A stretch of DNA of 64,000 nt from Terriglobales bacterium (lineage in GTDB: Bacteria; Acidobacteriota; Terriglobia; Terriglobales; Acidobacteriaceae), in contig DASPRM010000012.1 of the NCBI GenBank assembly GCA_035624455.1, forward strand, positions 1 through 64,000. The letters are read 5' to 3'. Shown piece after piece: positions 1 to 64,000 of the stretch; the first letter of the stretch is position 1; each line of letters starts with the position of its first letter. The notes below the pieces were generated by a model. The model made no database searches. It was not told where the DNA came from and saw only the letters and a list, made by a program, of their open reading frames with translations. Both the position numbers and the translations under genes were made by a program.

Positions 1-450
<450 letters not shown>

Positions 451-560
451 AACCTGATTTATTGGTAATCCCATCCGAAGACAGGATTACGGGTAAATAC
501 TGTGAGTCGCTCGAACTTGAACCCGAGCACCATCACAATGCGACTGGCACGTTCAACCCA

Positions 561-574
561 ATTTGTCAAAGACC
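561..574 (-). promoter_or_regulatory. boxA-like antitermination site in the rRNA leader
   Basis: The minus strand reads GGTCTTTGACAAAT about 110 bases before the 16S start. This resembles the rRNA boxA consensus (TGCTCTTTAACA and its variants), where the Nus factors load to prevent early termination. Position and orientation fit. The call rests on similarity only. Confidence 0.5.
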
Positions 575-657
575 GAATCGCCGATCCGCCTGAGCGGGAC
601 GTTCAGTCGAAGGCAGCAGTCAGCTAGCAGCTTTCCGCCTGTCCTCGAAACCTTCCG

Positions 658-686
658 ACCTTATCGTGCGCCACGCGTGCTGTCAA
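658..686 (-). promoter_or_regulatory. candidate rRNA operon promoter
   Basis: On the minus strand a perfect TTGACA (686-681) is followed after 17 bases by TAAGGT (663-658). The -35 is ideal and the -10 weak (3 of 6 matches), so this is only a candidate. It lies about 80 bases before the boxA-like site and 210 bases before the mature 16S end, a normal leader arrangement. Confidence 0.4.
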
Positions 687-1397
687 CCCGCGCTCCAACC
701 CTGTTCCTCACAGAGTTTTCACAGCTTTTCCACCGTTCTGGAGCCGGGGAGCACCGCCCTGAAAGGCAGCGCGACAAGATGCTCCTGCGGCTGGCAGCGG
801 CGACCGAAGACGCCACAGCCGCAAGAGGCCATTTACAGCTTTAAAGAACTCTTTATAGGTTTGCGATTACCAGGACCGCCTAACCCTTCGAGAACTTCGT
901 TCCCGAATAGTCGCTCCGTGGCCGGAGCGGGATTCGCTTAGTGGCTTAAACCATTCGATGACATCGGCTGAGCTCGGTTGCAAAAATTCCGACTCAGCCA
1001 ACCTACAACCACTGCGGCAGCCTTACCTCGGCCGCTGTATTTTTATAACACCCTATCCCGATCCCGGCAAGGCATTTATCCAAGAAATCCATTTGAGCTA
1101 TCGGTGATGCTAGCAGCATCGGGAATCCGGTCCATCAACAGCTCTGATCCGCCAGCCTTGAATTTCGTCGGCGGGGACGCCCGCCTCAACTTGAACAAAG
1201 GGAGCGCGATCCCGTAGCCTGCCGCGCTCCTCCGAAGCGCCCGCAGTTCCACGGTACCGCGCTCCCGAGCCCGCGCTTATCGCGCTTACGCTCAGGGCGA
1301 AATGCCGGAGCCTAGCTTGGTAGCGGCTCGCACGGCTGCCCTCAAGGCGCGATTCGACCAATGCACGCGGGCTGATGCCTATATATGGGCCTAGTGG
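687..1397. other. non-coding stretch upstream of the rRNA operon
   Basis: Short open frames occur on both strands here, but none has a ribosome binding site or a recognisable product. The stretch may hold further rRNA promoters and upstream activating sequence. I see no tRNA and no clear terminator. Confidence 0.5.
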
Positions 1398-2309
1398 CTA
1401 ACCTCGTACGGTTATCACCGGGCAATGACCATTACGAATTACTGTGTTGGCGATGGTCCAGGGCAGGTGTGCCGATGCCTTGGCTGCCGTCGGACCGGCC
1501 GGGTGCACACCCATCACGATAAGGTCGCAGTCGCGCGACCTGGCAACGTTTACGATTTCTTCTGCCGCGTATCCCACGCGGATAACGATCTCCGGCGGAT
1601 GCTGCAGCTTGTGATCGGTAGGAATCAGCTTCTCCAATCGTGACTTCGATTCTCTGACCAGGCGCTGATGCAGGTAGAGCGCCGCCATGGTTCCCTCTTC
1701 GACGGTGTGCAGCATCGTTAGGAGCGCCTGGTTCTCCTCTGCCAGTGCCAGGGCCAGAGGAAATGCATGTTCGGAGCCGCCAGCGAAATCGCCGGCAAAA
1801 AGGATCGAGCTGAAGCGCCCGCGATCCAGCAGTTCAGGGTCGACCTCTGGGCCAACCGTCATCACCGGACAGGGCGCCTGCCGATAGATCTCCTCCGCGT
1901 TGGAACCCAGGAAGAGTTTGCTGAAGCCCGAGCGTCCATGAGTGCCCACAATGACCAGATCGATGTCGTACTTGGCGATCAGGGAATAGATCACCGGCCA
2001 GAGATTGCCCATCTTCAGTTCGGTGCGATGGGGAATGTCGATAAGCGAAATGGCAATCTGCCTGATGCGCTCCTCGGCTTCCTCCGCCTGATTCTGGTGA
2101 TCCCAGGTTACCGGGTCCAGCGAGGTACCCAGCAACGGTCCGGGCGGAACGACGTGCGCCACCAGCAGGTTGGAGGCATGCACGCGAGCCACGGCAGTAG
2201 CTATCCGCAGAGCCGTCTCCGAGCACGGCGAAAAATCGGTGGCGAACAAAATATTCTTGATCTTTACCGTTGGCAGGAAGATGAGAGGAGCCAGATGCGG
2301 GGCCGCCAT
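1398..2309 (-). CDS. universal stress protein with two UspA domains
   Basis: A 303-residue protein made of two tandem UspA folds (roughly residues 17-152 and 165-303). The first begins with the typical KNILFATDFS strand and carries the nucleotide-binding signature GTHG, nine residues, then GS. The second ends with the usual CPVITVRG strand, but its glycine motif is degenerate (GVHPAG), so only the first may bind ATP. Tandem Usp proteins are cytoplasmic stress-resistance factors of unknown exact mechanism. The ATG is preceded by a strong GGAGGTG site, which fixes the start. The gene is monocistronic and lies upstream of the rRNA operon on the same strand. Confidence 0.9.
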   Translation of the reverse strand: MAAPHLAPLIFLPTVKIKNILFATDFSPCSETALRIATAVARVHASNLLVAHVVPPGPLLGTSLDPVTWDHQNQAEEAEERIRQIAISLIDIPHRTELKMGNLWPVIYSLIAKYDIDLVIVGTHGRSGFSKLFLGSNAEEIYRQAPCPVMTVGPEVDPELLDRGRFSSILFAGDFAGGSEHAFPLALALAEENQALLTMLHTVEEGTMAALYLHQRLVRESKSRLEKLIPTDHKLQHPPEIVIRVGYAAEEIVNVARSRDCDLIVMGVHPAGPTAAKASAHLPWTIANTVIRNGHCPVITVRG

Positions 2310-2579
2310 GGGACACCTCCCCGATAGTTCATGAGAGTCCCGTCGAACGAACGCTACACCCGGAGCTTGCTCGCTTCAGTGATGGAAATCACGCGGAGAT
2401 GTGTGTTCAGTTCATACCAGCATTCTCGAGAGAGGCGTGCGTCAGCGCAAATGAGCGACTTTCAGCGATCTGGCCCGAAACGGAGTTGCAAACTGTGGGA
2501 TAGGACCTACGGGTTGTGCAGTTCATCGTCTTGAGCTAAATTCTCTTTCCGACCTGAATCCATTCTTCGAGGAAAAATC

Positions 2580-3113
2580 ATGACAAAAATCGCCACTGCC
2601 TCTCTGCTGATTCTTGTCTTTGCTGGTTTGTCCATCGCCCAGGGACCACCCATGCCCCAACTCACTCCCGAGCACAAGCGGCTTCAATATTTTGCTGGCA
2701 CGTGGAAAAGTGACCTCGATATGAAGCCCAGCCCTATGGGGCCCGGCGGCAAAGCCAGCACCACGGACGTGAATGAAATGTTCCCCGGCGATTTTTTTCT
2801 CACTCTGAAATCCGATGGGACCATGCCGGGAATGGGTACCATGCACAGTCTGGCTCTGATGGGATACGACCCCGCCAAGAAGATTTACACCTACTACTCG
2901 ATCGACAATTTGGGAATGCAGGAACGCTCGACCGGCACGGTTAATGGCGACACCTGGGTATGGAACTCGGAACCCAGCGCCAGCATGCCAATGAAAGGAC
3001 GCTTTACCATCAAAGAAATCTCTGCCAAAGAGTACAGCTTCAAGTACGACATGTCGCAGGACGGCAACACCTGGACAACAGTGATGGAGGGTAAGTCCAC
3101 TAAGGTCAAGTAG
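2580..3113 (+). CDS. secreted DUF1579-like protein
   Basis: A 177-residue protein with a cleavable signal peptide (residues 1 to about 20, ending SIA before QGPPM). The mature part has the pattern typical of DUF1579 proteins: an early FAGTWKSD block, a GYDP segment before a stretch of beta strands, and a C-terminal D-x-N-TWTTVMEGKSTK. The fold is expected to be a lipocalin-like barrel; no biochemical role is established. A GAGGAAAA site lies just before the ATG. It is convergent with the broken hydrolase gene downstream. Confidence 0.8.
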   Translation: MTKIATASLLILVFAGLSIAQGPPMPQLTPEHKRLQYFAGTWKSDLDMKPSPMGPGGKASTTDVNEMFPGDFFLTLKSDGTMPGMGTMHSLALMGYDPAKKIYTYYSIDNLGMQERSTGTVNGDTWVWNSEPSASMPMKGRFTIKEISAKEYSFKYDMSQDGNTWTTVMEGKSTKVK

Positions 3114-3125
3114 AGCGTAGTGAAT

Positions 3126-4029
3126 TCACTGCCGTGCGGAATTAGCCAAAGAATTAGCGAAGATTCGGAGGGTCTCGAGGTACTTCTTGGGCGCTATGAT
3201 CATAGCGTCGTTGTGCCCGGCGGAATCGAGCCAAAGAGCATGTTTAGGTTCGTTGGCAAGTGTGAATAGGGACTGTCCTTGCCAAAAAGGTACTACGCGG
3301 TCTGCTCGACCATGAATCACTAGCACTGGGACGTGAATCTGGCGGATCTTGTCCGCATTGCGGAACCGGTCCCAAGGAAGTAGTTGCACTCGGGTCAAAA
3401 CTCGAAAGGCGCTAAGGAAAGGCGACTCGATTACGAGCGCTGCAACTGGGCGTCGCGCAGCTAAGTCAATCGCGGCTGCGCAACCCAGCGAGCGGCCCAT
3501 TGAGATGATCTGTTGTGGTGGAGTTTTCAGTTGTTCGGTCAAGTATTCGTATGCCGCAGTTACATCCGCATACATGGCCCTCTCTGATGGCCTTCCTTCG
3601 CTCGTGCCGTAGCCCTGATAGTCGTAGGCGAACACCGAGAAACCCGCATCCCGGCACAAATTCAGAATTGGCAAATCGTCCCCAATGTCCTCAGCATTGC
3701 CATGCGAGAAAGAGGGTATAGTGGGCAGCCGGATTGGGTAGGTAAATTGCGGAGATGATTCTCGCGTCAGCAGGCTCTTTGGATCGAAGCTTGATTACCT
3801 GCAGGCGTTCGGGGAAGCTTCCATCACGATAGCTAGACGGGTGCGGCTGGAAAATGATTCGGTCCGACAGGAACGCCAACACAATCAACGAGGCATACAG
3901 CGCGACGAACAAAACGATTAGGAAGTGCAATAGGCGTCGTACCGTGGTGAGCTCCGAGTTCTTTCGGGAGAGAATACCAGCAATCACCGGACTTCGGGTC
4001 GTAAAGCATCTATCGAAGGTAGTCCTCAA
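3126..4029 (-). pseudogene. alpha/beta hydrolase broken by a frameshift
   Basis: Two leftward open frames together make one alpha/beta hydrolase of the small membrane-anchored type. The first (from about 4029) holds an N-terminal membrane segment and the DRIIFQPHPSSY block, and ends in AHYTLFL. The second resumes with HGNAEDIGDDLPILNL, GYGTSEGRPSE, the nucleophile elbow GRSLG, the acid in HGRADRVVP and the histidine in DSAGHND. Joining them needs two bases restored in a T run near 3700 (CTCTTTCTCG read as CTCTTTTTCTCG). All three catalytic residues survive, so the lesion is recent or a sequence error. The upstream frame has no ATG start, only TTG, so the 5' end is uncertain. Confidence 0.75.
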
Positions 4030-4184
4030 CTATGATTCCATTAGCCCTCGCCGTTCCCAGTAACTTCGTCCGTGCGGAAAACCGCCCTGTCCTTCCGGAA
4101 CCTTGTCTTGGCCGCTGGTTGGAATACGCTATTCGGCCAGACTTGCGCGGTGGCTGACGGATTACACCAGCGCAACTGGGGCTC

Positions 4185-5039
4185 ATGCCAGTCACAGAAT
4201 TTGTTCAGTGCACGCTGCTGCAGTTGACTACTGCTATAAGGCGATGGCTCTTGCCTTCGTGCGCGCTGCCATTGTTGGTCACGCTGCTCGACTGCGGCGG
4301 CCAGGTCGCTCCGCCACCTTCGGGTTCAACCCCACCCGGCTCGAACCCGCCTCCGTCAAATGGCTATTTCTCAACCGAACCCGCGCACGCTACTTATCTG
4401 CCGCGCTCGGATGCTTATTGCGCATCAGCCGTCGTCCCGAATTCACGGGAATCCCGGCCGGACAACTTTCAGGCGAATCACACCGCGGTTTCTCCGCCGC
4501 ACAACTGGTCAGTCGAGAACTATTGGACCCACTGGCGGGACAAGCGCGATCAGGTCACCGGGAATTTCACCGGCACGACGACGGAGATCATCCAGTGGGC
4601 CGCCTGCAAGTGGGGCATCGACGAGGACACCATCCGCGCCGCAGCGGTGCAGGAGTCGTACTGGCACATGAGCACCATCGGTGACGTGTGCGGCCCGGTG
4701 GGCGAGGGCTCCTATGGCCTTCTGCAAATCAAAAATGAAGACTGCTCGGGCGCGCTGATTCACGGCGGTTATCCGCACACCACGCAATCAACAGCTCTTA
4801 ACGTTGACTGGTACGGGGCGCATATCCGCTCGTGCTACGACGGCGACTTCTATGACGGCGGCGACTGGCTCTACCACGGCCAGACAGTGGATCAGATCGC
4901 GGCACAGCACGGATGGAGCTTCGTGTTCTGGACCTGCGTAGGCGCGCACTACTCGGGCAACTGGTCCCCAGGCCAGCCATACGAGTTGCAGGTACGCCAG
5001 ATCCTGGCGAACCGCACCTGGGAGAGCCCGACCTTCTAG
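4185..5039 (+). CDS. secreted transglycosylase-like lipoprotein
   Basis: A 284-residue protein. Its N-terminus has a hydrophobic segment ending LLVTLLDCGG, an imperfect lipobox with Cys37 as possible lipid site, then a proline/serine-rich linker (residues 42-60). The C-terminal half resembles the lysozyme-like SLT fold: QESYW with candidate catalytic Glu157, then GSYGLLQIK (175-183), the usual pairing of a glutamate with a G-S-x-G-LxQ motif. The likely role is peptidoglycan cleavage at the cell surface. Four or more cysteines in the mature part suggest disulfides. No strong ribosome site precedes the ATG, so the start could differ. Confidence 0.65.
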   Translation: MPVTEFVQCTLLQLTTAIRRWLLPSCALPLLVTLLDCGGQVAPPPSGSTPPGSNPPPSNGYFSTEPAHATYLPRSDAYCASAVVPNSRESRPDNFQANHTAVSPPHNWSVENYWTHWRDKRDQVTGNFTGTTTEIIQWAACKWGIDEDTIRAAAVQESYWHMSTIGDVCGPVGEGSYGLLQIKNEDCSGALIHGGYPHTTQSTALNVDWYGAHIRSCYDGDFYDGGDWLYHGQTVDQIAAQHGWSFVFWTCVGAHYSGNWSPGQPYELQVRQILANRTWESPTF

Positions 5040-5123
5040 TTCTTCAACCCCTATCGCTGCGCTACGATCTGAGTCTGCGTTCTCTCTGCGGAATTCATTG
5101 TTGCGACTCTTGCGAAGAATGAG

Positions 5124-5420
5124 GTGAAGACTGTGTGGCATATCGATCCACGGCTGGCAATTGGCGTGTTTTTGTCCACGGCTGCGACGGATGCAGTCTA
5201 CGTCATGTTCAATGCAGCAGTATCGTCGCAGCGACGCGTGCCTGCTGCCACCTGGAGCAGCGTTTGGTACCTGCTGTCGGCTTTCGCGGTTATCAGCTAC
5301 ACACGCAACTGGGCGTACGTGGTGTTCGCAGCTGCGGGATCATGGGTGGGAGCGTATCTTTCGATGAGCTGGCTACGCAGGCCGCGAGGCAAGATTGCAC
5401 CCGGGGAGTCGAGCACATGA
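5124..5420 (+). CDS. small membrane protein of unknown function
   Basis: A 98-residue protein from a GTG start, with two to three hydrophobic segments (about residues 10-32, 45-62 and 64-82) separated by short polar turns, and a basic tail. The pattern RLAIGVFLSTAATDAVYVMF is reminiscent of small integral membrane proteins in Acidobacteriota, but I do not recognise a named family. It follows the transglycosylase-like gene by 84 bases on the same strand and may be co-transcribed. Confidence 0.55.
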   Translation: MKTVWHIDPRLAIGVFLSTAATDAVYVMFNAAVSSQRRVPAATWSSVWYLLSAFAVISYTRNWAYVVFAAAGSWVGAYLSMSWLRRPRGKIAPGESST

Positions 5421-5609
5421 GCACGTTGTGCCGTGCTTAGAATTTCTCCTGATCAGCCACGAAAATTATTCCGGATCCCAAATGCCCTACAGGTCTGCCG
5501 CCATCCATTTGATGTTCACCGATCACCGCGTTGTCTCGGCTGCCCTCGTAGGCTATAGTAATCAGTCCCGCGCACGCGGCCTCTCCCCGGGCCGGCACGA
5601 CTCGGACGT

Positions 5610-6791
5610 ATGAGCACCGCCGCCAAGACGCCACTCGTCAAACCAGGCATGCCCCACAGTTTCCGCCGGCTTCCCGCGGTAGTGTTTTTCCGCGGTGACG
5701 AAATCGCGCGCCGCGCGCTGACTGGAATGCAACATTATCTGCGGCTCACATTCGAAGACCTGGAGAAGGGCCGCGAGTCGGAATCCATTGTCATCACGTC
5801 TTCCGAGAAGTCGATTGCCGAGCATGAAACCCTGCTGCGCGCTCCCAACATCCGCGTAATCGCGCTTTCCGATACTCGCTTCAAGGATCCGCGACTGGAC
5901 GGCGTAGTTTACGGTTATCTCCCGCAGAACACGCCGCCGACACTGGTCGATCGCATGATCGACAATGCGCTCGATCACATTCATCTGCTGGCGACCCGCC
6001 GGGACGTGAATGAGAAACTCGCCGGAGCTACTCGCGAAATCAACGAACTGAACCTGATCGGCGCGTCTTTGGCGGCGGAACATGATCCGGAGAAGCTGTT
6101 GGCGATGATCCTGCAGAAGTCGCGCGAGATCACGCGCAGCGACGCGGGGTGGCTGTACTTGGTAGAGGAGACGCCGGAGGAATCAAAAACGCGCCCCTCC
6201 GGACACCGCACCACCAACCGGGCTCGCACCGGGGGCTTGCAACGAGAGGGCGCGCGCAGGAATTTGCGCTGGAACCTCGCCCAGAATGACAGTGTGACCG
6301 TTCCCTTCGAAGAAGCGGTGCTGGAGGTCAGTGAAGAATCCATTGCCGGCTATGTGGCACGAACCGGCGACAGCGTGGATCTCGACGATGCCTACCATCT
6401 GCCGGAAGGCGTGCCCTACAAGATCGAGCGCCAACTGGATGAAGACAGCGGATACCGCACGAAGTCAATCCTGGCAGTGCCCATGCGCAATCTCAAGGGC
6501 GAAATCATCGGCGTGTTGCAGTTGATGAATGCCAAACGCAGCGCTGACGCGAAGCTGAACTCGGTGGCCGCGGTCGCAGCCCAGGTGGTTCCTTACTCGT
6601 TACGCCAGCAGGAACTGGTGACTTCGCTCGCCAGCCTGGCGGCAATCGCCCTGGAAAACAGCCGGCAATATCAGGCCAATCAGGCGCTGCTGCAGCGGGC
6701 GCTGGAGATGCTGCAGCGGAATGCCAAAGATGGCAAGACCGATCCCGCCCTCAACGATCTGCTGCAGGAAGCCAAGCGGCAGCGGCGATAG
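5610..6791 (+). CDS. GAF-domain sensor protein
   Basis: A 393-residue protein. Residues 1-130 look like a receiver-like or divergent regulatory domain (AVVFFRGDEIARRAL, then short alternating strands and helices). A helical linker (about 135-160) leads into a GAF domain (about 160-355): EKLLAMILQKSREITRSDAGWLYLVEE, ESIAGYVARTGDSVDLDDAY, TKSILAVPMRNLKGEIIGVLQLMN. A basic insertion of about 40 residues (ESKTRPSGHRTTNRAR onward) sits in the GAF loop before LRWNLAQNDSV. The protein stops after a coiled-coil tail with no HD-GYP, GGDEF or kinase output, so it may act through a partner. The ligand is unknown. Confidence 0.75.
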   Translation: MSTAAKTPLVKPGMPHSFRRLPAVVFFRGDEIARRALTGMQHYLRLTFEDLEKGRESESIVITSSEKSIAEHETLLRAPNIRVIALSDTRFKDPRLDGVVYGYLPQNTPPTLVDRMIDNALDHIHLLATRRDVNEKLAGATREINELNLIGASLAAEHDPEKLLAMILQKSREITRSDAGWLYLVEETPEESKTRPSGHRTTNRARTGGLQREGARRNLRWNLAQNDSVTVPFEEAVLEVSEESIAGYVARTGDSVDLDDAYHLPEGVPYKIERQLDEDSGYRTKSILAVPMRNLKGEIIGVLQLMNAKRSADAKLNSVAAVAAQVVPYSLRQQELVTSLASLAAIALENSRQYQANQALLQRALEMLQRNAKDGKTDPALNDLLQEAKRQRR

Positions 6792-6843
6792 CGAAAGTCG
6801 GCAGGCAGCAATCAGCAGCTATCTCATAAATCGGTTTTGAAAA

Positions 6844-6863
6844 GGCGCGGCTTCAGCCGCGCC
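6844..6863. repeat. GC-rich hairpin (possible terminator or dispersed repeat)
   Basis: GGCGCGGC, loop TTCA, GCCGCGCC forms a perfect 8-bp stem 50 bases after the GAF gene. On the plus strand no T run follows; on the minus strand a TTTT tail does. It could be a weak terminator, but its compact form is also typical of short palindromic repeats scattered in acidobacterial intergenic DNA. Confidence 0.5.
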
Positions 6864-6995
6864 GTCCAGAGCCCCTGGGAAAACTGACGTTAACTCCGTC
6901 GGTTCATTGAGAGAGCTGGATAGCTTTTAACCGCCCATCGATTAACTGGCAAAACCAACATCTCAGACCCGAAGGTGGGACTATGAGGTGCGCTG

Positions 6996-7012
6996 ACTTT
7001 GTACTACAAAGT
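6996..7012. promoter_or_regulatory. 17-bp perfect palindrome, probable operator
   Basis: ACTTTGTACTACAAAGT is an exact 8+1+8 inverted repeat that ends two bases before the -35 box of the next promoter. The downstream operon encodes a winged-helix regulator, so autoregulation is the simplest reading. Binding is inferred, not shown. Confidence 0.6.
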
Positions 7013-7014
7013 AC

Positions 7015-7043
7015 TTGACGAAAAAATGGACTAGTAGTATTCT
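7015..7043 (+). promoter_or_regulatory. sigma-70-type promoter of the membrane protein/regulator operon
   Basis: TTGACG (7015-7020), a 17-base spacer and TATTCT (7038-7043) make a good housekeeping promoter. Transcription would start near 7050, only a few bases before the ATG at 7053, so the transcript may be almost leaderless. Confidence 0.6.
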
Positions 7044-7052
7044 CCTCCCCTT

Positions 7053-7670
7053 ATGCCTCGTGCCCGCCGCTGCCGCCTGCGCCAAGTGCCGCCGGACGCT
7101 ATGCCCTCCAGCAGTCTCGCCGAGGACCTGCGTTTTATTCGCAGAACCATGGAAAACTCAGCCCGTTTCACCGCCGTTCCCGGATGGGGGATGGTAGGCA
7201 TGGGCATGAGTGCGCTGGCGGCGGGGGCCATTGCGCACTTCCAGCCGGACTTCCTGAAGTGGATGCAGGTCTGGTTGATTGAGGCGGTGATCGGCCTGAC
7301 GCTGGCCATTTGGACGATGCGACGCAAGGCCCGCGGAGCTGGTGTTCCTCTTTTCTCCGGGCCGGGGCGAAGGTTTGCTCTCAGCTTCATGCCGCCGATG
7401 TTGGTAGGAGCTCTGCTGACGGCAGTTCTGTACCGGGCAGGCGCGCGGCCGCAGATTCCTGGCACCTGGCTGCTGCTTTACGGCACCAGCGTGATGAGTG
7501 GCGGTGCGTTTTCCGTCCGTATTGTTCCCGTGATGGGGATCTGCTTCATGTTGGCAGGAGCAGGTGCGCTGCTGGCTCCCGCGGAATGGGCAAACTGGTG
7601 GATGATTGGAGCGTTTGGAGGATTGCATCTCATATTCGGAATTCTGATTGCCAGGAGACACGGTGGGTAG
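7053..7670 (+). CDS. four-to-five-helix membrane protein, cotranscribed with a regulator
   Basis: Up to 205 residues. The soluble N-terminus ([23 protein letters not shown]) is followed by hydrophobic segments near residues 48-66, 74-90, 108-124, 138-153 and 160-200. The family is unnamed to me; similar proteins sit beside small winged-helix regulators. The start is uncertain: ATG 7053 lies about 3 bases from the predicted transcription start, while ATG 7101 ([10 protein letters not shown]) would give a more usual N-terminus but has no ribosome site. The stop overlaps the next gene's GTG start region, which points to translational coupling. The function may be sensing or controlling membrane state; this is a guess. 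Confidence 0.65.
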
Positions 7671-8052
7671 ATCATCGGCAGCTTCGAAGGGTGCGCATCG
7701 CCGGGAGAATTCCGCAGGCCGAGACTCGCGGCCGCATGGTGCTGCGCACGAGCAGCACTGGCCGGAGCTCGATCCTCTGATTCACGAACGCATCCGGCTG
7801 GGCATTGTCAGCGCGCTGGCGGTGAACAGTTCGCTCAGCTTCAACGAGCTCAAAAAATTGCTGCACACCACTGATGGCAACCTCAGCGTGCACGCTCGCA
7901 AGCTGGAGGAAGCCGACTACGTGAAATGCGAGAAATTTTTTCAGGGCCGGATGCCAAAGACCGAGTACCGCTTGACCACGAGCGGAAGACGGGCGCTGGA
8001 GGGTTACTTGAACCACATGGAAGAGTTGATCCGGACCACCCGCGAGCACTAA
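7663..8052 (+). CDS. winged-helix transcriptional regulator
   Basis: A 129-residue protein whose core (about residues 35-110) is a MarR/ArsR-like winged helix: [66 protein letters not shown], with recognition helix in [14 protein letters not shown] and the wing at [11 protein letters not shown]. Small regulators of this type act as dimers on palindromes, and the 17-bp palindrome at 6996-7012 before the operon is the obvious target. I chose the GTG at 7663 because GGAGA lies 5-6 bases upstream; it overlaps the end of the membrane protein gene. A TTG at 7648 is the alternative. The basic N-terminus is variable. Confidence 0.8.
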
Positions 8053-8129
8053 GATTTTTTTTGATTGCGCGCTTTGCTCAGCAAAGTGATTTGCATAGCT
8101 CCCTTGGAGCCACTGAGTCAGGAGGAAGA

Positions 8130-8921
8130 ATGGAATTGCAGTCCGGGGAAAGCCGACGTGAGGGGTTGCATGTGGCCATCATCATGGATGGCAATGGGCG
8201 CTGGGCGAAACGCCGCGGACTGCCGCGAGTGGCGGGGCATCGAGCCGGTGCCATGGCAGTGCGGCGAACAATTGAGAGCGCGCCCAGCCTCGGTATTGGC
8301 ACTCTGACACTGTTTGCTTTTTCCGCTGACAATTGGAGTCGTCCGCAATCCGAAGTCTCCGCCCTGATGAAGCTATTTCACCGGTATCTGCGCTACGAGG
8401 TTACACGCCTGATTCATGAGAGTGTGCGTCTCAGCGTGATCGGCCGGCGCGACCGCCTGCCTCGAGCTCTGGTGCGCACGATCGAGGCTACCGAGCAGGC
8501 GACTCGCGGCGGCAGCAGGCTGCATCTCCGCGTTGCCGTTGACTATTCCGCTCGCGATACCATCCTGCAAGCAGCCCAAAAAATGATTGAAACCGGCGAA
8601 ACGTCGCGCCAGGCCTTTGGCCTCTGCCTGCGACAAGCGATGAATGATGAGCTCGATTCGCCTGACGTTGACCTGATGATCCGCACCAGCGGTGAGCTTC
8701 GCTTGAGTGATTTTCTTCTCTGGGAGTGCGCCTACGCCGAGCTCTATTTTACTTCCGTACTCTGGCCCGAATTTGGCAAGGCAGAGTTGGCCAAGGCGGT
8801 CGCAGAATTCCATCGCCGCGAGCGTCGTTTCGGGGCTGTGCTGGAGGCGAGAGATATTTCTCAGATGCCGGGATCCCCGCCGACTGCAGCGACCTCAGTG
8901 CCCGAACTGGCCGCGGAATAG
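8130..8921 (+). CDS. uppS: cis-prenyltransferase (undecaprenyl diphosphate synthase family)
   Basis: A 263-residue protein with the family's motifs in order: the catalytic [14 protein letters not shown] with its aspartate and the phosphate-binding G-x-RW near residues 20-30, [20 protein letters not shown], and near the C-terminus [27 protein letters not shown]. The enzyme condenses isopentenyl diphosphate onto farnesyl diphosphate to make the C55 lipid carrier for cell-wall polymers. The ATG at 8130 has a strong GGAGG 5 bases upstream; the frame is open further left but without support. It lies apart from the usual cdsA/dxr/rseP cluster, so it may be a second copy. Confidence 0.92.
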
Positions 8922-8968
8922 CAGCCTGATTGCACCACATCCCAGAGTATCCGGATAAAATCCCGCAC

Positions 8969-9679
8969 ATGATAAAAGGCGCCACTCTGGCTTTTGTCTT
9001 AGCGGTAGCAATTGCTGGAATCTTACCGACCGCTGCCTCTCAAACCCCATCGCCACAGGGGATTCCCGTTGATAAAGAGCCCCTCCATCACGTGGTGTTC
9101 GAGAACGCGTACACCCGAGTATTCTCCGTGCAGCTTCCGCCGCACTCGCAAACGATGCTGCACCGCCACGACCGCGACTACGTATATGTAACGTTCGGAG
9201 CGTCGGAAATTGTAAATGATGTGCTGGGCAAGCCACCCGTGCACGTGAAATTACAAGATGGCGAGGCGGGCTTCGTGAAGGGAGGTTTTGAGCACGTTGC
9301 CAGGAATCTGGCTGAAACTCCCTTCAGAACTTTCGCGATTGAGGTCAAGCGCAAACCAAAGAGGGTGATGTCTGCAGAGAAGGTTGAGCGCGGACTCGAA
9401 TTAGGACATGGCGCGATAAGCGAGGTCGTGCTTGATAACGAGGAAGTGAGGATCCGCGACGTCCAGTTGAGCCCCAGCGCCATGCTGCACGCCACGAAAA
9501 TGCTGCCATATCTGTTGGTAGCGGTTACCGATCTGGATCTGCGAGATGGAGCCGCGGATCGCGCTGATGCCCACCTTAGCCAGAAGGTTGGCGGGCTTGC
9601 CTGGCGGCCTGCAGAGACAGCTATGATCACCAACCAGGCCCAGCAGAACGCCCGATTCGTCACGGTGGAATTCAAGTAG
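8969..9679 (+). CDS. secreted cupin-like protein
   Basis: A 236-residue protein with a signal peptide (residues 1-25, MIKGATLAFVLAVAIAGILP). The mature part reads like a double cupin. The first barrel holds VFENAYTRVFSVQLPPHSQTMLHRHDRDYVYV (metal-binding HRHDRDY) and a second motif near GEAGFVKGGFEHVARN. The second barrel (VVLDNEEVRIRDVQLSP...) lacks clear metal ligands. The role is unknown; a periplasmic metal-binding or sugar-binding function is possible. It follows uppS by 47 bases. Confidence 0.7.
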   Translation: MIKGATLAFVLAVAIAGILPTAASQTPSPQGIPVDKEPLHHVVFENAYTRVFSVQLPPHSQTMLHRHDRDYVYVTFGASEIVNDVLGKPPVHVKLQDGEAGFVKGGFEHVARNLAETPFRTFAIEVKRKPKRVMSAEKVERGLELGHGAISEVVLDNEEVRIRDVQLSPSAMLHATKMLPYLLVAVTDLDLRDGAADRADAHLSQKVGGLAWRPAETAMITNQAQQNARFVTVEFK

Positions 9680-9790
9680 GACAAGTAAGAGGTCTGATCG
9701 GGTGAAGTCTGAAGTGACTCCGAGTCATTGCGGACACCATCTTGCAGTGCTACTTGTTCACACTTCAGCCGATCACACTTCGTACTTCGC

Positions 9791-12724
9791 TTATTGCAGC
9801 CTGGCGTACTCTTTTTTTGCTTGCTCTATGGCAGCCAGACCGGGGTCGGCGTCCTTCCAGGTGGCCATTGCATCCTGGTAAGCGATGCGGGCTTTCGCGG
9901 CGTCTCCCTGAAGCAGGTAGGCCCGCGCCAATCCTAGTTGCGCAAAGCTGATGGCCGGCTCCAGCGGACGCAGGCGGGTCAGGGAAATTACTTTCTGAAA
10001 GGCTGCCACTGCATCGGGTCCGCGTTTGGCGGCCAGGAGAGCGTAGGCGCGGGTATATTGCGCCGGCAGTTCGGTCTCGAAAAGCTCGGCGCTCTTTAGC
10101 AGTTCGAGAGCTTTGTTGGGATTATTCTGCTCCAATTCGATCCAGGCCTGGATAGTGGGTATGGTCACCGCCTGAACGATGGTGTCATCTGGCCGGCTGC
10201 GCTGAAGTTCAGAAATTGCCGCCCGAGACTTTGGAACATCCCCGGCCATGGCATATGCGACGCCCACCGCCGAATAAATATCCGGATTGCGTCCCAGCTC
10301 CAACGAGGCAGCCGCGTTCTCCCTGGCTCCTTCGCGCTCGCCATATAAGGCTTGATAGACAGAAAGAAAGGACAGGAAACCGGCTGCCGATTCCTTCAGG
10401 TCAATGCGCTTCAGCGCCTCAGTTGCTTTGAGCGTAGATCCCTTAGCGTTCTGCAATCGTCCATGCCGCACGTCCAGCATGATCTGATTGCCCAGGGCTT
10501 CGATCTGACCCTCCGGACTCGCCTGCAGTGCTTGCTGCTCGCGATCAAAGGTTGCCATGTCATTTTGAGCCAGGGCAATCTGCGCACGCACACTGTGTGC
10601 GCCAATGGCGTTGGGGAATTTCTGCAGTGCCTGGTCGGCCATCGCTTTGGCTTCATCCAGACGGTTCAGGCCAATGTAGGCGGAGGCCGCCTGCGCGTAA
10701 CCGAAGATCAGATTGGGATCAACACGAATCGCCTCCGTAGCATTGTCGAGCGCTTTCTGAAATTGCCCCAGGCGCCAGTAGATACCGGAAAGATTGGCAT
10801 AGGGCGCGGGGTCGTGCGGATAGGTCTGCTTGAAAAGTTCGTACGCCTGCAGGCCTTTCTCGAGCTGGCCGGTGTCCGCATAGTAGTGGGCAGTGATGTA
10901 GAGCGCTTCGCGTTCGCTGGCACGATCTTTGCGCTCAAACGCCTTGTGCTCATACTCAGCGGCTTGATTGGTTTCTCCCAGATTGCTCTCCACGGCTCCC
11001 AGCCGCGCATAGGCCATGGCGAAATTCGGGTCAAGCTCAATCGCACGTTGGTAGAGCGGAATGGCTCCTAGCTCGTCTCCTGAATTGTGCTTGGCATCGG
11101 CAAGGGAGAATGCCTTTAGAGCCTCCAGGGAAGAGGTGGTCGCCATCTCCAGCGGCTTGTTGAATTTCTGAATCGAGGCCAGCGATTCTCCCAGGTCCTG
11201 GCGCAAGTCGGCAGAAGCAGAATCGAGCGCAGAGAGAACCTTTTCCTTACTATTGGCCTGGGCACGCTGGCGCGCCAGAGAGTCACCATTGGCGGGATTC
11301 ACGGCCTCCAGGGTGAGCAGGTACTGGTTCCCCAGACTTGCAACCGTGCCAGTGAGCATGGCCTTCACGCCCAGGCGCTGTCCGATCTCGCGTCCGATAT
11401 CGCTGGTGACTCTTTCATCCGGCGATTTGCCCATGAATTTCAAAGTCTCGCGAATCTTCTGATCCGACACCACATTCAGAAATGGTGACTGCTGGAGGTC
11501 GACCATGAGTGCCTGTTTCAAAGTGCCATCAAAAACCGGCTCCCCCGTGGTGTTGACGAAATCAGTGACCAGAATCCAATCCTTGTCGCTAATAGCGCGT
11601 GAACTTCGAGAATGGAAGACTACATAGGCCAGACCCGCGATTACCACCATAGCCGCCAGCGCAGCTGCGGGGCCCTTCCATCCGCGACGTGGAGGAGCGA
11701 CGGCCGTAGCAACGGAGGTCGGGCTGGTGGGTGGTGCAACAGAGGACGGCCGAACCTCAGCCGTAGGCGTGGTTGCCGCCGAGACTGCTGCCGGACCGTA
11801 TCCTGACATTCGTAGAGCGCTATCGGAAACCACTGCCGTGCGCCCGGAATCCGTATCCCGCTTCACCCGCTTCAGGTCGGCACGCATTTCCGCTGCGGTC
11901 TGGTAGCGGAGTTCCCGATCCTTCTCCAGCGCCTTATTAATGATGTCTTCGAGATGCAGCGGCAAATCCGGATTCAGGCGAACGGGAGCGATGGGCGGAC
12001 GATTCAGGATGGCCTCGAAAATGACCGCAGTAGTCTCGCCCCGAAACGGCAAGGTGCCGGTGGCCATCTCGTAGAGGACCGCGCCGAAGGAGAACAAGTC
12101 GGTGCGGTTGTCCAGTTCTTTTCCCCGTGCCTGCTCAGGCGACATGTAGGCTACCGTGCCCACGGTGCTGCCCGGGCTGGTGAGGTGCTCTTCATTGACG
12201 CTGCCGGTCAGGGTCGCATCCGAGGGGGCACCCGCGGTGGTGGCCATTTGCGCAACTTTTCTCTTCGCGAGACCAAAATCCAGCAGCTTGGCCTGCCCGC
12301 GGCTGGTGACAAAGATGTTCCCCGGTTTGATGTCGCGGTGAATGATGCCCTTGGCGTGTGCTGTATCCAGAGCGTCTGCGACTTGGATTGCGAGAGTCAG
12401 CAGGTCATCGAGTTCCAGCGGCCGCCCTTCAACCTTGTGCTTGAGGGTGACACCCTCGAGTAGCTCCATCGCAATAAATGACCGACCATGGTCTTGGCCG
12501 ATTTCATAAATCGTGCAGATGTTGGGATGGTTGAGTGCCGAGGCGGAGCGTGCTTCCCGCTGAAATCGCTCTAGTGCCTGCGGATCGGAGGACAGCTGGT
12601 CCGGAAGAAACTTCAGCGCCACGTGGCGGCCGAGATTGAGATCCTCGGCTTCAAAAACCACCCCCATACCTCCACCGCCGATTCGCTGCAGGATCCGGTA
12701 ATGAGAGACGGTTTCGCCGACCAT
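9791..12724 (-). CDS. Ser/Thr protein kinase fused to TPR repeats
   Basis: A 977-residue protein from the ATG at 12724 ([12 protein letters not shown]). Residues about 8-270 are a PknB-type kinase: glycine loop [18 protein letters not shown] lysine, [11 protein letters not shown] catalytic loop, DFGLAK, and the YMSPEQARG segment. A proline/alanine linker leads to one membrane helix (about 355-378, [17 protein letters not shown]), then an extracytoplasmic FlgO-like segment ([23 protein letters not shown]) and about eight TPR units to the end. This domain order is characteristic of Acidobacteriota. It is transcribed 74 bases after the SpoIIE-type phosphatase, which could reverse its signal. Confidence 0.93.
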
Positions 12725-12798
12725 GGATGAATACCCGCGCGTTGGCATCCTATTCTGCACCTTAATGCGGGGTCAAATGCTGACGACTGCAATCTGAG

Positions 12799-14106
12799 CT
12801 ATGGAGCCACGGTAGAAGGAGCTGCCATTTCGGTGGCCTCCTGACGCTGACCCGCTGAGACCGCCGCAAGAACGATCATCGTCGCATCGTCAACGAACTG
12901 CCCTTGGCAGAACTGGGTCGCGTCGGCCATCACTCTGGCCATAAGCTCGGAAGCGGTGTCGGCGATGTGGTCTTCCGCCACTGACTGAATTCTCTGATCT
13001 CCGTACTCCTCCAGGTTCGCATCGGCAGCTTCAGTAATGCCGTCGGTGAAGAGCAACAACCGATCATCGGCATGCAGGCAAAGTGCGGCTTCTTTGTAGC
13101 TGGAGCTCGGTGATACTCCAAGCACCATGCCGCCTTCGGTGAGTCGAACCGGAGGTCCGGAGTCGCGCATGAGAATGGGAGGCAGATGCCCGGCGTTTGC
13201 GTAGACGAGGGTGCGCTTCCTGGCGTCGAGCAAACCGTAGAAGAAAGTGACGAACTTGTCGTCGGCGATGTTGCCGCAGAGCACGCTGTTGATTCGTGCA
13301 CATAGCCACGCCGGTCTCGCAGATTCCGAGGCAAACGCACGGACTGCCGCTTGAATATTGGCCATGAGGAGCGCAGCCGATACCCCTTTCCCCACGACAT
13401 CCGCTATACAGAAGCCGAGCTTGTCATCGGCAAACTTGAGAATGTCGAAATAATCGCCGCCCACGGTGCGCGCGGGTTGCCATGTTCCGGCGATCTCGAA
13501 GCCATCGATTTGCGGGATGTTGCGGGGCAGCAGCGACTCCTGTATCTCGCGGGCCCTTTGCAGCTCCTGATCCTGAAATTCCAGACGTGCCGTGCCTTGG
13601 TCGAGAGCCTGCGCAAGCTCACGGTTGCGCCGCTCCAGACGCTGCCTGCTTTCGTTGTAGGCGTAATAGATGAGGCCGAAAACCATGGTGGCGACACAAG
13701 AGAATTCCCACCAGGGGCCCACGTTCTTCCAGGTTAGAACGTCAGGCGGAAACAGAATCTTTCCGACAACCCAGATAGATATGGTTACAGTAATAGGAGT
13801 AGCCAGAGCCAGACATCCGGTAAAAACCAGCCAATTGTGAGGGAGTCTTTGGAGCGAACAGGCCGCCGTTAGCCACTGCAATAATGAAGTCGTGAGATTG
13901 CCGCAGATCAGCGAACATATCAGGCATCCGGTCAGGCTGACGGGAATACGAAGTGTGACGATCATGGCATAGACCACCACTCCCATCACAATAAAGACCT
14001 GTTGCCGGCGCAGGAATTGAAGCAACGAGGCTGAAGGCTTGAGCAAAGGGACTCGTCTCCCATCGTGACAAGCATTCCGCATGAGCTCACAGCCTGTCTG
14101 TGCCAT
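12799..14106 (-). CDS. membrane-anchored SpoIIE/RsbU-type PP2C phosphatase
   Basis: A 435-residue protein. Residues 1-140 hold four or five hydrophobic segments, followed by a coiled-coil linker (about 145-190, RQRLERRNRELAQALDQ...). The C-terminal part (195-425) is a SpoIIE-type PP2C domain: REIQESLLPRNIPQIDGFEIAGTWQPARTVGGDYFDI, CIADVVGKG, YANAGHLPPILM, LFTDGITEAA and FVDDATMIVLA, with the metal-binding aspartates present. Such phosphatases usually act on anti-sigma antagonists in partner-switching. No anti-sigma gene lies here; the neighbour is a Ser/Thr kinase on the same strand. Confidence 0.9.
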   Translation of the reverse strand: MAQTGCELMRNACHDGRRVPLLKPSASLLQFLRRQQVFIVMGVVVYAMIVTLRIPVSLTGCLICSLICGNLTTSLLQWLTAACSLQRLPHNWLVFTGCLALATPITVTISIWVVGKILFPPDVLTWKNVGPWWEFSCVATMVFGLIYYAYNESRQRLERRNRELAQALDQGTARLEFQDQELQRAREIQESLLPRNIPQIDGFEIAGTWQPARTVGGDYFDILKFADDKLGFCIADVVGKGVSAALLMANIQAAVRAFASESARPAWLCARINSVLCGNIADDKFVTFFYGLLDARKRTLVYANAGHLPPILMRDSGPPVRLTEGGMVLGVSPSSSYKEAALCLHADDRLLLFTDGITEAADANLEEYGDQRIQSVAEDHIADTASELMARVMADATQFCQGQFVDDATMIVLAAVSAGQRQEATEMAAPSTVAP

Positions 14107-14232
14107 TTGACACAGCGCCGCGTGCCTGGCTGCAAATCAAAACGATTCGCCCGGCGCCCAAACGGCTGTTGGGCACGGCAGCGTGATGCGCGTCCTTGAG
14201 GGCTCAGGTACATCTGCGAGAAGCTTTCCTGG

Positions 14233-15036
14233 ATGGAACATGCCTGGAGAAATCGCCTGATCGCAATCGGCGGCTTCCCGATCGCTCTCCTGACCTGGCG
14301 TTGGGCGTCGCTGAACTTGAAGAGTCCCAGCACCTGCTTGCTGGCCATGTTTCTGCCGTTGACGCTGGTGCCTCTCGTGTCTCTTGCGGGGCGTCTGTTC
14401 CTCAAGCCGAAGCGAACCCTGGCCGACGTGAAGCTCAGCACAACCCTCGTCCATTATGGGGTGGCGATCCCCATGGGCGTGGCCATCATTGCTGCGCTGA
14501 AAACGGCCCAGCAGTGGCGCTACTGGCCCTTCTTGTTTCCACAACTTCCGGCAAAGATTCTGTTGGCCATCACTGGAGCGGCGGTGGCCTGGACCATCCT
14601 GAATCTGGCATGGCGCGGTCTGGGAGCGCCTTTCGGAATTGTATTGAGTCATCGCCTGGCGACGGACTGGGCCTATCGCTATTCCCGCAATCCTATGGTG
14701 GTCACACTGACAGGTTTCTTTATTTCTCTGAGCCTGTGGCTGCGGTCTGGTCTGTTTCTGTTTTGGGTTGTCGTTGCCCTGCTGCCCGCCGAGATCTTTT
14801 TCCTCCGTTTCTACGAAGAGCGCGAGTTGGAACTGCGCTTCGGTCAGCAATACCGAAGCTACAAAGCACGTACACCGATGTTTGTGGGCTTCAGAAAGAC
14901 CGCTTTGCTTAACTCGGATGTTGTCAGCGGGGGAACCCGGGGCAGTCCCGGAGCTGCCGCCCCGCGGTCAGTGACCTCGGTCACACCATCGGCTACGCCG
15001 CAATTTGAGGGCTCCCGGTCCACCCGCCGGGGGTAG
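14233..15036 (+). CDS. isoprenylcysteine methyltransferase-like membrane protein
   Basis: A 267-residue integral membrane protein with about six hydrophobic helices. The C-terminal part has the ICMT/PEMT pattern: YRYSRNPMVVTLTGFFISLSLWLRS, then EERELELRFGQQYRSYKARTPMF, where the RNP and E-E...Y-x-x-Y residues bind the S-adenosylmethionine cofactor. Bacterial members methylate unknown, probably lipid or small-molecule, substrates. Residues 232-267 form a low-complexity basic tail of doubtful significance. Its stop is only 12 bases before hemB. Confidence 0.7.
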   Translation: MEHAWRNRLIAIGGFPIALLTWRWASLNLKSPSTCLLAMFLPLTLVPLVSLAGRLFLKPKRTLADVKLSTTLVHYGVAIPMGVAIIAALKTAQQWRYWPFLFPQLPAKILLAITGAAVAWTILNLAWRGLGAPFGIVLSHRLATDWAYRYSRNPMVVTLTGFFISLSLWLRSGLFLFWVVVALLPAEIFFLRFYEERELELRFGQQYRSYKARTPMFVGFRKTALLNSDVVSGGTRGSPGAAAPRSVTSVTPSATPQFEGSRSTRRG

Positions 15037-15048
15037 AATCTAGCTATC

Positions 15049-16092
15049 ATGAAATTTCCTGTCACCCGCCTGCGCCGGCTGCGCCGCACCGAGGCGCTGC
15101 GCAACTTTGTCCGCGAAACTCGCCTAACGCCGGATTCTTTTGTGTATCCCCTTTTCGTCTGCCCGGGCGAGGGCGTGCGCAAGGAAGTCCGCTCCATGCC
15201 GGGTGTTTTCAACCTGTCGGTGGACGAAGCAGTGAAAGAGGCGCGGGAAGCAAAGTCGCTGGGTATCACCGCGATCATCCTCTTCGGCCTGCCGGAGAAG
15301 AAGGACGAGAAAGCCACAGGCGCGTGGATCGACGATGGTATCGTGCAGCGCGCTACGCGCGCCATCAAACGCGAAGTGCCCAGCGTGTTGCTGATCGGCG
15401 ATGTCTGCCTCTGCGAGTACATGTCGCATGGGCACTGCGGAATCGTGCGTAAGTCAAATTCCACCGCTGCGCGCTCGCTGGGCGCCGCCGCCGTTGCTAC
15501 CCCCGCTACCACAGAAGAATACGAGATCGTGAACGACGAAACGCTCGCGATCCTGGCCAAGACTGCAGTGTCGCTGGCCCGCGCGGGCATGGATATTGTG
15601 GCTCCATCGGACATGATGGATGGCCGGGTGCAGGCGATTCGCACCGCTCTCGATGCGGAGGGCCTTGATCAGACTCCCATCCTCGCCTACGCCGCCAAGT
15701 TTGCTTCCGGATTTTACGGCCCCTTCCGCGAGGCTGCAGACTCGGCCCCGCAATTCGGAGATCGCCGCTCATACCAGATGGATCCCGGCAACCTGCGAGA
15801 GGCGCTGCATGAAATTGAACTCGATCTGGAAGAAGGCGCTGACATTGTGATGGTGAAGCCGGCGATGCCGTACCTCGATGTGATTCACGCAGCCTACGAG
15901 CGCTTCCAGGTGCCGCTGGCCGCCTATCAGGTCTCGGGCGAATACGCGATGATCGAAGCAGCCGCGCGCAACAACTGGATCGATCGCGAGAGGGTGATGA
16001 TGGAATCTCTGCTCTCCATCCGCCGCGCCGGCGCCAATATCATTCTCACCTACTTCGCCAAGGACGCAGCACGGCTGCTGGGTAACGCCTGA
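15049..16092 (+). CDS. hemB: porphobilinogen synthase (delta-aminolevulinate dehydratase)
   Basis: A 347-residue protein, typical length. It joins two 5-aminolevulinate molecules into porphobilinogen in haem synthesis. The zinc site is visible as [14 protein letters not shown] (Cys120, Cys122, Cys130), and the Schiff-base lysines as [14 protein letters not shown] (Lys217) and [10 protein letters not shown] (Lys270). The presence of the cysteine triad puts it in the zinc-dependent class. hemA lies 42 kb away in the same window, so the haem genes are not clustered. The start ATG follows a short spacer after the methyltransferase-like gene. Confidence 0.97.
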
Positions 16093-16115
16093 GCAGAGAA
16101 CAATCTAATTAATAA

Positions 16116-16180
16116 TTGTCATCCGGAGCGAGGACGCGGCGTACAGTTCCGCGTCCGAGTCGAAGGATCTTGCGGTTTAT
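16116..16180. repeat. dispersed repeat, copy 1
   Basis: GTCATCCGGAGCGAGGACG and, after a short spacer, CGTCCGAGTCGAAGGATCTT recur with small changes at 60113-60172. The inner parts (GAGGACGCGG and CCGCGTCC) are complementary, so it can form a hairpin. It lies between hemB and lpd and may stop hemB transcription. The type is a short intergenic palindromic repeat. Confidence 0.55.
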
Positions 16181-16299
16181 ATTTGGCACTATCCCCAAGC
16201 CACTTGATCGCACTTCACGGCTTCTCGCGAATCCCAAACCCCTGTCGTAGAATCCAACGTTTGGACTACCCGCGAGAGTCTCATCAGGGAGAACGCACT

Positions 16300-17718
16300 T
16301 TGCCCAACCAGACTTATGACGTTCTAATCATCGGCAGCGGTCCGGCAGGATACACCGCCGCGATCCGTGCCGGCCAGTTTGGCTTGAAGACCGCACTCAT
16401 CGAGAAGGACGCCAAGCTGGGCGGCACCTGCCTGCACGTCGGCTGCATTCCGACTAAGGCTCTGCTGTTCAATGCCGAGCTCTATGACCATTTGAAGGAC
16501 GCCAAGGAGTTCGGCTTCGACGACCTCGCGATGCCCAAACTCAACTGGGGCGCAATCCAGGATCGCAAGAATAAGATTGTCACCAAGCACACTAAGGGGC
16601 TCGAGTTCCTGATGCGCAAGAATAAGGTTGAGACCATTCGCGGCTTCGGCAAGCTCACAGGTCCGGCTAAGAATGGCGTGGTGACGGTCGAACTCACAGG
16701 CGATGACGGCAAGAGCAAACAACTGCAAGCGCGCAACGTTATCTTGGCCACTGGCTCGGAAGCGCGTCTGTTGCCGGGAGTGAAAGCGGATGAGCGCATC
16801 CTCACCAACATCGAAATTCTGTCGCTGGGGGCAATTCCGAAGTCTCTGATTGTTGTGGGATCGGGGGCGGTGGGAGTTGAGTTCGCCTCGATCTTCAACT
16901 CATTCGGGACCAAGGTCACGATTTTAGAAATGTTGCCGCGCATGGTGCCGGTGGAGGACGAGGAGGTTTCTAAGGAACTCGCGCGCGCTTATCGCAAGCG
17001 TGAGATCGAGTTTCACGTCAACGCACTGGTGAAGAAAGTGGAGCGCACCAAGAACGGTCTGGCGGTGGAGTTTTCCGTGGATGACACCAATCAGCGCGTC
17101 GAAGCCGAGAAAGTCCTGATCGCGGTCGGGCGTAAGCCAAACACGGAAAATGTGGGGCTGGAGAAGACCAAGATTCAGCTTGACCGGGGATTCGTCAAAG
17201 TCAATCAGTGGTTGCAGACCGACGAACCCAACATCTACGCCGCTGGCGATGTTGTAGCCGGCTTCCCGCAATTGGCGCACACCGGCTTCATGGAGGGCAT
17301 GGTTGCGGTGGCTCACATCGCCGGGAAACCTGCGAAGCCGCTGAACCCGCTGACCATTCCTAATTGCACGTATTGCCACCCCGAAATCGCCAGCGTGGGC
17401 TTGACCGAGGCAAAAGCACGCGAAAAGGGGATTGAGATCATGGTGGGAAAGTTTCCCTTCACCGCCAACTCACGCGCCAGCATTGTTGGGGCTCACGAAG
17501 GCTTCATCAAAGTGATCGCAGACATCAAATATCGCGAGATCCTCGGCGTGCACATCATCGGGCCGAACGCCACAGAACTCATCGCCGAAGCGGTCGCTGC
17601 CATGGAACTGGAGGCCACGGTGGACGACCTGATGTACACCATCCACGCTCATCCGACGCTCGCCGAAGGCATCCTCGATGCGGTGGAGAGCACGGAGGGC
17701 TTGTCGATTAATATGTAA
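16300..17718 (+). CDS. lpdA: dihydrolipoyl dehydrogenase (E3)
   Basis: A 472-residue flavoprotein that reoxidises the lipoyl groups of 2-oxoacid dehydrogenase complexes with NAD. Visible are the FAD-binding VLIIGSGPAGYTAA, the redox disulfide GGTCLHVGCIP (Cys44 and Cys49), the NAD-binding VVGSGAVGVEFA, the second FAD motif NIYAAGDV, and the C-terminal HAHPTLAEG with the His-Glu pair. I chose the TTG at 16300, preceded by AGGGAG; the open frame extends 39 codons further left without support. It heads the lpd-lipB-E1-E2 set. Confidence 0.95.
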   Translation: MPNQTYDVLIIGSGPAGYTAAIRAGQFGLKTALIEKDAKLGGTCLHVGCIPTKALLFNAELYDHLKDAKEFGFDDLAMPKLNWGAIQDRKNKIVTKHTKGLEFLMRKNKVETIRGFGKLTGPAKNGVVTVELTGDDGKSKQLQARNVILATGSEARLLPGVKADERILTNIEILSLGAIPKSLIVVGSGAVGVEFASIFNSFGTKVTILEMLPRMVPVEDEEVSKELARAYRKREIEFHVNALVKKVERTKNGLAVEFSVDDTNQRVEAEKVLIAVGRKPNTENVGLEKTKIQLDRGFVKVNQWLQTDEPNIYAAGDVVAGFPQLAHTGFMEGMVAVAHIAGKPAKPLNPLTIPNCTYCHPEIASVGLTEAKAREKGIEIMVGKFPFTANSRASIVGAHEGFIKVIADIKYREILGVHIIGPNATELIAEAVAAMELEATVDDLMYTIHAHPTLAEGILDAVESTEGLSINM

Positions 17719-17844
17719 GAGTCCGCCACGGATTGCAGGCATCAACACGGATTGAAATTAGGCTTGGGACCACGAGGCAATCTCATCGGAATGACTTTCT
17801 TCTGATCCGTGTAATCGGTGCTAATTTGCGGCTAGCGACGTTTC

Positions 17845-18699
17845 GTGATCTCCGTTATCCAACTCGGTACTCTCGATTATGCTGAGGGCCTTCGGCTGCA
17901 GCAGCAAATGATCGAACTCCGCAAAAATAATCAGATTCCCGATGTGTTGCTTCTGCTGGAACACAAGCCGGTGATCACTCTGGGGCGTAACGCCCGTGAG
18001 GAAAATGTTCTGCTCTCGCGAAAGGAACTGGATCGCCGCGGAGTCGAGCTATTCGAATGCGATCGCGGAGGCGACGTCACGTTTCACGGGCCGGGGCAGT
18101 TGGTTGGCTACCCGATTTTTGATTTGCGCGGTTATCCCAACCGAAGCGGCACTTCCACTCTCAAATATCTGGGCGCAGTGGACTACGTGCGACGACTGGA
18201 AGAACTCCTGATTCGCACTTGCCTCGACTTTCGCATCCCTGCGAAGCGCGTCCCGGGGTTGACCGGCGTGTGGACAGACCAGCAAATTGAGATTCGCGAC
18301 AATGCCGCGGCCTCGGCGGGTAGTCAGGATATTCACGCGGAGGCCGATCCGGCGAGTCAGGAAGGCAAAATCGCTGCCATCGGCGTGCACATTTCGCGCT
18401 CGGTGACGTCCCATGGCTTCGCGCTCAACGTCAACACCGATCTCGACTACTTCAACCTTATTATTCCCTGCGGCATCCGTGCCAAGCCGGTGACCTCGAT
18501 GGCGAAGGAACTCCGGCGTAACGTCCCAATCGAAGAGGTTGCGCAGGCCGTGGCGCGCAATTTTGGGCGCGTCTTTGACCGCCAGATACTTTGGGTGGAG
18601 ACCATTGATCAGTTGCTGGGCCGGACTATAGGGGTGCCGGTAAAACCGCCCGCGGAGGAACGGACGATCCGCGGCGAAGAAGAAACCTACTGGGCCTAG
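17845..18699 (+). CDS. lipB: octanoyl-[acyl-carrier-protein]:protein octanoyltransferase
   Basis: A 284-residue LipB, which moves octanoate from acyl carrier protein to the lipoyl domains, the first step of lipoylation. Motifs: RGGDVTFHGPGQLVGYPI (about 74-91), the catalytic KIAAIGVHIS lysine (Lys175) and the acyl-thioester cysteine in LIIPCGI (Cys209). Between GVWTD and the lysine lies an extra segment of about 23 residues, rich in Ala/Asp/Glu, not usual in the family. A GTG start is used. It lies between E3 and E1 of the enzyme complex it serves; lipA is not in the window. Confidence 0.95.
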   Translation: MISVIQLGTLDYAEGLRLQQQMIELRKNNQIPDVLLLLEHKPVITLGRNAREENVLLSRKELDRRGVELFECDRGGDVTFHGPGQLVGYPIFDLRGYPNRSGTSTLKYLGAVDYVRRLEELLIRTCLDFRIPAKRVPGLTGVWTDQQIEIRDNAAASAGSQDIHAEADPASQEGKIAAIGVHISRSVTSHGFALNVNTDLDYFNLIIPCGIRAKPVTSMAKELRRNVPIEEVAQAVARNFGRVFDRQILWVETIDQLLGRTIGVPVKPPAEERTIRGEEETYWA

Positions 18700-18798
18700 T
18701 CGTTCATCCAGCAGCACGTAATGCAGTCTCTTCACCTTTTCGCCCTCTGTGGCCTCTGTGGTTAGAGGTCTTTCCTCGCGTTACAATCGGTTTCAGCG

Positions 18799-20103
18799 AT
18801 GGCTTCTAAGAAGAGTCCGGGGTCCCACAACTCAGGTCGGCACAAAAGCGGATCCGCAGCCAGGCAGACTTCCACGAATCATCAGCCAAATTCCAGTCAG
18901 CGCACGTACGAGATTTTCGATTACCGCCTGGAGCAGACCGATTTTTGCATCGAGCAGGTCGGCGACGGCGATCAGGTTCGCTACAAGGTGCGCGGCGATC
19001 TGAGCGCTCCGCCTCCGCCGATCAGAGACTCAAAGTACCTGAGCCGCGAGCAGTGTGTGGAGATTTACCGCTGGATGCTGCTCAACCGCCGCATGGAAGC
19101 CGCCCTGGAAAACCTCTACAAACAGGGAAAAGTTGTTGGCGGGGTCTACTTCGGCCTCGGACAGGAGGCTTGTTCGTGCGCGTCGGCGTACGCGCTCAAG
19201 CCGGACGAGTGGATGGGGCCGATGATCCGCAACCAGGGCTCGCTGTTGGTACGCGGCTTTTCTGCCCGCGACATCATGATGCAGTACATGGCGAAGGCGC
19301 AATCACCCACCCATGGCCGCGACGCGTCTTCGCACTTTGGCGACATCCAGAAGCGCAATGTTGTTTCGCCGATTTCCACTCTCGGCGATCTGATCCCGGT
19401 GTTAGCGGGAGTTGCTCTGGGCGCACGCCTGCAAGGACGCAATATCGCTGTGATGACCTACATCGGCGACGGCGGACAGTCCACTGGCGTCACCTACGAA
19501 GGCCTGAATCTTGCCGCCGTGCAGAAGCTGGGGCTGGTATTGTTCGTTGAAAACAACATCTGGGCATACTCCACGCCTACTGCCGAGCAGTTTCTCTGTC
19601 ACGACTTGGCGGAACGCGCTATTGGCTATGGTATCCCTGGCGTGATCGTGGATGGCACCGATGCCTGCCAGGTGTATGACGCAGCCCACGAAGCCTGCGA
19701 GCGGGCTCGCCGCGGCGAAGGCCCCACGCTGATCGAAGCCAAGATGATGCGCATGAAGGGGCACGCCATTCACGATGCGGCAGCCTATGTTCCCCGCGAG
19801 CTGTTCGACTACTGGAACCGGCGCGATCCGATTGCCCGCTTCGAGAATTACCTAGTCAAAGAGAAGAAATGGCTCACTCCTCAGCAGAATGAAAAACTGA
19901 TCGTGGAAGTTGAAGCGGAACTGGAACGCGATCGGGAATACGCCGTCAATTCACCCATGCCTGAGCCGAAGACCGCGACAGGCGGAGTCTATTGCGATCC
20001 ATCGTGTCACGATATCAGACCCAAGTATGCGATGCCGCAGTATAAAACCAGGAAGCCGGCCGCCAAGGCCAAGAAAAGTGAAGCAGCGGTGCATTTGAAG
20101 TAG
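18799..20103 (+). CDS. 2-oxoacid dehydrogenase E1 component, alpha subunit
   Basis: A 434-residue thiamine-diphosphate enzyme subunit. The TPP-binding motif is YIGDGGQSTG followed about 30 residues later by ENNIWAYST. EQCVEIYRWMLLNRRMEAALENLYKQGKVVGGVYFGLGQEA is the usual early E1-alpha block. The length and the sequence around DASSHFGDIQKRNVVSPIS fit branched-chain 2-oxoacid or acetoin/pyruvate types; substrate cannot be fixed by eye. A basic, disordered N-terminal stretch (1-35) and Lys-rich tail flank the core. It pairs with the E1-beta subunit next to it. Confidence 0.92.
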   Translation: MASKKSPGSHNSGRHKSGSAARQTSTNHQPNSSQRTYEIFDYRLEQTDFCIEQVGDGDQVRYKVRGDLSAPPPPIRDSKYLSREQCVEIYRWMLLNRRMEAALENLYKQGKVVGGVYFGLGQEACSCASAYALKPDEWMGPMIRNQGSLLVRGFSARDIMMQYMAKAQSPTHGRDASSHFGDIQKRNVVSPISTLGDLIPVLAGVALGARLQGRNIAVMTYIGDGGQSTGVTYEGLNLAAVQKLGLVLFVENNIWAYSTPTAEQFLCHDLAERAIGYGIPGVIVDGTDACQVYDAAHEACERARRGEGPTLIEAKMMRMKGHAIHDAAAYVPRELFDYWNRRDPIARFENYLVKEKKWLTPQQNEKLIVEVEAELERDREYAVNSPMPEPKTATGGVYCDPSCHDIRPKYAMPQYKTRKPAAKAKKSEAAVHLK

Positions 20104-20270
20104 CTGGAGTGGAGTTTGTGACTTAGGACGGAAGTTAATGCCAACTCCCAATTATGAGACGATAAGCGTCGCCGGTCATCTAGCGGTAAACCTCTGTCCG
20201 ATGGCGGATTTTGAGGACAAGGATAAGCAACTTATCGGATTGCTCGATGATTGCCGTTGATTTGCTAAGT

Positions 20271-21254
20271 ATGCCCCAAACCACCTATCTCGAAGCTATT
20301 CGTCAGGGACTATGGGAAGAAATGGAGCGCGATCCCACCGTCTTTTGCATCGGCGAAGACATCGGAATCTATGGCGGCGCCTTCAAGGTCACGGAGCGTT
20401 TCATAGATCACTTCGGGCCGGAGCGCGTGATCGATACGCCTATCGCCGAATCTGCAATTGTGGGCTCAGCTTTTGGCGCAGCCCTGACTGGCATGCGGCC
20501 GGTAGCCGAATTTCAATTCATGGACTTCATCGGCTGCGCCTTCAACCAGATCACCAACATGCTGGCGAAGGCGCATTATCGCTGGGGAGCGCCTGCCCCG
20601 GTGGTGCTGCGCGGACCCAGTGGCGGCGGCGTGCACGGCGGTCCTTTTCACTCGCAGAATCCGGAAATGTACTTCATCAACACGCCGGGTCTGAAGGTCG
20701 TCTGCCCGGCTACCGTCCGTGACGCCAAGGGCTTGATCAAGTCAGCGATTCGCGACAACAATCCCGTAATCTTCTTCGAGCACAAGTTCCTTTATCGCAG
20801 AATCAAAGAGGAGTTGCCGCCCGCAGACTACACAGTTCCGCTGGGCAAGGCGCGAGTGGCGCGCGCGGCCAAAGGCAAGAAGCAGATCGGCCTGATCACC
20901 TATGCTGCTATGCTCTACACCGCGCTCGATGCGGCGGATCTGCTCGCCAAGGAAGGCATCGAGCTCGAGGTACTTGACCTCCGCACACTGCTGCCGCTCG
21001 ATCGTGAGGCGATTACCAACGTTGTCCGCAAGACTAGCAAGGTGATCATTCTGCATGAACATCCCCGCACCGGCGGAATCGCGGGCGAGATCGAAGCCAT
21101 CATCAATGAAGAGGCGTTCGATGATCTGGACGGCCCACCTGTCCGCATCGCGGCGCAAGACACTCCTGTACCCTTTTCGCCGCCGCTGGAGGAAGTCTTC
21201 CTGCCCAAAATAGAAGATGTGGTGCGCGAGGCGCGCAGGCTGGCAGCGTACTAG
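20271..21254 (+). CDS. 2-oxoacid dehydrogenase E1 component, beta subunit
   Basis: A 327-residue transketolase-type beta subunit that completes the E1 heterotetramer. Family signatures are TYLEAIRQGLWEEMERDPTVFCIGEDIGIYGG, DTPIAESAIVGSAFGAALTGMRPVAEFQFMDF, GPSGGGVHGGPFHSQNPE and the C-terminal ILHEHPRTGGIAGEIEA. I chose the ATG at 20271 (MPQTTYLEA) since homologs start there; the frame is open 20 codons upstream. It lies between E1-alpha and E2 on the same strand. Confidence 0.93.
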   Translation: MPQTTYLEAIRQGLWEEMERDPTVFCIGEDIGIYGGAFKVTERFIDHFGPERVIDTPIAESAIVGSAFGAALTGMRPVAEFQFMDFIGCAFNQITNMLAKAHYRWGAPAPVVLRGPSGGGVHGGPFHSQNPEMYFINTPGLKVVCPATVRDAKGLIKSAIRDNNPVIFFEHKFLYRRIKEELPPADYTVPLGKARVARAAKGKKQIGLITYAAMLYTALDAADLLAKEGIELEVLDLRTLLPLDREAITNVVRKTSKVIILHEHPRTGGIAGEIEAIINEEAFDDLDGPPVRIAAQDTPVPFSPPLEEVFLPKIEDVVREARRLAAY

Positions 21255-21465
21255 GGAACTCAGGCGCTCACGTGCCGGGCCATCGTGTGTGGTCTCCTGG
21301 CCCAATGCACTTCAGCGTAAGGAAACGCAAAGCCTTTCGAATCGAAACAGGACGGTCGGGATCGCCTGTCCCACACGAGCCGATTCAGTTCTTGCCCGTT
21401 TCCGTCACGATATAATTTTTCTTTGCCTGCGGGCGCGAGCGCCATCTAGTAGGGAAGAGGAAAGA

Positions 21466-23187
21466 ATGCCAACCGATGTGGTCATGCCCCAGATGGGGGA
21501 GTCGATTTTCGAAGGCACCATCACAAAATGGCTGAAGAAGCCCGGCGAGAAGGTCAATCGCGACGAACCCCTGTTCGAGATCTCCACCGACAAAGTGGAC
21601 GCCGAAATTCCTTCGCCCGCCTCGGGCGTGCTCAAAGAGGTAAAGGTTAACGAGGGGGCCACCGTTCAGGTGAATACTGTCGTGGCTGTCATCGATGGCG
21701 ATGGCGCCGGCGCCACGGCATCCGCGCCTGCACCCGCTCCGGCTTCGGCGAAGCCCGCTCCCGCACCGCAGGCTGCTTCCGCAGCCGCTCCGGTGAGCAA
21801 ACCAGCCGCAACTCAGGCTGCGCCAGTAGTCACGGCTCCGAGTCCCGCGCCCATTGCTGCACCTATAGCCTCGGCGACGTCAGGCGGAACTGGAGCGACT
21901 ACGGATGTGGTCATGCCGCAGATGGGCGAGTCGATCTTCGAAGGCACGATCACCAAGTGGTTCAAGAAGCCCGGGGAGAAGGTGCAGCGCGATGAACCGC
22001 TATTTGAGATCTCCACCGACAAAGTGGATGCGGAGATTCCATCTCCTGCTGCCGGCGTGCTTCAGGATATCAAGTTTCCGGCTGGTTCAACCGTGCAGGT
22101 GAACACGGTGGTAGCGAGGCTCGGAACCGATGGGGTGGCGGCCACCCCGTCCGCACCTGCTGCAGCGGTCGCGCCGGCTGCGCCTCCCCCTGCTGCAAAG
22201 CCGGCAGCTCCTGCGCCGCCTGCACCAGCAGCAGCTGCGCCCGCCCCGGCAGAAGTGGAAGAGGAAGTGGAGGTCGAGGGCAAACGTATCCACTCGTCGC
22301 CGCTGGTACGCAAGATCGCCAAGGAGCACGGCATCAACCTGGCGCAGGTCCCGGGTACAGGGCTGGGCGGGCGAATCACCAAGGACGACATCCTGGCATT
22401 TATTGAGAAGCGGCCTGCCGCGGCAGCTGCAGCACCAGCGGCACCGACAGCGGGCAAGCCCGCAGCACCAGCAGCCCCGCTCCCAGGTGAAGTCGTGCCC
22501 ATGTCGGCGATGCGCAAGATCATCGCCCAGCGCATGGTGGAATCGAAGCGCACCAGCGCCCATGTCCACAGCGTCTATGAAGTGGATATGACGCGAGTCG
22601 TTGCAGTGCGCGAGAAAGAAAAACGCTCCTTCGAGCAGCGCAACGGAACCCGGCTGACGTTCACCACGTTCTTCGCGCGCGCTGCAGTCGAGGCACTCAG
22701 GCAATTTCCTATCGTGAACGCGTCGGTTGAGGGCGAGAACATTCGCTATCACCGCAACATTAATGTCGGGATCGCGGTGGCGCTGGACTGGGGATTAATC
22801 GTGCCGGTCATCAAGAGTGCCGAAGAAAAGAATTTCCTGGGATTGCAACGCTCAATTCTCGACCTGGCGGATCGCGCCCGAACGAAGAAACTCGCGCCGG
22901 AAGAGGTGCAAGGCGGAACGTTCACTATTACCAATCCCGGAAGTTTCGGTCAGATGTTCGGCTTGCCGATCATCCTGCAGCCGCAGGTAGCAATCATGGG
23001 GATTGGCTCGATCAAGAAGCAGCCGGTGGTGGTGACCGACGACAGCGGCGGCGATTCGATCGCCATCCGCGCGATTTGTCATATTTCGCTCGGCTACGAT
23101 CATCGCGTGATCGACGGCGCGGTCGCAGATCAGTTCCTTCGCGCAGTAGCGCAATATTTGGAGAAATGGAACGAGCCGCTGGGGTAA
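21466..23187 (+). CDS. 2-oxoacid dehydrogenase E2 (dihydrolipoamide acyltransferase), two lipoyl domains
   Basis: A 573-residue core subunit. Two nearly identical lipoyl domains (1-78 and 146-221) each have FEISTDKVDAEIPSP, with lipoyl lysines Lys43 and Lys186. Ala/Pro-rich swinging linkers separate them. A peripheral-subunit-binding domain follows (HSSPLVRKIAKEHGINLAQVPGTGLGGRITKDDI), then the acyltransferase domain with the catalytic GYDHRVIDGAVADQFL. An AGGGAAGAGG site precedes the ATG at 21466. It ends the gene set. Confidence 0.95.
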   Translation: MPTDVVMPQMGESIFEGTITKWLKKPGEKVNRDEPLFEISTDKVDAEIPSPASGVLKEVKVNEGATVQVNTVVAVIDGDGAGATASAPAPAPASAKPAPAPQAASAAAPVSKPAATQAAPVVTAPSPAPIAAPIASATSGGTGATTDVVMPQMGESIFEGTITKWFKKPGEKVQRDEPLFEISTDKVDAEIPSPAAGVLQDIKFPAGSTVQVNTVVARLGTDGVAATPSAPAAAVAPAAPPPAAKPAAPAPPAPAAAAPAPAEVEEEVEVEGKRIHSSPLVRKIAKEHGINLAQVPGTGLGGRITKDDILAFIEKRPAAAAAAPAAPTAGKPAAPAAPLPGEVVPMSAMRKIIAQRMVESKRTSAHVHSVYEVDMTRVVAVREKEKRSFEQRNGTRLTFTTFFARAAVEALRQFPIVNASVEGENIRYHRNINVGIAVALDWGLIVPVIKSAEEKNFLGLQRSILDLADRARTKKLAPEEVQGGTFTITNPGSFGQMFGLPIILQPQVAIMGIGSIKKQPVVVTDDSGGDSIAIRAICHISLGYDHRVIDGAVADQFLRAVAQYLEKWNEPLG

Positions 23188-23240
23188 GGAAACTGCAACT
23201 CAGAAGTTGTAAATTAGAGCCATTTCGCTGTTTAGAAACA

Positions 23241-23285
23241 ACCCCGCCCTATCGCTAGGAGATGCGAAAGCGAACAGGACGGGGT
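23241..23285. terminator. long hairpin at the E2/phage-region junction
   Basis: ACCCCGCCCT and AGGACGGGGT pair over 9 of 10 positions, and TCGCT/AGCGA form an inner stem. The element lies between the convergent E2 gene and the phage-like operon and could end both transcripts. It has no long T run, so a structural boundary role is also possible. Confidence 0.5.
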
Positions 23286-23341
23286 AACCGCGTGCGAAAC
23301 GCTGGCCGCCATTGGGCCGGCCATGTTGTTTTGGATGGCGA

Positions 23342-23611
23342 TTACTTGCTTGCGGTGGCCTTCGACCACACGCTGGCATTCATGCACTCGACCACACCGT
23401 CGATGATCTTACTCAAGCCCTCATGAAACTTGGAGTCATCGACGATGTCACGGTTGGCGACTGCTTCCGTCATCGAAAGCGCTGAACTGATAAAGGACAG
23501 TGCAGCCTGCTTCTTGTCGGTGCCGGCGCGTCCGCCGAACAGGGATTCGATACCCTGAACGATGGCCGGAATAAAGGAAAACCCCTGCAACAACTTTGCC
23601 AAGAAACTCAT
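23342..23611 (-). CDS. small phage-region protein, unknown
   Basis: An 89-residue protein with a strong AGGAGA site before its ATG. Residues 1-25 are hydrophobic/amphipathic (FLAKLLQGFSFIPAIVQGIESLFGG); the rest is helical and polar. It is the last gene of the late operon, where lysis or tail-assembly genes often lie, but it matches no lysis family that I recognise. It could be a pore-forming peptide or a virion accessory protein. Confidence 0.65.
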   Translation of the reverse strand: MSFLAKLLQGFSFIPAIVQGIESLFGGRAGTDKKQAALSFISSALSMTEAVANRDIVDDSKFHEGLSKIIDGVVECMNASVWSKATASK

Positions 23612-23667
23612 ACCTCTCTCCTTATGTGAAAGTGAACTTATTCAGCAGCCGGCATTCAGCCAACAAC

Positions 23668-24063
23668 CTAATGGCGGCGGTCGCGCCACTCCCGCTGCCG
23701 CACCAGTTCGGCTTTGATGTCGGCCAATTGCGACATGACGTTGCGGGAGAATTCGTTGAATTGCTCCTGGGCTACCAACTCGTTCGCCGGGCGGATGGTC
23801 TCAATTCTGCGATTGACTTCATCCACCTGCTGCCGCAGCGTGGCGATCTGAACATCCTGTGCGGCGTCGCCGCGAATCTGGGCGGAAACCCATCCCGCGC
23901 CAAACAATGCCAGCGAAACGACTGACGACCATATGACTCGGCGAAATAGCGGCTGCGGACCTGACGAATTGCTGTTGTTCATACTTCTGTTGACTGGCGG
24001 TTGGGCGAAGAGACCGGGCTGAATCATTCGGCTTCGCGCCCGCGGTTCAACTGCAATGCTCAT
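23668..24063 (-). CDS. single-pass membrane protein with coiled coil, phage region
   Basis: A 131-residue protein: a variable N-terminus, one transmembrane helix (about 42-62, VIWSSVVSLALFGAGWVSAQ), then a coiled coil (72-125, VQIATLRQQVDEVNRRIETIR...). The ATG overlaps the stop of the large tail gene as ATGA, showing coupling; a second ATG lies at residue 28. The form recalls spanin or holin-associated proteins, but no lysis function can be assigned. Confidence 0.6.
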   Translation of the reverse strand: MSIAVEPRARSRMIQPGLFAQPPVNRSMNNSNSSGPQPLFRRVIWSSVVSLALFGAGWVSAQIRGDAAQDVQIATLRQQVDEVNRRIETIRPANELVAQEQFNEFSRNVMSQLADIKAELVRQREWRDRRH

Positions 24064-26390
24064 AACGGATAATCCACGTGCAAGAGGGTGGAAAATTCAG
24101 AATAGCGGCGCGGAGTGGAGCCATCATATTGCCGCAGATAATAGTCTTGTGCCCGCGCCAGGCGCGGCACGGTGAAGGTCTGGACCGTGAACCAGGCAAT
24201 CAGGTTGCGATCGTTGCCCGCCTCCCAGCCAGAGTCGCTGCGGCGCACCTCAAATCCGCCACCGGGAGGAGGCGCCACGCCCGCGTCAATCGTCACCCAC
24301 GTGGATGTGAGGTCGACCACTTCCGCCTGCGGCAGGCCGGGAAGCACCGCCGGGTCGGGCTGAATCGTAGTGACCGTGATTTGCGCAATGCCCTGCACGT
24401 GGCTGCTGTCATGATGAAATCCCAGAGGGTCGGCGGCATCATTCGCAAAGGCGATTCTGTATTGGCTTCTGTCCGAGGACAGATCGAGAACAGTGATATC
24501 CACCTGCCGAACCACGGCCTCAAAGCTGCATCCTCGCGACGGGGCGTTTATGCCCAGCCCATCCCCGGGGAAGATGTCGAGCGCTGCATCGGGGAGAAAA
24601 TCGCTCACTGTCTCATAGGTGCCCGACCACGGCTGTTGAGTGCTGTCGTCCAGCATGGCGAGCGCAGCATTGGCGCAATCGCGCGAGGTACGCGGTTCGG
24701 GGATTGCCAGATGGACGACCGAGCCCCGCATTCCATCGTCACCCGGCATTGCCTGGGCGGCGATGTCGGCCGGATCAGTTGCCTGCGCAACTGCTCGTCC
24801 GCTTGTCCGGTAAGAGACCACCAGCTTTTCATTGGCAGCAGGAATGAATGCCGAGTAGAAGGCCAGGTCACCGTTAGACCCCAGCCGGCATTCCGCACCG
24901 TCAGTCAGCGCACCTACTAGGCGTGTGCGATATGGTTGGCCGGGGAGACAGCTGCGTACCACAGCCTCGGGTGCGCGCAACAGTCGTGTGTAGGCAAGCG
25001 CACAGTGCATATCAAGAGCGTTCACGAGCGCGTAAGTACAAACGCCCGGAGCGTTTTGCACGAGGCCATCAAACAACACGGTGGAAGGCGCGACCAGCGA
25101 TACGGGATTATTGGGATCGACGTCATGCACTTCCAGCACAATGCGGACGTCACAAGGGACCTCCTCGCCCCCTAATGCGTTGCCGGCAGGATGCTGCGAT
25201 GCATGGAAGCGTTGTCGCGAACGAAATACCTCCATAGCGTACATACGAGTGCTGATGACGTAGTGGTGTCCGTCGGAGGTCGTGAGTGGCGTTCCGACCG
25301 CCGCGGCATTTATCCAGGCCGAAATCTGAGACTGTGCGCCTGATTTGGTTATACGAAATCCCGCAAGACAATTCGCCAGCGAAACGGAAGATGTGTATAA
25401 ACCGCCGAGAATCCCATCCGATGCAGCAATGAAACTCACATCGCCATGCTGCAATACCACTGCTCCCCCGAGTTCCAGCCGTTCCGCGAACTGAACAACA
25501 GTGGCCCCATCCGCACCCGTCCCATCCTGTATCCAGAGCTTTCCGCTTTGAATAAAAATCGCGCCCTGCGGATCGGTTGGCTTCCACCAGCGTGGATCGA
25601 GGGTTGACTCATACTCTTGTTCGAGTAGAACGTAGTTGCGACGAGCATATGGAGTCTGCGACAAATAAAAGCGGGACGTGACACCATCACCCAGGAAATA
25701 GTCCTTGACGTATGCCCACGGTTCCACCGCGCCGAAAACGGTGATGTCATTCGCGTGCCGTCCACGCGAGACAATCTTCAAGCCGGCGGGCTCAAATTGC
25801 GGCGCTGTTTCGTCCAGCGTATAAGCGTTGGAGTTCAGCGGAGCAAGGATGAGCTTGTGATCCTGAACGCGGTAGCTGCCACGCACACGCAAGCAGATTT
25901 CTGCGGCCTGTTCGGACCAGTTCCGGTCTGAGGCCACGCTGTAGCGCGGAATCACGTCGCAGGGCTGTGCTGGTGTCGTGTCGAGCGTCCCTGGCGCAAG
26001 ATCGTTGGTGAGGGTCGTGAGAATCTCACTTGCTGTGCTTGCGACGAAATCAGCGCGGGACGGGCAGCTCTTGCGGTCGAGCAGATACTCGTCGCTGATC
26101 GTCTTGAGATCGTAGCGATAGACCGGTCCCTGCTCGCCCCAGCCCAGGTACTCGAATGCAGGAGCCTCCGACAAGTATCCGGTGAAGAAGCTGCGTCCAT
26201 CTTCGGCCGCCAGAATCACGCGGGCGCCCGGCACCGGGACCGGCGGTGATTGCGGCGTACCCAACAACGACACGCGCATGGCAGCAGGCTGATTGAGCCT
26301 TCGCTGCACCACTGGCAGACCCTGGGCATCGGTCACACTAGTGTAATCGCGCACTCCGGCGCCATCGAGATTGTCGATTGTCAGCTTCAT
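24060..26390 (-). CDS. large phage tail protein (hub or tip-like)
   Basis: A 776-residue protein, the largest in the region. The N-terminus (MKLTIDNLDGAGVRDYTS... RVILAAEDGRSFFTGYLSEAP) resembles the first barrel of baseplate-hub proteins. The middle is rich in beta strands. The C-terminal 110 residues look like a fibronectin-type III fold (PQAEVVDLTSTWVTIDAGVAP...FTVPRLARAQDYYLRQYD), often used in tail-surface contact. No peptidase or lysozyme motif is seen. It lies directly after the 326-residue tail protein with no tape-measure gene between. Confidence 0.65.
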   Translation of the reverse strand: MKLTIDNLDGAGVRDYTSVTDAQGLPVVQRRLNQPAAMRVSLLGTPQSPPVPVPGARVILAAEDGRSFFTGYLSEAPAFEYLGWGEQGPVYRYDLKTISDEYLLDRKSCPSRADFVASTASEILTTLTNDLAPGTLDTTPAQPCDVIPRYSVASDRNWSEQAAEICLRVRGSYRVQDHKLILAPLNSNAYTLDETAPQFEPAGLKIVSRGRHANDITVFGAVEPWAYVKDYFLGDGVTSRFYLSQTPYARRNYVLLEQEYESTLDPRWWKPTDPQGAIFIQSGKLWIQDGTGADGATVVQFAERLELGGAVVLQHGDVSFIAASDGILGGLYTSSVSLANCLAGFRITKSGAQSQISAWINAAAVGTPLTTSDGHHYVISTRMYAMEVFRSRQRFHASQHPAGNALGGEEVPCDVRIVLEVHDVDPNNPVSLVAPSTVLFDGLVQNAPGVCTYALVNALDMHCALAYTRLLRAPEAVVRSCLPGQPYRTRLVGALTDGAECRLGSNGDLAFYSAFIPAANEKLVVSYRTSGRAVAQATDPADIAAQAMPGDDGMRGSVVHLAIPEPRTSRDCANAALAMLDDSTQQPWSGTYETVSDFLPDAALDIFPGDGLGINAPSRGCSFEAVVRQVDITVLDLSSDRSQYRIAFANDAADPLGFHHDSSHVQGIAQITVTTIQPDPAVLPGLPQAEVVDLTSTWVTIDAGVAPPPGGGFEVRRSDSGWEAGNDRNLIAWFTVQTFTVPRLARAQDYYLRQYDGSTPRRYSEFSTLLHVDYPL

Positions 26391-26472
26391 TCGTTGGTTT
26401 TTATTGGCAAATCAGGAAGACGAAGTCAGAATCGTGAGTCGTGTTCGCATTCCGGTAATAATCCGAGCTAGT

Positions 26473-27453
26473 TCAGTACAAGCCTGCAGCCGCGGACGGG
26501 AAGTAGCTCCGGTAGCACACCACCTGCTGGTTGTCGTTGCGATCTATGTATGGCAGAGCAAGGAAGCTGGCCCGCAATGCCCATCCTTGAAATTCGGGAT
26601 CGAGGGCATAGCCAGATTCCGCTGCGGGTGCAGCGCATTGCAACCGCGGATAGTAGAAGCAGATTCGGCCACCCGACGCTGCCTCCACCAATAACAGCGC
26701 TGACCATTCCTGGAAAAAAGATCCTCCCTCACGATCCACAAAAGCACTTATCTTCTGCGCTGCGGCCGCACTTGGGGGCGTCCCGCCGATAAGAGGCTGC
26801 GACAGAATCAGCGAGGTAGTGGTCTTGTCAGCCACTCGTCCAACATTGAACGTGACCCGGCGAACGTAGTCGCGATCGCGCAAAACATCGAGCGGATCGC
26901 TCACGTAAGCGGCGGCGACTCCAGTTCCCACATAACCAGTCTGCTGTTGATAATCCACATCAACGGCGATTATGTCTCCGACACTGAAAGCGTCAACTGC
27001 GCCTATGCCAAGTACGATCTCGCTGGCGGTGGATCCTGAGAGAACTGCAACGGGAGCAATTGCCGATCCGCCTGAGGGCTGCGCGTCGGCATTGGGATCA
27101 GCGGCGAGCACATTCATGTGCTGCGATCCGCCGGCCAGCGCCATCTGCAATTTGCCCCATTCGCAAAACTCCAATTCCAGGCGGGCCCCCAGCTTGGAAC
27201 GATATTGTCCACATGCTGCTCCCCGGGTTCCCGATTGGAGCACGTGCATCTCGGTAATTGCCGTTCGCTTCACTCCGGTTACTAGCCCCAGATCAACCCA
27301 GGGGGATGGTGGGGAGTCCACTGCGAAAGCGCCATGCTTCGCGGGATCGAAGATCACTGGAGTCTCCATCGTGCGATCCACGGGTGCGAAGTACGCTCGT
27401 ACCCGGCTGGCGATCGGCAGCATGTTGGGGCGGAGGGCGATGGCTTCGCTCAT
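26473..27453 (-). CDS. probable phage tail structural protein
   Basis: A 326-residue, strand-rich protein. The start overlaps the previous stop as ATGA, after a GGAGG site. Its position after the tail-completion-like gene is where major tail proteins usually lie. The central GSTASEIVLGIGAVDAFSVGDIIAVDVDYQQQTG segment resembles an inserted beta barrel. I cannot confirm a named family; it could instead be a head-neck adaptor. Confidence 0.55.
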   Translation of the reverse strand: MSEAIALRPNMLPIASRVRAYFAPVDRTMETPVIFDPAKHGAFAVDSPPSPWVDLGLVTGVKRTAITEMHVLQSGTRGAACGQYRSKLGARLELEFCEWGKLQMALAGGSQHMNVLAADPNADAQPSGGSAIAPVAVLSGSTASEIVLGIGAVDAFSVGDIIAVDVDYQQQTGYVGTGVAAAYVSDPLDVLRDRDYVRRVTFNVGRVADKTTTSLILSQPLIGGTPPSAAAAQKISAFVDREGGSFFQEWSALLLVEAASGGRICFYYPRLQCAAPAAESGYALDPEFQGWALRASFLALPYIDRNDNQQVVCYRSYFPSAAAGLY

Positions 27454-27935
27454 ACTGCCACCTCCGAGAAGCAGTACACGATAACTTCGGCGGAGCGCTG
27501 CAGATGCCCGTCGGCATCGACAATCTCGCCCAGCTTGGGACTTGACCAGAAGACGTTCGTACCGAGCGGTGTGGCTGGGGTTTTGCTGTAATCCATGGTG
27601 GCGGTCAACTGGGGCGAGCAGATGGCAAGCAACTCGTCGTCAAGTGCTCCCAGGGTGCGGCCGCGCTCAGCGGCAGAATCGCTGCCCGCAGCGCTGTAAG
27701 AGATTCGGCAGCGCATTTTCATCAGCGCTACGATCCGCGTGGGATCTGCCCGTTCCGCCGAGCCCCAGCTCAGGTAAAAGGCGTTTGGAAACTCCAGCAG
27801 GGCCCTGCTGACCTCGTTGCCACCAATCAGCACTGCCGGCCTGGTCACCCCGCCGGCTTCCAGGGTGCGAGCCGGACTGAGGGCAGCCAACCGGTCGCGC
27901 AGGGCGACATAGAAACTGTCTTTCGCAACTTGCAT
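27450..27935 (-). CDS. probable tail-completion or terminator protein
   Basis: A 161-residue protein starting at MQVAKDSF, after GGAG; the longer frame to 27968 overlaps the preceding gene and is less likely. The sequence (helix, then PAVLIGGNEV... and VEIV-like C-terminal strands AEVIVYCF) fits the size and position of proteins that cap the tail. Assignment is by synteny. Confidence 0.5.
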   Translation of the reverse strand: MQVAKDSFYVALRDRLAALSPARTLEAGGVTRPAVLIGGNEVSRALLEFPNAFYLSWGSAERADPTRIVALMKMRCRISYSAAGSDSAAERGRTLGALDDELLAICSPQLTATMDYSKTPATPLGTNVFWSSPKLGEIVDADGHLQRSAEVIVYCFSEVAV

Positions 27936-27937
27936 GA

Positions 27938-28357
27938 TTACTCCAACACGATCACGCGCAGCAGACACTCGGCGCCCGCAAACCAGACCGCCCGCACGTC
28001 AGCAAGGATCAGCAGTTTGCCTTCGCGCACAAATCCGGCCGCAGCATTCAGCAGGCTGGTACAAAACGATTCGCCTCGCGACTCGACTAGCGCCTGCAGA
28101 GTCTTGGCGGCAATCAGCAGTTCGAACCGGTGCCGACCGGCATGCTTTCCGAGATCACGGACTATGACAGGAAATAGTTCAACATCGTCAGTGGCTGGGG
28201 GATCAATTCCCAGTTCCTGAGGAATACTCGCCGCGCTGGCGGGCGCAGGCAGCCGCAGGATGATGGAAGCCCCGCCCAGGGCGCGCAGCATGGCTTCCGT
28301 CGCGCGCATAGCAGCATTCTCGCGCCCGGAGAGCAGCCGAACCTCGCCGATATCCAT
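27938..28357 (-). CDS. probable head-tail joining protein
   Basis: A 139-residue protein whose ATG overlaps the stop of the connector gene (TGATG). It follows the connector as head-closure proteins do. The fold cannot be read directly; beta strands with a GRHRFELLIAAKTLQALV segment dominate. The product name rests on gene order. Confidence 0.5.
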   Translation of the reverse strand: MDIGEVRLLSGRENAAMRATEAMLRALGGASIILRLPAPASAASIPQELGIDPPATDDVELFPVIVRDLGKHAGRHRFELLIAAKTLQALVESRGESFCTSLLNAAAGFVREGKLLILADVRAVWFAGAECLLRVIVLE

Positions 28358-28977
28358 CAGGCGATCCTCTGAGCCACATAAGGGGCCAGAATCTTGCGCA
28401 CCGTATCGTCGATGAGCGTGTTGGCGAAATATTCCATGTGCATCTGATCCAGCGAATTGGCACGCACATTCAGCGCCGGGGTGGCCTGGGCGTTGCGGAC
28501 GATCTGCACACAGGCAAACTTCACCGCATCGGGAATTTCAGCGAGCCCGGCGTTATATGTGACATCCATTTCGTTGTAGACCAGGCCCAGGGGATTGATC
28601 GGCAGCGTGAGTTCGCCAGTGGTGCTCTGATAATCGATGTTGCTGATATCAAGCTCTGACCACGTGCCCGGAAGACCGAAGATCCTGGCAAAATCATTGG
28701 CCATATTGGCGAGTTCGTCTCCGCGTCGCGGCATCACATAGCGCACCCGCACCGAAATCAGTGGTGTCGTTGCAGGCGCAACTGTCGCCAAGGGCAGATA
28801 GGTGAGACGGGCGGTGTTGCACGCACCGACGCGCACGCGCTCTGCGTATTGCGCCACGCCCAGCGTAGTGCGGCGGCAATGGGCGTCGATCAGCGCCGAG
28901 GCGGCAGCGATCCACGAACTCAGTGTGTCCGCCTCAAGCCCGTGCGCCTCATATTCCGATGGGTCGAGATACTGCAT
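28357..28977 (-). CDS. head-tail connector protein (gp6-like)
   Basis: A 206-residue protein. The N-terminal helix pattern MQYLDPSEYEAHGLEADTLSSWIAAASALIDAHCRR is typical of gp6/gp15-like adaptors that dock under the portal. The C-terminus YNAGLAEIPDAVKFACVQIVRNAQA is the second family block. A CGGAG site lies upstream of the ATG. It lies right after the major capsid gene as expected. Confidence 0.7.
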   Translation of the reverse strand: MQYLDPSEYEAHGLEADTLSSWIAAASALIDAHCRRTTLGVAQYAERVRVGACNTARLTYLPLATVAPATTPLISVRVRYVMPRRGDELANMANDFARIFGLPGTWSELDISNIDYQSTTGELTLPINPLGLVYNEMDVTYNAGLAEIPDAVKFACVQIVRNAQATPALNVRANSLDQMHMEYFANTLIDDTVRKILAPYVAQRIA

Positions 28978-29095
28978 TCATGTGCTCCGGTTTCTGTTGT
29001 AGGGAGTGGTTTCGAGGTTCGGCCTGGAGGTATAGAGGAAAGGCCAGCGGTCAGGCCCCTGATGACCGCTGGCCTCGTCGGCCGACAACAGCTCT

Positions 29096-30067
29096 CTACC
29101 GATCGACTGTCACAGCGCAGTGCGCGTACGACGCCCCTTTCACGACCACTGCGCCGAATTTCACCACTACCATCTGTGTGGCAAGCGTTCCGGTGAGACC
29201 CAACTGGAACGCCCGGGGATTGGGATCCGTCAGCCAGTGATACTCGATCATGTCCTCGCTGACGATGTAGGCAGGCAGCACCGCGCTTCCGCTGCCAGGT
29301 ACGCCGGTGTAGCCGAGCGACCACTCCGGAATGAGTGGCAGTTCGCCCGCCTGAGTGGAGAGGGTCTTCACGCGAATCCCTGCGGCAACTTCGGCTGTGG
29401 ATAGAACAACGTTGAACTCTGCCTTCATTTCGCGATCGATCAGATCGAGCAATACCGGGTTGGCGTAGATCGCGGTCGGACGGACGGCATACGAGGAATT
29501 GGCCACCATCTGCGCCACCGCCGACTTCAGGCCGTCCACAATGCTGGCGGTTGTAGCGATGGTTGCGGTATTTCCGCCGGCGGTGATCTGCGCCGCCGCG
29601 CCATAGTATTGCGTCGTTGTCGGCGCGCTCAGCGAAGTGTCATTGCCATTCCACAGTGCGACATCATGGGTGCGCATCAGGCCGTCAACAGCATCGGCGA
29701 GGTCTTTGGCCTGCAGGAAGGCAAACTGGCTCTGCTGCGAGCCCACTTCTACGTCAAACAGGTTGTAGTTGATCTGCGAGACCAGCGCCTTTAATGGAAC
29801 GCTGCGCTCCACGCGAGTCGGCGAGGACACGGCAGCCACGATGTTGCGGGGATCGACAAACCCGTTGGCCGGCGTTGGCGACGCGATCGCTGTCTGCTCG
29901 AAGAAGCGCGAGGGATGCCCGGTTGCCGGCACCTGGCGAATGCGCTGCCCGAATACGCCGCGGCGGCGCACGATGTCGGTGATCTCGGATTGGTAGCGAT
30001 TGACCTCCACCGCGCCCGGCCCGAGAAAGTCGGCCGCCGCGTGCAGGTCCAGGAACTGTGCTTTCAT
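29096..30067 (-). CDS. major capsid protein
   Basis: A 323-residue protein in the usual place after scaffold-like and protease-like genes. The N-terminus has RYQSEITDIVRRRGVFGQRIRQVPATGHPSRFFEQTAI; the middle (RSVPLKALVSQINYNLFDVEVG, AKDLADAVDGLMRTHDVALWNGNDT) matches HK97-fold capsids that span the E-loop and spine helix; the end is ILATQMVVVKFGAVVVKG-like strands. Family membership beyond the HK97 fold is not certain. A GGAG site precedes the ATG. Confidence 0.75.
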   Translation of the reverse strand: MKAQFLDLHAAADFLGPGAVEVNRYQSEITDIVRRRGVFGQRIRQVPATGHPSRFFEQTAIASPTPANGFVDPRNIVAAVSSPTRVERSVPLKALVSQINYNLFDVEVGSQQSQFAFLQAKDLADAVDGLMRTHDVALWNGNDTSLSAPTTTQYYGAAAQITAGGNTATIATTASIVDGLKSAVAQMVANSSYAVRPTAIYANPVLLDLIDREMKAEFNVVLSTAEVAAGIRVKTLSTQAGELPLIPEWSLGYTGVPGSGSAVLPAYIVSEDMIEYHWLTDPNPRAFQLGLTGTLATQMVVVKFGAVVVKGASYAHCAVTVDR

Positions 30068-30139
30068 GTTGTCTCCGTGAGAAGGTATGGAATCAAGTAG
30101 TAACTTGTTTGCGTTTGCCCGCGCGAGCGAGGCTCTCGG

Positions 30140-30565
30140 TTATTCCAATAGCCCCGCTCTGGCCATCTCCGCTTTCACCGCGATCCGCTGTTCCGGACTG
30201 AGAGACGAAAGTGCTTTGTCCAGCACTGCAGGCTCGACGACTTCCGGCACTTCATTTTTGGCCAGTAGCGAAGAGACTAGAGGCGAGAGTGTTTTGCGCG
30301 CCAAACGCGCAGCTTGAGCCTTCAGGTCGGAGTTGGCGCGCTCCAGTTCCGCTATCCGCTCTCTCCATTCGCTGTCCGGTTGCGCACGGTCACTTTCGCT
30401 ACGCTCGAGCAAACGTTCGTCGATTGCCGCCACGATGCGCTCAACCTTCGCACTAAGCTCTTCCTGCTGTGCACTCAGTCGTGCTAAAGCGCTTTCGAGG
30501 GCTTCGGCAGCCGCTGCCAGGCGATCCGTGCTGGCTGTGAGTTGTTGACTGACTGGTTCGTCCAT
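30140..30565 (-). CDS. scaffold-like coiled-coil protein
   Basis: A 141-residue, highly charged helical protein (SQQLTASTDRLAAAAEALESALARLSAQQEEL..., ERIAELERANSDLKAQAARLARK), followed by a short C-terminal helix. I chose the ATG at 30565, which has AGGAG before it. Its position between the protease-like and capsid genes, and its coiled-coil content, suit a scaffolding protein that shapes the procapsid. Confidence 0.6.
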   Translation of the reverse strand: MDEPVSQQLTASTDRLAAAAEALESALARLSAQQEELSAKVERIVAAIDERLLERSESDRAQPDSEWRERIAELERANSDLKAQAARLARKTLSPLVSSLLAKNEVPEVVEPAVLDKALSSLSPEQRIAVKAEMARAGLLE

Positions 30566-30581
30566 TCGATCTCCTTTGAAT

Positions 30582-31295
30582 TTAATTGCGGGCGAGTTCA
30601 ATCCAGGTGCTGCCGTAAGCCGCCTTGTCGGCCCACAGTACTGCTGCCCCCGTGAACGTGAATTGCGTCACTACCCAAACGTCGGCCCGCAGGTCCGCCA
30701 CCCGGGCTTCGGCGATCTCGTACGACATGCCCAAACGGCGAATTGATTCGCCGGCTAGGTTTATGTTGGTCTTGCTGGAAACACCACGAGCGCGGAGCAA
30801 TCGCGCGTTTAAGGCCGGCGTGTCATGGTCCGACGGAAGATTGATCGCAACTGCACGCGGTGATGCTACTGGCCCGAGCTCTCGATCTCTTTCGCCAGCT
30901 CCTGCTTTCCCGGATTGCAGCTTGATTTCTTTCACGATGTCTGGAAAGTCGCGCGCAAACAGATAACCTTCTACCTGCAACGACGCCCGCCTTCCGACCG
31001 CTCTTCTGCCGCTCGTCGCCAGCGACAACACCTCCGCGCCAGTAATGACTCCGACCTTCCGGCGTGCATCGTGCCGGTCCAGTGAAGGCGAGTAGTCCAG
31101 TCCCATGCCGAGCAGTGACGGCAAAGCTTCATCCACCGCAGCCCGCGTGAGCAGCACACGATGTCCACGCGCTCCCGACGGCGGCTTATCCGAAGGAATA
31201 TCCACCATGGTGAGCGCGCCACGGAATGGCACCCGGTTGGGGTGGCCATCCACTCGCGGCAGGTCAATTGCCATCGATTGCAGATCGAATTCCAT
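30582..31295 (-). CDS. probable prohead protease
   Basis: A 237-residue protein between portal and scaffold. The DYSPSLDRHDARRKVGVITGAEV block and the C-terminal SYEIAEARVADLRADVWVVTQFTFTGAAVLWADKAAY resemble capsid maturation proteases of tailed phages. The catalytic histidine/serine pair cannot be fixed by eye: His in LDRHDARRK is the best candidate. A clear AAGGA site precedes the ATG. Confidence 0.55.
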   Translation of the reverse strand: MEFDLQSMAIDLPRVDGHPNRVPFRGALTMVDIPSDKPPSGARGHRVLLTRAAVDEALPSLLGMGLDYSPSLDRHDARRKVGVITGAEVLSLATSGRRAVGRRASLQVEGYLFARDFPDIVKEIKLQSGKAGAGERDRELGPVASPRAVAINLPSDHDTPALNARLLRARGVSSKTNINLAGESIRRLGMSYEIAEARVADLRADVWVVTQFTFTGAAVLWADKAAYGSTWIELARN

Positions 31296-31343
31296 GTGTC
31301 CTTGGTACTGCCTGGAGTGTGAGGTTTCTTCTGCCCGCGAAGA

Positions 31344-32561
31344 TCAGGCTGAACGAGTTGGCAGCGGTGCCAGACCCCTCATGTCTCGTACTTCGTTCAC
31401 CGTAAGCACGCCATTGCGCAGCAGGATCTCGTCAATTTCTGCTTGCTCGCGGGCATTGGTCGTGTCCAAGTCGGTGAAGGCAAATTCCAGATCATTCCAT
31501 CCCAGCTTCTTGCTGATCACATCGCGCGTGATGTGTTCCGCGAACAAACGAGCGGAGGGAACAACCGCGTTCTGAAAAGCATCGTTGGAGAGCTGCCCCG
31601 CCGTGGAGCGGTTCACATCGTGCTCCAATCCCAGAAACATCGGTGGCAGGTCGAAAGCATCAGCGATGACGCGCAACAAAAAGGACTGCCATTCCAGACG
31701 CAGATCGGCATCGGTGCCTCCGCCGAACCGCAGCACCTCGGGCTTCTGCTCGACCGACAGAATCGGAACTCGCCCCGTGCCTTCAATCTCGTCTTGCCAC
31801 CAGCGGATCAGGCGTTCATGATGCGACGGCGTCAGATCCTGCAGCCACAGTGCGTACTGCACTACGGTGTTGCTCGCCAGCCTGGCGGCGTAACGATGAG
31901 CGCCCAGAAATTCGTTGATCGTTTCAAACGCCACCTCTACCCGGCCCAGTCCGAATGGAGTGTGAGTTCGGGGATTCAGCCGCACATACATCAGGTCTTC
32001 GTCGTTCAGAACGATGTTGCCTTCCGGACCGTAGCGGCCGGTCACCTGAACATAACGCGGCGAGTTCGGCTGACCGTCCCAGTCGGAACGCATGCGAATG
32101 GTCGCGCCATCCACCGGCCACAAGACCACCGGGCGATTGGGGTCAGCTGTGGCCACAATCTCCGCCGCTCCGAACCCACCCACGATGATGTCTTCCAGCA
32201 CCTGTTCCGCGAAGGAACGAAAGGAATCGTCCGGATTGGGCGCTTCGAGCGCCTCCGTCAGCGCCTGAACTCGCTCAGGACCCGCAGGTAATTCGGACAA
32301 CGCGCGTCCCTTGCGCGGCTGCACTCTCCAGTGCATGCCAGCAATGCGGTCCTTGATCGTATTAATCGCCTTGCGCGCCACCGGCGTCTCAGCAAACTTG
32401 CGCAGGTTCGAAGGCGTGGGCTTGGGCAGCGCGTTTGTCGGCGTTGCATAGGTTGTAAGGATTGAGGGCAGGGCAATGGTGCGCCGCTTTTCAGGTTTGG
32501 CGGCGAGCGCACCTCCGCCCAGCCGGCGCAGGGCGCCGAACAATCCGTCTTTGATGTTCAT
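31344..32561 (-). CDS. phage portal protein
   Basis: A 405-residue portal subunit; twelve of these form the DNA entry ring. Typical segments are RKAINTIKDRIAGMHWRVQPRKG, DLMYVRLNPRTHTPFGLGRVEVAFETINEFLGAHRYAARLASNTV, RLEWQSFLLRVIADAFDLPPMFLGLEHDVNRSTAGQLSNDAF (the family's stem helix and the LP-P-x-F-LG motif) and the C-terminal ILLRNGVLTVNEVRDMRGLAPLP. The ATG at 32561 is preferred; the frame is open 15 codons further. It is separated from the terminase by the HipA-like/DUF3037 pair. Confidence 0.85.
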   Translation of the reverse strand: MNIKDGLFGALRRLGGGALAAKPEKRRTIALPSILTTYATPTNALPKPTPSNLRKFAETPVARKAINTIKDRIAGMHWRVQPRKGRALSELPAGPERVQALTEALEAPNPDDSFRSFAEQVLEDIIVGGFGAAEIVATADPNRPVVLWPVDGATIRMRSDWDGQPNSPRYVQVTGRYGPEGNIVLNDEDLMYVRLNPRTHTPFGLGRVEVAFETINEFLGAHRYAARLASNTVVQYALWLQDLTPSHHERLIRWWQDEIEGTGRVPILSVEQKPEVLRFGGGTDADLRLEWQSFLLRVIADAFDLPPMFLGLEHDVNRSTAGQLSNDAFQNAVVPSARLFAEHITRDVISKKLGWNDLEFAFTDLDTTNAREQAEIDEILLRNGVLTVNEVRDMRGLAPLPTRSA

Positions 32562-32612
32562 GATTTGTTTTTGAACCTGTTTGTGGTGCGTTACGACGAG
32601 GTACAAAGCAAG

Positions 32613-33419
32613 CTAAGCGTGCATGTCGATGCGTATCTTCTCCGCGATCTCTGGCAATGATTCGGTGGTCGCCAGCACTATGCCTGCGCTCTCCATCTTC
32701 TTCAGTGCGAATCGCGTTTCCGAATCCGAGCGATCCAAAGTCTCGACAATCGCGGTCAACTCGCTGCTGGCATTCTCCAACCGCTGGATTCCGGCCTGAA
32801 TCTCCGGATAAGTGAGCGCCAGGATGCGCGCCGGCTCTACCGAGGTCTGCACCGATACTGCGTGAATCAGCTTCACAATTCCGTTCGGGCGGTAGCCGCA
32901 ATCGATCTTCAGCGGATCATCTGCGTCCGTGTATCTGGCTATGCTGATGTCCTTGAACAGCAGATCCCAGACGCCAGTACGACGAAACGCGCTCTGCATT
33001 AGGCCACGAATCGCCCGTCGTCCTGTGAGCTCGCGCTTGCCGGTGACGCGTGGTTCCACGTACATCTCGGCCAGGCGGTCGACCTCTTCCGCCGGCGCGT
33101 CACTAAGCACTGCGGCAGGTGGCGTCAATTCGATGCTGTTTGAAAGATACTGCTCCAGCCTGCCCAGAATCAGCTCGCCCTCAGCCCCAGCGTTGAGCAG
33201 CATTCGCAAATCGGTTTCCAGCGACTCCAGGACTTCGATGTCCGCCGCCGGATTCAAGCAACGCACTCGCCGCCAGTCGCGCGTGAAACGCACATCGGCA
33301 AAATCGCTTCCGCCTTCGCTGTGCGATCGGAAGAGTACGCCGATATTGACGAACTCTCCCTTCACCACGTCCGGCATGTAGCGGACAAGCGAAAACTCGC
33401 ATTTGCTGTGCTGCGCCAT
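32613..33419 (-). CDS. DUF3037-family protein
   Basis: A 268-residue protein starting at the ATG at 33419. The opening CEFSLVRYMPDVVKGEFVNIGVLF is the hallmark of the DUF3037 family, whose function is unknown. The rest is helical with a basic C-terminus. It begins 8 bases after the HipA-like gene's stop, so the two are co-translated. DUF3037 genes are commonly found next to HipA-like kinases, as recalled from family knowledge. It interrupts the packaging genes. Confidence 0.8.
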   Translation of the reverse strand: MAQHSKCEFSLVRYMPDVVKGEFVNIGVLFRSHSEGGSDFADVRFTRDWRRVRCLNPAADIEVLESLETDLRMLLNAGAEGELILGRLEQYLSNSIELTPPAAVLSDAPAEEVDRLAEMYVEPRVTGKRELTGRRAIRGLMQSAFRRTGVWDLLFKDISIARYTDADDPLKIDCGYRPNGIVKLIHAVSVQTSVEPARILALTYPEIQAGIQRLENASSELTAIVETLDRSDSETRFALKKMESAGIVLATTESLPEIAEKIRIDMHA

Positions 33420-33427
33420 AGGTTGTG

Positions 33428-34315
33428 CTAGTTCCAACGACTCGGATCAGCTTCCACGAATCCGCCGATGACCGCCAACTGTTCTCCCCCCGCAGGCGTT
33501 TCCTGCACTCGCCCACGGCCCCTCCAATTAGGAAACGGATGCCGCGTGGAGTTACGAAAATCGTCGATCAGCCGGCGCGCCATGGATCGCCTCTGCGCCA
33601 ACTTGCTGACCAGTTGTTCCATCGCGTCCAAGTCGTGACCGTACCATCCCGGGGGAATGGTTTCGGCCACAGACCACACTTCCTCTACGTCCATCTGCTC
33701 GAGACGCGATAGCCAGGGCTCAAACGACTCCCACCCCGTTACGCCCACATACACATCGTTGCGGAGGTACACGCCGCGCAGCGGCGAATCTTCGAAGGTC
33801 CACTCCCCCGCGTTGAAGCAGTACCCCTGATCGATGAATGCCGCGGTGAACTTCCGCTCCCGGCCTTTTTTCCAGAAGGCTGCCTGGCGGCCATTCGCGT
33901 TGCAGGTCCATTTGTCCAATGCGAGCATGCCGGCAAAGGCCTCAAGGTTGCGGACTCGACCGATCATCGCTTCAGGAAGATAATCGAACACCTCGCCTTC
34001 CCGAGGATCCACCACGTAGCGCGACCCGAACTGCAGTCCCGCCTGGCAGCGGATCGTCTGCTGCGCCAACTGCATGTGCAGCTCGGGTGTGTGCTCGATC
34101 AGCCAATCACTCACTTCTACCACTTCACTCACCGCCACTGGCAATCCCAATCGCTCTGCCAGCCGCGACGCAAATAAGTCATTCGCCAGCACCCGCGGAT
34201 GTTGTGGGTTGTTCTGAAACTTCACCACGTAATAATAGCCGTCATCGGCACGCATTAGATGGCTCTGCGCACCGCCTCGCATCCGGCGGATGTGCTGAAC
34301 GGCTACGACAGGCAA
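33428..34315 (-). CDS. HipA-like kinase
   Basis: A 295-residue protein with a kinase-like fold of the HipA-like group. Lys32 in YYVVKF is the probable ATP-binding lysine. DKWTCNANGRQAAF (134-147) stands where HipA has its catalytic DRHxxN loop, and FIDQGYCF (160-167) where it has the metal-binding DFG-type motif. A TTG start follows an AGAGG site. There is no HipB antitoxin gene beside it; the DUF3037 gene is the partner. It lies between terminase and portal genes, so it may be a cargo gene. Substrate unknown. Confidence 0.75.
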   Translation of the reverse strand: MPVVAVQHIRRMRGGAQSHLMRADDGYYYVVKFQNNPQHPRVLANDLFASRLAERLGLPVAVSEVVEVSDWLIEHTPELHMQLAQQTIRCQAGLQFGSRYVVDPREGEVFDYLPEAMIGRVRNLEAFAGMLALDKWTCNANGRQAAFWKKGRERKFTAAFIDQGYCFNAGEWTFEDSPLRGVYLRNDVYVGVTGWESFEPWLSRLEQMDVEEVWSVAETIPPGWYGHDLDAMEQLVSKLAQRRSMARRLIDDFRNSTRHPFPNWRGRGRVQETPAGGEQLAVIGGFVEADPSRWN

Positions 34316-34473
34316 CCGGGCCTCTTCTTCCCGCCCGCATTCGGCGAGCTAGAGGATCAAGGCCTAAATCTTAATCATGCAACTTCAGATGTCGATGTGA
34401 CTGATAACACCCCAGCCGCTTCGCCAATCGCCAAGTTATGCCCGATTTGAAACAAGCCGTGGTTCTTCCAAGT

Positions 34474-36099
34474 TCATCCCCTCCCGACGCCTCTAAGCTC
34501 GAGTCTGCAGTTCCTGGCATCACAGCTGGTGTCGCCTCTTACTGCCAGTGCGATCGCCATAGCCATCACGCAATCGTCGTGGCTGCCGGAAGCGGCTCGC
34601 GACGAGCCATCGGCGGAGCGCACAAATGTCCTGCATTCCCGCAACAGCCGAGGGCTGTTGAACCATTCCGGATGCAGGCTCAGAATTGCGGCAAAATTCT
34701 CGATCATTACCGGACGGCTGGCCACCGACGTCAACCAACCCTGCTGCGAACCCTGGGCGTAGACGTTTGCGTACTTCAGTACGGCAGTCAGATGGGCCAG
34801 CACGGCGTGACCATGATTATTTCTCTCCACGGCTACCAACGCTGTCCCATATTCTCGGCCCAGGTCCGCAACCCGCCTGGCAAGCTCCTGCGGAGTAAAG
34901 TGCCCCAGCAGTTCCGCACACTGGCGTCCGTCCCAGCGATCGATTACCTGGGCACAGGCGCTATCCCCATCGCACCCTCCGCCTGCCGGATCTACGCCAA
35001 TGATGTAATCGCGTCCAAGCTGCGCCGGCCACCAGATCAGCAGACGCCCGCTATCGCGGCTTTCGGCGACCAGAGCGTCCCCGTCGCGATCCACAGATGC
35101 TTTAAGCCGGGACTCAAGGATTTCCAGATCGAAAACACATTCGCCCGAAGCGAGGAAGCAGGATTCCGGATCTTCAGCAAACTCTTGCGCAGCCAACCCG
35201 CGAAAGTTCGCACGGATCTGTCTGCGGTACGCAATTTGCTCCTGATCCAGGCCAACTTGGGTGATCAGGTTCCGTTCTTCTTCGCTGAAACAGTCGACGA
35301 ACGCGCCCGCGCAGCGATAAGAACGATCCAGCCACCAGGGGAAAAAATGCTTTACATAGCCGGTGCGATCCGCCTGCTCCCACTCCTGATAGAAGACATC
35401 TCCAAGTCCATTGGGAGTGCTTTCTAAGACAATCTGGCCTTGCGGCGGCACTGCGGCGCGGAGTGATGCCAGCACCTCCGCCCCGTCACGCGGCCAGCGT
35501 GCCACCTCCGAGCAGTGCAGGTTGTTGATCGTCAGGCCTCGGCCCGCATTCGGGTCGGCGGCGGTCTCTACCCGGTATTCGCTATCCAGGTCGGGATACG
35601 CCAGTTGCCTGACGTTCGCCCGCGAGGTTTTCAGCACTCCCGTACGCAGCCAGTCCGGCAAGTTCTCCTGGAACCGGCGCACGATACGGAAGATTTCTTC
35701 CGCTGAGTCCTGATCGTGGGCAACCTGTACACTCAGGCTGCCCGGCCGCGTGACGGTATCGATGAAGAAACGTGCTGCCACATAAGTTGTGATCCCCAGT
35801 TGCCGTGCTTTGAGCACAATGTTGCGTGGGCCCCAGCGCTCATCCATCTGCCTCTGCGCCCGATTGAGATTGAACGGGACATGCGCTCCCCTTTTGTTGC
35901 GAATGCGCAGCCATGCCTCGAAGAGGCACTCCCTTCCCGTCCACCCGCAGCCCAGGCGTTCCTGCAAGCGATCGCCATAGGCGATCAGGACCTCACGGTC
36001 CCTTCGCGGATCTCCTAATTCTGGATTTTTATGGGTTTTAGCAAACTCGCCTGTCAAACTCGCAGGCAAATCTAAGAAAGCAGAATTATTTCCAGACAA
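34474..36099 (-). CDS. terminase large subunit
   Basis: A 541-residue DNA-packaging motor. The ATPase part has the Walker A-like KARQLGITT (97-105) and Walker B glutamate Glu198 in NNLHCSEVARWP. The nuclease part has Asp370 in YIIGVDPAGGG, Glu425 in VAVERNNHG and the Asp508/509 pair in SGSHDDCVMAMAIAL, so both activities look intact. No small terminase subunit is recognised upstream. A 158-base gap separates it from the HipA-like gene downstream. Confidence 0.92.
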   Translation of the reverse strand: MSGNNSAFLDLPASLTGEFAKTHKNPELGDPRRDREVLIAYGDRLQERLGCGWTGRECLFEAWLRIRNKRGAHVPFNLNRAQRQMDERWGPRNIVLKARQLGITTYVAARFFIDTVTRPGSLSVQVAHDQDSAEEIFRIVRRFQENLPDWLRTGVLKTSRANVRQLAYPDLDSEYRVETAADPNAGRGLTINNLHCSEVARWPRDGAEVLASLRAAVPPQGQIVLESTPNGLGDVFYQEWEQADRTGYVKHFFPWWLDRSYRCAGAFVDCFSEEERNLITQVGLDQEQIAYRRQIRANFRGLAAQEFAEDPESCFLASGECVFDLEILESRLKASVDRDGDALVAESRDSGRLLIWWPAQLGRDYIIGVDPAGGGCDGDSACAQVIDRWDGRQCAELLGHFTPQELARRVADLGREYGTALVAVERNNHGHAVLAHLTAVLKYANVYAQGSQQGWLTSVASRPVMIENFAAILSLHPEWFNSPRLLRECRTFVRSADGSSRAASGSHDDCVMAMAIALAVRGDTSCDARNCRLELRGVGRG

Positions 36100-36116
36100 A
36101 AAGCCCTTACTTGGTA

Positions 36117-36581
36117 TTACTGCTTCGCCGCGTTTTCCGCGGTCACAAACGTTCTCATGTAGTCCTCGACACTGCGCACGTAAACATCCGCCAGATCCAC
36201 TACATGCCGGCGCGACTCCAGCATCTCCGCCGCATCCCGAGACGAATAACCCAGAACGCGCAGAATGGCCAGCGCCATCATGGGCGCGCGGTGAACTCCC
36301 GCGGCACAGTGAATCAAAAGCTTGCCTTCCGGGCGATCCAGGACTCGCAGAGCGAAATCCACTCCCCGCTGAAATACGTGTGGCGGCTTGGGCTGAAAAT
36401 CATCATCCACCGGATTCCACAACACTTCAATGCTGTAAGGTTCCGCCAGTTCCGTATCATCAAACTCAATCTGCATATCGATGATGTGGGTGACACCGGC
36501 GCGCGCCACTTCGATCATCTTGTCTTTCGTCCAGATGCCGCCACCGACTGCGATCCGGTCGGTGATCCACGTCATATCCAT
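36117..36581 (-). CDS. dual-specificity-type protein phosphatase
   Basis: A 154-residue cysteine phosphatase starting at MDMTWITDRIAVGG (ATG 36581, with GAAGG upstream). The signature HCAAGVHRAP gives the CX5R loop with Cys92 and Arg98; the general acid lies in NPVDDDF (about 59-61). IDMQIEFDD and YSSRDAAEMLESRR are typical. It probably removes phosphate from proteins or RNA/nucleotides. It ends 17 bases before the terminase start, so it belongs to the phage operon; such an enzyme is unusual there. Confidence 0.85.
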   Translation of the reverse strand: MDMTWITDRIAVGGGIWTKDKMIEVARAGVTHIIDMQIEFDDTELAEPYSIEVLWNPVDDDFQPKPPHVFQRGVDFALRVLDRPEGKLLIHCAAGVHRAPMMALAILRVLGYSSRDAAEMLESRRHVVDLADVYVRSVEDYMRTFVTAENAAKQ

Positions 36582-36935
36582 GGTGGAACCTTCTTCTCCT
36601 CGCGCCCTGCAACTTGGATGCGCGCTTGCCGTGAACCGACTTGCTGCCATTTTAAAGCACTGCAACTGTCGTTCGCGAAATCTCCGCTGTTCCGGCGTAA
36701 CCAGTGTCCACCTTCGGAGGTAACATCCTCACCGAGGTCTCTGACGGTCAAAAAGAACGGCGCAGCGCCGACTTCGGCCGGCTGCTGCGCCGCAACTTCA
36801 GGAGGAAACCTTCAATTTTCCCTTACATTTTCAGAATACCAAGTTTGACAGGGTATTTGGGACATTCTGCCCGGTACTTTATTAATCCTCTTTCCAGCAA
36901 GTTACACAGAAAACCCCAAAATACCCCTCTTGACA
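36582..36935. other. untranslated gap between the sigma-like gene and the phosphatase
   Basis: This 354-base space has no supported gene. It is AT-richer near 36830-36940 and contains related short words (AATACC, GGGTATTTGGGACA, AAAATACCCC) in both orientations, which may be binding sites or secondary structure. A promoter for the phosphatase-terminase block would fit here, but I see no convincing -35/-10 pair. Confidence 0.4.
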
Positions 36936-37592
36936 TTACATCCTCCGGACCGAGTCCGCGGATACGGCCTCGGCGAGCAAGAACCATTTTGCTTCCCGCA
37001 ACAGCGTAGCATCGCTTAGATCCTCGCCACAGTCGGGCTCCGGATCGGGAGGCTGAACGTTCTCGCTCATGTTAAGCGTGGCCGCCTTAAGCACTACGTC
37101 CGGCCGGGATTGCGGTCGTGCCGCGTTTTGCCTGGGATTGACGTTGCTCAGCGGCTCGAGCAATCCCCGTTCCAGAAAAAGGGCCGTGACGGCATCCAGG
37201 GCCTCGGGATATTTCCGAAGCACCGTCTTCCGGGAACAGCCCATCATCAGCGCCGTCTCCTCCTGCGTGTAGTCCTGGAAAACACGCCGCGCAATCAGTC
37301 GCTGTGTCTCCAAATCCAGTTCCTCGAGACAACGTTCAACGTCATGCACGAAGATAACTGCATCTTCGAAACTGTTCATGCGGTAGGAGGTGACGCGCGT
37401 ACGGAAGAACTCGCGCCCCAGCAGGGAAGGAAGCCTCCCCAGTTCCACAGACATGCGAAAGTACTTACGCAGACAGGCCTCTGTGCGAACGCGGTACAAG
37501 CAGAGATCGGCGGCATTCCCTTCCAGGGTCAGCCCCACATTCGGTGAGGCATAAATGGATTCTGTCAGTTCAAGCGCAGGCTCTAAACGCAA
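36936..37592 (-). CDS. sigma-70 region-4-like DNA-binding protein
   Basis: A 218-residue protein from a TTG at 37592 (GGGGGT upstream), which overlaps the stop of the Zn-ribbon gene. The segment VERCLEELDLETQRLIARRVFQDYTQEETALMMGCSRKTVLRKYPEALDAVTALFLERG is a helix-turn-helix of sigma region 4 type. No region 2 is visible, so it is more likely a phage transcription activator or a divergent sigma than a full sigma factor. It is the second gene of the leftward operon. Confidence 0.6.
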   Translation of the reverse strand: MRLEPALELTESIYASPNVGLTLEGNAADLCLYRVRTEACLRKYFRMSVELGRLPSLLGREFFRTRVTSYRMNSFEDAVIFVHDVERCLEELDLETQRLIARRVFQDYTQEETALMMGCSRKTVLRKYPEALDAVTALFLERGLLEPLSNVNPRQNAARPQSRPDVVLKAATLNMSENVQPPDPEPDCGEDLSDATLLREAKWFLLAEAVSADSVRRM

Positions 37593-37882
37593 TTTACACC
37601 CCCAGCGCACTCGGCCTGCGCGATTTCCAGCACTTCAGGATGCTGGATCTCAGGAGTGTTCCAACCATGGGTTGCATGATTGATGCGACCCGATGCCCTC
37701 GTCCTTCGCCGATAGCGTCTCGCCGGCGAGATCTGGTCAGATGGCAGTAATTCCTGGAGTTGCAGCGTGCAACTTCCACAATAAGCATGCATGCTGCCTT
37801 GCGGACGCAACCACAGTCCGCCACAGCGCTCGCAATATTTCAGCTCAAGCTTTTGTTCTTGGTGTGGCGCGCATTCCAACAT
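37583..37882 (-). CDS. small zinc-ribbon protein
   Basis: A 99-residue protein with two CxxC pairs, YCERCGGLW and YCGSCTLQ, forming a zinc ribbon. The ATG follows a good GGAGAC site. It is the first gene of the leftward operon, facing the repressor. The C-terminal part is low in order and basic. Perhaps an early regulator; family unknown. Confidence 0.55.
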   Translation of the reverse strand: MLECAPHQEQKLELKYCERCGGLWLRPQGSMHAYCGSCTLQLQELLPSDQISPARRYRRRTRASGRINHATHGWNTPEIQHPEVLEIAQAECAGGVNCV

Positions 37883-37934
37883 GTTTCAGTCTCCTAATGG
37901 AAAAGGGTGAAGTGAGCAATAAGGGAGAAAGGTA

Positions 37935-38168
37935 ATGGAAAGCGATCCCGGCGCCGGCCAGTTCGTTTTGGGGAGGATCGACCGAAGCAGGATTCGCAGG
38001 ATGAAAGACCTCAAAGACCTCTTTGGGAAGCAGATTTTTCGCAAGCCTGAATCTTCCCTTGCGTCTGCTCGCTCGGCGGGCCAGACTATGTGCGCCCATT
38101 TCGTCTCAGATTCCGAAGAGCTGATACCTGTCTTGGCTTCCGGGCTCCTATGCTGTACCGCCGGTTGA
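37935..38168 (+). CDS. doubtful small rightward gene
   Basis: A 77-residue frame with a good GGGAGAAAGG site before its ATG and a basic helical core (RSRIRRMKDLKDLFGKQIFRKPE). It lies in the control region opposite the leftward operon. No family is recognised, and the site could be chance. I record it because of the ribosome site alone. Confidence 0.25.
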   Translation: MESDPGAGQFVLGRIDRSRIRRMKDLKDLFGKQIFRKPESSLASARSAGQTMCAHFVSDSEELIPVLASGLLCCTAG

Positions 38169-38351
38169 GTGTGTTCGTGTACTTGCCAGCACACAGGGGA
38201 AAATTCCTGTGGGCATATTTCTGGTAATCCATTTTCAGTACGGGCCATTTTGGAGGAGGAGAGGCAGGGCAACTATCACGCTCCCGGGTAATATCTTTTA
38301 GAAATACGTTCTGTTATCGTCTATAGCTTTTTGAAAATCTCGTGGTCAACT

Positions 38352-38373
38352 GGAAAGCATACGAAATGCTTCC
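38352..38373. promoter_or_regulatory. candidate repressor operator
   Basis: GGAAAGCAT and ATGCTTCC form an imperfect inverted repeat around ACGAA, 26 bases before the repressor start. Repressors of this class bind such dyads between their own gene and the divergent phage genes, so the location is right. The symmetry is off by one base. Confidence 0.4.
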
Positions 38374-38398
38374 GGACTGATGAGGCACGTCTCCCCAA

Positions 38399-39145
38399 AT
38401 GGGAAGAGCCATCCAAACGTCTCTCACCTTCCGCAGTTTGCAGGATCGCCTGCGCGACTTGCTCCTTGCCCGCATTGCCAGTGGCGAAATCACCGGTCTG
38501 CGGTTAGCCGAACTCAGTGGACTGCGGCAGGCGCACATCTCCAATTTCCTGAATCGCCGTCGCCGCCTCAGCCTGGAAGCCATGGATGCTGTGCTGGCCG
38601 TTTGTCGGCTTTCACCGCTTGATCTCTTGTCCGGCGCGGAAATCAATCGCCGCGCCACTGTACGGCCCCCAGCCGCCACTGGGTTTGTCAACCTCGCCCT
38701 CGTCGAGCCGGCGATTGCCGCGCAGGAGCCGTTCATTCGTCAGCAAAACGTCCTCGGACTGCATCAATATCCCACTACCTTCCTTCGCCGACTTCGCCGC
38801 GATATGCAGAGTCCGCGTCAAGAATGGGAGCGCTTCGTGCTTGTCCGTGCCAGCGCGCATGAAGGCATCAGCATGTTCCCGCGATTCTTGCCAGGGGCTT
38901 TGCTTCTCATTGATCGCCAGTACAACTCACTTCAGCCCTATCGCAAACACGACCGCAACATGTACGCTGTGCGCTCCGGTGCCGATGGCTCATGCACGAT
39001 CAGCTATGTAGAGCTTTCTGGATCGAATCTGCTGCTGCGGCCCCATAACCGCGACTATCCGGTGATTGTGCTGCCCTTGGAGCAAGGACGAACCTACGCC
39101 GAGAAGATCGTGGGACGAATCTGCCATGTGACGATGGAGGCGTGA
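38399..39145 (+). CDS. HTH/S24-type phage repressor-like protein
   Basis: A 248-residue protein with an N-terminal Cro/CI helix-turn-helix (about 30-77, GLRLAELSGLRQAHISNFLNRRRRLSLEAMDAVLAVC) and a C-terminal S24 peptidase-like domain. The serine motif is present (EGISMFPRFLPGALLLID, Ser158). The place where the catalytic lysine should be (normally TVKR) reads TISYVE, so self-cleavage is doubtful. It is transcribed away from the phage operon and is the natural candidate for its repressor. Confidence 0.8.
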   Translation: MGRAIQTSLTFRSLQDRLRDLLLARIASGEITGLRLAELSGLRQAHISNFLNRRRRLSLEAMDAVLAVCRLSPLDLLSGAEINRRATVRPPAATGFVNLALVEPAIAAQEPFIRQQNVLGLHQYPTTFLRRLRRDMQSPRQEWERFVLVRASAHEGISMFPRFLPGALLLIDRQYNSLQPYRKHDRNMYAVRSGADGSCTISYVELSGSNLLLRPHNRDYPVIVLPLEQGRTYAEKIVGRICHVTMEA

Positions 39146-39332
39146 AGCTCAGCTGGCAGGGCGGCGCGGGCTCCCTCGCCCGCGTGTTGGCAGAAATCAA
39201 ATGTGTCGCAGGCCCGGTCTCGCCTTATCTTCTCTCGGCGCTCTCTCTGTTATGATTTTCTCGGTAGTTTTCCTCCCCGATTCGCACGGGGATACCAGCC
39301 CATAGCAACACTTTTGAGTTGGAGGAGCTTCG

Positions 39333-39548
39333 ATGACCGAGGTCGCCGGCATCCCTCTCGGCCCACGCCGTGATGAAGACATTGCACTCGATATGATGAG
39401 ATTCATTGCAATCACCACCGCATACGGCAAGACGGGTACGCCGGGGGCGGGTTTTCAGGGGGGAACCGTGTCGCGAGCCGAGGACTATGCCGAGCACCTG
39501 CTTCAGCTCTATACCCGTTGCTTGGAGACAATTCGCGGGAAAAAATAG
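39333..39548 (+). CDS. small conserved protein, unknown
   Basis: A 71-residue soluble protein (RRDEDIALDMMRFIAITTAYGKTG... SRAEDYAEHLLQLYTRCLETIRG) with a GGAGGAG site before the ATG. It is helical and without membrane segments or metal motifs. I recognise the type from Acidobacteriota, but no function is known. A terminator hairpin follows. Confidence 0.7.
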   Translation: MTEVAGIPLGPRRDEDIALDMMRFIAITTAYGKTGTPGAGFQGGTVSRAEDYAEHLLQLYTRCLETIRGKK

Positions 39549-39576
39549 CCGCTTCAGCCTGTAAAACACGATGAAA

Positions 39577-39602
39577 AAGCCGCGGCTCTTGCACCGCGGC
39601 TT
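39577..39602. terminator. bidirectional terminator
   Basis: AAGCCGCGG, loop of 8, CCGCGGCTT: a 9-bp perfect stem between the convergent small gene and the histone-like gene, with a run of A before and T-rich sequence after. Confidence 0.7.
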
Positions 39603-39656
39603 CGTTGACTTCGAATTTATGGTTCCAGCTAAATCAGCAGATGTGACCAGCCAATC

Positions 39657-40070
39657 TTAGCGACGACGGCGGCCCGCCTTCTTCCGGCCGGCTTTCTTTG
39701 CTGCTTTCTTCCTTCCACCTCGCTTGGCAGCAGCCCGGCTCCCTCCGCGCTTGGCCGCTTTCTTGCGAGCAGGTTTCTTAGCAGCCTTCTTTGCTGCTTT
39801 CTTCGGAGCTTTCTTTGCCGCTTTCTTCGGAGCTTTCTTTGCCGCCTTCTTCGCGGCCTTCTTTGGGGGGGCTGGCGGCGCCCCTCCCCCTTCTCCGAAC
39901 GCCGGAGCCGGTGGCCCTCCGACTTCGCCTTCCGCCGTGCCGATTGGTTCCTCTTCCTCTTCCTCTTCTTCCTCGAGATCCTCTTCTAGATTCTCGTCAT
40001 AGATTTCCGCCTCACCGTATTCGTCCATTTCATCGTCGCGTCCGTAGAGTGTCTTGTCGTCGAAGACCAT
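39657..40070 (-). CDS. histone-H1-like protein with acidic N-terminus
   Basis: A 137-residue protein in two opposite halves. Residues 1-48 are acidic, with a run of nine glutamates; residues 49-66 are a Gly/Pro linker; residues 67-137 are Lys/Ala/Arg-rich repeats of the KKAAKKAPKK type, ending GRRRR. The basic tail resembles histone H1 C-terminal tails and bacterial Hc1/AlgP-like proteins, so DNA or RNA binding is likely. An AGGAGGAA site precedes the ATG. The acidic half is unusual and may mask or regulate the tail. Confidence 0.8.
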   Translation of the reverse strand: MVFDDKTLYGRDDEMDEYGEAEIYDENLEEDLEEEEEEEEEPIGTAEGEVGGPPAPAFGEGGGAPPAPPKKAAKKAAKKAPKKAAKKAPKKAAKKAAKKPARKKAAKRGGSRAAAKRGGRKKAAKKAGRKKAGRRRR

Positions 40071-40218
40071 CGTTCCTCCTGATTTCGGATCTGAGCTCGC
40101 TTACACTCTTGAGCTCACACGCGCTTATCACGACTGCATAGCACACGAAGATAGAAAACCGGCGCGGATTATAGCACAGCGTTTTTTGCGTCAGGCAAGC
40201 AGAGTCAAACAGGAAATT

Positions 40219-42117
40219 TCAGCGTTCTATTTTGACCACGAGCACGTCGCCGGGATGGATATTGTTGCTCAAATGCGCGTTGCTGCGCCGCAGATCGCTT
40301 ACCGTAACCTCATATTTGCTGGCGATGCTGGCCAAGGTTTCACCAGCTTTCACACGGTGCCTCACGACCACTGCATCATGCTCACTGGCTGACTGTAACT
40401 TGCTGGAAGATTTGGAGTTAGTGTTGGGTTTGGGCCGTGCTTCGGCGACTTCTCGCGTTCCTACCGGACGATAAATCCTCAGCGTCTTACCCGCCTGCAG
40501 ATGATTGCTCTTCAAATGATTCCAGCGCCGCAGCCGTTCAACCGCTACGCCGAAATCGTCTGCTACAGACGCCGCAGTGTCGCCTTTACGCACGCGGTAA
40601 ATGGTCGGATGCTTGGAATAGATCAGGTTAGCCGACTCCGATCCGCGGCGGGGCGCGACCGGAATGATGATCTTGGCATCCGTCCGTAGCTCTTCATTTT
40701 TCAAATTGTTGACTTGTTCAATCGCTGCCGGCGTGGTTTTGTATTGGCGGGCGATCTCGCTTAGGCTTTCACCACTCTTTACGCGGTGATATCGCCACCA
40801 GACACGCATGTCCCTCGGTATGGCAGCAATCTGCTTCTGAAACTGCTCAGCCGTTCCCTGGGGAAGCCTCAATTCGTAGCGGCTATCTTTGGGCGTGGTC
40901 ATGCGCAGAAGGCTGGGGTTCAAGTCCTGAATCGTGACCGCGTCACTATCTACGCATTCCGCCACCAGACGGAGATCGACCGGATAATCCACCACAACCC
41001 TATCCACATTGTCGGGTGGATCCTTCACCAGATGATCCAGGCTGTACTGGCTAGGATTCTTGGCCATAATGGTCACGGCCAGGATGATCGGGACATAGTT
41101 CTTGGTCTCAGCCGGTAGCACGTTTCGCCGGTATAGCTCCCAGAAATCAGCATATCCGGTTCGCTGCACCGCCTGCTGCACGTTTCCTGGTCCCGAATTG
41201 TAGGCTGCCATCGCGAGATACCAATCGCCGAACTCGTTGTACAAATCCTTCAGGTGCCGCGCAGCGGCCCGAGTCGATTTCTCTGGATCCTGTCTGTCGT
41301 CGACCCACCAGTTCCGCTCCAATCCATAACCCACGCCACGGCTTGACATGAACTGCCACATCCCGCGTGCTCCGGCGCGAGACAGCGCCAGAGGATGAAA
41401 CCCAGACTCTGCTTCCGCCAGATAAATCAAATCCTGCGGTACTCCTTCCTGCTGCAGGATCGAGCGAATCATGCCCTCGTAGCGTCCGGAGCGGACGAGT
41501 CCGCGCTCCAGATACCCTCGGCCCCGGCTGGAGAAGTAATTGATATACATCGCCACCTGATCGTTGAGCATCAAGGGCAAGTCGGACTTGGTCTGGCTCA
41601 ATTCGGCTTCGGCTTTGGCCTTGACATTCGGGTCGACTGGAAATGTGACTGCGTTCGCTTCGTCGATGGGAGCCGGTTCCGACGCCTGCGCCGTAAAACC
41701 GTCGCCCTGCTTTAGAGCCGCAACCTCGAGGTCGTGCACGCTCTCGACCAGTTTGTCGAACTCCCCTTGCAGGCGATCGTCATTGCGCACGCTCAGCGGG
41801 GATTGCAGCAGCAGGTTGAAAGCGCGATCAAAATTGTCCTTTGCAGCATCGGGGTGGCCAGCCGAATAATTCGCCTGGCCTGCGCGAAACTCCTTTTCAA
41901 CGCGGGCTATCAGATCCTCTACCGGATCGACTTGTGGTGCGCGTTTTTCCGGAACTTGGGGCGGAGGCGGAGGATCAGACTTGGCGCTCAGGCTGGGCGC
42001 GACGGCTCTCGGCGCCGGATTGACCATCGCTTTCTTGGCTTTGCCGCTCTCCTCGCAGGAGATGGCTGCCAGAAGCAACGCGCTAGTCAGTAGGATGGTG
42101 GAAAAGCGAACGACCAT
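40219..42117 (-). CDS. MltD-type lytic transglycosylase with three LysM domains
   Basis: A 632-residue envelope enzyme. The N-terminus has a lipobox-like LLLAAISC (Cys21). A proline-rich region and helical stretch lead to the SLT domain (about 215-330): catalytic glutamate in IYLAEAESGFHPLALSRAGARGMWQFMSS and AMAAYNSGPGNVQQA. Three LysM repeats follow (HRVKSGESLSEIARQYKTT, YRVRKGDTAASVADDFGVA, HRVKAGETLASIASKYEVT). It cuts peptidoglycan glycan strands in the periplasm. It is transcribed alone. Confidence 0.93.
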   Translation of the reverse strand: MVVRFSTILLTSALLLAAISCEESGKAKKAMVNPAPRAVAPSLSAKSDPPPPPQVPEKRAPQVDPVEDLIARVEKEFRAGQANYSAGHPDAAKDNFDRAFNLLLQSPLSVRNDDRLQGEFDKLVESVHDLEVAALKQGDGFTAQASEPAPIDEANAVTFPVDPNVKAKAEAELSQTKSDLPLMLNDQVAMYINYFSSRGRGYLERGLVRSGRYEGMIRSILQQEGVPQDLIYLAEAESGFHPLALSRAGARGMWQFMSSRGVGYGLERNWWVDDRQDPEKSTRAAARHLKDLYNEFGDWYLAMAAYNSGPGNVQQAVQRTGYADFWELYRRNVLPAETKNYVPIILAVTIMAKNPSQYSLDHLVKDPPDNVDRVVVDYPVDLRLVAECVDSDAVTIQDLNPSLLRMTTPKDSRYELRLPQGTAEQFQKQIAAIPRDMRVWWRYHRVKSGESLSEIARQYKTTPAAIEQVNNLKNEELRTDAKIIIPVAPRRGSESANLIYSKHPTIYRVRKGDTAASVADDFGVAVERLRRWNHLKSNHLQAGKTLRIYRPVGTREVAEARPKPNTNSKSSSKLQSASEHDAVVVRHRVKAGETLASIASKYEVTVSDLRRSNAHLSNNIHPGDVLVVKIER

Positions 42118-42286
42118 TCAGTTGCCCGGCCTCTGGCCATCCGGACATGTTACTTGGACGGCGAAACGCCCGCATCGTACTACCCTATTTCCCACAGGGT
42201 CAATTGAACCGACGACTTAGCCCCCTCGCCTGTCCAGACTAGTCCCCGCGTTCCTTCCCTACTAGAAATTACCAGTTCGATAATCC

Positions 42287-43474
42287 CTAGCCAAGCGCCT
42301 GTTGCAAGTCAGCCAACAGATCGGTCACACTTTCGATGCCCACCGACAGCCGAACTGTTGCTGCTGAAACGTCCGCCAATTTCAACTGCTCATCACTCAA
42401 ACCAAGATGCGAGGAGAGCAGGGGATAGGACACCGTCGACTCGACGCCTCCGAGGCTGGTCGCCAGGTACCACAGCCGCAGGCGGTTAATAAACTCTTCT
42501 GCACCGCACCCGCCATCCCTGTGTTCGAACGCCACCATCATCCCGAAATCCGACATCTGGCGTTTTGCCGCCTGATGCCCGTCATTGGTCGCAAGGCCGG
42601 GATAAAACACGCGCGACACTCGCGCATGTCCGCCCAGGAATTCCGCGATCGCTCTCGCGCTGGCGCAGCCGCGCTGCACCCGGATATCCAGAGTCTTCAA
42701 ACCGCGAATCAGTAGAAAAGCCGCCAGCGGATCAAGGCAGCCTCCTGACTGCTTCGTCGCTTGGCGCGCTGGCTCAACCCACTCCGTACCCCCCACCAGT
42801 GCACCGGCTACCACATCGTTATGCCCGCCCAGGTACTTGGTGGCCGAGTGCACCACCACATCGGCACCCAGTCGTAGCGGTTTTTGCAGCAAAGGCGTAG
42901 CGAACGTGTTGTCTACCATTACGCAGCAGCGGTGCTTGTGCCCGATTTTCGCCAGGGCCGCTATGTCCGCACAGCGTAGCGTCGGGTTCGTCGGTGTCTC
43001 CAGGAACAGGACTCTGGTCCTCTTCGTGAAGTACTTTTCGATGCTGTCCAGTTCGTGAAATGGCACGAAATGGGTGCTGACTCCAAATCGCGCGAGGGTC
43101 TCCTGGAAGAGATGGGTCGTGCCGCCATACAGATCCTGCATCGACACGATCTCATCTCCGGTGCGGCAGGCGGAAAGAAAGAAAGAGTGGATGGCGGCCA
43201 TACCGCTTGAGGTCACCAAGCACGCCTCGCCCCCTTCGAGCGCGGCAATTTTCTTTTCCGCGACGTTTACGGTGGGGTTGCCGTACCGCGAGTAAAGATA
43301 GGCATCCGAGGTCCCCTCGGCATACTTCCGCATCTCCTCCACATCCGGCAGCACAAATACAGAAGCCTGAGTGATTGCGGTAGTAAGCCCGGTCTTCTTC
43401 CCATGACGTTCTTCCCCGGCATGCACGCACAGGGTGGCATCGGCTCGCTGACACTGCTTTGCTTTTTCGGTCAT
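42287..43474 (-). CDS. trans-sulfuration PLP enzyme (cystathionine gamma-synthase/lyase type)
   Basis: A 395-residue enzyme with the Cys/Met-metabolism PLP fold. YSRYGNPTVNVAEKKIAALEGGEACLVTSSGMAA and the Schiff-base lysine in VVHSATKYLGGHNDV (Lys213) are diagnostic, as is the C-terminal SLGGVESTVSYP. It makes or splits cystathionine, or removes sulfur from related amino acids; synthase and lyase cannot be separated by eye. Monocistronic. Confidence 0.9.
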   Translation of the reverse strand: MTEKAKQCQRADATLCVHAGEERHGKKTGLTTAITQASVFVLPDVEEMRKYAEGTSDAYLYSRYGNPTVNVAEKKIAALEGGEACLVTSSGMAAIHSFFLSACRTGDEIVSMQDLYGGTTHLFQETLARFGVSTHFVPFHELDSIEKYFTKRTRVLFLETPTNPTLRCADIAALAKIGHKHRCCVMVDNTFATPLLQKPLRLGADVVVHSATKYLGGHNDVVAGALVGGTEWVEPARQATKQSGGCLDPLAAFLLIRGLKTLDIRVQRGCASARAIAEFLGGHARVSRVFYPGLATNDGHQAAKRQMSDFGMMVAFEHRDGGCGAEEFINRLRLWYLATSLGGVESTVSYPLLSSHLGLSDEQLKLADVSAATVRLSVGIESVTDLLADLQQALG

Positions 43475-43584
43475 AAGACGTTCGGGAGCTGATGGATTGG
43501 AAAGCTAACCAATTATCGCATTACGGAGGACATGAGCTGTGTGGCGCCGACACTCTTGTCCGCGCGCTTAGGTTGGATCGAGTC

Positions 43585-43626
43585 GTGGGTAACCCACCCT
43601 TTCGCCAGCTTTTGGCGAAGGGCGGG
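43585..43626. repeat. intergenic palindromic repeat
   Basis: GTGGGTAACCCAC is followed by CCCTTTCGCCA, a short loop and TGGCGAAGGG, giving two adjoining stems. It lies 42 bases after the receptor gene stop and could end its transcript. Such CCCTTCGCC/GGCGAAGGG pairs recur in acidobacterial intergenic DNA. Confidence 0.5.
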
Positions 43627-43667
43627 AATACACAGCCACCTGCGGCGGCTATAGCAGATGCTGCTCC

Positions 43668-46600
43668 CTACCAACTCAGCTTCAGCGCGAACTGGAACTG
43701 CCGCGGATCGTAAGCGGCTGTCGGTTCGCCAGCATTCGTGTACAGCGGATTCACATCCGCGATGTTGTAGCGGTTGATCAGATTAAAAATATCCATGATC
43801 CCATCCAGACTTAGCCGCTCGGTAATTCTCATGCGCTTGGCGAGACGAAGATCGTTGAACACCGTCCATGGCTTCACACCTGTATTCCGTCCCAGATTCC
43901 CCGTGAATTTCCCATCCAGATAACAGGGAATCTGGAAGAAACCGGTGGGAGAAAATTTCGAGGCCACAACCGGGTCGCCGCAGGAATCCACCGTCGTTCC
44001 GGCAGGGACCACATTGGGCCGGTCAGTGTTAACGCTAAGGTCGAAGTTCGCATCCACCGAGGTGATAATGTTGAATGGCCGTCCCGATCCGACCTCAATG
44101 ATAGGCGCCACCGTAATGTCATTGAAGACTTTCAAGAAGCCGCTGCTGGAAACTCTTCCTGATTGATACACCCCGCTGAACACCAGCCGATGGCGCTGGT
44201 CAAACGTCGAAGTCGACCGGTCCGCGTTGGCATTGAAGTTGTCTTGCGGTTCCAGTGGAGACTGCAGGTCGGTGCCATCATCAATCGCGTGCGACCAGGT
44301 GTACGACGCCAGGAATTCGTATTTCGCGCTGAACCGCTTTCTCAGATTCACCGTCAGACCGTGGTAGTCCGAGGTGCCATTGGAATAGTTGGCGGGCTCA
44401 TCGCTGAACGGCACTGGCACGCCTACACCGAGTCCGAATTCTGTGAGCGCCTTCTGGGCGTCGCCGTTACACGCTGCATACGGAGGCACCGTCTGTAGAG
44501 AGGGATTAAACCCAGACTGACGGAAGAAGCTCACCAGCGGCGCAGGGACGTAGTTTCCCGCAGGAGCCACCGGAGGCAGACCTAGCGCCTGCAACAGCGT
44601 CGGGCAGATGCCCACCGAAAGCGGGCTGCTTGGCGTCAGCTGGTTGATCACGTTCGCCGGCACTCCCCCCGCTTTCAACGCATTCACGGCCGCGACGGCG
44701 CGGTTGTAGTTGGTCACCAGGGGTTGAGTTTGAGTGGCGTTGAAATTGATAGGCCGATTGAGGTGCCTGCCGCCATTGAACGTGTAGGAAATATCAACCA
44801 CCATGTCGTGTCCAAGGTCTTGTTGGAGACCGAAGCTTGCCTGGTTGGAGTAGCCAAACACGAAATTCTTGCCCGTGGGAAATCCGAACGGCTGGACAGT
44901 CAGCGGCACCCCCGTCGCCAGGTATTGTTGTCCCACAAAAATCGAGGGCGCATTGGGCGCGGCATTGAAGCGTTGCTGCGAGGCCAGATAATTAAAGCTC
45001 CCGGGCAGACAAGCGAGCAAACCTTGGAAGGCATTGGTTGCGTTCAGATTCGATAGATTGGGCGTGCATCCGCCTGGCGACCCGCCAAACAGCAGTACCT
45101 GCGGCGCCTGTGCTCCATCTGCCACGTCGGAATCGAACGCCAGCGCCAGCAATGGATGATCGTAGAACAATCCGTAGGAAGCACGCAGCAGAGTCTTGCC
45201 CTCCTTCCATGGGTCCCAGGCAACTCCCACGCGTGGCACTACGTTATTGTAGTCACGCGGAATTCCCTCTGTGATGCCGAGAGCATTTTCCGCCGCCTGC
45301 GAGAGCTGGTTTATGGCTTTGAAAGTCGGCGTGAACTCTACGTCGTACCGGACCCCATAGTTGATTGTCAGGTTCGGGCGGATACGCCAGGAATCCTGAA
45401 AAAACACCCCCAAATTCGTGTCATTGAAAGAGTCGTGCGGATTCCCCACCCCCTGAATGAAGGCCTGCGGAATTCCCAAACCGTATGCCTGCACTGGCGA
45501 GAACCCCGGCACGGGAATCGATCCTCCGCCGGGCACCGGAAGAGATGTGATGGGTGCACCTGTGGTGGGATCGATTAGAACCTGCCCCGGACTGAGCGCT
45601 CCAATGTTGTAGACACCGCCGAAGTTGACGGTGAAGTCAGCCTCCAGCGGCAACAGTGAGTTTACATCGGCTCCCCATTTGAAGTTGTGATTGCCTCTAG
45701 TCAGAGAAAAATTGTCCGTAAATTGGTATCGAGGCTCCGTACGACGGACAAACGAAAAGGGCTCACGCCCGAAGAAGGCGAACCCTGGAATGTTCACCGC
45801 CACACTGCTTCCGCCGGGCGAACTGGAGAAGTTGTAAGTCAATGCTCGCCGCGCCCACTGGAAGCGGAACTCATTGACTTTATTGCTACCAATGGTCCAG
45901 GTGTGCTGAGCTACAACCGACCAGTCGTGGAAGTCCTGTATGGAGGTTCGGGAAAAAGCGTTTTGCCCAAAATTCTGCGGCCCCTGGGCGTTGACCTCTA
46001 TGCCGCTGACATGGCTCGGACTGTAACCCAAGCGAAAGTTCAATTGCTGATTGTCGGTGAGCCTGTGATCCAACCTCAGCGATGCAATGTGGGTGTCTTC
46101 GCTGACAGGAAAGTTTCCGACAATTGAATTCAGCGCCACCATCGAAGCTGGCAACGGCGCTCCGCTTGTCGGAAACACGCTCAGGTTAAAGGGAGTGCCG
46201 AAGCTGCTGGCGATCGCGGCTGCAATGGCCGGCGATCCCACGCTGCTGTTCAGCGCAATCCCTGAACTGCCGCCGGCCAGCACCAGATACTTGCCCAGGA
46301 ACTGCCCCAGTTGCTGCTTGGTCGCCGGCGGAATCGCCGGATTCCCTAACACCGCGCCCAACTGTCCGACGAAACTTTCCTGATCGGGCGTCAGCTGCAC
46401 GATGCCGAACGGAAATTGTGGTCCCAGCACTGATGTGTCAAAAGGAACCAGCCCAAACCCATCCGCACCAATGGTGGAGAAGCCTGTCTCATGCCGCTGC
46501 GTGGTTTCGTATGACAGAAAGTAAAAAGTGCGATCTTTCTTAATGGGGCCGCTGAATGTTGCTCCTGCCTGCACTCGTGTGTACGCCGGATCCGGCGTTG

Positions 46601-47408
46601 TGCTGAAGTGGTTCACCCCCTGGATGTGCCGGTTCCGTAGATATCCATAGACGCTGCCGTGCGTAGCATTAGTTCCAGAGCGCGTAATGATGTTCACCAC
46701 ACCCCCGGAGGCCTGGCCGTATTCCGCGTTGTAGTTATTAGTGATGATCTGGAATTCCTGCACTGCGTCCTGCGATACCGTAGAGCGGATTCCGTTCACA
46801 CCGGCATCCACCGCATTTGCCCCATCCACATTGACTAGGTTCGAGCGCGCCCGCTGGCCGCTGAAGTTCAACCCGGAAGTCGGCGCTGCTCCGATGCTGG
46901 GAGCCGCATCGCGCGTCAGCTTGGAGTCCGTAAGCGCAAAATTGATGTAATTCCGCCCATTGATCGGCAGGTTGTCGATCCTCACCTGATCCACCGTTGT
47001 GTTCGATGAAGTAACCTGCGGTTCAATCAGCTCCGGCTCTCCGCTGACGTTTACAACTTCACTGGCTACCGCAACCTGTAGCGTCACCGGGAGCTCGGCT
47101 TTTTGTCCGACTGTGATCACGACGTTGGTCAGAATTGTCTTGGCAAAACCCGGCGCCTCGATCTGCACCGTGTATTGCCCTGGAGGCAGCAACAGCAGTG
47201 AGTACTCGCCGTCCACGTTCTGGCTGGTGCTGCGCTCGATGTTGCGGGCTTCATTTCGCACCGCCACCGTGGCGTTTCTCACCACTGCTCCTTTCGAATC
47301 TCGGACGGTTACGTGTAATTCGGCGGTAGCTGAGGATTGGGCGACGGCGCTGACTGACAGAAACAGCAAAAGACAGCAGGTGCAGCAGAAAATCCAGGCA
47401 CGACTCAT
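43668..47408 (-). CDS. TonB-dependent receptor-type outer membrane protein with carboxypeptidase-regulatory-like domain
   Basis: A 1246-residue outer membrane protein. Signal peptide 1-23; Ig-like carboxypeptidase-regulatory domain (28-115: TAELHVTVRDSKGAVVRNATVAVRN...YSLLLLPPGQYTVQIEAPGF); plug domain (about 130-260: NLPINGRNYINFALTDSKLTRD..., VNIITRSGTNATHGSVYGYLRN); then a long beta barrel ending FALKLSW with the terminal aromatic. This architecture is expanded in Acidobacteriota and is thought to take up complex carbohydrates or other large substrates. Substrate unknown; no neighbouring enzyme gives a hint. Confidence 0.93.
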   Translation of the reverse strand: MSRAWIFCCTCCLLLFLSVSAVAQSSATAELHVTVRDSKGAVVRNATVAVRNEARNIERSTSQNVDGEYSLLLLPPGQYTVQIEAPGFAKTILTNVVITVGQKAELPVTLQVAVASEVVNVSGEPELIEPQVTSSNTTVDQVRIDNLPINGRNYINFALTDSKLTRDAAPSIGAAPTSGLNFSGQRARSNLVNVDGANAVDAGVNGIRSTVSQDAVQEFQIITNNYNAEYGQASGGVVNIITRSGTNATHGSVYGYLRNRHIQGVNHFSTTPDPAYTRVQAGATFSGPIKKDRTFYFLSYETTQRHETGFSTIGADGFGLVPFDTSVLGPQFPFGIVQLTPDQESFVGQLGAVLGNPAIPPATKQQLGQFLGKYLVLAGGSSGIALNSSVGSPAIAAAIASSFGTPFNLSVFPTSGAPLPASMVALNSIVGNFPVSEDTHIASLRLDHRLTDNQQLNFRLGYSPSHVSGIEVNAQGPQNFGQNAFSRTSIQDFHDWSVVAQHTWTIGSNKVNEFRFQWARRALTYNFSSSPGGSSVAVNIPGFAFFGREPFSFVRRTEPRYQFTDNFSLTRGNHNFKWGADVNSLLPLEADFTVNFGGVYNIGALSPGQVLIDPTTGAPITSLPVPGGGSIPVPGFSPVQAYGLGIPQAFIQGVGNPHDSFNDTNLGVFFQDSWRIRPNLTINYGVRYDVEFTPTFKAINQLSQAAENALGITEGIPRDYNNVVPRVGVAWDPWKEGKTLLRASYGLFYDHPLLALAFDSDVADGAQAPQVLLFGGSPGGCTPNLSNLNATNAFQGLLACLPGSFNYLASQQRFNAAPNAPSIFVGQQYLATGVPLTVQPFGFPTGKNFVFGYSNQASFGLQQDLGHDMVVDISYTFNGGRHLNRPINFNATQTQPLVTNYNRAVAAVNALKAGGVPANVINQLTPSSPLSVGICPTLLQALGLPPVAPAGNYVPAPLVSFFRQSGFNPSLQTVPPYAACNGDAQKALTEFGLGVGVPVPFSDEPANYSNGTSDYHGLTVNLRKRFSAKYEFLASYTWSHAIDDGTDLQSPLEPQDNFNANADRSTSTFDQRHRLVFSGVYQSGRVSSSGFLKVFNDITVAPIIEVGSGRPFNIITSVDANFDLSVNTDRPNVVPAGTTVDSCGDPVVASKFSPTGFFQIPCYLDGKFTGNLGRNTGVKPWTVFNDLRLAKRMRITERLSLDGIMDIFNLINRYNIADVNPLYTNAGEPTAAYDPRQFQFALKLSW

Positions 47409-47720
47409 GGTCCCACCCTTTCCAGGTGCCCGACGTACTCAGCTCCTGCGGACACCGCGCTTCATTCGCTTCCAGCAGCCTGGCGCTTTAGCAATCTGGC
47501 GCTGCTTTTTGACGGAAACTCCTGGCACTGTCTGTACGGGTTTCCCAGGGTGGGGGATTTTTACATCAGCGGTGTTCAACAAGCAAGGAAACGATCAGTC
47601 ATTGGTCCCAGAATGACAATACTCGGGAATCGATGCGTTCTTCATCTGCGAGAGCGGGAAGCAGTAATGGACAGAATCCTCATGAAGGATCCTCACCCAC
47701 CTTTATGTGGGCTGGGAGCT

Positions 47721-47828
47721 GACTCTTTACTTCTTACTTCTTACCTCTTACCTCTTACCTCTTACTTCTGACTTCTGACTTCTGACTTCTGATTTCTGAT
47801 TTCCTTCCTACTTCTTACTTCGTCCTTC
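47721..47828. repeat. degenerate 7-bp tandem repeat
   Basis: About 15 units of 7 bases, drifting from CTTCTTA/CCTCTTA to CTTCTGA, then breaking down; the opposite strand reads as GAAGTAAG- and GAAGTCAG-like units. It abuts the end of the asparaginase-like gene. It may vary in copy number and cause assembly errors. The preceding 47409-47720 stretch shows no gene. Confidence 0.8.
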
Positions 47829-48746
47829 TCACTTCTTTATCCCCCACTCCTCGTCGCTGCTGGTGCGCAGTCCCCACGCCATCCGTGGCGTGTTATGTGC
47901 GATCCCATTACGGCCCTCGCGATCGAGCAGAATCATTCCCCCATGCCCGTTGAGGCGCCGCTTCAGATACTCGATCGCCGCGCTGGCTGCTTCTTGGGGC
48001 GTGAGTCCGCACCGTATCTGGTCGGTGGCCCATTTTCCCAGCACTAGCTTCATCATGGGCTCGCCCCATCCCGTCGTTGACACCGCACCGCTTTCGTTAT
48101 CCGCGTAGCAGCCGCATCCGATGAGCGAAGAATCCCCCACCCGGCCCGGAGTCTTGTTTAAGGTCCCCCCAGTCGAGGTAGCCGCAGCCAGATTTCCATG
48201 TTGATCGAGTGCCACCGTGCCGACGGTGTCGCTTGCAATCTCCTCCGAGGCAAAGATCTCATGGCTTTCCCCGCGTGCAATAGTCTCCTTCGCCCGGCGC
48301 AGGTGTTGTACTTCGCGCTCCACCACCAGTTCGGAATTATCAATCAGCGGGATGCCATGCAGCGCAGCGAAACGCTCTGCCCCCTCCGCAACTAAGTACA
48401 CGTGCGGGCTCTCCTCCAGCACCTTGCGTGCTGCGCGAACGGCATTGCGGATCCGCTCCACACAACCCACTCCTCCCGCCCGCAGCGTCGCGCCATCCAT
48501 GATCATCGCGTCCAACTGCACCCGGCCGTCCCGGTTGAGGAAACTGCCCCGCCCGGCGTCGAACGTATCGTCGTCCTCCATTACTATGATGGCCGCTTCT
48601 GCAGCTTCCACGGAACTTCCGCCTCCTTCAAGCACGTGCCAGCCCTCGGCCATCGCTTTGCGCACGCCTTTCAGATGGGCATCTACCAGCTCATCAGGAA
48701 TGGCCCAGGCGCCACCATGGACCAGGAGCACAGGATTATTGGCCAA
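47829..48746 (-). CDS. isoaspartyl peptidase/L-asparaginase, Ntn-hydrolase type
   Basis: A 305-residue protein of the plant-type asparaginase (T2) family. It opens with PVLLVHGGAWAIPD; the self-cleavage site is ASDTVGTVAL, making Thr174 the new N-terminal nucleophile; the beta chain has NLAAATSTGGTLNKTPGRVGDSSLIGCGCYAD and VSTTGWGEPMMK. Mature enzymes remove isoaspartyl peptides or asparagine. Aspartate rather than glycine precedes the nucleophile, a common variant. The stop lies at the edge of the tandem repeat. Confidence 0.9.
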   Translation of the reverse strand: MANNPVLLVHGGAWAIPDELVDAHLKGVRKAMAEGWHVLEGGGSSVEAAEAAIIVMEDDDTFDAGRGSFLNRDGRVQLDAMIMDGATLRAGGVGCVERIRNAVRAARKVLEESPHVYLVAEGAERFAALHGIPLIDNSELVVEREVQHLRRAKETIARGESHEIFASEEIASDTVGTVALDQHGNLAAATSTGGTLNKTPGRVGDSSLIGCGCYADNESGAVSTTGWGEPMMKLVLGKWATDQIRCGLTPQEAASAAIEYLKRRLNGHGGMILLDREGRNGIAHNTPRMAWGLRTSSDEEWGIKK

Positions 48747-48858
48747 GAATGTCCTCTCGCATGAAATTCTGACCGCTTCCGCCGTGTACTTGCAGGCAGC
48801 CCAACATCATACATTTCCGACTCAATACGAGATGCTATGGCTTCGAAGGAAGGTGCGC

Positions 48859-49512
48859 CTACTGGTTGACCGCCATCGGTTCCTGAGGCTGGAGCTTGCG
48901 GGTGGAGGGTTTCACTCTGGTCTGCTCGTAGGCATAAAGGATGCGGTGGATCACCGTGATATTTCCCAGCACCGCGATCACCCAAAGCACCGGCGCCATG
49001 CGGTTGAAGATCGCCCCGATGATCACCAGCACGATTCGCTCCGGGCGCTCCATGAAGCCCACCTTGCATTGCGGGATCATGTTCTCGGCGCGGGCCCGCG
49101 TGTAACTCACCATCAACGATGTCACCATCACCAGCGCCGTCAGCACCACATAAAAGAACCGGCTGGCGCGCGCATAATACACCAGCAAACCGAAGTACAG
49201 GGCCACATCGCTATAGCGATCGATGACGGAATCGAAGAAGCCGCCGAATTGGGTCACCTGCCCGGTTGCTCGTGCCACTCGGCCGTCCACCATGTCGAAC
49301 ACACCGGCCCCAATGATCACCAGCCCGGCGTACAGAAACATCCGCCTCTGGTTCTCTACGCTGGCGAACCCAAAGAAGATAGCAGCAATAATATTGATTA
49401 GCAGGCCAATAAACGTCAGCGCGTTGGGGGATATTTTCGTGAGCGCAAGCCCGTGCACAATCTTGTGCAGCAGCACTCGGCAGGCCCGTCCGACAGCGCT
49501 GGTCCAAGTCAC
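48859..49512 (-). CDS. CDP-alcohol phosphatidyltransferase
   Basis: A 217-residue membrane enzyme with the motif D-x2-DG-x2-AR-x8-G-x3-D-x3-D as FDMVDGRVARATGQVTQFGGFFDSVIDRYSD. About six helices follow. The later segment KVGFMERPERIVL resembles phosphatidylinositol-phosphate or archaetidylinositol-phosphate synthases more than PgsA, but this is only an impression. It starts with GTG immediately after the greA stop (TAA-GTG), so it is translated with greA. Confidence 0.85.
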   Translation of the reverse strand: MTWTSAVGRACRVLLHKIVHGLALTKISPNALTFIGLLINIIAAIFFGFASVENQRRMFLYAGLVIIGAGVFDMVDGRVARATGQVTQFGGFFDSVIDRYSDVALYFGLLVYYARASRFFYVVLTALVMVTSLMVSYTRARAENMIPQCKVGFMERPERIVLVIIGAIFNRMAPVLWVIAVLGNITVIHRILYAYEQTRVKPSTRKLQPQEPMAVNQ

Positions 49513-50001
49513 TTACGCATTCGCCTCTTCGCCGGCATCATCGTGGATGGTAGTCAGTTTCAGAACCTCGAGTTCGCGTTTTCCATTGGGAGTGACCACG
49601 ACAGCCGTGTCTCCCACCTTTTTGCCGATCAGAGCGCGACCAATCGGTGAGGTCGTAGAAATCAGACCTTGGGTCACATCCGATTCCTCACTCGTTACCA
49701 GCTTGTATTCCAATTGCTCGTCCTTGGTGGAATCGTACACCCGGACGGTCGATCCTAGCGCAGCCTTATCTTTGGGAATATTGTTCATGTTGACCAGCGA
49801 GAGATCGGCCATCCGCTTCTTCAACTGACCCAGCCGCGCCCGCACATATTCCTGCCGCTGTTTCGCCATATGGTATTCGGCGTTCTCGCTTAAATCTCCC
49901 ATGGCGACCGCCTTCTTCAGCTCTTTGGGCAGTTCCACTCCTAGTTCGTACTCCAGCGACCGGATTTCCTCTTCCAATTTCTTCCTGATGTGCTCTGGCA
50001 T
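49513..50001 (-). CDS. greA: transcription elongation factor GreA
   Basis: A 162-residue GreA with the N-terminal antiparallel coiled coil (MPEHIRKKLEEEIRSLEYELGVELPKELKKAVAMGDLSENAEYHMAKQRQ) holding the acidic tip DLSENAEY, and a C-terminal FKBP-like domain with SPIGRALIGKKVGDTAVV. It rescues backtracked RNA polymerase by stimulating transcript cleavage. It forms an operon with the phosphatidyltransferase gene. Confidence 0.96.
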   Translation of the reverse strand: MPEHIRKKLEEEIRSLEYELGVELPKELKKAVAMGDLSENAEYHMAKQRQEYVRARLGQLKKRMADLSLVNMNNIPKDKAALGSTVRVYDSTKDEQLEYKLVTSEESDVTQGLISTTSPIGRALIGKKVGDTAVVVTPNGKRELEVLKLTTIHDDAGEEANA

Positions 50002-50418
50002 TCGGCTTCAAAACTCCCGCAATTTTCAGGCAAAAGCACTCCGTAATCCAGCCTGCGCTGGAATCGGCCGCGCGCTTTTCTGACGCCTGGGACTAGGCCA
50101 TCGGCAATTCTGGCCTTCGTGGTTGTTTCAACTTCAGATTCTGTCGGTCTGATCGGCCGCCGCCTTCACCTCGACCTTCTCGGGCGGAGACTGCGGGCCG
50201 ACCTGATTCACGCCGATTATAACTCGTTCGCTGCCGACGATGCCGCTATGTCTCGAAGATTCCTTCTGTTAGAAGCACGCGGTCGGCTCCAATTCGAACC
50301 AGGTCGCTGATCTTAGTCATTTATGCAAGGCCAATCGGTAACCAAGGATTTGCCCTCCCTGGCCTCCGGGACGTGTTCAGCCGTTACTGTGGAAAACTCT
50401 CCTAAGTCTTGCTCCATG
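50002..50418. other. divergent intergenic region between greA and carD
   Basis: No supported gene; short frames lack ribosome sites. It should hold the greA promoter. The carD promoter lies at its right end. Confidence 0.5.
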
Positions 50419-50447
50419 TTGACCTTTCAGTAAATTTGCTGTAATCT
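50419..50447 (+). promoter_or_regulatory. carD promoter
   Basis: TTGACC (50419-50424), 17-base spacer, TAATCT (50442-50447): a good sigma-70-type promoter, giving a leader of about 40 bases before carD. Confidence 0.65.
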
Positions 50448-50492
50448 TTTTATGCTTACCTCGTTTAGAACCTGCAGCAGCGGGTGCCCTTC

Positions 50493-51026
50493 ATGATGAA
50501 TGCATCGCATCAATTCCAAGTAGGTGACAAAGTCGTTTATCCCAATCATGGCGTAGGCATCATTGAGCAAATCAGCAGCCGGACCCTGGGCACCACCGTG
50601 GAACGGTTCTATCTGCTTAAGATCAAGGCCAGCAGCCTCAAGGTGATGGTGCCTTTCAATAATGTCGCCAGCGTCGGCCTGAGGCGGGTGATCCGTAACG
50701 GCGAGATCCAGAAGATTTTAGATTTCCTGACAGAGGGCGAGTGCTGCAACCACGCCGACTGGAAATACCGTTACAAGGAAAACTCAGAGAAGATGCGTAC
50801 CGGCTCGCTGATGGAAGTGGCCGCGGTGCTCAAAGGCCTCCTGCTGCTCAACCAGAGCAAGCCTCTGTCGTTCCGCGAAAAGAAGATGCTCGAACGAGCC
50901 CGTTACCTTCTGGTCAGCGAAATGGCCATGGCCAAGAACTGGGACGAGCTGCAGGTTGAGCAACTCCTCTCGAAGGCTCTGGCGAAGTCCAATCTCCGCT
51001 TCCCGGAGGCCGCGGGCAACGCCTAG
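50493..51026 (+). CDS. carD: CarD family transcriptional regulator
   Basis: A 177-residue protein. The N-terminal RNA-polymerase-interacting domain has FQVGDKVVYPNHGVGIIEQISSRTLGTTVERFYLLKI; the C-terminal helical part ends with a DNA-minor-groove-binding region around SFREKKMLERARYLLVSEMAMAKNWDE. CarD stabilises open complexes, including those at rRNA promoters. Two ATGs (50493, 50496) and a GTG (50484) compete; none has a good ribosome site. Confidence 0.92.
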   Translation: MMNASHQFQVGDKVVYPNHGVGIIEQISSRTLGTTVERFYLLKIKASSLKVMVPFNNVASVGLRRVIRNGEIQKILDFLTEGECCNHADWKYRYKENSEKMRTGSLMEVAAVLKGLLLLNQSKPLSFREKKMLERARYLLVSEMAMAKNWDELQVEQLLSKALAKSNLRFPEAAGNA

Positions 51027-51096
51027 GCCTCTCCCTGGAACCCGTTAATCCACCACTGAAAGCTCGTTTCGGCCTGTTCCTCTACAATAGCCGTCT

Positions 51097-51588
51097 GTGC
51101 CTGAATCTCTCTTAGAACACCCCCGCGTCCTCGGTCTTGACGTCGGCGCACGTACGATCGGCATGGCGGTTTCCGATCCCCTGGGCCTGACCGCGCAGGG
51201 GCTGGGCACAATCCGGCGGCGCAACAAACGTTATGACTTCGATCAACTTGCCCGCACCATCCGCGAGTATCAGGTTGCGGAGATCGTAGTAGGCTACCCT
51301 TTGCGTCTGAGCGGCGTGCCAAGCGCTCAATCTGCCAAGATGTCCGACTTTGCGGAGGATCTCCGCGGTCGTTTCCGGCTACCAGTTCACCTGGTCGACG
51401 AACGTCTGACCTCTGTCCAGGCTAACCGCCTTCTGCGGGATGCTGAGCTTAGCATTGAAAAGCGCGCACAAGCAGTCGATCGGCTGGCGGCGATCCTGAT
51501 CCTGCAATTGTTCCTCGATCGCCGTGCTTCCAAGCCCTCCGGAGCTGCACAAGATCCTGCTGGTTCAGAGAGTGCGTCCGGCACCTAA
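51097..51588 (+). CDS. ruvX: Holliday junction resolvase-like RuvX/YqgF
   Basis: A 163-residue RNase H-fold protein: LGLDVGARTIGMAVSDP holds the first catalytic aspartate, EIVVGYPLRLSG the second strand, LVDERLTSVQANRLL and DRLAAILILQ the later acid residues. Family members process 16S rRNA 5' ends or branched DNA. GTG start. It is followed by mltG, an order found in many bacteria. The tail (residues 145-163) is low-complexity. Confidence 0.92.
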   Translation: MPESLLEHPRVLGLDVGARTIGMAVSDPLGLTAQGLGTIRRRNKRYDFDQLARTIREYQVAEIVVGYPLRLSGVPSAQSAKMSDFAEDLRGRFRLPVHLVDERLTSVQANRLLRDAELSIEKRAQAVDRLAAILILQLFLDRRASKPSGAAQDPAGSESASGT

Positions 51589-51741
51589 TCGTAATCTCCT
51601 GCCAACGGTACATCCCCGCCTGGCATCTTTTGACTTGGAGCTGAAACGAACGGGAACCCCTTTTTGCTACCCGTTCATCGTCCTCCCGCCACTCATTTAT
51701 GGCGGTCAAGTGCGGTAAGCTCGCATTGGAGGCGCTAACGT

Positions 51742-52776
51742 TTGTTGCGATTCCTGCTGAGACTTGTGGTATTGGCAATTCTGGTTGTCGGCGCCTGGCT
51801 GGCTTGGGCCCTGCTGCTGCCCGTTCGGCCGGGACAACCGAAATTTGTGCTCTTACGTCCAGGATGGTCCACCAAGCACATTGCCAACGAACTGCAGGCC
51901 CAAGGGGTAATCCGCAGCGCACGTGCCTTCCTCCTCTATCACTATCTCGCCAACCCCACCACGCTGAAAGCAGGCGAATACAAGTTCGAAGCGCCGGCAA
52001 GCGTCAGGCAGATCCATCAGCGCCTGGTTCATGGCGACATCTTCGTCCATACCGTGGTCATTCCCGAAGGCTTCAACCTGTTTGAGATCGCAGCCGTAAT
52101 AGACGGAGCCGGGTTGGGTTCGAAGCAGGAATTTCTCGATGCAGCACGGGCGCAGACTGCTCTGGTCAGCGATATTGATCCCCAGGCTCAATCACTGGAA
52201 GGCTATCTTTTTCCTGACACCTACGGCTTCACCCGCACCCAGACAATGTCGGACATCGTGTCCTCCATGGTGCGCCGTTTCCGCCAGGAGGCTCACGGAT
52301 TGTCTTTGAATCATGACGTGCACCGCGTCGTCACCCTCGCTGCCATCGTAGAAAAGGAGACCGCTGTCCCAGAGGAACGACCGTTAGTCGCCAGCGTCTA
52401 CCAGAATCGCCTGAACCGGGGAATGGCTCTGGACGCCGATCCTACCGTTATCTATGCCGCCTTGCTCGCAAACCGTTATACCGGGACCATTCATCAGTCC
52501 GATCTGCAGTCTGACTCGCCCTACAACACCTACAAGTTTCCTGGCCTGCCACCAGGACCGATTGCAAATCCCGGACGGGCATCGCTCCAAGCCGCTTTGC
52601 AGCCGGCCGCTACCGACTATCTTTACTTTGTCAGCGACGGCAATGGGCACCATCGTTTCGCCCGCACACTCGAGGAGCATTCCCGCAACGTCAGTGCATA
52701 CCGCAGATCCAGACTGGAAGCAGTGCCTTCGTCAGGAGTGCACGTTGGCCGCTTGCGGCGAACCGCAGCACGCTAA
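51742..52776 (+). CDS. mltG: endolytic murein transglycosylase MltG
   Basis: A 344-residue inner membrane protein with an N-terminal helix (LLRFLLRLVVLAILVVGAWLAWALLL), a LysM-like domain (KFVLLRPGWSTKHIANELQAQGVI) and the YceG catalytic domain with LEGYLFPDTYGF, AAIVEKET (catalytic glutamate), VYQNRLNRGMALDADPTVIYA and SPYNTYKFPGLPPGPIANPG. It cuts nascent glycan strands and limits their length. A TTG start is used. Confidence 0.95.
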   Translation: MLRFLLRLVVLAILVVGAWLAWALLLPVRPGQPKFVLLRPGWSTKHIANELQAQGVIRSARAFLLYHYLANPTTLKAGEYKFEAPASVRQIHQRLVHGDIFVHTVVIPEGFNLFEIAAVIDGAGLGSKQEFLDAARAQTALVSDIDPQAQSLEGYLFPDTYGFTRTQTMSDIVSSMVRRFRQEAHGLSLNHDVHRVVTLAAIVEKETAVPEERPLVASVYQNRLNRGMALDADPTVIYAALLANRYTGTIHQSDLQSDSPYNTYKFPGLPPGPIANPGRASLQAALQPAATDYLYFVSDGNGHHRFARTLEEHSRNVSAYRRSRLEAVPSSGVHVGRLRRTAAR

Positions 52777-52934
52777 TTGCCGCACTTGAGGATTCATACT
52801 TCAGCACCTATCAGTCTTGATATTCACATCCTCGAATTGAAACTCCACAGCCGCCCATCGCATCTCGATATTTGGTCGGAACAGGATGCTCTCAAGTCAG
52901 GCGGTATACTGAACTCCGGTCCTAGTCAGCCACA

Positions 52935-53885
52935 ATGTCACGCCGCTATCTAACGGTCGCTGTACTCCTCTTATCTCTATCATCCACTAGCTGCCTGTTC
53001 CGATCCCGCAGGGTTCCGCAGGTGCTCACGTCCGCCTCGAAAACTGCTGACCTTGATCAACTCCTCGATTTCATCAATCGTGAGGCAGCCGCGATTCATA
53101 CCCTTAATGCCACTATTGATATTGATACTTCCGTTGGCGGCTCTACCAAGGGCAAGATTACCGAGTATCGGGAGATTCGCGGCTATATCCTTTTCCGCAA
53201 GCCGCAAATGCTGCGCATGATCGGACTGTTTCCCATCGTCCGCAATCGCGCTTTTGATATGGTCAGCGATGGTTCAAGCTTCAAGCTTTCCATCCCTGCC
53301 AAGAACAAGTTTGTGGTGGGGTCAAATGAAATTGAGCAGCCGTCACCTAACGCTCTGGAGAACCTCCGCCCACAGGTCATCCACGATGCCCTGCTTCTCC
53401 GTCCGGTAAATCCGCAAAACGAGATCGCCATATTGGAAAACGCCACGGAACTCGTGCCACAGGCCAACGGCAAAAAGCAGATTCAACAAGCCGAGTACCT
53501 CGTTGACATCATCGCCCGCGGCGACAAGGGCTGGTATCTTTCTCGAAAAGTGGTCTTCAGCCGCAGCGACCTGCTTCCTTACCGCCAGTTGATTTATGAC
53601 CGGAACGGCTGGGTGGCAACCGAGGTCCGCTATAACCAATTCAAGGACGTCAACGGCGTGCAGTTTCCTTACGATATCGACATCTGGCGTCCCCAGGAGG
53701 AGTATTCCATTAACATTACGGTGGTTAAGCTCACCCTCAACGAACCCCTCAGCGACGAACAGTTCGTGCTGAACCAGCCGTCTGGTTCCCAGTTGGTCCA
53801 GTTGGGACACGCCTCTTCACCCTCTTCTACGCTTCTGCCCGCCAATTCCCTGCAGCCTGGCGGTGATGCTGAGAAGCATCGCTAG
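52935..53885 (+). CDS. LolA-like outer membrane lipoprotein
   Basis: A 316-residue lipoprotein with a lipobox LSSTSC (Cys20). The mature part has a beta-sheet LolA/LppX-like pattern: RREAAAIHTLNATIDIDTSVGG-like early strand, EIRGYILFRKPQMLRMIGLFP, DMVSDGSSFKLSIPAKNKFVVGSNE, and DIIARGDKGWYLSRKVVFSRSDLLPYRQLIYDRNG. It may carry lipids or lipoproteins. It lies 30 bases before an ABC permease, so they may act together. Confidence 0.75.
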   Translation: MSRRYLTVAVLLLSLSSTSCLFRSRRVPQVLTSASKTADLDQLLDFINREAAAIHTLNATIDIDTSVGGSTKGKITEYREIRGYILFRKPQMLRMIGLFPIVRNRAFDMVSDGSSFKLSIPAKNKFVVGSNEIEQPSPNALENLRPQVIHDALLLRPVNPQNEIAILENATELVPQANGKKQIQQAEYLVDIIARGDKGWYLSRKVVFSRSDLLPYRQLIYDRNGWVATEVRYNQFKDVNGVQFPYDIDIWRPQEEYSINITVVKLTLNEPLSDEQFVLNQPSGSQLVQLGHASSPSSTLLPANSLQPGGDAEKHR

Positions 53886-53915
53886 CCTTTTTTTGCCTGA
53901 TAAACTTCGATAACC

Positions 53916-55019
53916 ATGAATCGGATGATCCTTGCGAACCTCGTACACCGGCCGATGCGGTCGCTGATCAGCATTGTCGCCATCGCCGTCGAGGTCACGC
54001 TCATCCTGCTGATCGTCGGCCTCTCGCTGGGAATGCTCAATGACTCCAAGACTCGGCAGCAGGGCATTGGCGCCGATGTTATGGTTCAGCCGCCGGGTTC
54101 CTCCTTCCTCTCCGGGATCAGCGGTGCCCCTGCGTCAGTCAAAATCGCCGACAAGCTGCGTCAGCTTCCGCACGTCAAGGTCGTCTCACCGGTAATCACC
54201 CAGATCACGATGGCCGGAGCTGTCGAAGTAGTAATGGGAATCGATCTCGATTCTTTCCAGCAACTGGGCGGACCCTTCCACTTCATTTCCGGCGGACCCT
54301 TTCAAGCTCCCAACGACGTGATCGTGGATGACTACTATGCCAGCGGCAGGAACATCAAGGTCGGCTCAACCATCGAAATTCTGAACAATCCTTTCCGTGT
54401 TTGCGGCATCGTGGAGCACGGGAAGGGCGCCCGCAAGTTTCTTCCCCTCAGAACGCTGCAGGACTTGATTGGCGCGCACGGTAAAGCTTCTATCTTCTAC
54501 GTCAAACTCGATGATCCGGCCTACGCGCCAGTTGTGACGCAGGAGATGCGCGCGATCCCCGGTATGCAGTCTTACGTCGTGCGCTCCATGCAGGAATACC
54601 TGAGCATGATGACGCCGGGCAACCTTCCGGGACTCTCCCAGTTCATCACCGTGGTAATTGCGGTAGCGGTTATCATCGGCTTCATCGTGATCTTTCAGGC
54701 CATGTACACGGCAGTAATGGAGCGCACCCGCGAAATCGGCATCCTGAAGTCCATGGGGGCATCCAAGCTCTACATCATGAATGTGATCCTGCGGGAAACC
54801 TTGTTGCTCTCGATCGCAGGAATTCTTCTTGGCATCGCTCTGAGCTTCGCTGCCCGCCGCGGCATCGCGACCAGGTTTCCGACTTTGCCCATTCAGATCG
54901 ATCCCCGTTGGATCAGCTATGCCATTGCGATCGCCGTCGGTGGCGCCATCCTGGGAGCCCTATATCCCGCTTTCAAGGCTGCCCAGAAGGATCCTATCGA
55001 AGCACTCGCCTACGAATAA
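53916..55019 (+). CDS. ABC transporter permease, MacB/FtsX type
   Basis: A 367-residue permease with one N-terminal membrane helix (about 17-40), a periplasmic MacB-like domain, and three C-terminal helices (FtsX domain: FITVVIAVAVIIGFIVIFQAMYTAVMERTREIGILKSMGASKLYIMNVILRETLLLSIAGILLGIALSF). The EIGILKSMGAS coupling helix is typical. No ATPase gene is adjacent: the next gene is convergent. The upstream LolA-like lipoprotein suggests lipid or lipoprotein handling. Confidence 0.9.
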   Translation: MNRMILANLVHRPMRSLISIVAIAVEVTLILLIVGLSLGMLNDSKTRQQGIGADVMVQPPGSSFLSGISGAPASVKIADKLRQLPHVKVVSPVITQITMAGAVEVVMGIDLDSFQQLGGPFHFISGGPFQAPNDVIVDDYYASGRNIKVGSTIEILNNPFRVCGIVEHGKGARKFLPLRTLQDLIGAHGKASIFYVKLDDPAYAPVVTQEMRAIPGMQSYVVRSMQEYLSMMTPGNLPGLSQFITVVIAVAVIIGFIVIFQAMYTAVMERTREIGILKSMGASKLYIMNVILRETLLLSIAGILLGIALSFAARRGIATRFPTLPIQIDPRWISYAIAIAVGGAILGALYPAFKAAQKDPIEALAYE

Positions 55020-55025
55020 GCCGTC

Positions 55026-55584
55026 TCACTTTGGCGGGTACTTCTTGAACATCTTTTCTACGCACTTCTCGGTTTGCTTCTCGTCACCCTTTTCTGAGTT
55101 GGAGATGCTGTCCACCGTCGCCTGCCCACGCCACACCAGTTGCTTCCGGCTGCTGTCCGCCAAATCTACTGTGAGAATTCCCATGAACCTCGGCCTCTGA
55201 GTCGTGCTGGAGAAGGTGGTGAGGTCTTGCTCCCCAGCCCAACCGCCCCACCAGCCCCAGGGACCCGGTCCCCATCCGAAGCCGTCGGTTGTCGTGGTCG
55301 AGTCCTTTACCTCGAGAGTAGCCAGGTGATAGGAGACGATCAGGTCCGCTCGCTGTCCGGGCGAGACCTTAGTTAGCCCCTTTGTGGAAAGTTGCGCATC
55401 CACGTCTGGCATCACCCACTGGGTGTAGAAATCGTTCTGCGCGTTGGCTAACGTTTTCCATTGATAGGTCTTGTAGTCTCCGAACGGCGCGTTCTGTTGC
55501 CAATTCACTTTCACTGTTTGCGCCATCAGAGCTGATCAGCAAGGGGCCCAGAAGAGACAGCGTGCGCAAGCCTCGCGGTTTCAT
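55026..55584 (-). pseudogene. DUF4136-like lipoprotein gene with a frameshift after the signal peptide
   Basis: The mature part (TVKVNWQQNAPFGDYKTYQWKTLANAQND... FSSTTQRPRFMGILTVDLADSSRKQLVWRGQATVDSIS) is a typical DUF4136 domain. Its frame begins at an internal ATG (55526) without signal peptide. In another frame, ATG 55584 has a strong GGAGG site and encodes MKPRGLRTLSLLGPLLIS, a signal sequence. Inserting two bases near 55530 joins them. Either the gene is broken or the base sequence is wrong. DUF4136 function is unknown. Confidence 0.7.
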
Positions 55585-55800
55585 GTTTTCCTCCGACCGT
55601 GTTTTGGGAGCTGGTTTTGTGCGCGGCAGCCGTCAAGGCTGCCAATGATTAGACTGCGCTATTCTAGAAGGCGCGATAGGCCGGCGCAATGGAGGGAATT
55701 TACCGATCGGTTGTTGGCTTCTTGCAGCCGGCGAACACATTCCGGGCGCATGGTGCCAATTCATCAGCTGCATTCCCGCTGACTATTCCTCGGAGGTTCG

Positions 55801-56334
55801 ATGTCAGAAGATCTTCATTATCCGGTGGGAAAATTTTTCCACGCAGGACCACTTACAGATCACCAGCGTCAGGAATGCATTCGACAGATCGACGCTACTC
55901 CCGCAAGCTTGCGTTCTGCGGTTGCCGGGCTCAGCGACTCTCAGCTCGACACACCCTATCGCCCTGGAGGCTGGACGGTGCGACAGGTAGTTCACCACGT
56001 CCCTGACAGCCACCTTAACAGCTACACCCGTTTTCGGCTCGCCCTCACCGAGGATCAGCCCACAATTCGTACCTATGATGAAAAACAATGGGCTGAACTC
56101 AGCGACGCCAAATCAGCCCCGGTGGAGGTCTCCCTCGCCCTTCTAGAGGCTCTACACTACCGTTGGGTTTTGCTCCTAAAGTCGATCACCCCAGCGCAGT
56201 GGGGACGGAAGCTTCTCCATCCCCAGCTCGGAGCTATTGACCTCGATCACTTGCTCGCTCTCTATGCCTGGCACGGACGACATCACGTCGCCCACATCAC
56301 AGGGCTGCGCGAGCGCATGGGCTGGCAGTCCTGA
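55801..56334 (+). CDS. DinB/YfiT-like metal-dependent protein
   Basis: A 177-residue four-helix-bundle protein of the YfiT/DinB type (LHYPVGKFFHAGPLTDHQRQECIRQIDATPASLRSAVAGLSDSQLDTPYRPGGWTVRQVVHHVPDSH). The metal ligands are the histidine in VVHHVPDSH and the pair in WHGRHHVAHI. Members in Bacillus transfer bacillithiol; elsewhere thiol or small-molecule transfer is likely. It stands alone. Confidence 0.85.
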   Translation: MSEDLHYPVGKFFHAGPLTDHQRQECIRQIDATPASLRSAVAGLSDSQLDTPYRPGGWTVRQVVHHVPDSHLNSYTRFRLALTEDQPTIRTYDEKQWAELSDAKSAPVEVSLALLEALHYRWVLLLKSITPAQWGRKLLHPQLGAIDLDHLLALYAWHGRHHVAHITGLRERMGWQS

Positions 56335-56346
56335 AGCGCAACCCTG

Positions 56347-57033
56347 CTAATTGAGGTCAGCAAGAATCACAGCGCTGATAGGAGGGCCTCCTCCCGGCGC
56401 ATCCAGCGCCACTACCGTGCGTATCTGGCCTGCGCTAAACGTCACCGCGCCGGAGTCTACCAGCACCGCCTTGGACCCGGCGGCGGTCATCCGGATGCGG
56501 AATGTCCCTGCGGTCTGGGTCACGTAGCTCGAGGCGCTTTTAAAACTGAGGCTGCTCTGCACGGGTGTGGCAGTGTTGAGGTCGTCGCTAGGGCCAGTCA
56601 AGTAGATGTCCAGCGGGCCGGGTGCAGGCGAGCCATGTACGAAACGAATACTGAAATCGCCGGAGGAAGGGGCAGTGTTGTTATCGGTCAGCAGCACGGT
56701 CGAGAGGCCGTTGGCCAATCCCGCGATCATCAGGGTGTAGTCCGTGCTCGATGACAGATTTACGGTCGTGTCGATGATGAAGTTGGTGGTTCCCGTGGGC
56801 TCCACCTGGATCTGCCGCGAACCACTGGAAACCCCCTCATACCCCGTCGACGAGCTGTAGGGTAGACCAGTGGCGAACGTTGATTTGTCCACCAGAACGT
56901 CGAAGGCAACCGAATTCGGCGAAGCATGCAAGACGCGTAGACGGGTCGAACTGCTACTCCCGCCCCCACATCCAGACCCTACCAGTAGGGCAAAAATCGC
57001 ACAGCCTAGCATGAACCGGAGCAACAATTTCAT
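56347..57033 (-). CDS. DUF4397-domain lipoprotein
   Basis: A 228-residue lipoprotein starting at the ATG at 57033 (GGAGG upstream); the frame is open further left without support. Lipobox LLVGSGC, then a Ser/Gly spacer and two Ig-like DUF4397 repeats (LRVLHASPNSVAFDVLVDKSTF..., IRFVHGSPAPGPLDIYLTGPSDD). Function unknown; likely surface-bound. Confidence 0.85.
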   Translation of the reverse strand: MKLLLRFMLGCAIFALLVGSGCGGGSSSSTRLRVLHASPNSVAFDVLVDKSTFATGLPYSSSTGYEGVSSGSRQIQVEPTGTTNFIIDTTVNLSSSTDYTLMIAGLANGLSTVLLTDNNTAPSSGDFSIRFVHGSPAPGPLDIYLTGPSDDLNTATPVQSSLSFKSASSYVTQTAGTFRIRMTAAGSKAVLVDSGAVTFSAGQIRTVVALDAPGGGPPISAVILADLN

Positions 57034-57325
57034 TCTCAATCCTCCATTAGTGCGTTCAGGCAGAGAAACGTAACTGATCGAAGCAACAAATATAAAAATC
57101 AAAAGGATGTTGCGGTGGATTTTGCCGCTCGCCGCATCAAGTATATCCGGCCCAATTCCCGAAATACTTTGAAGCACGTGACTACGACGAGCCTGGCCAA
57201 TAATGAGTGGCTTGCTATTTGGATGGAGAATCAGGCTAGTTTTACTGTCCGCGCGAGCAATAAGGGCACCCAAGAGGGTGCCCGCGAACCAAGAACTGCG
57301 ATCAAACGGTCGACCGGCCTCTAAA

Positions 57326-57640
57326 TTATTTTTTCAAGCTTTTTACATATTTGGCGACGGCATCTATTTGCTCTGGACTCAGCTTGCCGGAGTACCCCGG
57401 CATCTTCCCTTTGCCCTTTTCGATGATGGTCTTGATATCAGCCTCGCTCTGCGCCTGCACTTCGGCAGAAGAAAGATCGCGAAGCTTCAGCGATTTTCCG
57501 ACTGGCGTATTGCCGGACCCATCTGGACCGTGACAGCTGGCGCACTTCGACTTGAATACATCAGCCCCGCTTTCCGCCGCTAAACACGTCGTTCCAGCCA
57601 GCGCCATGGCTATGACGAGAACAACTGCTGCATTCTTCAT
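57326..57640 (-). CDS. periplasmic c-type cytochrome
   Basis: A 104-residue class I cytochrome c. Signal peptide (MKNAAVVLVIAMALAGTTCLA), haem site CASCH, and axial methionine in GKGKMPGYSG, then the C-terminal helix IDAVAKYVKSLKK. I chose the ATG at 57640 with GGAGA upstream. It transfers single electrons in the periplasm; no oxidase or reductase lies next to it. Confidence 0.93.
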   Translation of the reverse strand: MKNAAVVLVIAMALAGTTCLAAESGADVFKSKCASCHGPDGSGNTPVGKSLKLRDLSSAEVQAQSEADIKTIIEKGKGKMPGYSGKLSPEQIDAVAKYVKSLKK

Positions 57641-57954
57641 CTGTGTGATCTCCTCTGATCTTTTCGAAGACAAGATTACCCATCCGCAAAGCAATGTACT
57701 GACTGTGGGACCAAAACTCTAGTGGCTATATCCCGCGCTGTCAATGATTTGTGCCGTTCTTATATGCGATCGCGGGTCAAAATTCGCGTTTTCCGCGTCA
57801 TATGCCGCAACGGCGGGCAATCTGTTGCAGAACCGTTTTGATACTGACAGTCCAACTTATTGAATTGTCTACTCACAAACCTATCTTCGAACTCGCCTCG
57901 TTTGGCCCAACACATGCCCTCTTAGAAATGAGTTGACGGTTACGGAGTACCTAG

Positions 57955-59253
57955 GTGGAACCCTGTTTGATGGTCATTGGCGTGAACTACCGGACCGCCC
58001 CGGTAGAGGTGCGCGAGCGCTTCTGGATCGGCCCCAGCCGGCGATATGAAGCCCTGATTGAACTTTCCCATTCACCTGCCATCGACGAGGTGGTCGTCCT
58101 GGCCACCTGCAATCGCACGGAATTCATTCTCTGGACGCACGATGCCTCCGCGGCCGCAAGTTCCGTCCTTAACTTCCTGACCACGAACTACGGCCTCCGC
58201 CTCTGCGAATGGAAGTATTTCTACCGCCTGCTGGATGAGCCTGCCCTGCTGCACATCTTCAAGGTCACCTCCAGCCTGGACTCGATGATTGTCGGCGAGC
58301 CTGAAATCGTCGCCCAGGTCAAGGACGCCTGGGCCTTGTCGCAGAAGACAGGAACCTCGCAGCGTTTTCTCGACGCGGTTTTCCAGAAAGCGCTCTCCGT
58401 CTCCAAGCGCGTGCGCAATGAAACCAGGATTGGAAACTGCGCCGTCTCGGTTCCCTACGCAGCAGTAGAACTGGCGCGCCAGATCTTCGGTTGTCTGAAA
58501 GACCGTCGCATCCTCATTCTGGGCGCAGGCAAGATGAGCGAAACCTCAGCCCGTTATCTAGTCAAATACGGAGCCACAGACGTGCGCGTGATCAACCGCA
58601 CCCTGGAAAATGCACAACAACTGGCCGAGAAGCTTGGCGGCGTTGCCATCCCCTTTGAGGAGCGCTGGCAACATTTTGTGGAAGCAGATGTCATCATCGC
58701 CTCCACCTCCTGCCCTAACCTGATTTTCACCCGCGAAGAAGCCGAGGTAGTCCATCAGGAACGAGACGGCCGCCCCCTGCTGCTGATTGACATTGCCGTG
58801 CCTCGCGACATCGATCCCGAGGTCAAAAAAGTGCACGGCGTTTTCCTCTATGACATTGACGATCTGGAGGAGGTGGTAGAGCGGAATGCGGGTCAGCGCG
58901 AGGCAGCTGCGGAGGCTGCGCTGGAGATCCTCACTGAGGAAGCACATCTTTTTCGCCGCAAGCTGCTGGCAGAACGGCTGGTGCCCACCATCGTCGCCTT
59001 GCGCAACCGCCTCGACGATATTTGCCGGCAGGAATTGGATGCCTTTCGCACAGACACCGGGCCATTCACGGAGGAACAGGAGAAGGCGCTGGCTGCGTTG
59101 ACCTCCCGCATTACCCAGCGGCTTGCAGGTTTCCTGGCCCGAGAACTGAAGGAACATCCAGAGAAGCTGGAACAGGAACAGTTAGCTGCTGCTGTGCAGC
59201 GTCTTTTCCATCTGGAACAGCCTGGAGTGGCTGCTGCCGGCCCCACAAATTAA
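57955..59253 (+). CDS. hemA: glutamyl-tRNA reductase
   Basis: A 432-residue enzyme that makes glutamate-1-semialdehyde from glutamyl-tRNA, the first committed step of haem synthesis by the C5 route. Catalytic cysteine in [11 protein letters not shown] (Cys52); NADPH-binding [18 protein letters not shown]-terminal dimerisation helices. GTG at 57955 or ATG at 57970 are possible starts. The usual partner hemC/hemD do not follow; a TPR protein does. Confidence 0.95.
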
Positions 59254-59270
59254 AGGCAGGAAGGCACATC

Positions 59271-59939
59271 ATGGCTAAAGCGTTGGAAGCAATACCGGTG
59301 ACACGCCGCACCGAGCCCACCTATTGGTCCTCATCGCAGGTCTACACCCTGGCAATCGTCTGCCTCATTGCCGGGCTTGCCATTGGCTACCTGTTTCGTG
59401 GATCGGAGTCGCCGTCCGCCAACGTGCAGGAGGCGGCACAATCTCCATCGGCAGTTCCGGCAGGAATGGCGATGCCTCCCGTTCCCGGCGTGGATGTTAA
59501 ACCTACGGAAGAGGTGATCGATCAGGCGGCCGAGCCGCTTCTAACACAAGCCAAGCAGAACCCACAGGACGCGAGCGCAATCGTGAAAGTCGCAAATTTA
59601 TATTACGACGCTAAGTTTTATTCCAAGGCGATCGCCTATTACCAGCAGGCTTTGAAGATCAATCCCAACAATGCCGACGTGATCACAGATATGGGAACGG
59701 CCTATTTCTATAGTGGCAATCCCGACCAGGCATTGAAGGAGTTCGATCGCTCACTCAAGGTTCGACCCAATCATGCGGGCACCTTGTTCAACGTCGGTAT
59801 CGTTCGCTGGCAAGGCAAGATGGATCCCAAAGGCGCAGCCCAGGCTTGGGAAAAGCTGTTGAAGACCAACCCCAGCTATCCCCAGCGCCAACAGGTGGAA
59901 GCCATGATCGAGAAGGCTAAGCAGCACTCCAAGATGTGA
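59271..59939 (+). CDS. membrane-anchored TPR protein
   Basis: A 222-residue protein with one membrane helix (about 26-44, YTLAIVCLIAGLAIGYLFRG), a flexible linker, and three TPR repeats (AIVKVANLYYDAKFYSKAIAYYQQALKINPNN, ADVITDMGTAYFYSGNPDQALKEFDRSLKVRPNH, GTLFNVGIVRWQ...). It resembles CcmH/CycH-type or NrfG-like assembly helpers of haem proteins, and it follows hemA by 17 bases. A haem-protein role is a reasonable guess only. Confidence 0.85.
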   Translation: MAKALEAIPVTRRTEPTYWSSSQVYTLAIVCLIAGLAIGYLFRGSESPSANVQEAAQSPSAVPAGMAMPPVPGVDVKPTEEVIDQAAEPLLTQAKQNPQDASAIVKVANLYYDAKFYSKAIAYYQQALKINPNNADVITDMGTAYFYSGNPDQALKEFDRSLKVRPNHAGTLFNVGIVRWQGKMDPKGAAQAWEKLLKTNPSYPQRQQVEAMIEKAKQHSKM

Positions 59940-60028
59940 GATAGACGATGTGCGATGGGCGCACCTGGCCGCTCCCATGTACCGACTCAACATGTGGAGC
60001 ACTAAAGGGGACCAGGAAGCGCGCCAAT

Positions 60029-60069
60029 CCGGAGGGAGCCTCCTCTTCCTGCCTGGAGGCTCCCTCCGG
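60029..60069 (+). terminator. strong hairpin after the hemA-TPR operon
   Basis: CCGGAGGGAGCCTCC, an 11-base loop and GGAGGCTCCCTCCGG: a 15-bp perfect stem 90 bases after the TPR gene. The T run is short. It lies between convergent operons. Confidence 0.7.
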
Positions 60070-60112
60070 TTGTAACCACCATGAGCGGCCCGCAATCAGA
60101 AATATTCTCTCG

Positions 60113-60172
60113 GTGTCATCTTGAGCGAGGACGAATTGATATTCCCCGTCCGAGTCGAAAGACCTTGCGTTT
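60113..60172. repeat. dispersed repeat, copy 2
   Basis: GTCATCTTGAGCGAGGACG, spacer, CCGTCCGAGTCGAAAGACCTT matches the copy at 16116-16180. It lies just after the end of the RND gene. Confidence 0.55.
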
Positions 60173-60194
60173 TCCCATGCTCTGTCGCTTGGAT

Positions 60195-63100
60195 CTAGTC
60201 TGCCGGAGTTTCAACGTGGGCTGCCCGCTCCCTTGTCACTCCCCGTGCGGCTGGCAAAAATCCGCGGACCACCACATACAGAATCGGAATGATCAGAAGG
60301 TTCAAGAGGGTTGAGATGATCATCCCTCCAAACACTGTCGTTCCCACTGAATGGCGGCCTTCCGATCCCGCACCCTTGGCGAACACCAACGGCAGCACCC
60401 CAAGAATAAAAGCTACCGAGGTCATCAGGATTGGCCGTAAACGCAGCCTGGCGGCTTCCACCGCTGCTTCGAATAATCCCATGCCCTGCCTCTGCAACTG
60501 CTCAGCGAATTCCACGATCAGAATTGCATTCTTGCTGGCCAGCCCGATCAGCATCACCAGACCGATCTGGCAATAGACATCGTCCTGCAAACCGCGGATC
60601 GCTTGCGCCCCCAACGCCCCCAGAATCGCCATCGGAACTGCCAGCAGGATGATGAATGGCAGGACGAAACTCTCGTATTGAGCCGAGAGCGTCAGATAAA
60701 CCACCAGCAATCCCAGGCCGAACAGCAGGAAAGACTGCGCGCCCGACTGTATTTCTTCCAGGGACAGGCCAGTCCACTCAAAGGAATAGCCGACCGGCAA
60801 GACTTCCTTGGCGAGTTGCTCCATGGCCTGAATTGCCTGCCCAGAGCTGTAGCCGGGCGCTGCACTGCCATTGATCTCGGCAGTGCGAAACAGGTTGTAG
60901 TGTTCGATGATCGACGGATTTGTGGTCTCCCTCACCGAAACCAGGTTATCCAGGGGAACCATCTGCCCCTCGAGCGAGCGTACATAGAACTGCCGAAGGT
61001 CGCGGGGCTGGGCTCGATATTGCCTGTCGGCTTGCACGTACACCCGGTAAGAACGGTTGTTGAAATCGAAATCGTTCACGTATTGCGACCCCATGAACAC
61101 CTGCAGGGTAGACGTGATCTGCGAGAACGGGACGTTCAGACTCTTGGCTTTAGCGCGGTCGATCACTACCAGAAACTGCGGATCCTTCGCCGTGTAGGTG
61201 CTGAACAGACTGTGCCCGAAGATAGGACGCTCATTGCCTTTCTTGATCATGTCGTTCAGCACACGGTCGAGATCGTCAAGCGCGCCCGACCCAGTCTGCT
61301 GCAATTGGAATTGAAACCCTCCATAGTTGCCCAGGCCTTGAATCGGAGGAGGGAGAAAGGGCACCACAACGGCTTCAGTGATCTCCGACAGTTGCGCACG
61401 AACCGACTCCAGCACTGCCTTGGCGGCATGGGCGTCCCCGTGTCGCTCATTCAGCGGCCGTAACGTACCAAATACAAGAGCCCGATTGGGAGCACTTCCG
61501 GTAAAGCTAAAGCCGGGAACGGAAAACACGCCGATGATGTCCTTATTTCTTCCCAGGATCTGGCTGACCTTATCGGAAACGCGCGTGGTGTAATCCAAAG
61601 ACGCGCCCGCGGGCGATTGAACCGCAACGATGAAGTAACCCTGATCTTCGTCCGGCACGAAGGCAGTCGGAACTCGGTTGTAGATCCAGTAGGTCGCTGC
61701 TAATCCTGCGAAAAAGAAGAACATTACGGCGAGTTTCCTGTTTTCCAGGCGGCGCAGCAGGATGGTGTATCCCCGGGTGCCCTGCAGGATCAGGGTGTTA
61801 ATACCGCGGAAAATCACGTTCTTACGCTCGCCATGCCGCAGCAGCAGCGCCGACAGCGCTGGAGTGAGCGTCAGCGCATTGAACGCCGACAGCGCAATGG
61901 AAAACGCAATGGTCATCGCGAACTGCTGATACAGGCGCCCGGTGGTACCGGGAAACAGCGATACCGGTACGAATACCGCAATCAGTACCAGCGAAGTTGC
62001 CACCACAGCGCTGGTCACCTCCGCCATCGCAACCTCGGAAGCTCTCCGCGCGTCGCGTATGCCTTCTTCAATGTGGCGCTCTACGTTTTCGATGACCACG
62101 ATGGCATCATCGACGACCAGTCCCGTCGCCAGGGTAATCCCGAACAGCGTGAGAGTATTGATAGAGAAACCGAAGAGCTTGATGAATGCGAAGGTCCCCA
62201 CCAGCGAGACCGGGATGGTGATCGCCGGAATCAGGGTGCTGCGCCAGCTTTGCAGGAACAGAAAAATCACCGCTATAACGATGAGAATCGCCTCGGTCAG
62301 CGTCTTGAGCACTTCGCGAATCGATTCGCCAACCGCCGTCGTAGTATCAAATGCGATCTGATATTTCAGGCCCGGAGGAAAAGTCTTCGACAGACGCTGC
62401 AATTCAGCACGCACGCCTTTGTCCACGTCGAGCGCATTGGCATTGGAAAGTTGCAGCACTCCCAGCCCCAGCGCATGGTATCCATTGAAGGAAAGATTGG
62501 AGGCGTAGCTTTCCGCACCCAACTCGGCGCGGCCTACATCGCGCAACTGGATTAAGGATCCATCCGGCGCGCGCTTCAGAACGATCGCCTCGAATTCCAA
62601 GGGGTCAGTCAGACGTCCCACCGCGCGCACGCTGATCTGAAACTCCTGCCCATCGGGAGCAGGTGGTTGACCCACTTCCCCCGCTGCTACCTGAACATTC
62701 TGCTCCTGCAGAGCCGCGACGACATCGGAAGCAGTCAGGTTCCGCTTCGCCAGCCGCACTGGGTCGAGCCACAACCGCATGGAATACTTGCGTTCGCCGA
62801 AAATTACAACGTCGCCCACACCTCGCACGCGCTTCAGTGCATCTTTCACATACACATCGAGATAATTACTGATGAATTCAGGGTCATAGCGCCCTTCTTC
62901 CGCATAGACCCCTGCGGCCAATACGAAGCTGCCGGAATTCTTGTTGATAGTCACACCGGTGGTCTGAACTTCCGTCGGAAGCCGGCCGAGTACGGTGGAG
63001 GCGCGGTTCTGCACATCCACGGCAGCGATATCGAGGCTGCGGTCAAGAGCAAAAGTGGCGGTAATCGAACTGGAGCCATCATTGCCGCTATTGGAACTGA

Positions 63101-63332
63101 TATAGCGCATGCCCTCCGCACCATTGATGGCCTGCTCCAGCAGCGTGGTCACGCTGCTTTCCACTGCCTGCGAGTTAGCCCCGGTATAGAAGGCTGAGAC
63201 TGTGACCTGCGGAGGCGCCAGCGTGGGAAACTGCGCAATCGGCAGGGTAGGAACTGAGATAGCGCCGGCGAGAATGATCAGCAATGAACAGACCGTTGCA
63301 AAGACGGGTCGCCGGATAAAAAAGTCAACCAT
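60195..63332 (-). CDS. RND-family multidrug efflux transporter (AcrB/MexB type)
   Basis: A 1045-residue inner membrane pump with twelve helices and two periplasmic loops. MVDFFIRRPVFATVCSLLIILAG opens it; FSINTLTLFGITLATGLVVDDAIVVIENVERH holds the paired proton-relay aspartates; FVPDEDQGYFIVAVQSPAGASLDYT begins the second half. The pattern fits the HAE1 subgroup that exports hydrophobic drugs. The fusion protein gene lies 18 bases upstream; the outer membrane channel is outside the window or elsewhere. Confidence 0.96.
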   Translation of the reverse strand: MVDFFIRRPVFATVCSLLIILAGAISVPTLPIAQFPTLAPPQVTVSAFYTGANSQAVESSVTTLLEQAINGAEGMRYISSNSGNDGSSSITATFALDRSLDIAAVDVQNRASTVLGRLPTEVQTTGVTINKNSGSFVLAAGVYAEEGRYDPEFISNYLDVYVKDALKRVRGVGDVVIFGERKYSMRLWLDPVRLAKRNLTASDVVAALQEQNVQVAAGEVGQPPAPDGQEFQISVRAVGRLTDPLEFEAIVLKRAPDGSLIQLRDVGRAELGAESYASNLSFNGYHALGLGVLQLSNANALDVDKGVRAELQRLSKTFPPGLKYQIAFDTTTAVGESIREVLKTLTEAILIVIAVIFLFLQSWRSTLIPAITIPVSLVGTFAFIKLFGFSINTLTLFGITLATGLVVDDAIVVIENVERHIEEGIRDARRASEVAMAEVTSAVVATSLVLIAVFVPVSLFPGTTGRLYQQFAMTIAFSIALSAFNALTLTPALSALLLRHGERKNVIFRGINTLILQGTRGYTILLRRLENRKLAVMFFFFAGLAATYWIYNRVPTAFVPDEDQGYFIVAVQSPAGASLDYTTRVSDKVSQILGRNKDIIGVFSVPGFSFTGSAPNRALVFGTLRPLNERHGDAHAAKAVLESVRAQLSEITEAVVVPFLPPPIQGLGNYGGFQFQLQQTGSGALDDLDRVLNDMIKKGNERPIFGHSLFSTYTAKDPQFLVVIDRAKAKSLNVPFSQITSTLQVFMGSQYVNDFDFNNRSYRVYVQADRQYRAQPRDLRQFYVRSLEGQMVPLDNLVSVRETTNPSIIEHYNLFRTAEINGSAAPGYSSGQAIQAMEQLAKEVLPVGYSFEWTGLSLEEIQSGAQSFLLFGLGLLVVYLTLSAQYESFVLPFIILLAVPMAILGALGAQAIRGLQDDVYCQIGLVMLIGLASKNAILIVEFAEQLQRQGMGLFEAAVEAARLRLRPILMTSVAFILGVLPLVFAKGAGSEGRHSVGTTVFGGMIISTLLNLLIIPILYVVVRGFLPAARGVTRERAAHVETPAD

Positions 63333-63350
63333 CGAAAGTCCTCAGACTTC

Positions 63351-64000
63351 TCAGGACTCTGGCGCTACTAGCATTCCGTCGTTCAACACTTGGACGCCCG
63401 TAACAATGACCTTGTCGCCAGCTTTGATTCCGTCCAATACCGAGTAGTCGTTGCCCACAAACTCGCCGAGCTTGACCGACCGCTGTTTGGCGACCATTCC
63501 CTTGGCAGTTTTTTCAGCAACAAAAGCAAAAGTCCGGCCGCTGACCCGCGCCACCGAGGTTACCGGAATCAGCGGACGTTCCACTTCTCGCCAGATCACG
63601 CGCACGCGTATCACCTGGTCATTGCGAAGCAGATGTTGCTGATTGGGAATGATGGCTTTAACCAGAAGCAGTTGATTCTGCGGATCCACGCGTGGCGAGA
63701 CAAATGTCACAGCAGCACGAGCCACGGGCTTGCCATCGTCACCCACGACCACTACTGGCATCCCCATCCGCACTTGCGCGGACTTCTCTGCCGGAACCGA
63801 AATGTAAGCTTCCAGCTGCCCTTCCTGATCGAGCGTCGTCAGCGTCGTGGTGTTAGTGACGCGGTCTCCGACTCGCACCGGGATATCGCCCACAATGCCT
63901 TCTGTTGGAGCCTTAACCGTGAAGTAATGCAGTTGAACTTGCTGCTCACGTACGGAAGCCGCGAGTGAATCGACATCGGCCTTGGAAGCGTCGTAGGCGC
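63351..64000 (-). CDS. RND membrane fusion protein, C-terminal part (runs off the right end)
   Basis: The frame is open through the right edge. It shows the end of the alpha-hairpin (SKADVDSLAASVREQQVQLHYF), the lipoyl half-motif TVKAPTEGIVGDIPVRVGDRVT, the beta-barrel (QLEAYISVPAEKSAQVRMGMPVVV) and membrane-proximal domain, ending LNDGMLVAPES. It links the pump to an outer membrane channel. The N-terminus is missing. Confidence 0.9.
   Translation of the reverse strand, partial: AYDASKADVDSLAASVREQQVQLHYFTVKAPTEGIVGDIPVRVGDRVTNTTTLTTLDQEGQLEAYISVPAEKSAQVRMGMPVVVVGDDGKPVARAAVTFVSPRVDPQNQLLLVKAIIPNQQHLLRNDQVIRVRVIWREVERPLIPVTSVARVSGRTFAFVAEKTAKGMVAKQRSVKLGEFVGNDYSVLDGIKAGDKVIVTGVQVLNDGMLVAPES

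Follow-up and report, generated by a model that had tools for sequence, protein, structure and literature searches.

To our knowledge, few gene transfer agents (GTAs) have a known genetic basis. The passages of PMC9662315 that define GTAs as viriforms describe them as fully endogenised and phage-derived, often with several loci, and as mostly vertically inherited with host-congruent phylogenies; their head is too small for their own genes, packages (random) host DNA and delivers it to other cells. The Caulobacter GTA cluster exceeds 15 kb, and its producer-cell fate is controlled by LypABC, a defence-type module recruited by the GTA, according to the relevant sections of PMC13236601. For the Acidobacteria, Eichorst et al. 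2018 (PMC5900883) list a 'prophage' cluster 153 that includes positions 60,000-90,000 of KBS 89 scaffold00005, and class such clusters as prophages and potentially new viral groups. One copy of the locus described here lies at 71,193-92,410 on KBS 89 scaffold00005.5 and overlaps this published interval, so that at least one member of cluster 153 very probably represents this locus, an identity that rests on the overlapping scaffold coordinates of one strain among the cluster's six members. Passages of that paper dealing with cluster 153 contain no test of vertical inheritance and no account of shared flanks, loss remnants or a GTA reading, and no report of the locus as a GTA was found in the open-access PMC literature.

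The window, the whole stretch of 64,000 nucleotides analysed here, carries a minus-strand operon running from 36099 to 23342 in the order terminase, portal, capsid and tail genes (ORF calls with Pfam and PHROG scans). The sequence-only reading had described intact-looking terminase, portal, scaffold, capsid, connector and tail genes in a tight operon, and this is borne out by the profile hits and by the spacing from the terminase through the last gene, where neighbours overlap or lie at most 158 bp apart. The terminase large subunit (34474-36099; PHROG terminase 7e-33, Pfam Terminase_6C 4e-6) has invariant key residues across 56-57 aligned sequences at what we take to be the ATPase and nuclease motif positions. 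The portal (31344-32606; PF04860, 8e-50) is followed by a protein at the prohead-protease position (30582-31295), which has no family hit and is placed by that position and a match to a larger phage protein, and by a scaffold-like coiled-coil protein (30140-30601); the profiles of these last two both match one single ORF in six phage contigs. No other gene of the operon is as conserved as that of the major capsid protein (MCP; 29096-30067; SU10_MCP 1e-4, slightly below the Pfam cut-off), which has a mean identity of 77% across 49 genomes and precedes the head-tail adaptor (28357-28977; phrog_442, 2.3e-14). Two further conserved proteins, g139 (27938-28357) and g172 (27450-27968), stand in the neck and tail-terminator positions, their functions being read from position only. 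Beyond the tail genes lie g131 (23668-24063), with a membrane segment and a coiled coil by eye, which occupies the slot of the relatives' 80-aa coil and membrane gene c2 and for which a role in lysis is only a guess, and the last gene, g89 (23342-23611), a small conserved protein of 89 aa (phrog_36560, 2.8e-5) that tblastn detects at 27 of the 80 loci compared. Neither a small terminase nor an endolysin was recognised in the locus, and the 20 ORFs scanned across it include no replication genes.

The tail itself looks reduced. By predicted fold, g326 (26473-27453; pLDDT 82) is a match to phage tail-tube proteins and g776 (24060-26390; pLDDT 91) to Mu gp44-type hubs, the latter through a Mu gp44/T4 gp27-like part, consistent with a tail hub or tip. 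The C-terminal domain of g776 looks FN3-like by eye. Of the tail genes claimed earlier, tube and hub are present, while a tape measure went unrecognised in the locus; the phrog_28 profile, used alone, found one in 0 of 14 genomes and matched in 6 of 14 control genomes, and a divergent tape measure may lie elsewhere. With tube and hub present and no known length ruler, there is about an even chance that these two make up the tail, as a stub or an unusually short structure. Most relatives carry a long fibre-like gene (c1/c5) between the phosphatase and the terminase, two genes that abut in the window; the idea that the window has lost its fibre gene is softened by the presence, on another contig of the same genome, of a fibre-like ORF of 2435 aa that begins in a similar way.

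Besides the tail and the CI/LexA-like regulator treated below, a further unusual feature lies between terminase and portal, where a HipA-like kinase (HipA2; 33428-34315, minus strand; PADLOC PDC-M66A, 1.5e-9) adjoins a DUF3037 protein (32613-33437, minus strand; PDC-M66B, 1.5e-7). These two genes are not virion genes and had been overlooked in the sequence-only reading, whose structural set stands. The placement is nearly constant, with HipA2 in 59 of 61 loci and DUF3037 in 60 of 61; HipA2 is missing from the stretch of G293 because the contig ends there, the gene sitting on another contig end, and G031 keeps the phage genes with no pair in the locus. Across 50 orthologs the putative kinase residues show conservation of 95% or more. 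The sections of the Retron-Sda1 study that treat PDC-M66/DS-6 describe HipA-DUF3037 as an anti-phage module and report for a homologous pair that defence is lost without HipA and that toxicity appears without DUF3037 (PMC12548924). By analogy with that pair, we infer that the kinase is a putative toxin and the DUF3037 protein its probable antitoxin partner.

The sequence-only reading had also missed the genes upstream. A dual-specificity phosphatase (36117-36665) stands between terminase and regulator, followed by a sigma-region-4-like regulator (36936-37610) and a small zinc-ribbon protein with a weak Pfam match (37583-37882), which adjoins the regulator in relatives, all three on the minus strand; a divergent XRE-S24 (CI/LexA-like) regulator occupies 38399-39145 on the plus strand. 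The window copy of the latter keeps the expected Ser and has the expected Lys replaced, so that the catalytic dyad looks degraded and ordinary RecA-stimulated self-cleavage is unlikely to be the switch. The sigma-region-4-like gene is a candidate activator of the operon.

Far from being restricted to a single strain, the locus is widespread in one family: sampling 300 genomes of the family gave the portal in 178, spread over 54 of 79 genera (170 matches at E <= 3e-80 and 8 weak ones). A phylum sample returned it in 36 of 396 genomes, every one within the family, and a class sample in 49 of 250, of which two lie outside the family; in family f7, labelled only 'same class', it was present in 3 of 89 genomes. 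The portal is absent from about 43% of the sampled family genomes (some incomplete) and from 86 of 89 f7 genomes, so the locus is dispensable. Nor are its frames decaying, being open in the window and matched by homologous ORFs near full length in most relatives. For comparison we used the best 80 of 183 confirmed public loci, and 60 of the 170 strong-portal genomes, chosen for a portal on a long contig and spread over genera.

In most cases the operon keeps a single gene order and stands close to the E2 gene of pyruvate dehydrogenase. The portal precedes the protease/scaffold/capsid block in 51 of the 80 public loci, and in 25 it is followed directly by the hub, the block having moved. A search for the same operon at the same place in relatives, as the sequence-only reading had proposed, found that the stretch compared, cut short by contig and fetch ends, includes E2 or purE-purK at 43 of the 80 loci and in 46 of the 61 genomes. 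One of the three f7 portal carriers, G460, has the order CysMet-MltD-S24-Zn-sig-TerL-HipA2-DUF3037-portal...hub-c2-E2-E1b, which is that of the window with both flanks included. In seven genomes of genus g34 the MCP lies outside the 20-kb regions; loss of the gene was ruled out, as each of the seven has it some 11-13 kb upstream of the portal, and the gap therefore reflects rearrangement. Among portal-less genomes, 13 of 15 chosen were read (G027 and G105 being left out), and 11 of the 13 have remnants at the site, the set including G015, in which a different portal is weakly matched (1.9e-14). Three of the 13 (G049, G147 and G157) still have the HipA-DUF3037 pair at the site with no recognisable virion genes, while eight others have regulators, small genes or tail genes there and no pair.

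The operon has been inherited largely along with the chromosome. Distances for 11 operon genes correlate with those of RpoB (Spearman 0.64-0.83; label shuffles at most 0.23), RpoB having been matched in 57 of 61 genomes and used in 56 after a partial copy in G055 was dropped. In FastTree trees of the 48 genomes that have 7 or more of the 9 genes used, the operon tree recovers 22 of 25 RpoB splits with FastTree local support of at least 0.95, whereas shuffles share at most 2. Conflict with RpoB affects 2 of 32 operon splits when the support threshold is 0.95, 6 of 33 when it is 0.9 and 15 of 40 when it is 0.5, and some transfer or tree error therefore exists. The portal tree (support 0.977) and the adaptor tree (0.974) unite the family with f7 in a single clade apart from phages, whereas the tree for MCP nests four contigs of large phages within the clade of the locus. 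The suggested dN/dS comparison points to purifying selection, with medians of 0.07-0.23 across operon genes in up to 9 pairs per gene, the nine pairs being hand-picked among the closest genomes; the median for RpoB is lower, at 0.046, and the highest single value is 0.35, for one pair of g172. Domestication of the operon is thus well supported, and the locus conforms to the viriform description in being fully endogenised and phage-derived, with a fibre-like gene elsewhere in the genome, and in its mostly vertical inheritance and host-congruent phylogenies.

Signs of mobility were sought in the own genome and in the window. The whole genome was searched for tyrosine integrases (PF00589), which gave three matches, all on other contigs; other recombinase types were sought in 50 window ORFs (20 across the locus and 30 mostly flanking), and Pfam scans of these revealed no recombinase of any type, in line with the earlier claim that an integrase is absent. 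The flanks consist of ordinary chromosomal genes, the window contains no tRNA genes, and a check for att repeats revealed no common 12-mer between the two boundary regions. The resemblance in base composition, first judged by eye, holds when measured, with a GC of 0.586 in the operon and 0.581 and 0.566 in the flanks. None of the hallmarks of a temperate prophage (integrase, att sites, mobility) was found for the locus.

Overall, we consider that this is a domesticated phage locus, vertically inherited and working as a gene transfer agent, with a probability of about 0.62, and we file it as GTA-like rather than as a proven GTA, since it is known here from its genes. Vertical inheritance and selection would suit any use that benefits the host, and a domesticated particle might instead serve in inter-strain killing or defence with the HipA toxin, or be a stub-tailed capsid; the anti-phage/toxin pair at the heart of the operon and the unrecognised tape measure speak for such a function. 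We think this unlikely, given that selection maintains both terminase and portal, with invariant key residues in the terminase, which is hard to explain without DNA packaging, and that the capsid is the most conserved gene. Maintenance mainly through HipA-DUF3037 addiction or defence, with the phage genes as slowly decaying passengers, would account for a pair present in 59-60 of 61 loci and standing alone at the site in three of the 13 portal-less genomes, but we hold it to be quite improbable: structural genes with median dN/dS of about 0.07-0.23 and mostly full-length frames do not look like passengers, eight portal-less genomes keep other locus genes without the pair, and G031 has the phage genes but no pair in the locus.

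Two mobile explanations were rejected. Capsid-forming PICI satellites carry their own integrase and a primase/replication module. Neither was found among the ORFs scanned across the locus, and although about 15 kb of head genes with a reduced tail and a CI-like regulator would be in keeping with a satellite that takes tail or lysis parts from helper phages, the locus has its own tube and hub genes and is co-inherited with its host rather than mobile, which makes this origin scarcely credible. Equally small is the chance that ordinary prophages have repeatedly integrated beside the pyruvate-dehydrogenase operon, a scenario already largely refuted. Its appeal lies in the patchy presence, the CI-like regulator and the publication of at least one copy in a prophage cluster (PMC5900883); it founders on the failure to find an integrase on the contig or in the window or an att-like repeat, on gene trees that follow RpoB, on the same flanks in another family, and on the 11 of 13 portal-less genomes whose site, instead of being clean and empty, holds remnants.

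For the gene transfer agent, we suggest the following history. A head, packaging and short-tail operon would have been captured from a phage, probably once and early in this group of soil Acidobacteria, and would have become fixed beside the pyruvate-dehydrogenase operon, passed on vertically and lost repeatedly. To judge from the genes retained, the operon very probably still makes a DNA-filled capsid, and it is likely that it would package host DNA and pass it to kin, that is, act as a gene transfer agent. The odds are roughly level that it is silenced by the divergent CI/LexA-like regulator and activated through the sigma-region-4-like gene. We are similarly divided on whether HipA/DUF3037 is part of the machine, where it could arrest or kill the producer and/or guard against phages in addition to being an addiction module that holds the locus in place. 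A GTA lineage that arose apart from those of alphaproteobacteria and before the two families split, in which HipA-DUF3037 sets producer fate and holds the locus in place and the tail lacks a tape measure, is a more tentative proposition that we would not favour at present. If the GTA reading is true, the locus adds a further lineage in an abundant soil phylum, carried by more than half of the sampled members of a large family, in which the reasons why bacteria retain gene-transfer particles despite their cost can be tested independently, and, with a toxin-antitoxin or defence pair fixed in the packaging operon, how producers pay for release becomes directly testable. It also counsels caution, in that a locus called a prophage, or a metagenome contig kept in a collection of viruses, can turn out to be host chromosome passed on in the ordinary way.

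Related genes are found in phages. The portal, protease, capsid and adaptor have relatives in the phage contig IMGVR_UViG_3300025581_000001 (L314; 120,726 bp) and in contigs of sheath-bearing phages, L271 among them, and the tail-tube gene of L314 is related to g326 (profile match 1e-52). Unlike in the locus, the tube gene of L314 is followed by a further ORF, at least 1346 aa long, that is a tape measure by position and length only with no PHROG match, and L271 combines a contractile sheath with a tape measure; the compared stretches of these contigs gave no HipA-DUF3037 profile match. Against named isolate phages the portal shares 22-27% identity among the matches listed, none of them close. 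The PDC-M66/DS-6 module is the same two-gene pair as that of the locus, where it is fixed inside a packaging operon, and Escherichia phage PhiR5_1 has the same pair, annotated as HipA toxin and HipD antitoxin, but adjoining cI. HipA-DUF3037 in the operon parallels the recent Caulobacter case, LypABC likewise being a defence-type module tied to a phage-derived cluster; LypABC is CARD-NLR-like and needed for lysis, and the passages of PMC13236601 that describe it do not present it as kin of HipA or DUF3037. From the alphaproteobacterial GTAs (RcGTA/Rhodogtaviriformidae and the Caulobacter GTA) the locus is set apart, by description, through its embedded HipA-DUF3037, the lack of a recognised tape measure, the degraded-dyad CI/LexA-like regulator and its phylum, the relatives of its host being Acidobacteria and not alphaproteobacteria as in Rhodogtaviriformidae. 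Like the locus, these GTAs consist, as portrayed in the portions of PMC9662315 devoted to them, of a phage-derived head-tail cluster in which no integrase or replication genes are found, kept over a deep host clade and congruent with host genes.

The phage-derived locus is a single compact unit on the minus strand, running from 36099 to 23342, with adjacent genes overlapping or separated by at most 158 bp; the tight terminase–portal–protease-position–scaffold–capsid–adaptor–tail operon described by the sequence-only reading is thereby borne out. From 5' to 3' it encodes the terminase large subunit (TerL), a HipA-like kinase (HipA2), a DUF3037 protein, the portal, a protein at the prohead-protease position, a scaffold-like coiled coil, the capsid, a head–tail adaptor, two small proteins at neck/tail positions, a tail-tube protein, a hub of 776 residues and, last, two further small proteins. 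Judging by its predicted structure (mean pLDDT 82), 26473-27453 is a tail-tube protein, with phage tail tubes as best PDB matches, and 24060-26390 (pLDDT 91) is the predicted hub, best matched by Mu gp44 and its relatives. Upstream lie genes for a dual-specificity phosphatase, a sigma-region-4-like regulator, a small zinc-ribbon-like protein and a divergent XRE-S24 regulator. The phosphatase gene (36117-36665), between regulator and terminase, also adjoins the regulator or a fibre-like gene in several relatives, and in the portal-less genome G049 is kept together with HipA2–DUF3037. A 71-aa ORF beside the S24 regulator (39333-39548, plus strand) matches sequences close to the site in a number of relatives, including some that have lost the phage genes, and a small Lys/Ala-rich protein, histone-H1-like by eye, adjoins the locus at 39657-40070.

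The flanking genes are ordinary chromosomal genes by Pfam scan. The absence of an integrase, likewise claimed from sequence, holds: all three matches to tyrosine integrase PF00589 in the genome lie on contigs other than that of the locus, and no recombinase was seen among 50 window ORFs scanned with Pfam. No tRNA genes were found within the window, and the proposed check for att repeats returned no 12-mer common to the two boundary regions.

Searching for the operon at the same site in relatives, as had also been proposed, recovered it mostly in one gene order and often with E2 (a pyruvate-dehydrogenase gene) or purE–purK as neighbours. Among the best 80 of 183 public loci, bounded by contig ends and a 10-kb flank so that counts are lower bounds, tblastn found TerL in at least 69, HipA2 in at least 73, DUF3037 in at least 77, tube in at least 66, hub in at least 63, capsid in at least 53 and E2 in at least 37. 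The protease/scaffold/capsid block comes after the portal in 51 of these 80; in 25 the hub adjoins the portal directly, and the block lies upstream. Sixty fetched genomes plus the window, selected for carrying the portal, gave TerL in 60 of 61, HipA2 in 59, DUF3037 in 60, tube and hub in 57 each and capsid in 54, with E2 in the fetched stretch of 35 and E2 or purE–purK in 46. The seven capsid-less loci all belong to genus g34 and are of the moved-block kind, the capsid lying ~11-13 kb upstream of the portal. Even in G460, a genome of another family (f7), the order is that of the window (CysMet, MltD, S24, zinc-ribbon, sigma-like, TerL, HipA2, DUF3037, portal, protease, scaffold, capsid, adaptor, tail genes, hub, the small gene c2, E2, E1b), with the same flanking genes on either side and with locus and flanks similarly diverged.

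Of the 300 family genomes sampled, 178 carry the portal, in 54 of 79 genera; eight of the 178 matches are weak (E 1e-10 to 1e-22) and are probably other portals. In the order sample, 157 of 249 genomes have the capsid, which adds little beyond the family sample since every listed capsid genome belongs to the same family, as do all 36 positive genomes of the 396 in the phylum sample. Outside the family, the portal was found in two genomes of the class sample, both from f7; in f7, labelled 'same class' rather than 'same order' by the tool, it occurs in 3 of 89. The other-family copy in G445 (L299/L300), with its portal split into two frames and its terminase apart on the opposite strand, appears to be decaying. 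One record titled Rhodanobacteraceae (L106, CAJCHN010000029.1) holds an acidobacterial locus with E2, LplA, E3 and ALAD neighbours, and probably reflects a labelling error or a mixed bin. If the site was occupied in the ancestor and the locus was then lost repeatedly, remnants should lie there, and these were found: 11 of 13 portal-less family genomes read at the E2 site retain S24/zinc/sigma-like genes, the small end-of-operon genes c2/g89, tail genes or the HipA2–DUF3037 pair, which in G049, G147 and G157 remains without recognisable virion genes. The other two, G127 and G015, hold nothing recognisable there.

The operon has been passed down with the chromosome. For 11 of its genes, protein distances correlate with RpoB distances (Spearman 0.64-0.83, 40-56 genomes; at most 0.23 in 200 label shuffles), and a nine-gene operon tree shares 23 of 45 splits with an RpoB tree built from the same 48 genomes, against a mean of 0.26 and a maximum of 2 in 200 shuffles. 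RpoB splits with support of at least 0.95 were recovered in 22 of 25 cases, while operon splits conflicting with RpoB numbered 2/32, 6/33 and 15/40 at support 0.95, 0.9 and 0.5. For dN/dS, which the sequence-only reading had suggested for terminase, portal and capsid, up to nine close pairs, some with dS near or at saturation, gave medians of 0.146, 0.134 and 0.068, respectively; the medians for hub, HipA2 and DUF3037 are 0.146, 0.135 and 0.116, the highest operon median is 0.233 (scaffold), the highest single-pair value 0.35, and the RpoB median 0.046. In the portal and adaptor trees, family and f7 loci group together in a single clade that excludes the phage sequences (support 0.977 and 0.974). 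The MCP tree puts four large-phage contigs within the locus clade (the family clade with L308-L311 included has support 0.85), as if the capsid gene had been exchanged between the locus and free phages. L308-L311 are IMG/VR contigs of 74-214 kb whose capsid gene is 66-67% identical to the window's; a scan of L309 showed DNA ligase, polynucleotide kinase, RNA ligase and tRNA nucleotidyltransferase.

The tube–hub gap in the window is 82 bp, too small for a tape measure, and one tape-measure profile gave zero matches across 14 genomes; in phage contig L314, a related tube gene is followed at the tape-measure position by an ORF of 1346 residues or more, for which no PHROG match was found. Most relatives carry a long fibre-like gene (c1 or c5) ahead of the terminase, absent from the site in the window. 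A strongly hydrophobic N-terminus is present in 29 of 37 c1 proteins with the start in view (hub 0/65, capsid 0/54, portal 2/81 by the same measure), as if c1 were secreted. On another contig of the window's own genome (C156, L229:10350-17657) lies a fibre-like ORF of 2435 aa. It has a hydrophobic N-terminus as well as pectate-lyase-like and laminin-G-like domains, and its start is related to the relatives' fibre-like gene. In an alignment of the S24 regulator, read by eye, the serine that we take to be catalytic is kept in 2 of 10 sequences covering it (window and L064), and the presumed lysine in 0 of 6. Upstream of TerL, some relatives (L088, L090, L092, L107 and L110) encode c8, a small membrane protein, and c7, a C92-like cysteine peptidase by a weak Pfam match. 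The two are possibly a lysis cassette; none was seen in the window.

IMG/VR stores fragments of the locus as viral contigs. Two scans gave 34 loci, some sharing one contig; in 33 the operon genes present have locus-like identity (one of these holds just two genes), and the last, L271, belongs to a different phage with a sheath. Eichorst et al. 2018 describe a prophage cluster whose KBS 89 member overlaps the locus, and no claim of a gene transfer agent (GTA) for Acidobacteria was found in the open-access PMC literature. Among the GTA attributes given in PMC9662315, endogenisation and vertical co-diversification are seen here; the list also names packaged host DNA, delivery, and a head that could not hold the locus. 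We therefore file the locus as GTA-like, not a proven GTA.

The embedded HipA2 and DUF3037 match PADLOC PDC-M66A and M66B, respectively. Across 50 orthologs, HipA2 residues K32, D134, N139 and D162, which we take to be kinase residues, show at least 95% conservation. Nor is the pair confined to this locus: 205 of 300 family genomes, some of them lacking the portal, have relatives of HipA2 at E <= 1e-50, and G031 has the phage operon without the pair and a 66% HipA2 relative elsewhere. The HipA2-like kinase family is expanded in genus g50, with eight matches in G133 and several in other g50 genomes. In a lambdoid phage, a pair annotated as HipA toxin/HipD antitoxin adjoins cI. According to PMC12548924, a homologous HipA–DUF3037 pair protected a laboratory E. 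coli strain from phage Bas51; defence was lost without HipA, and without DUF3037 the construct became toxic. The defence-type system LypABC is described in PMC13236601 as required for GTA release in Caulobacter, a precedent for control of a GTA producer by a defence module, and by analogy HipA2–DUF3037 may control the producer cell at this locus.
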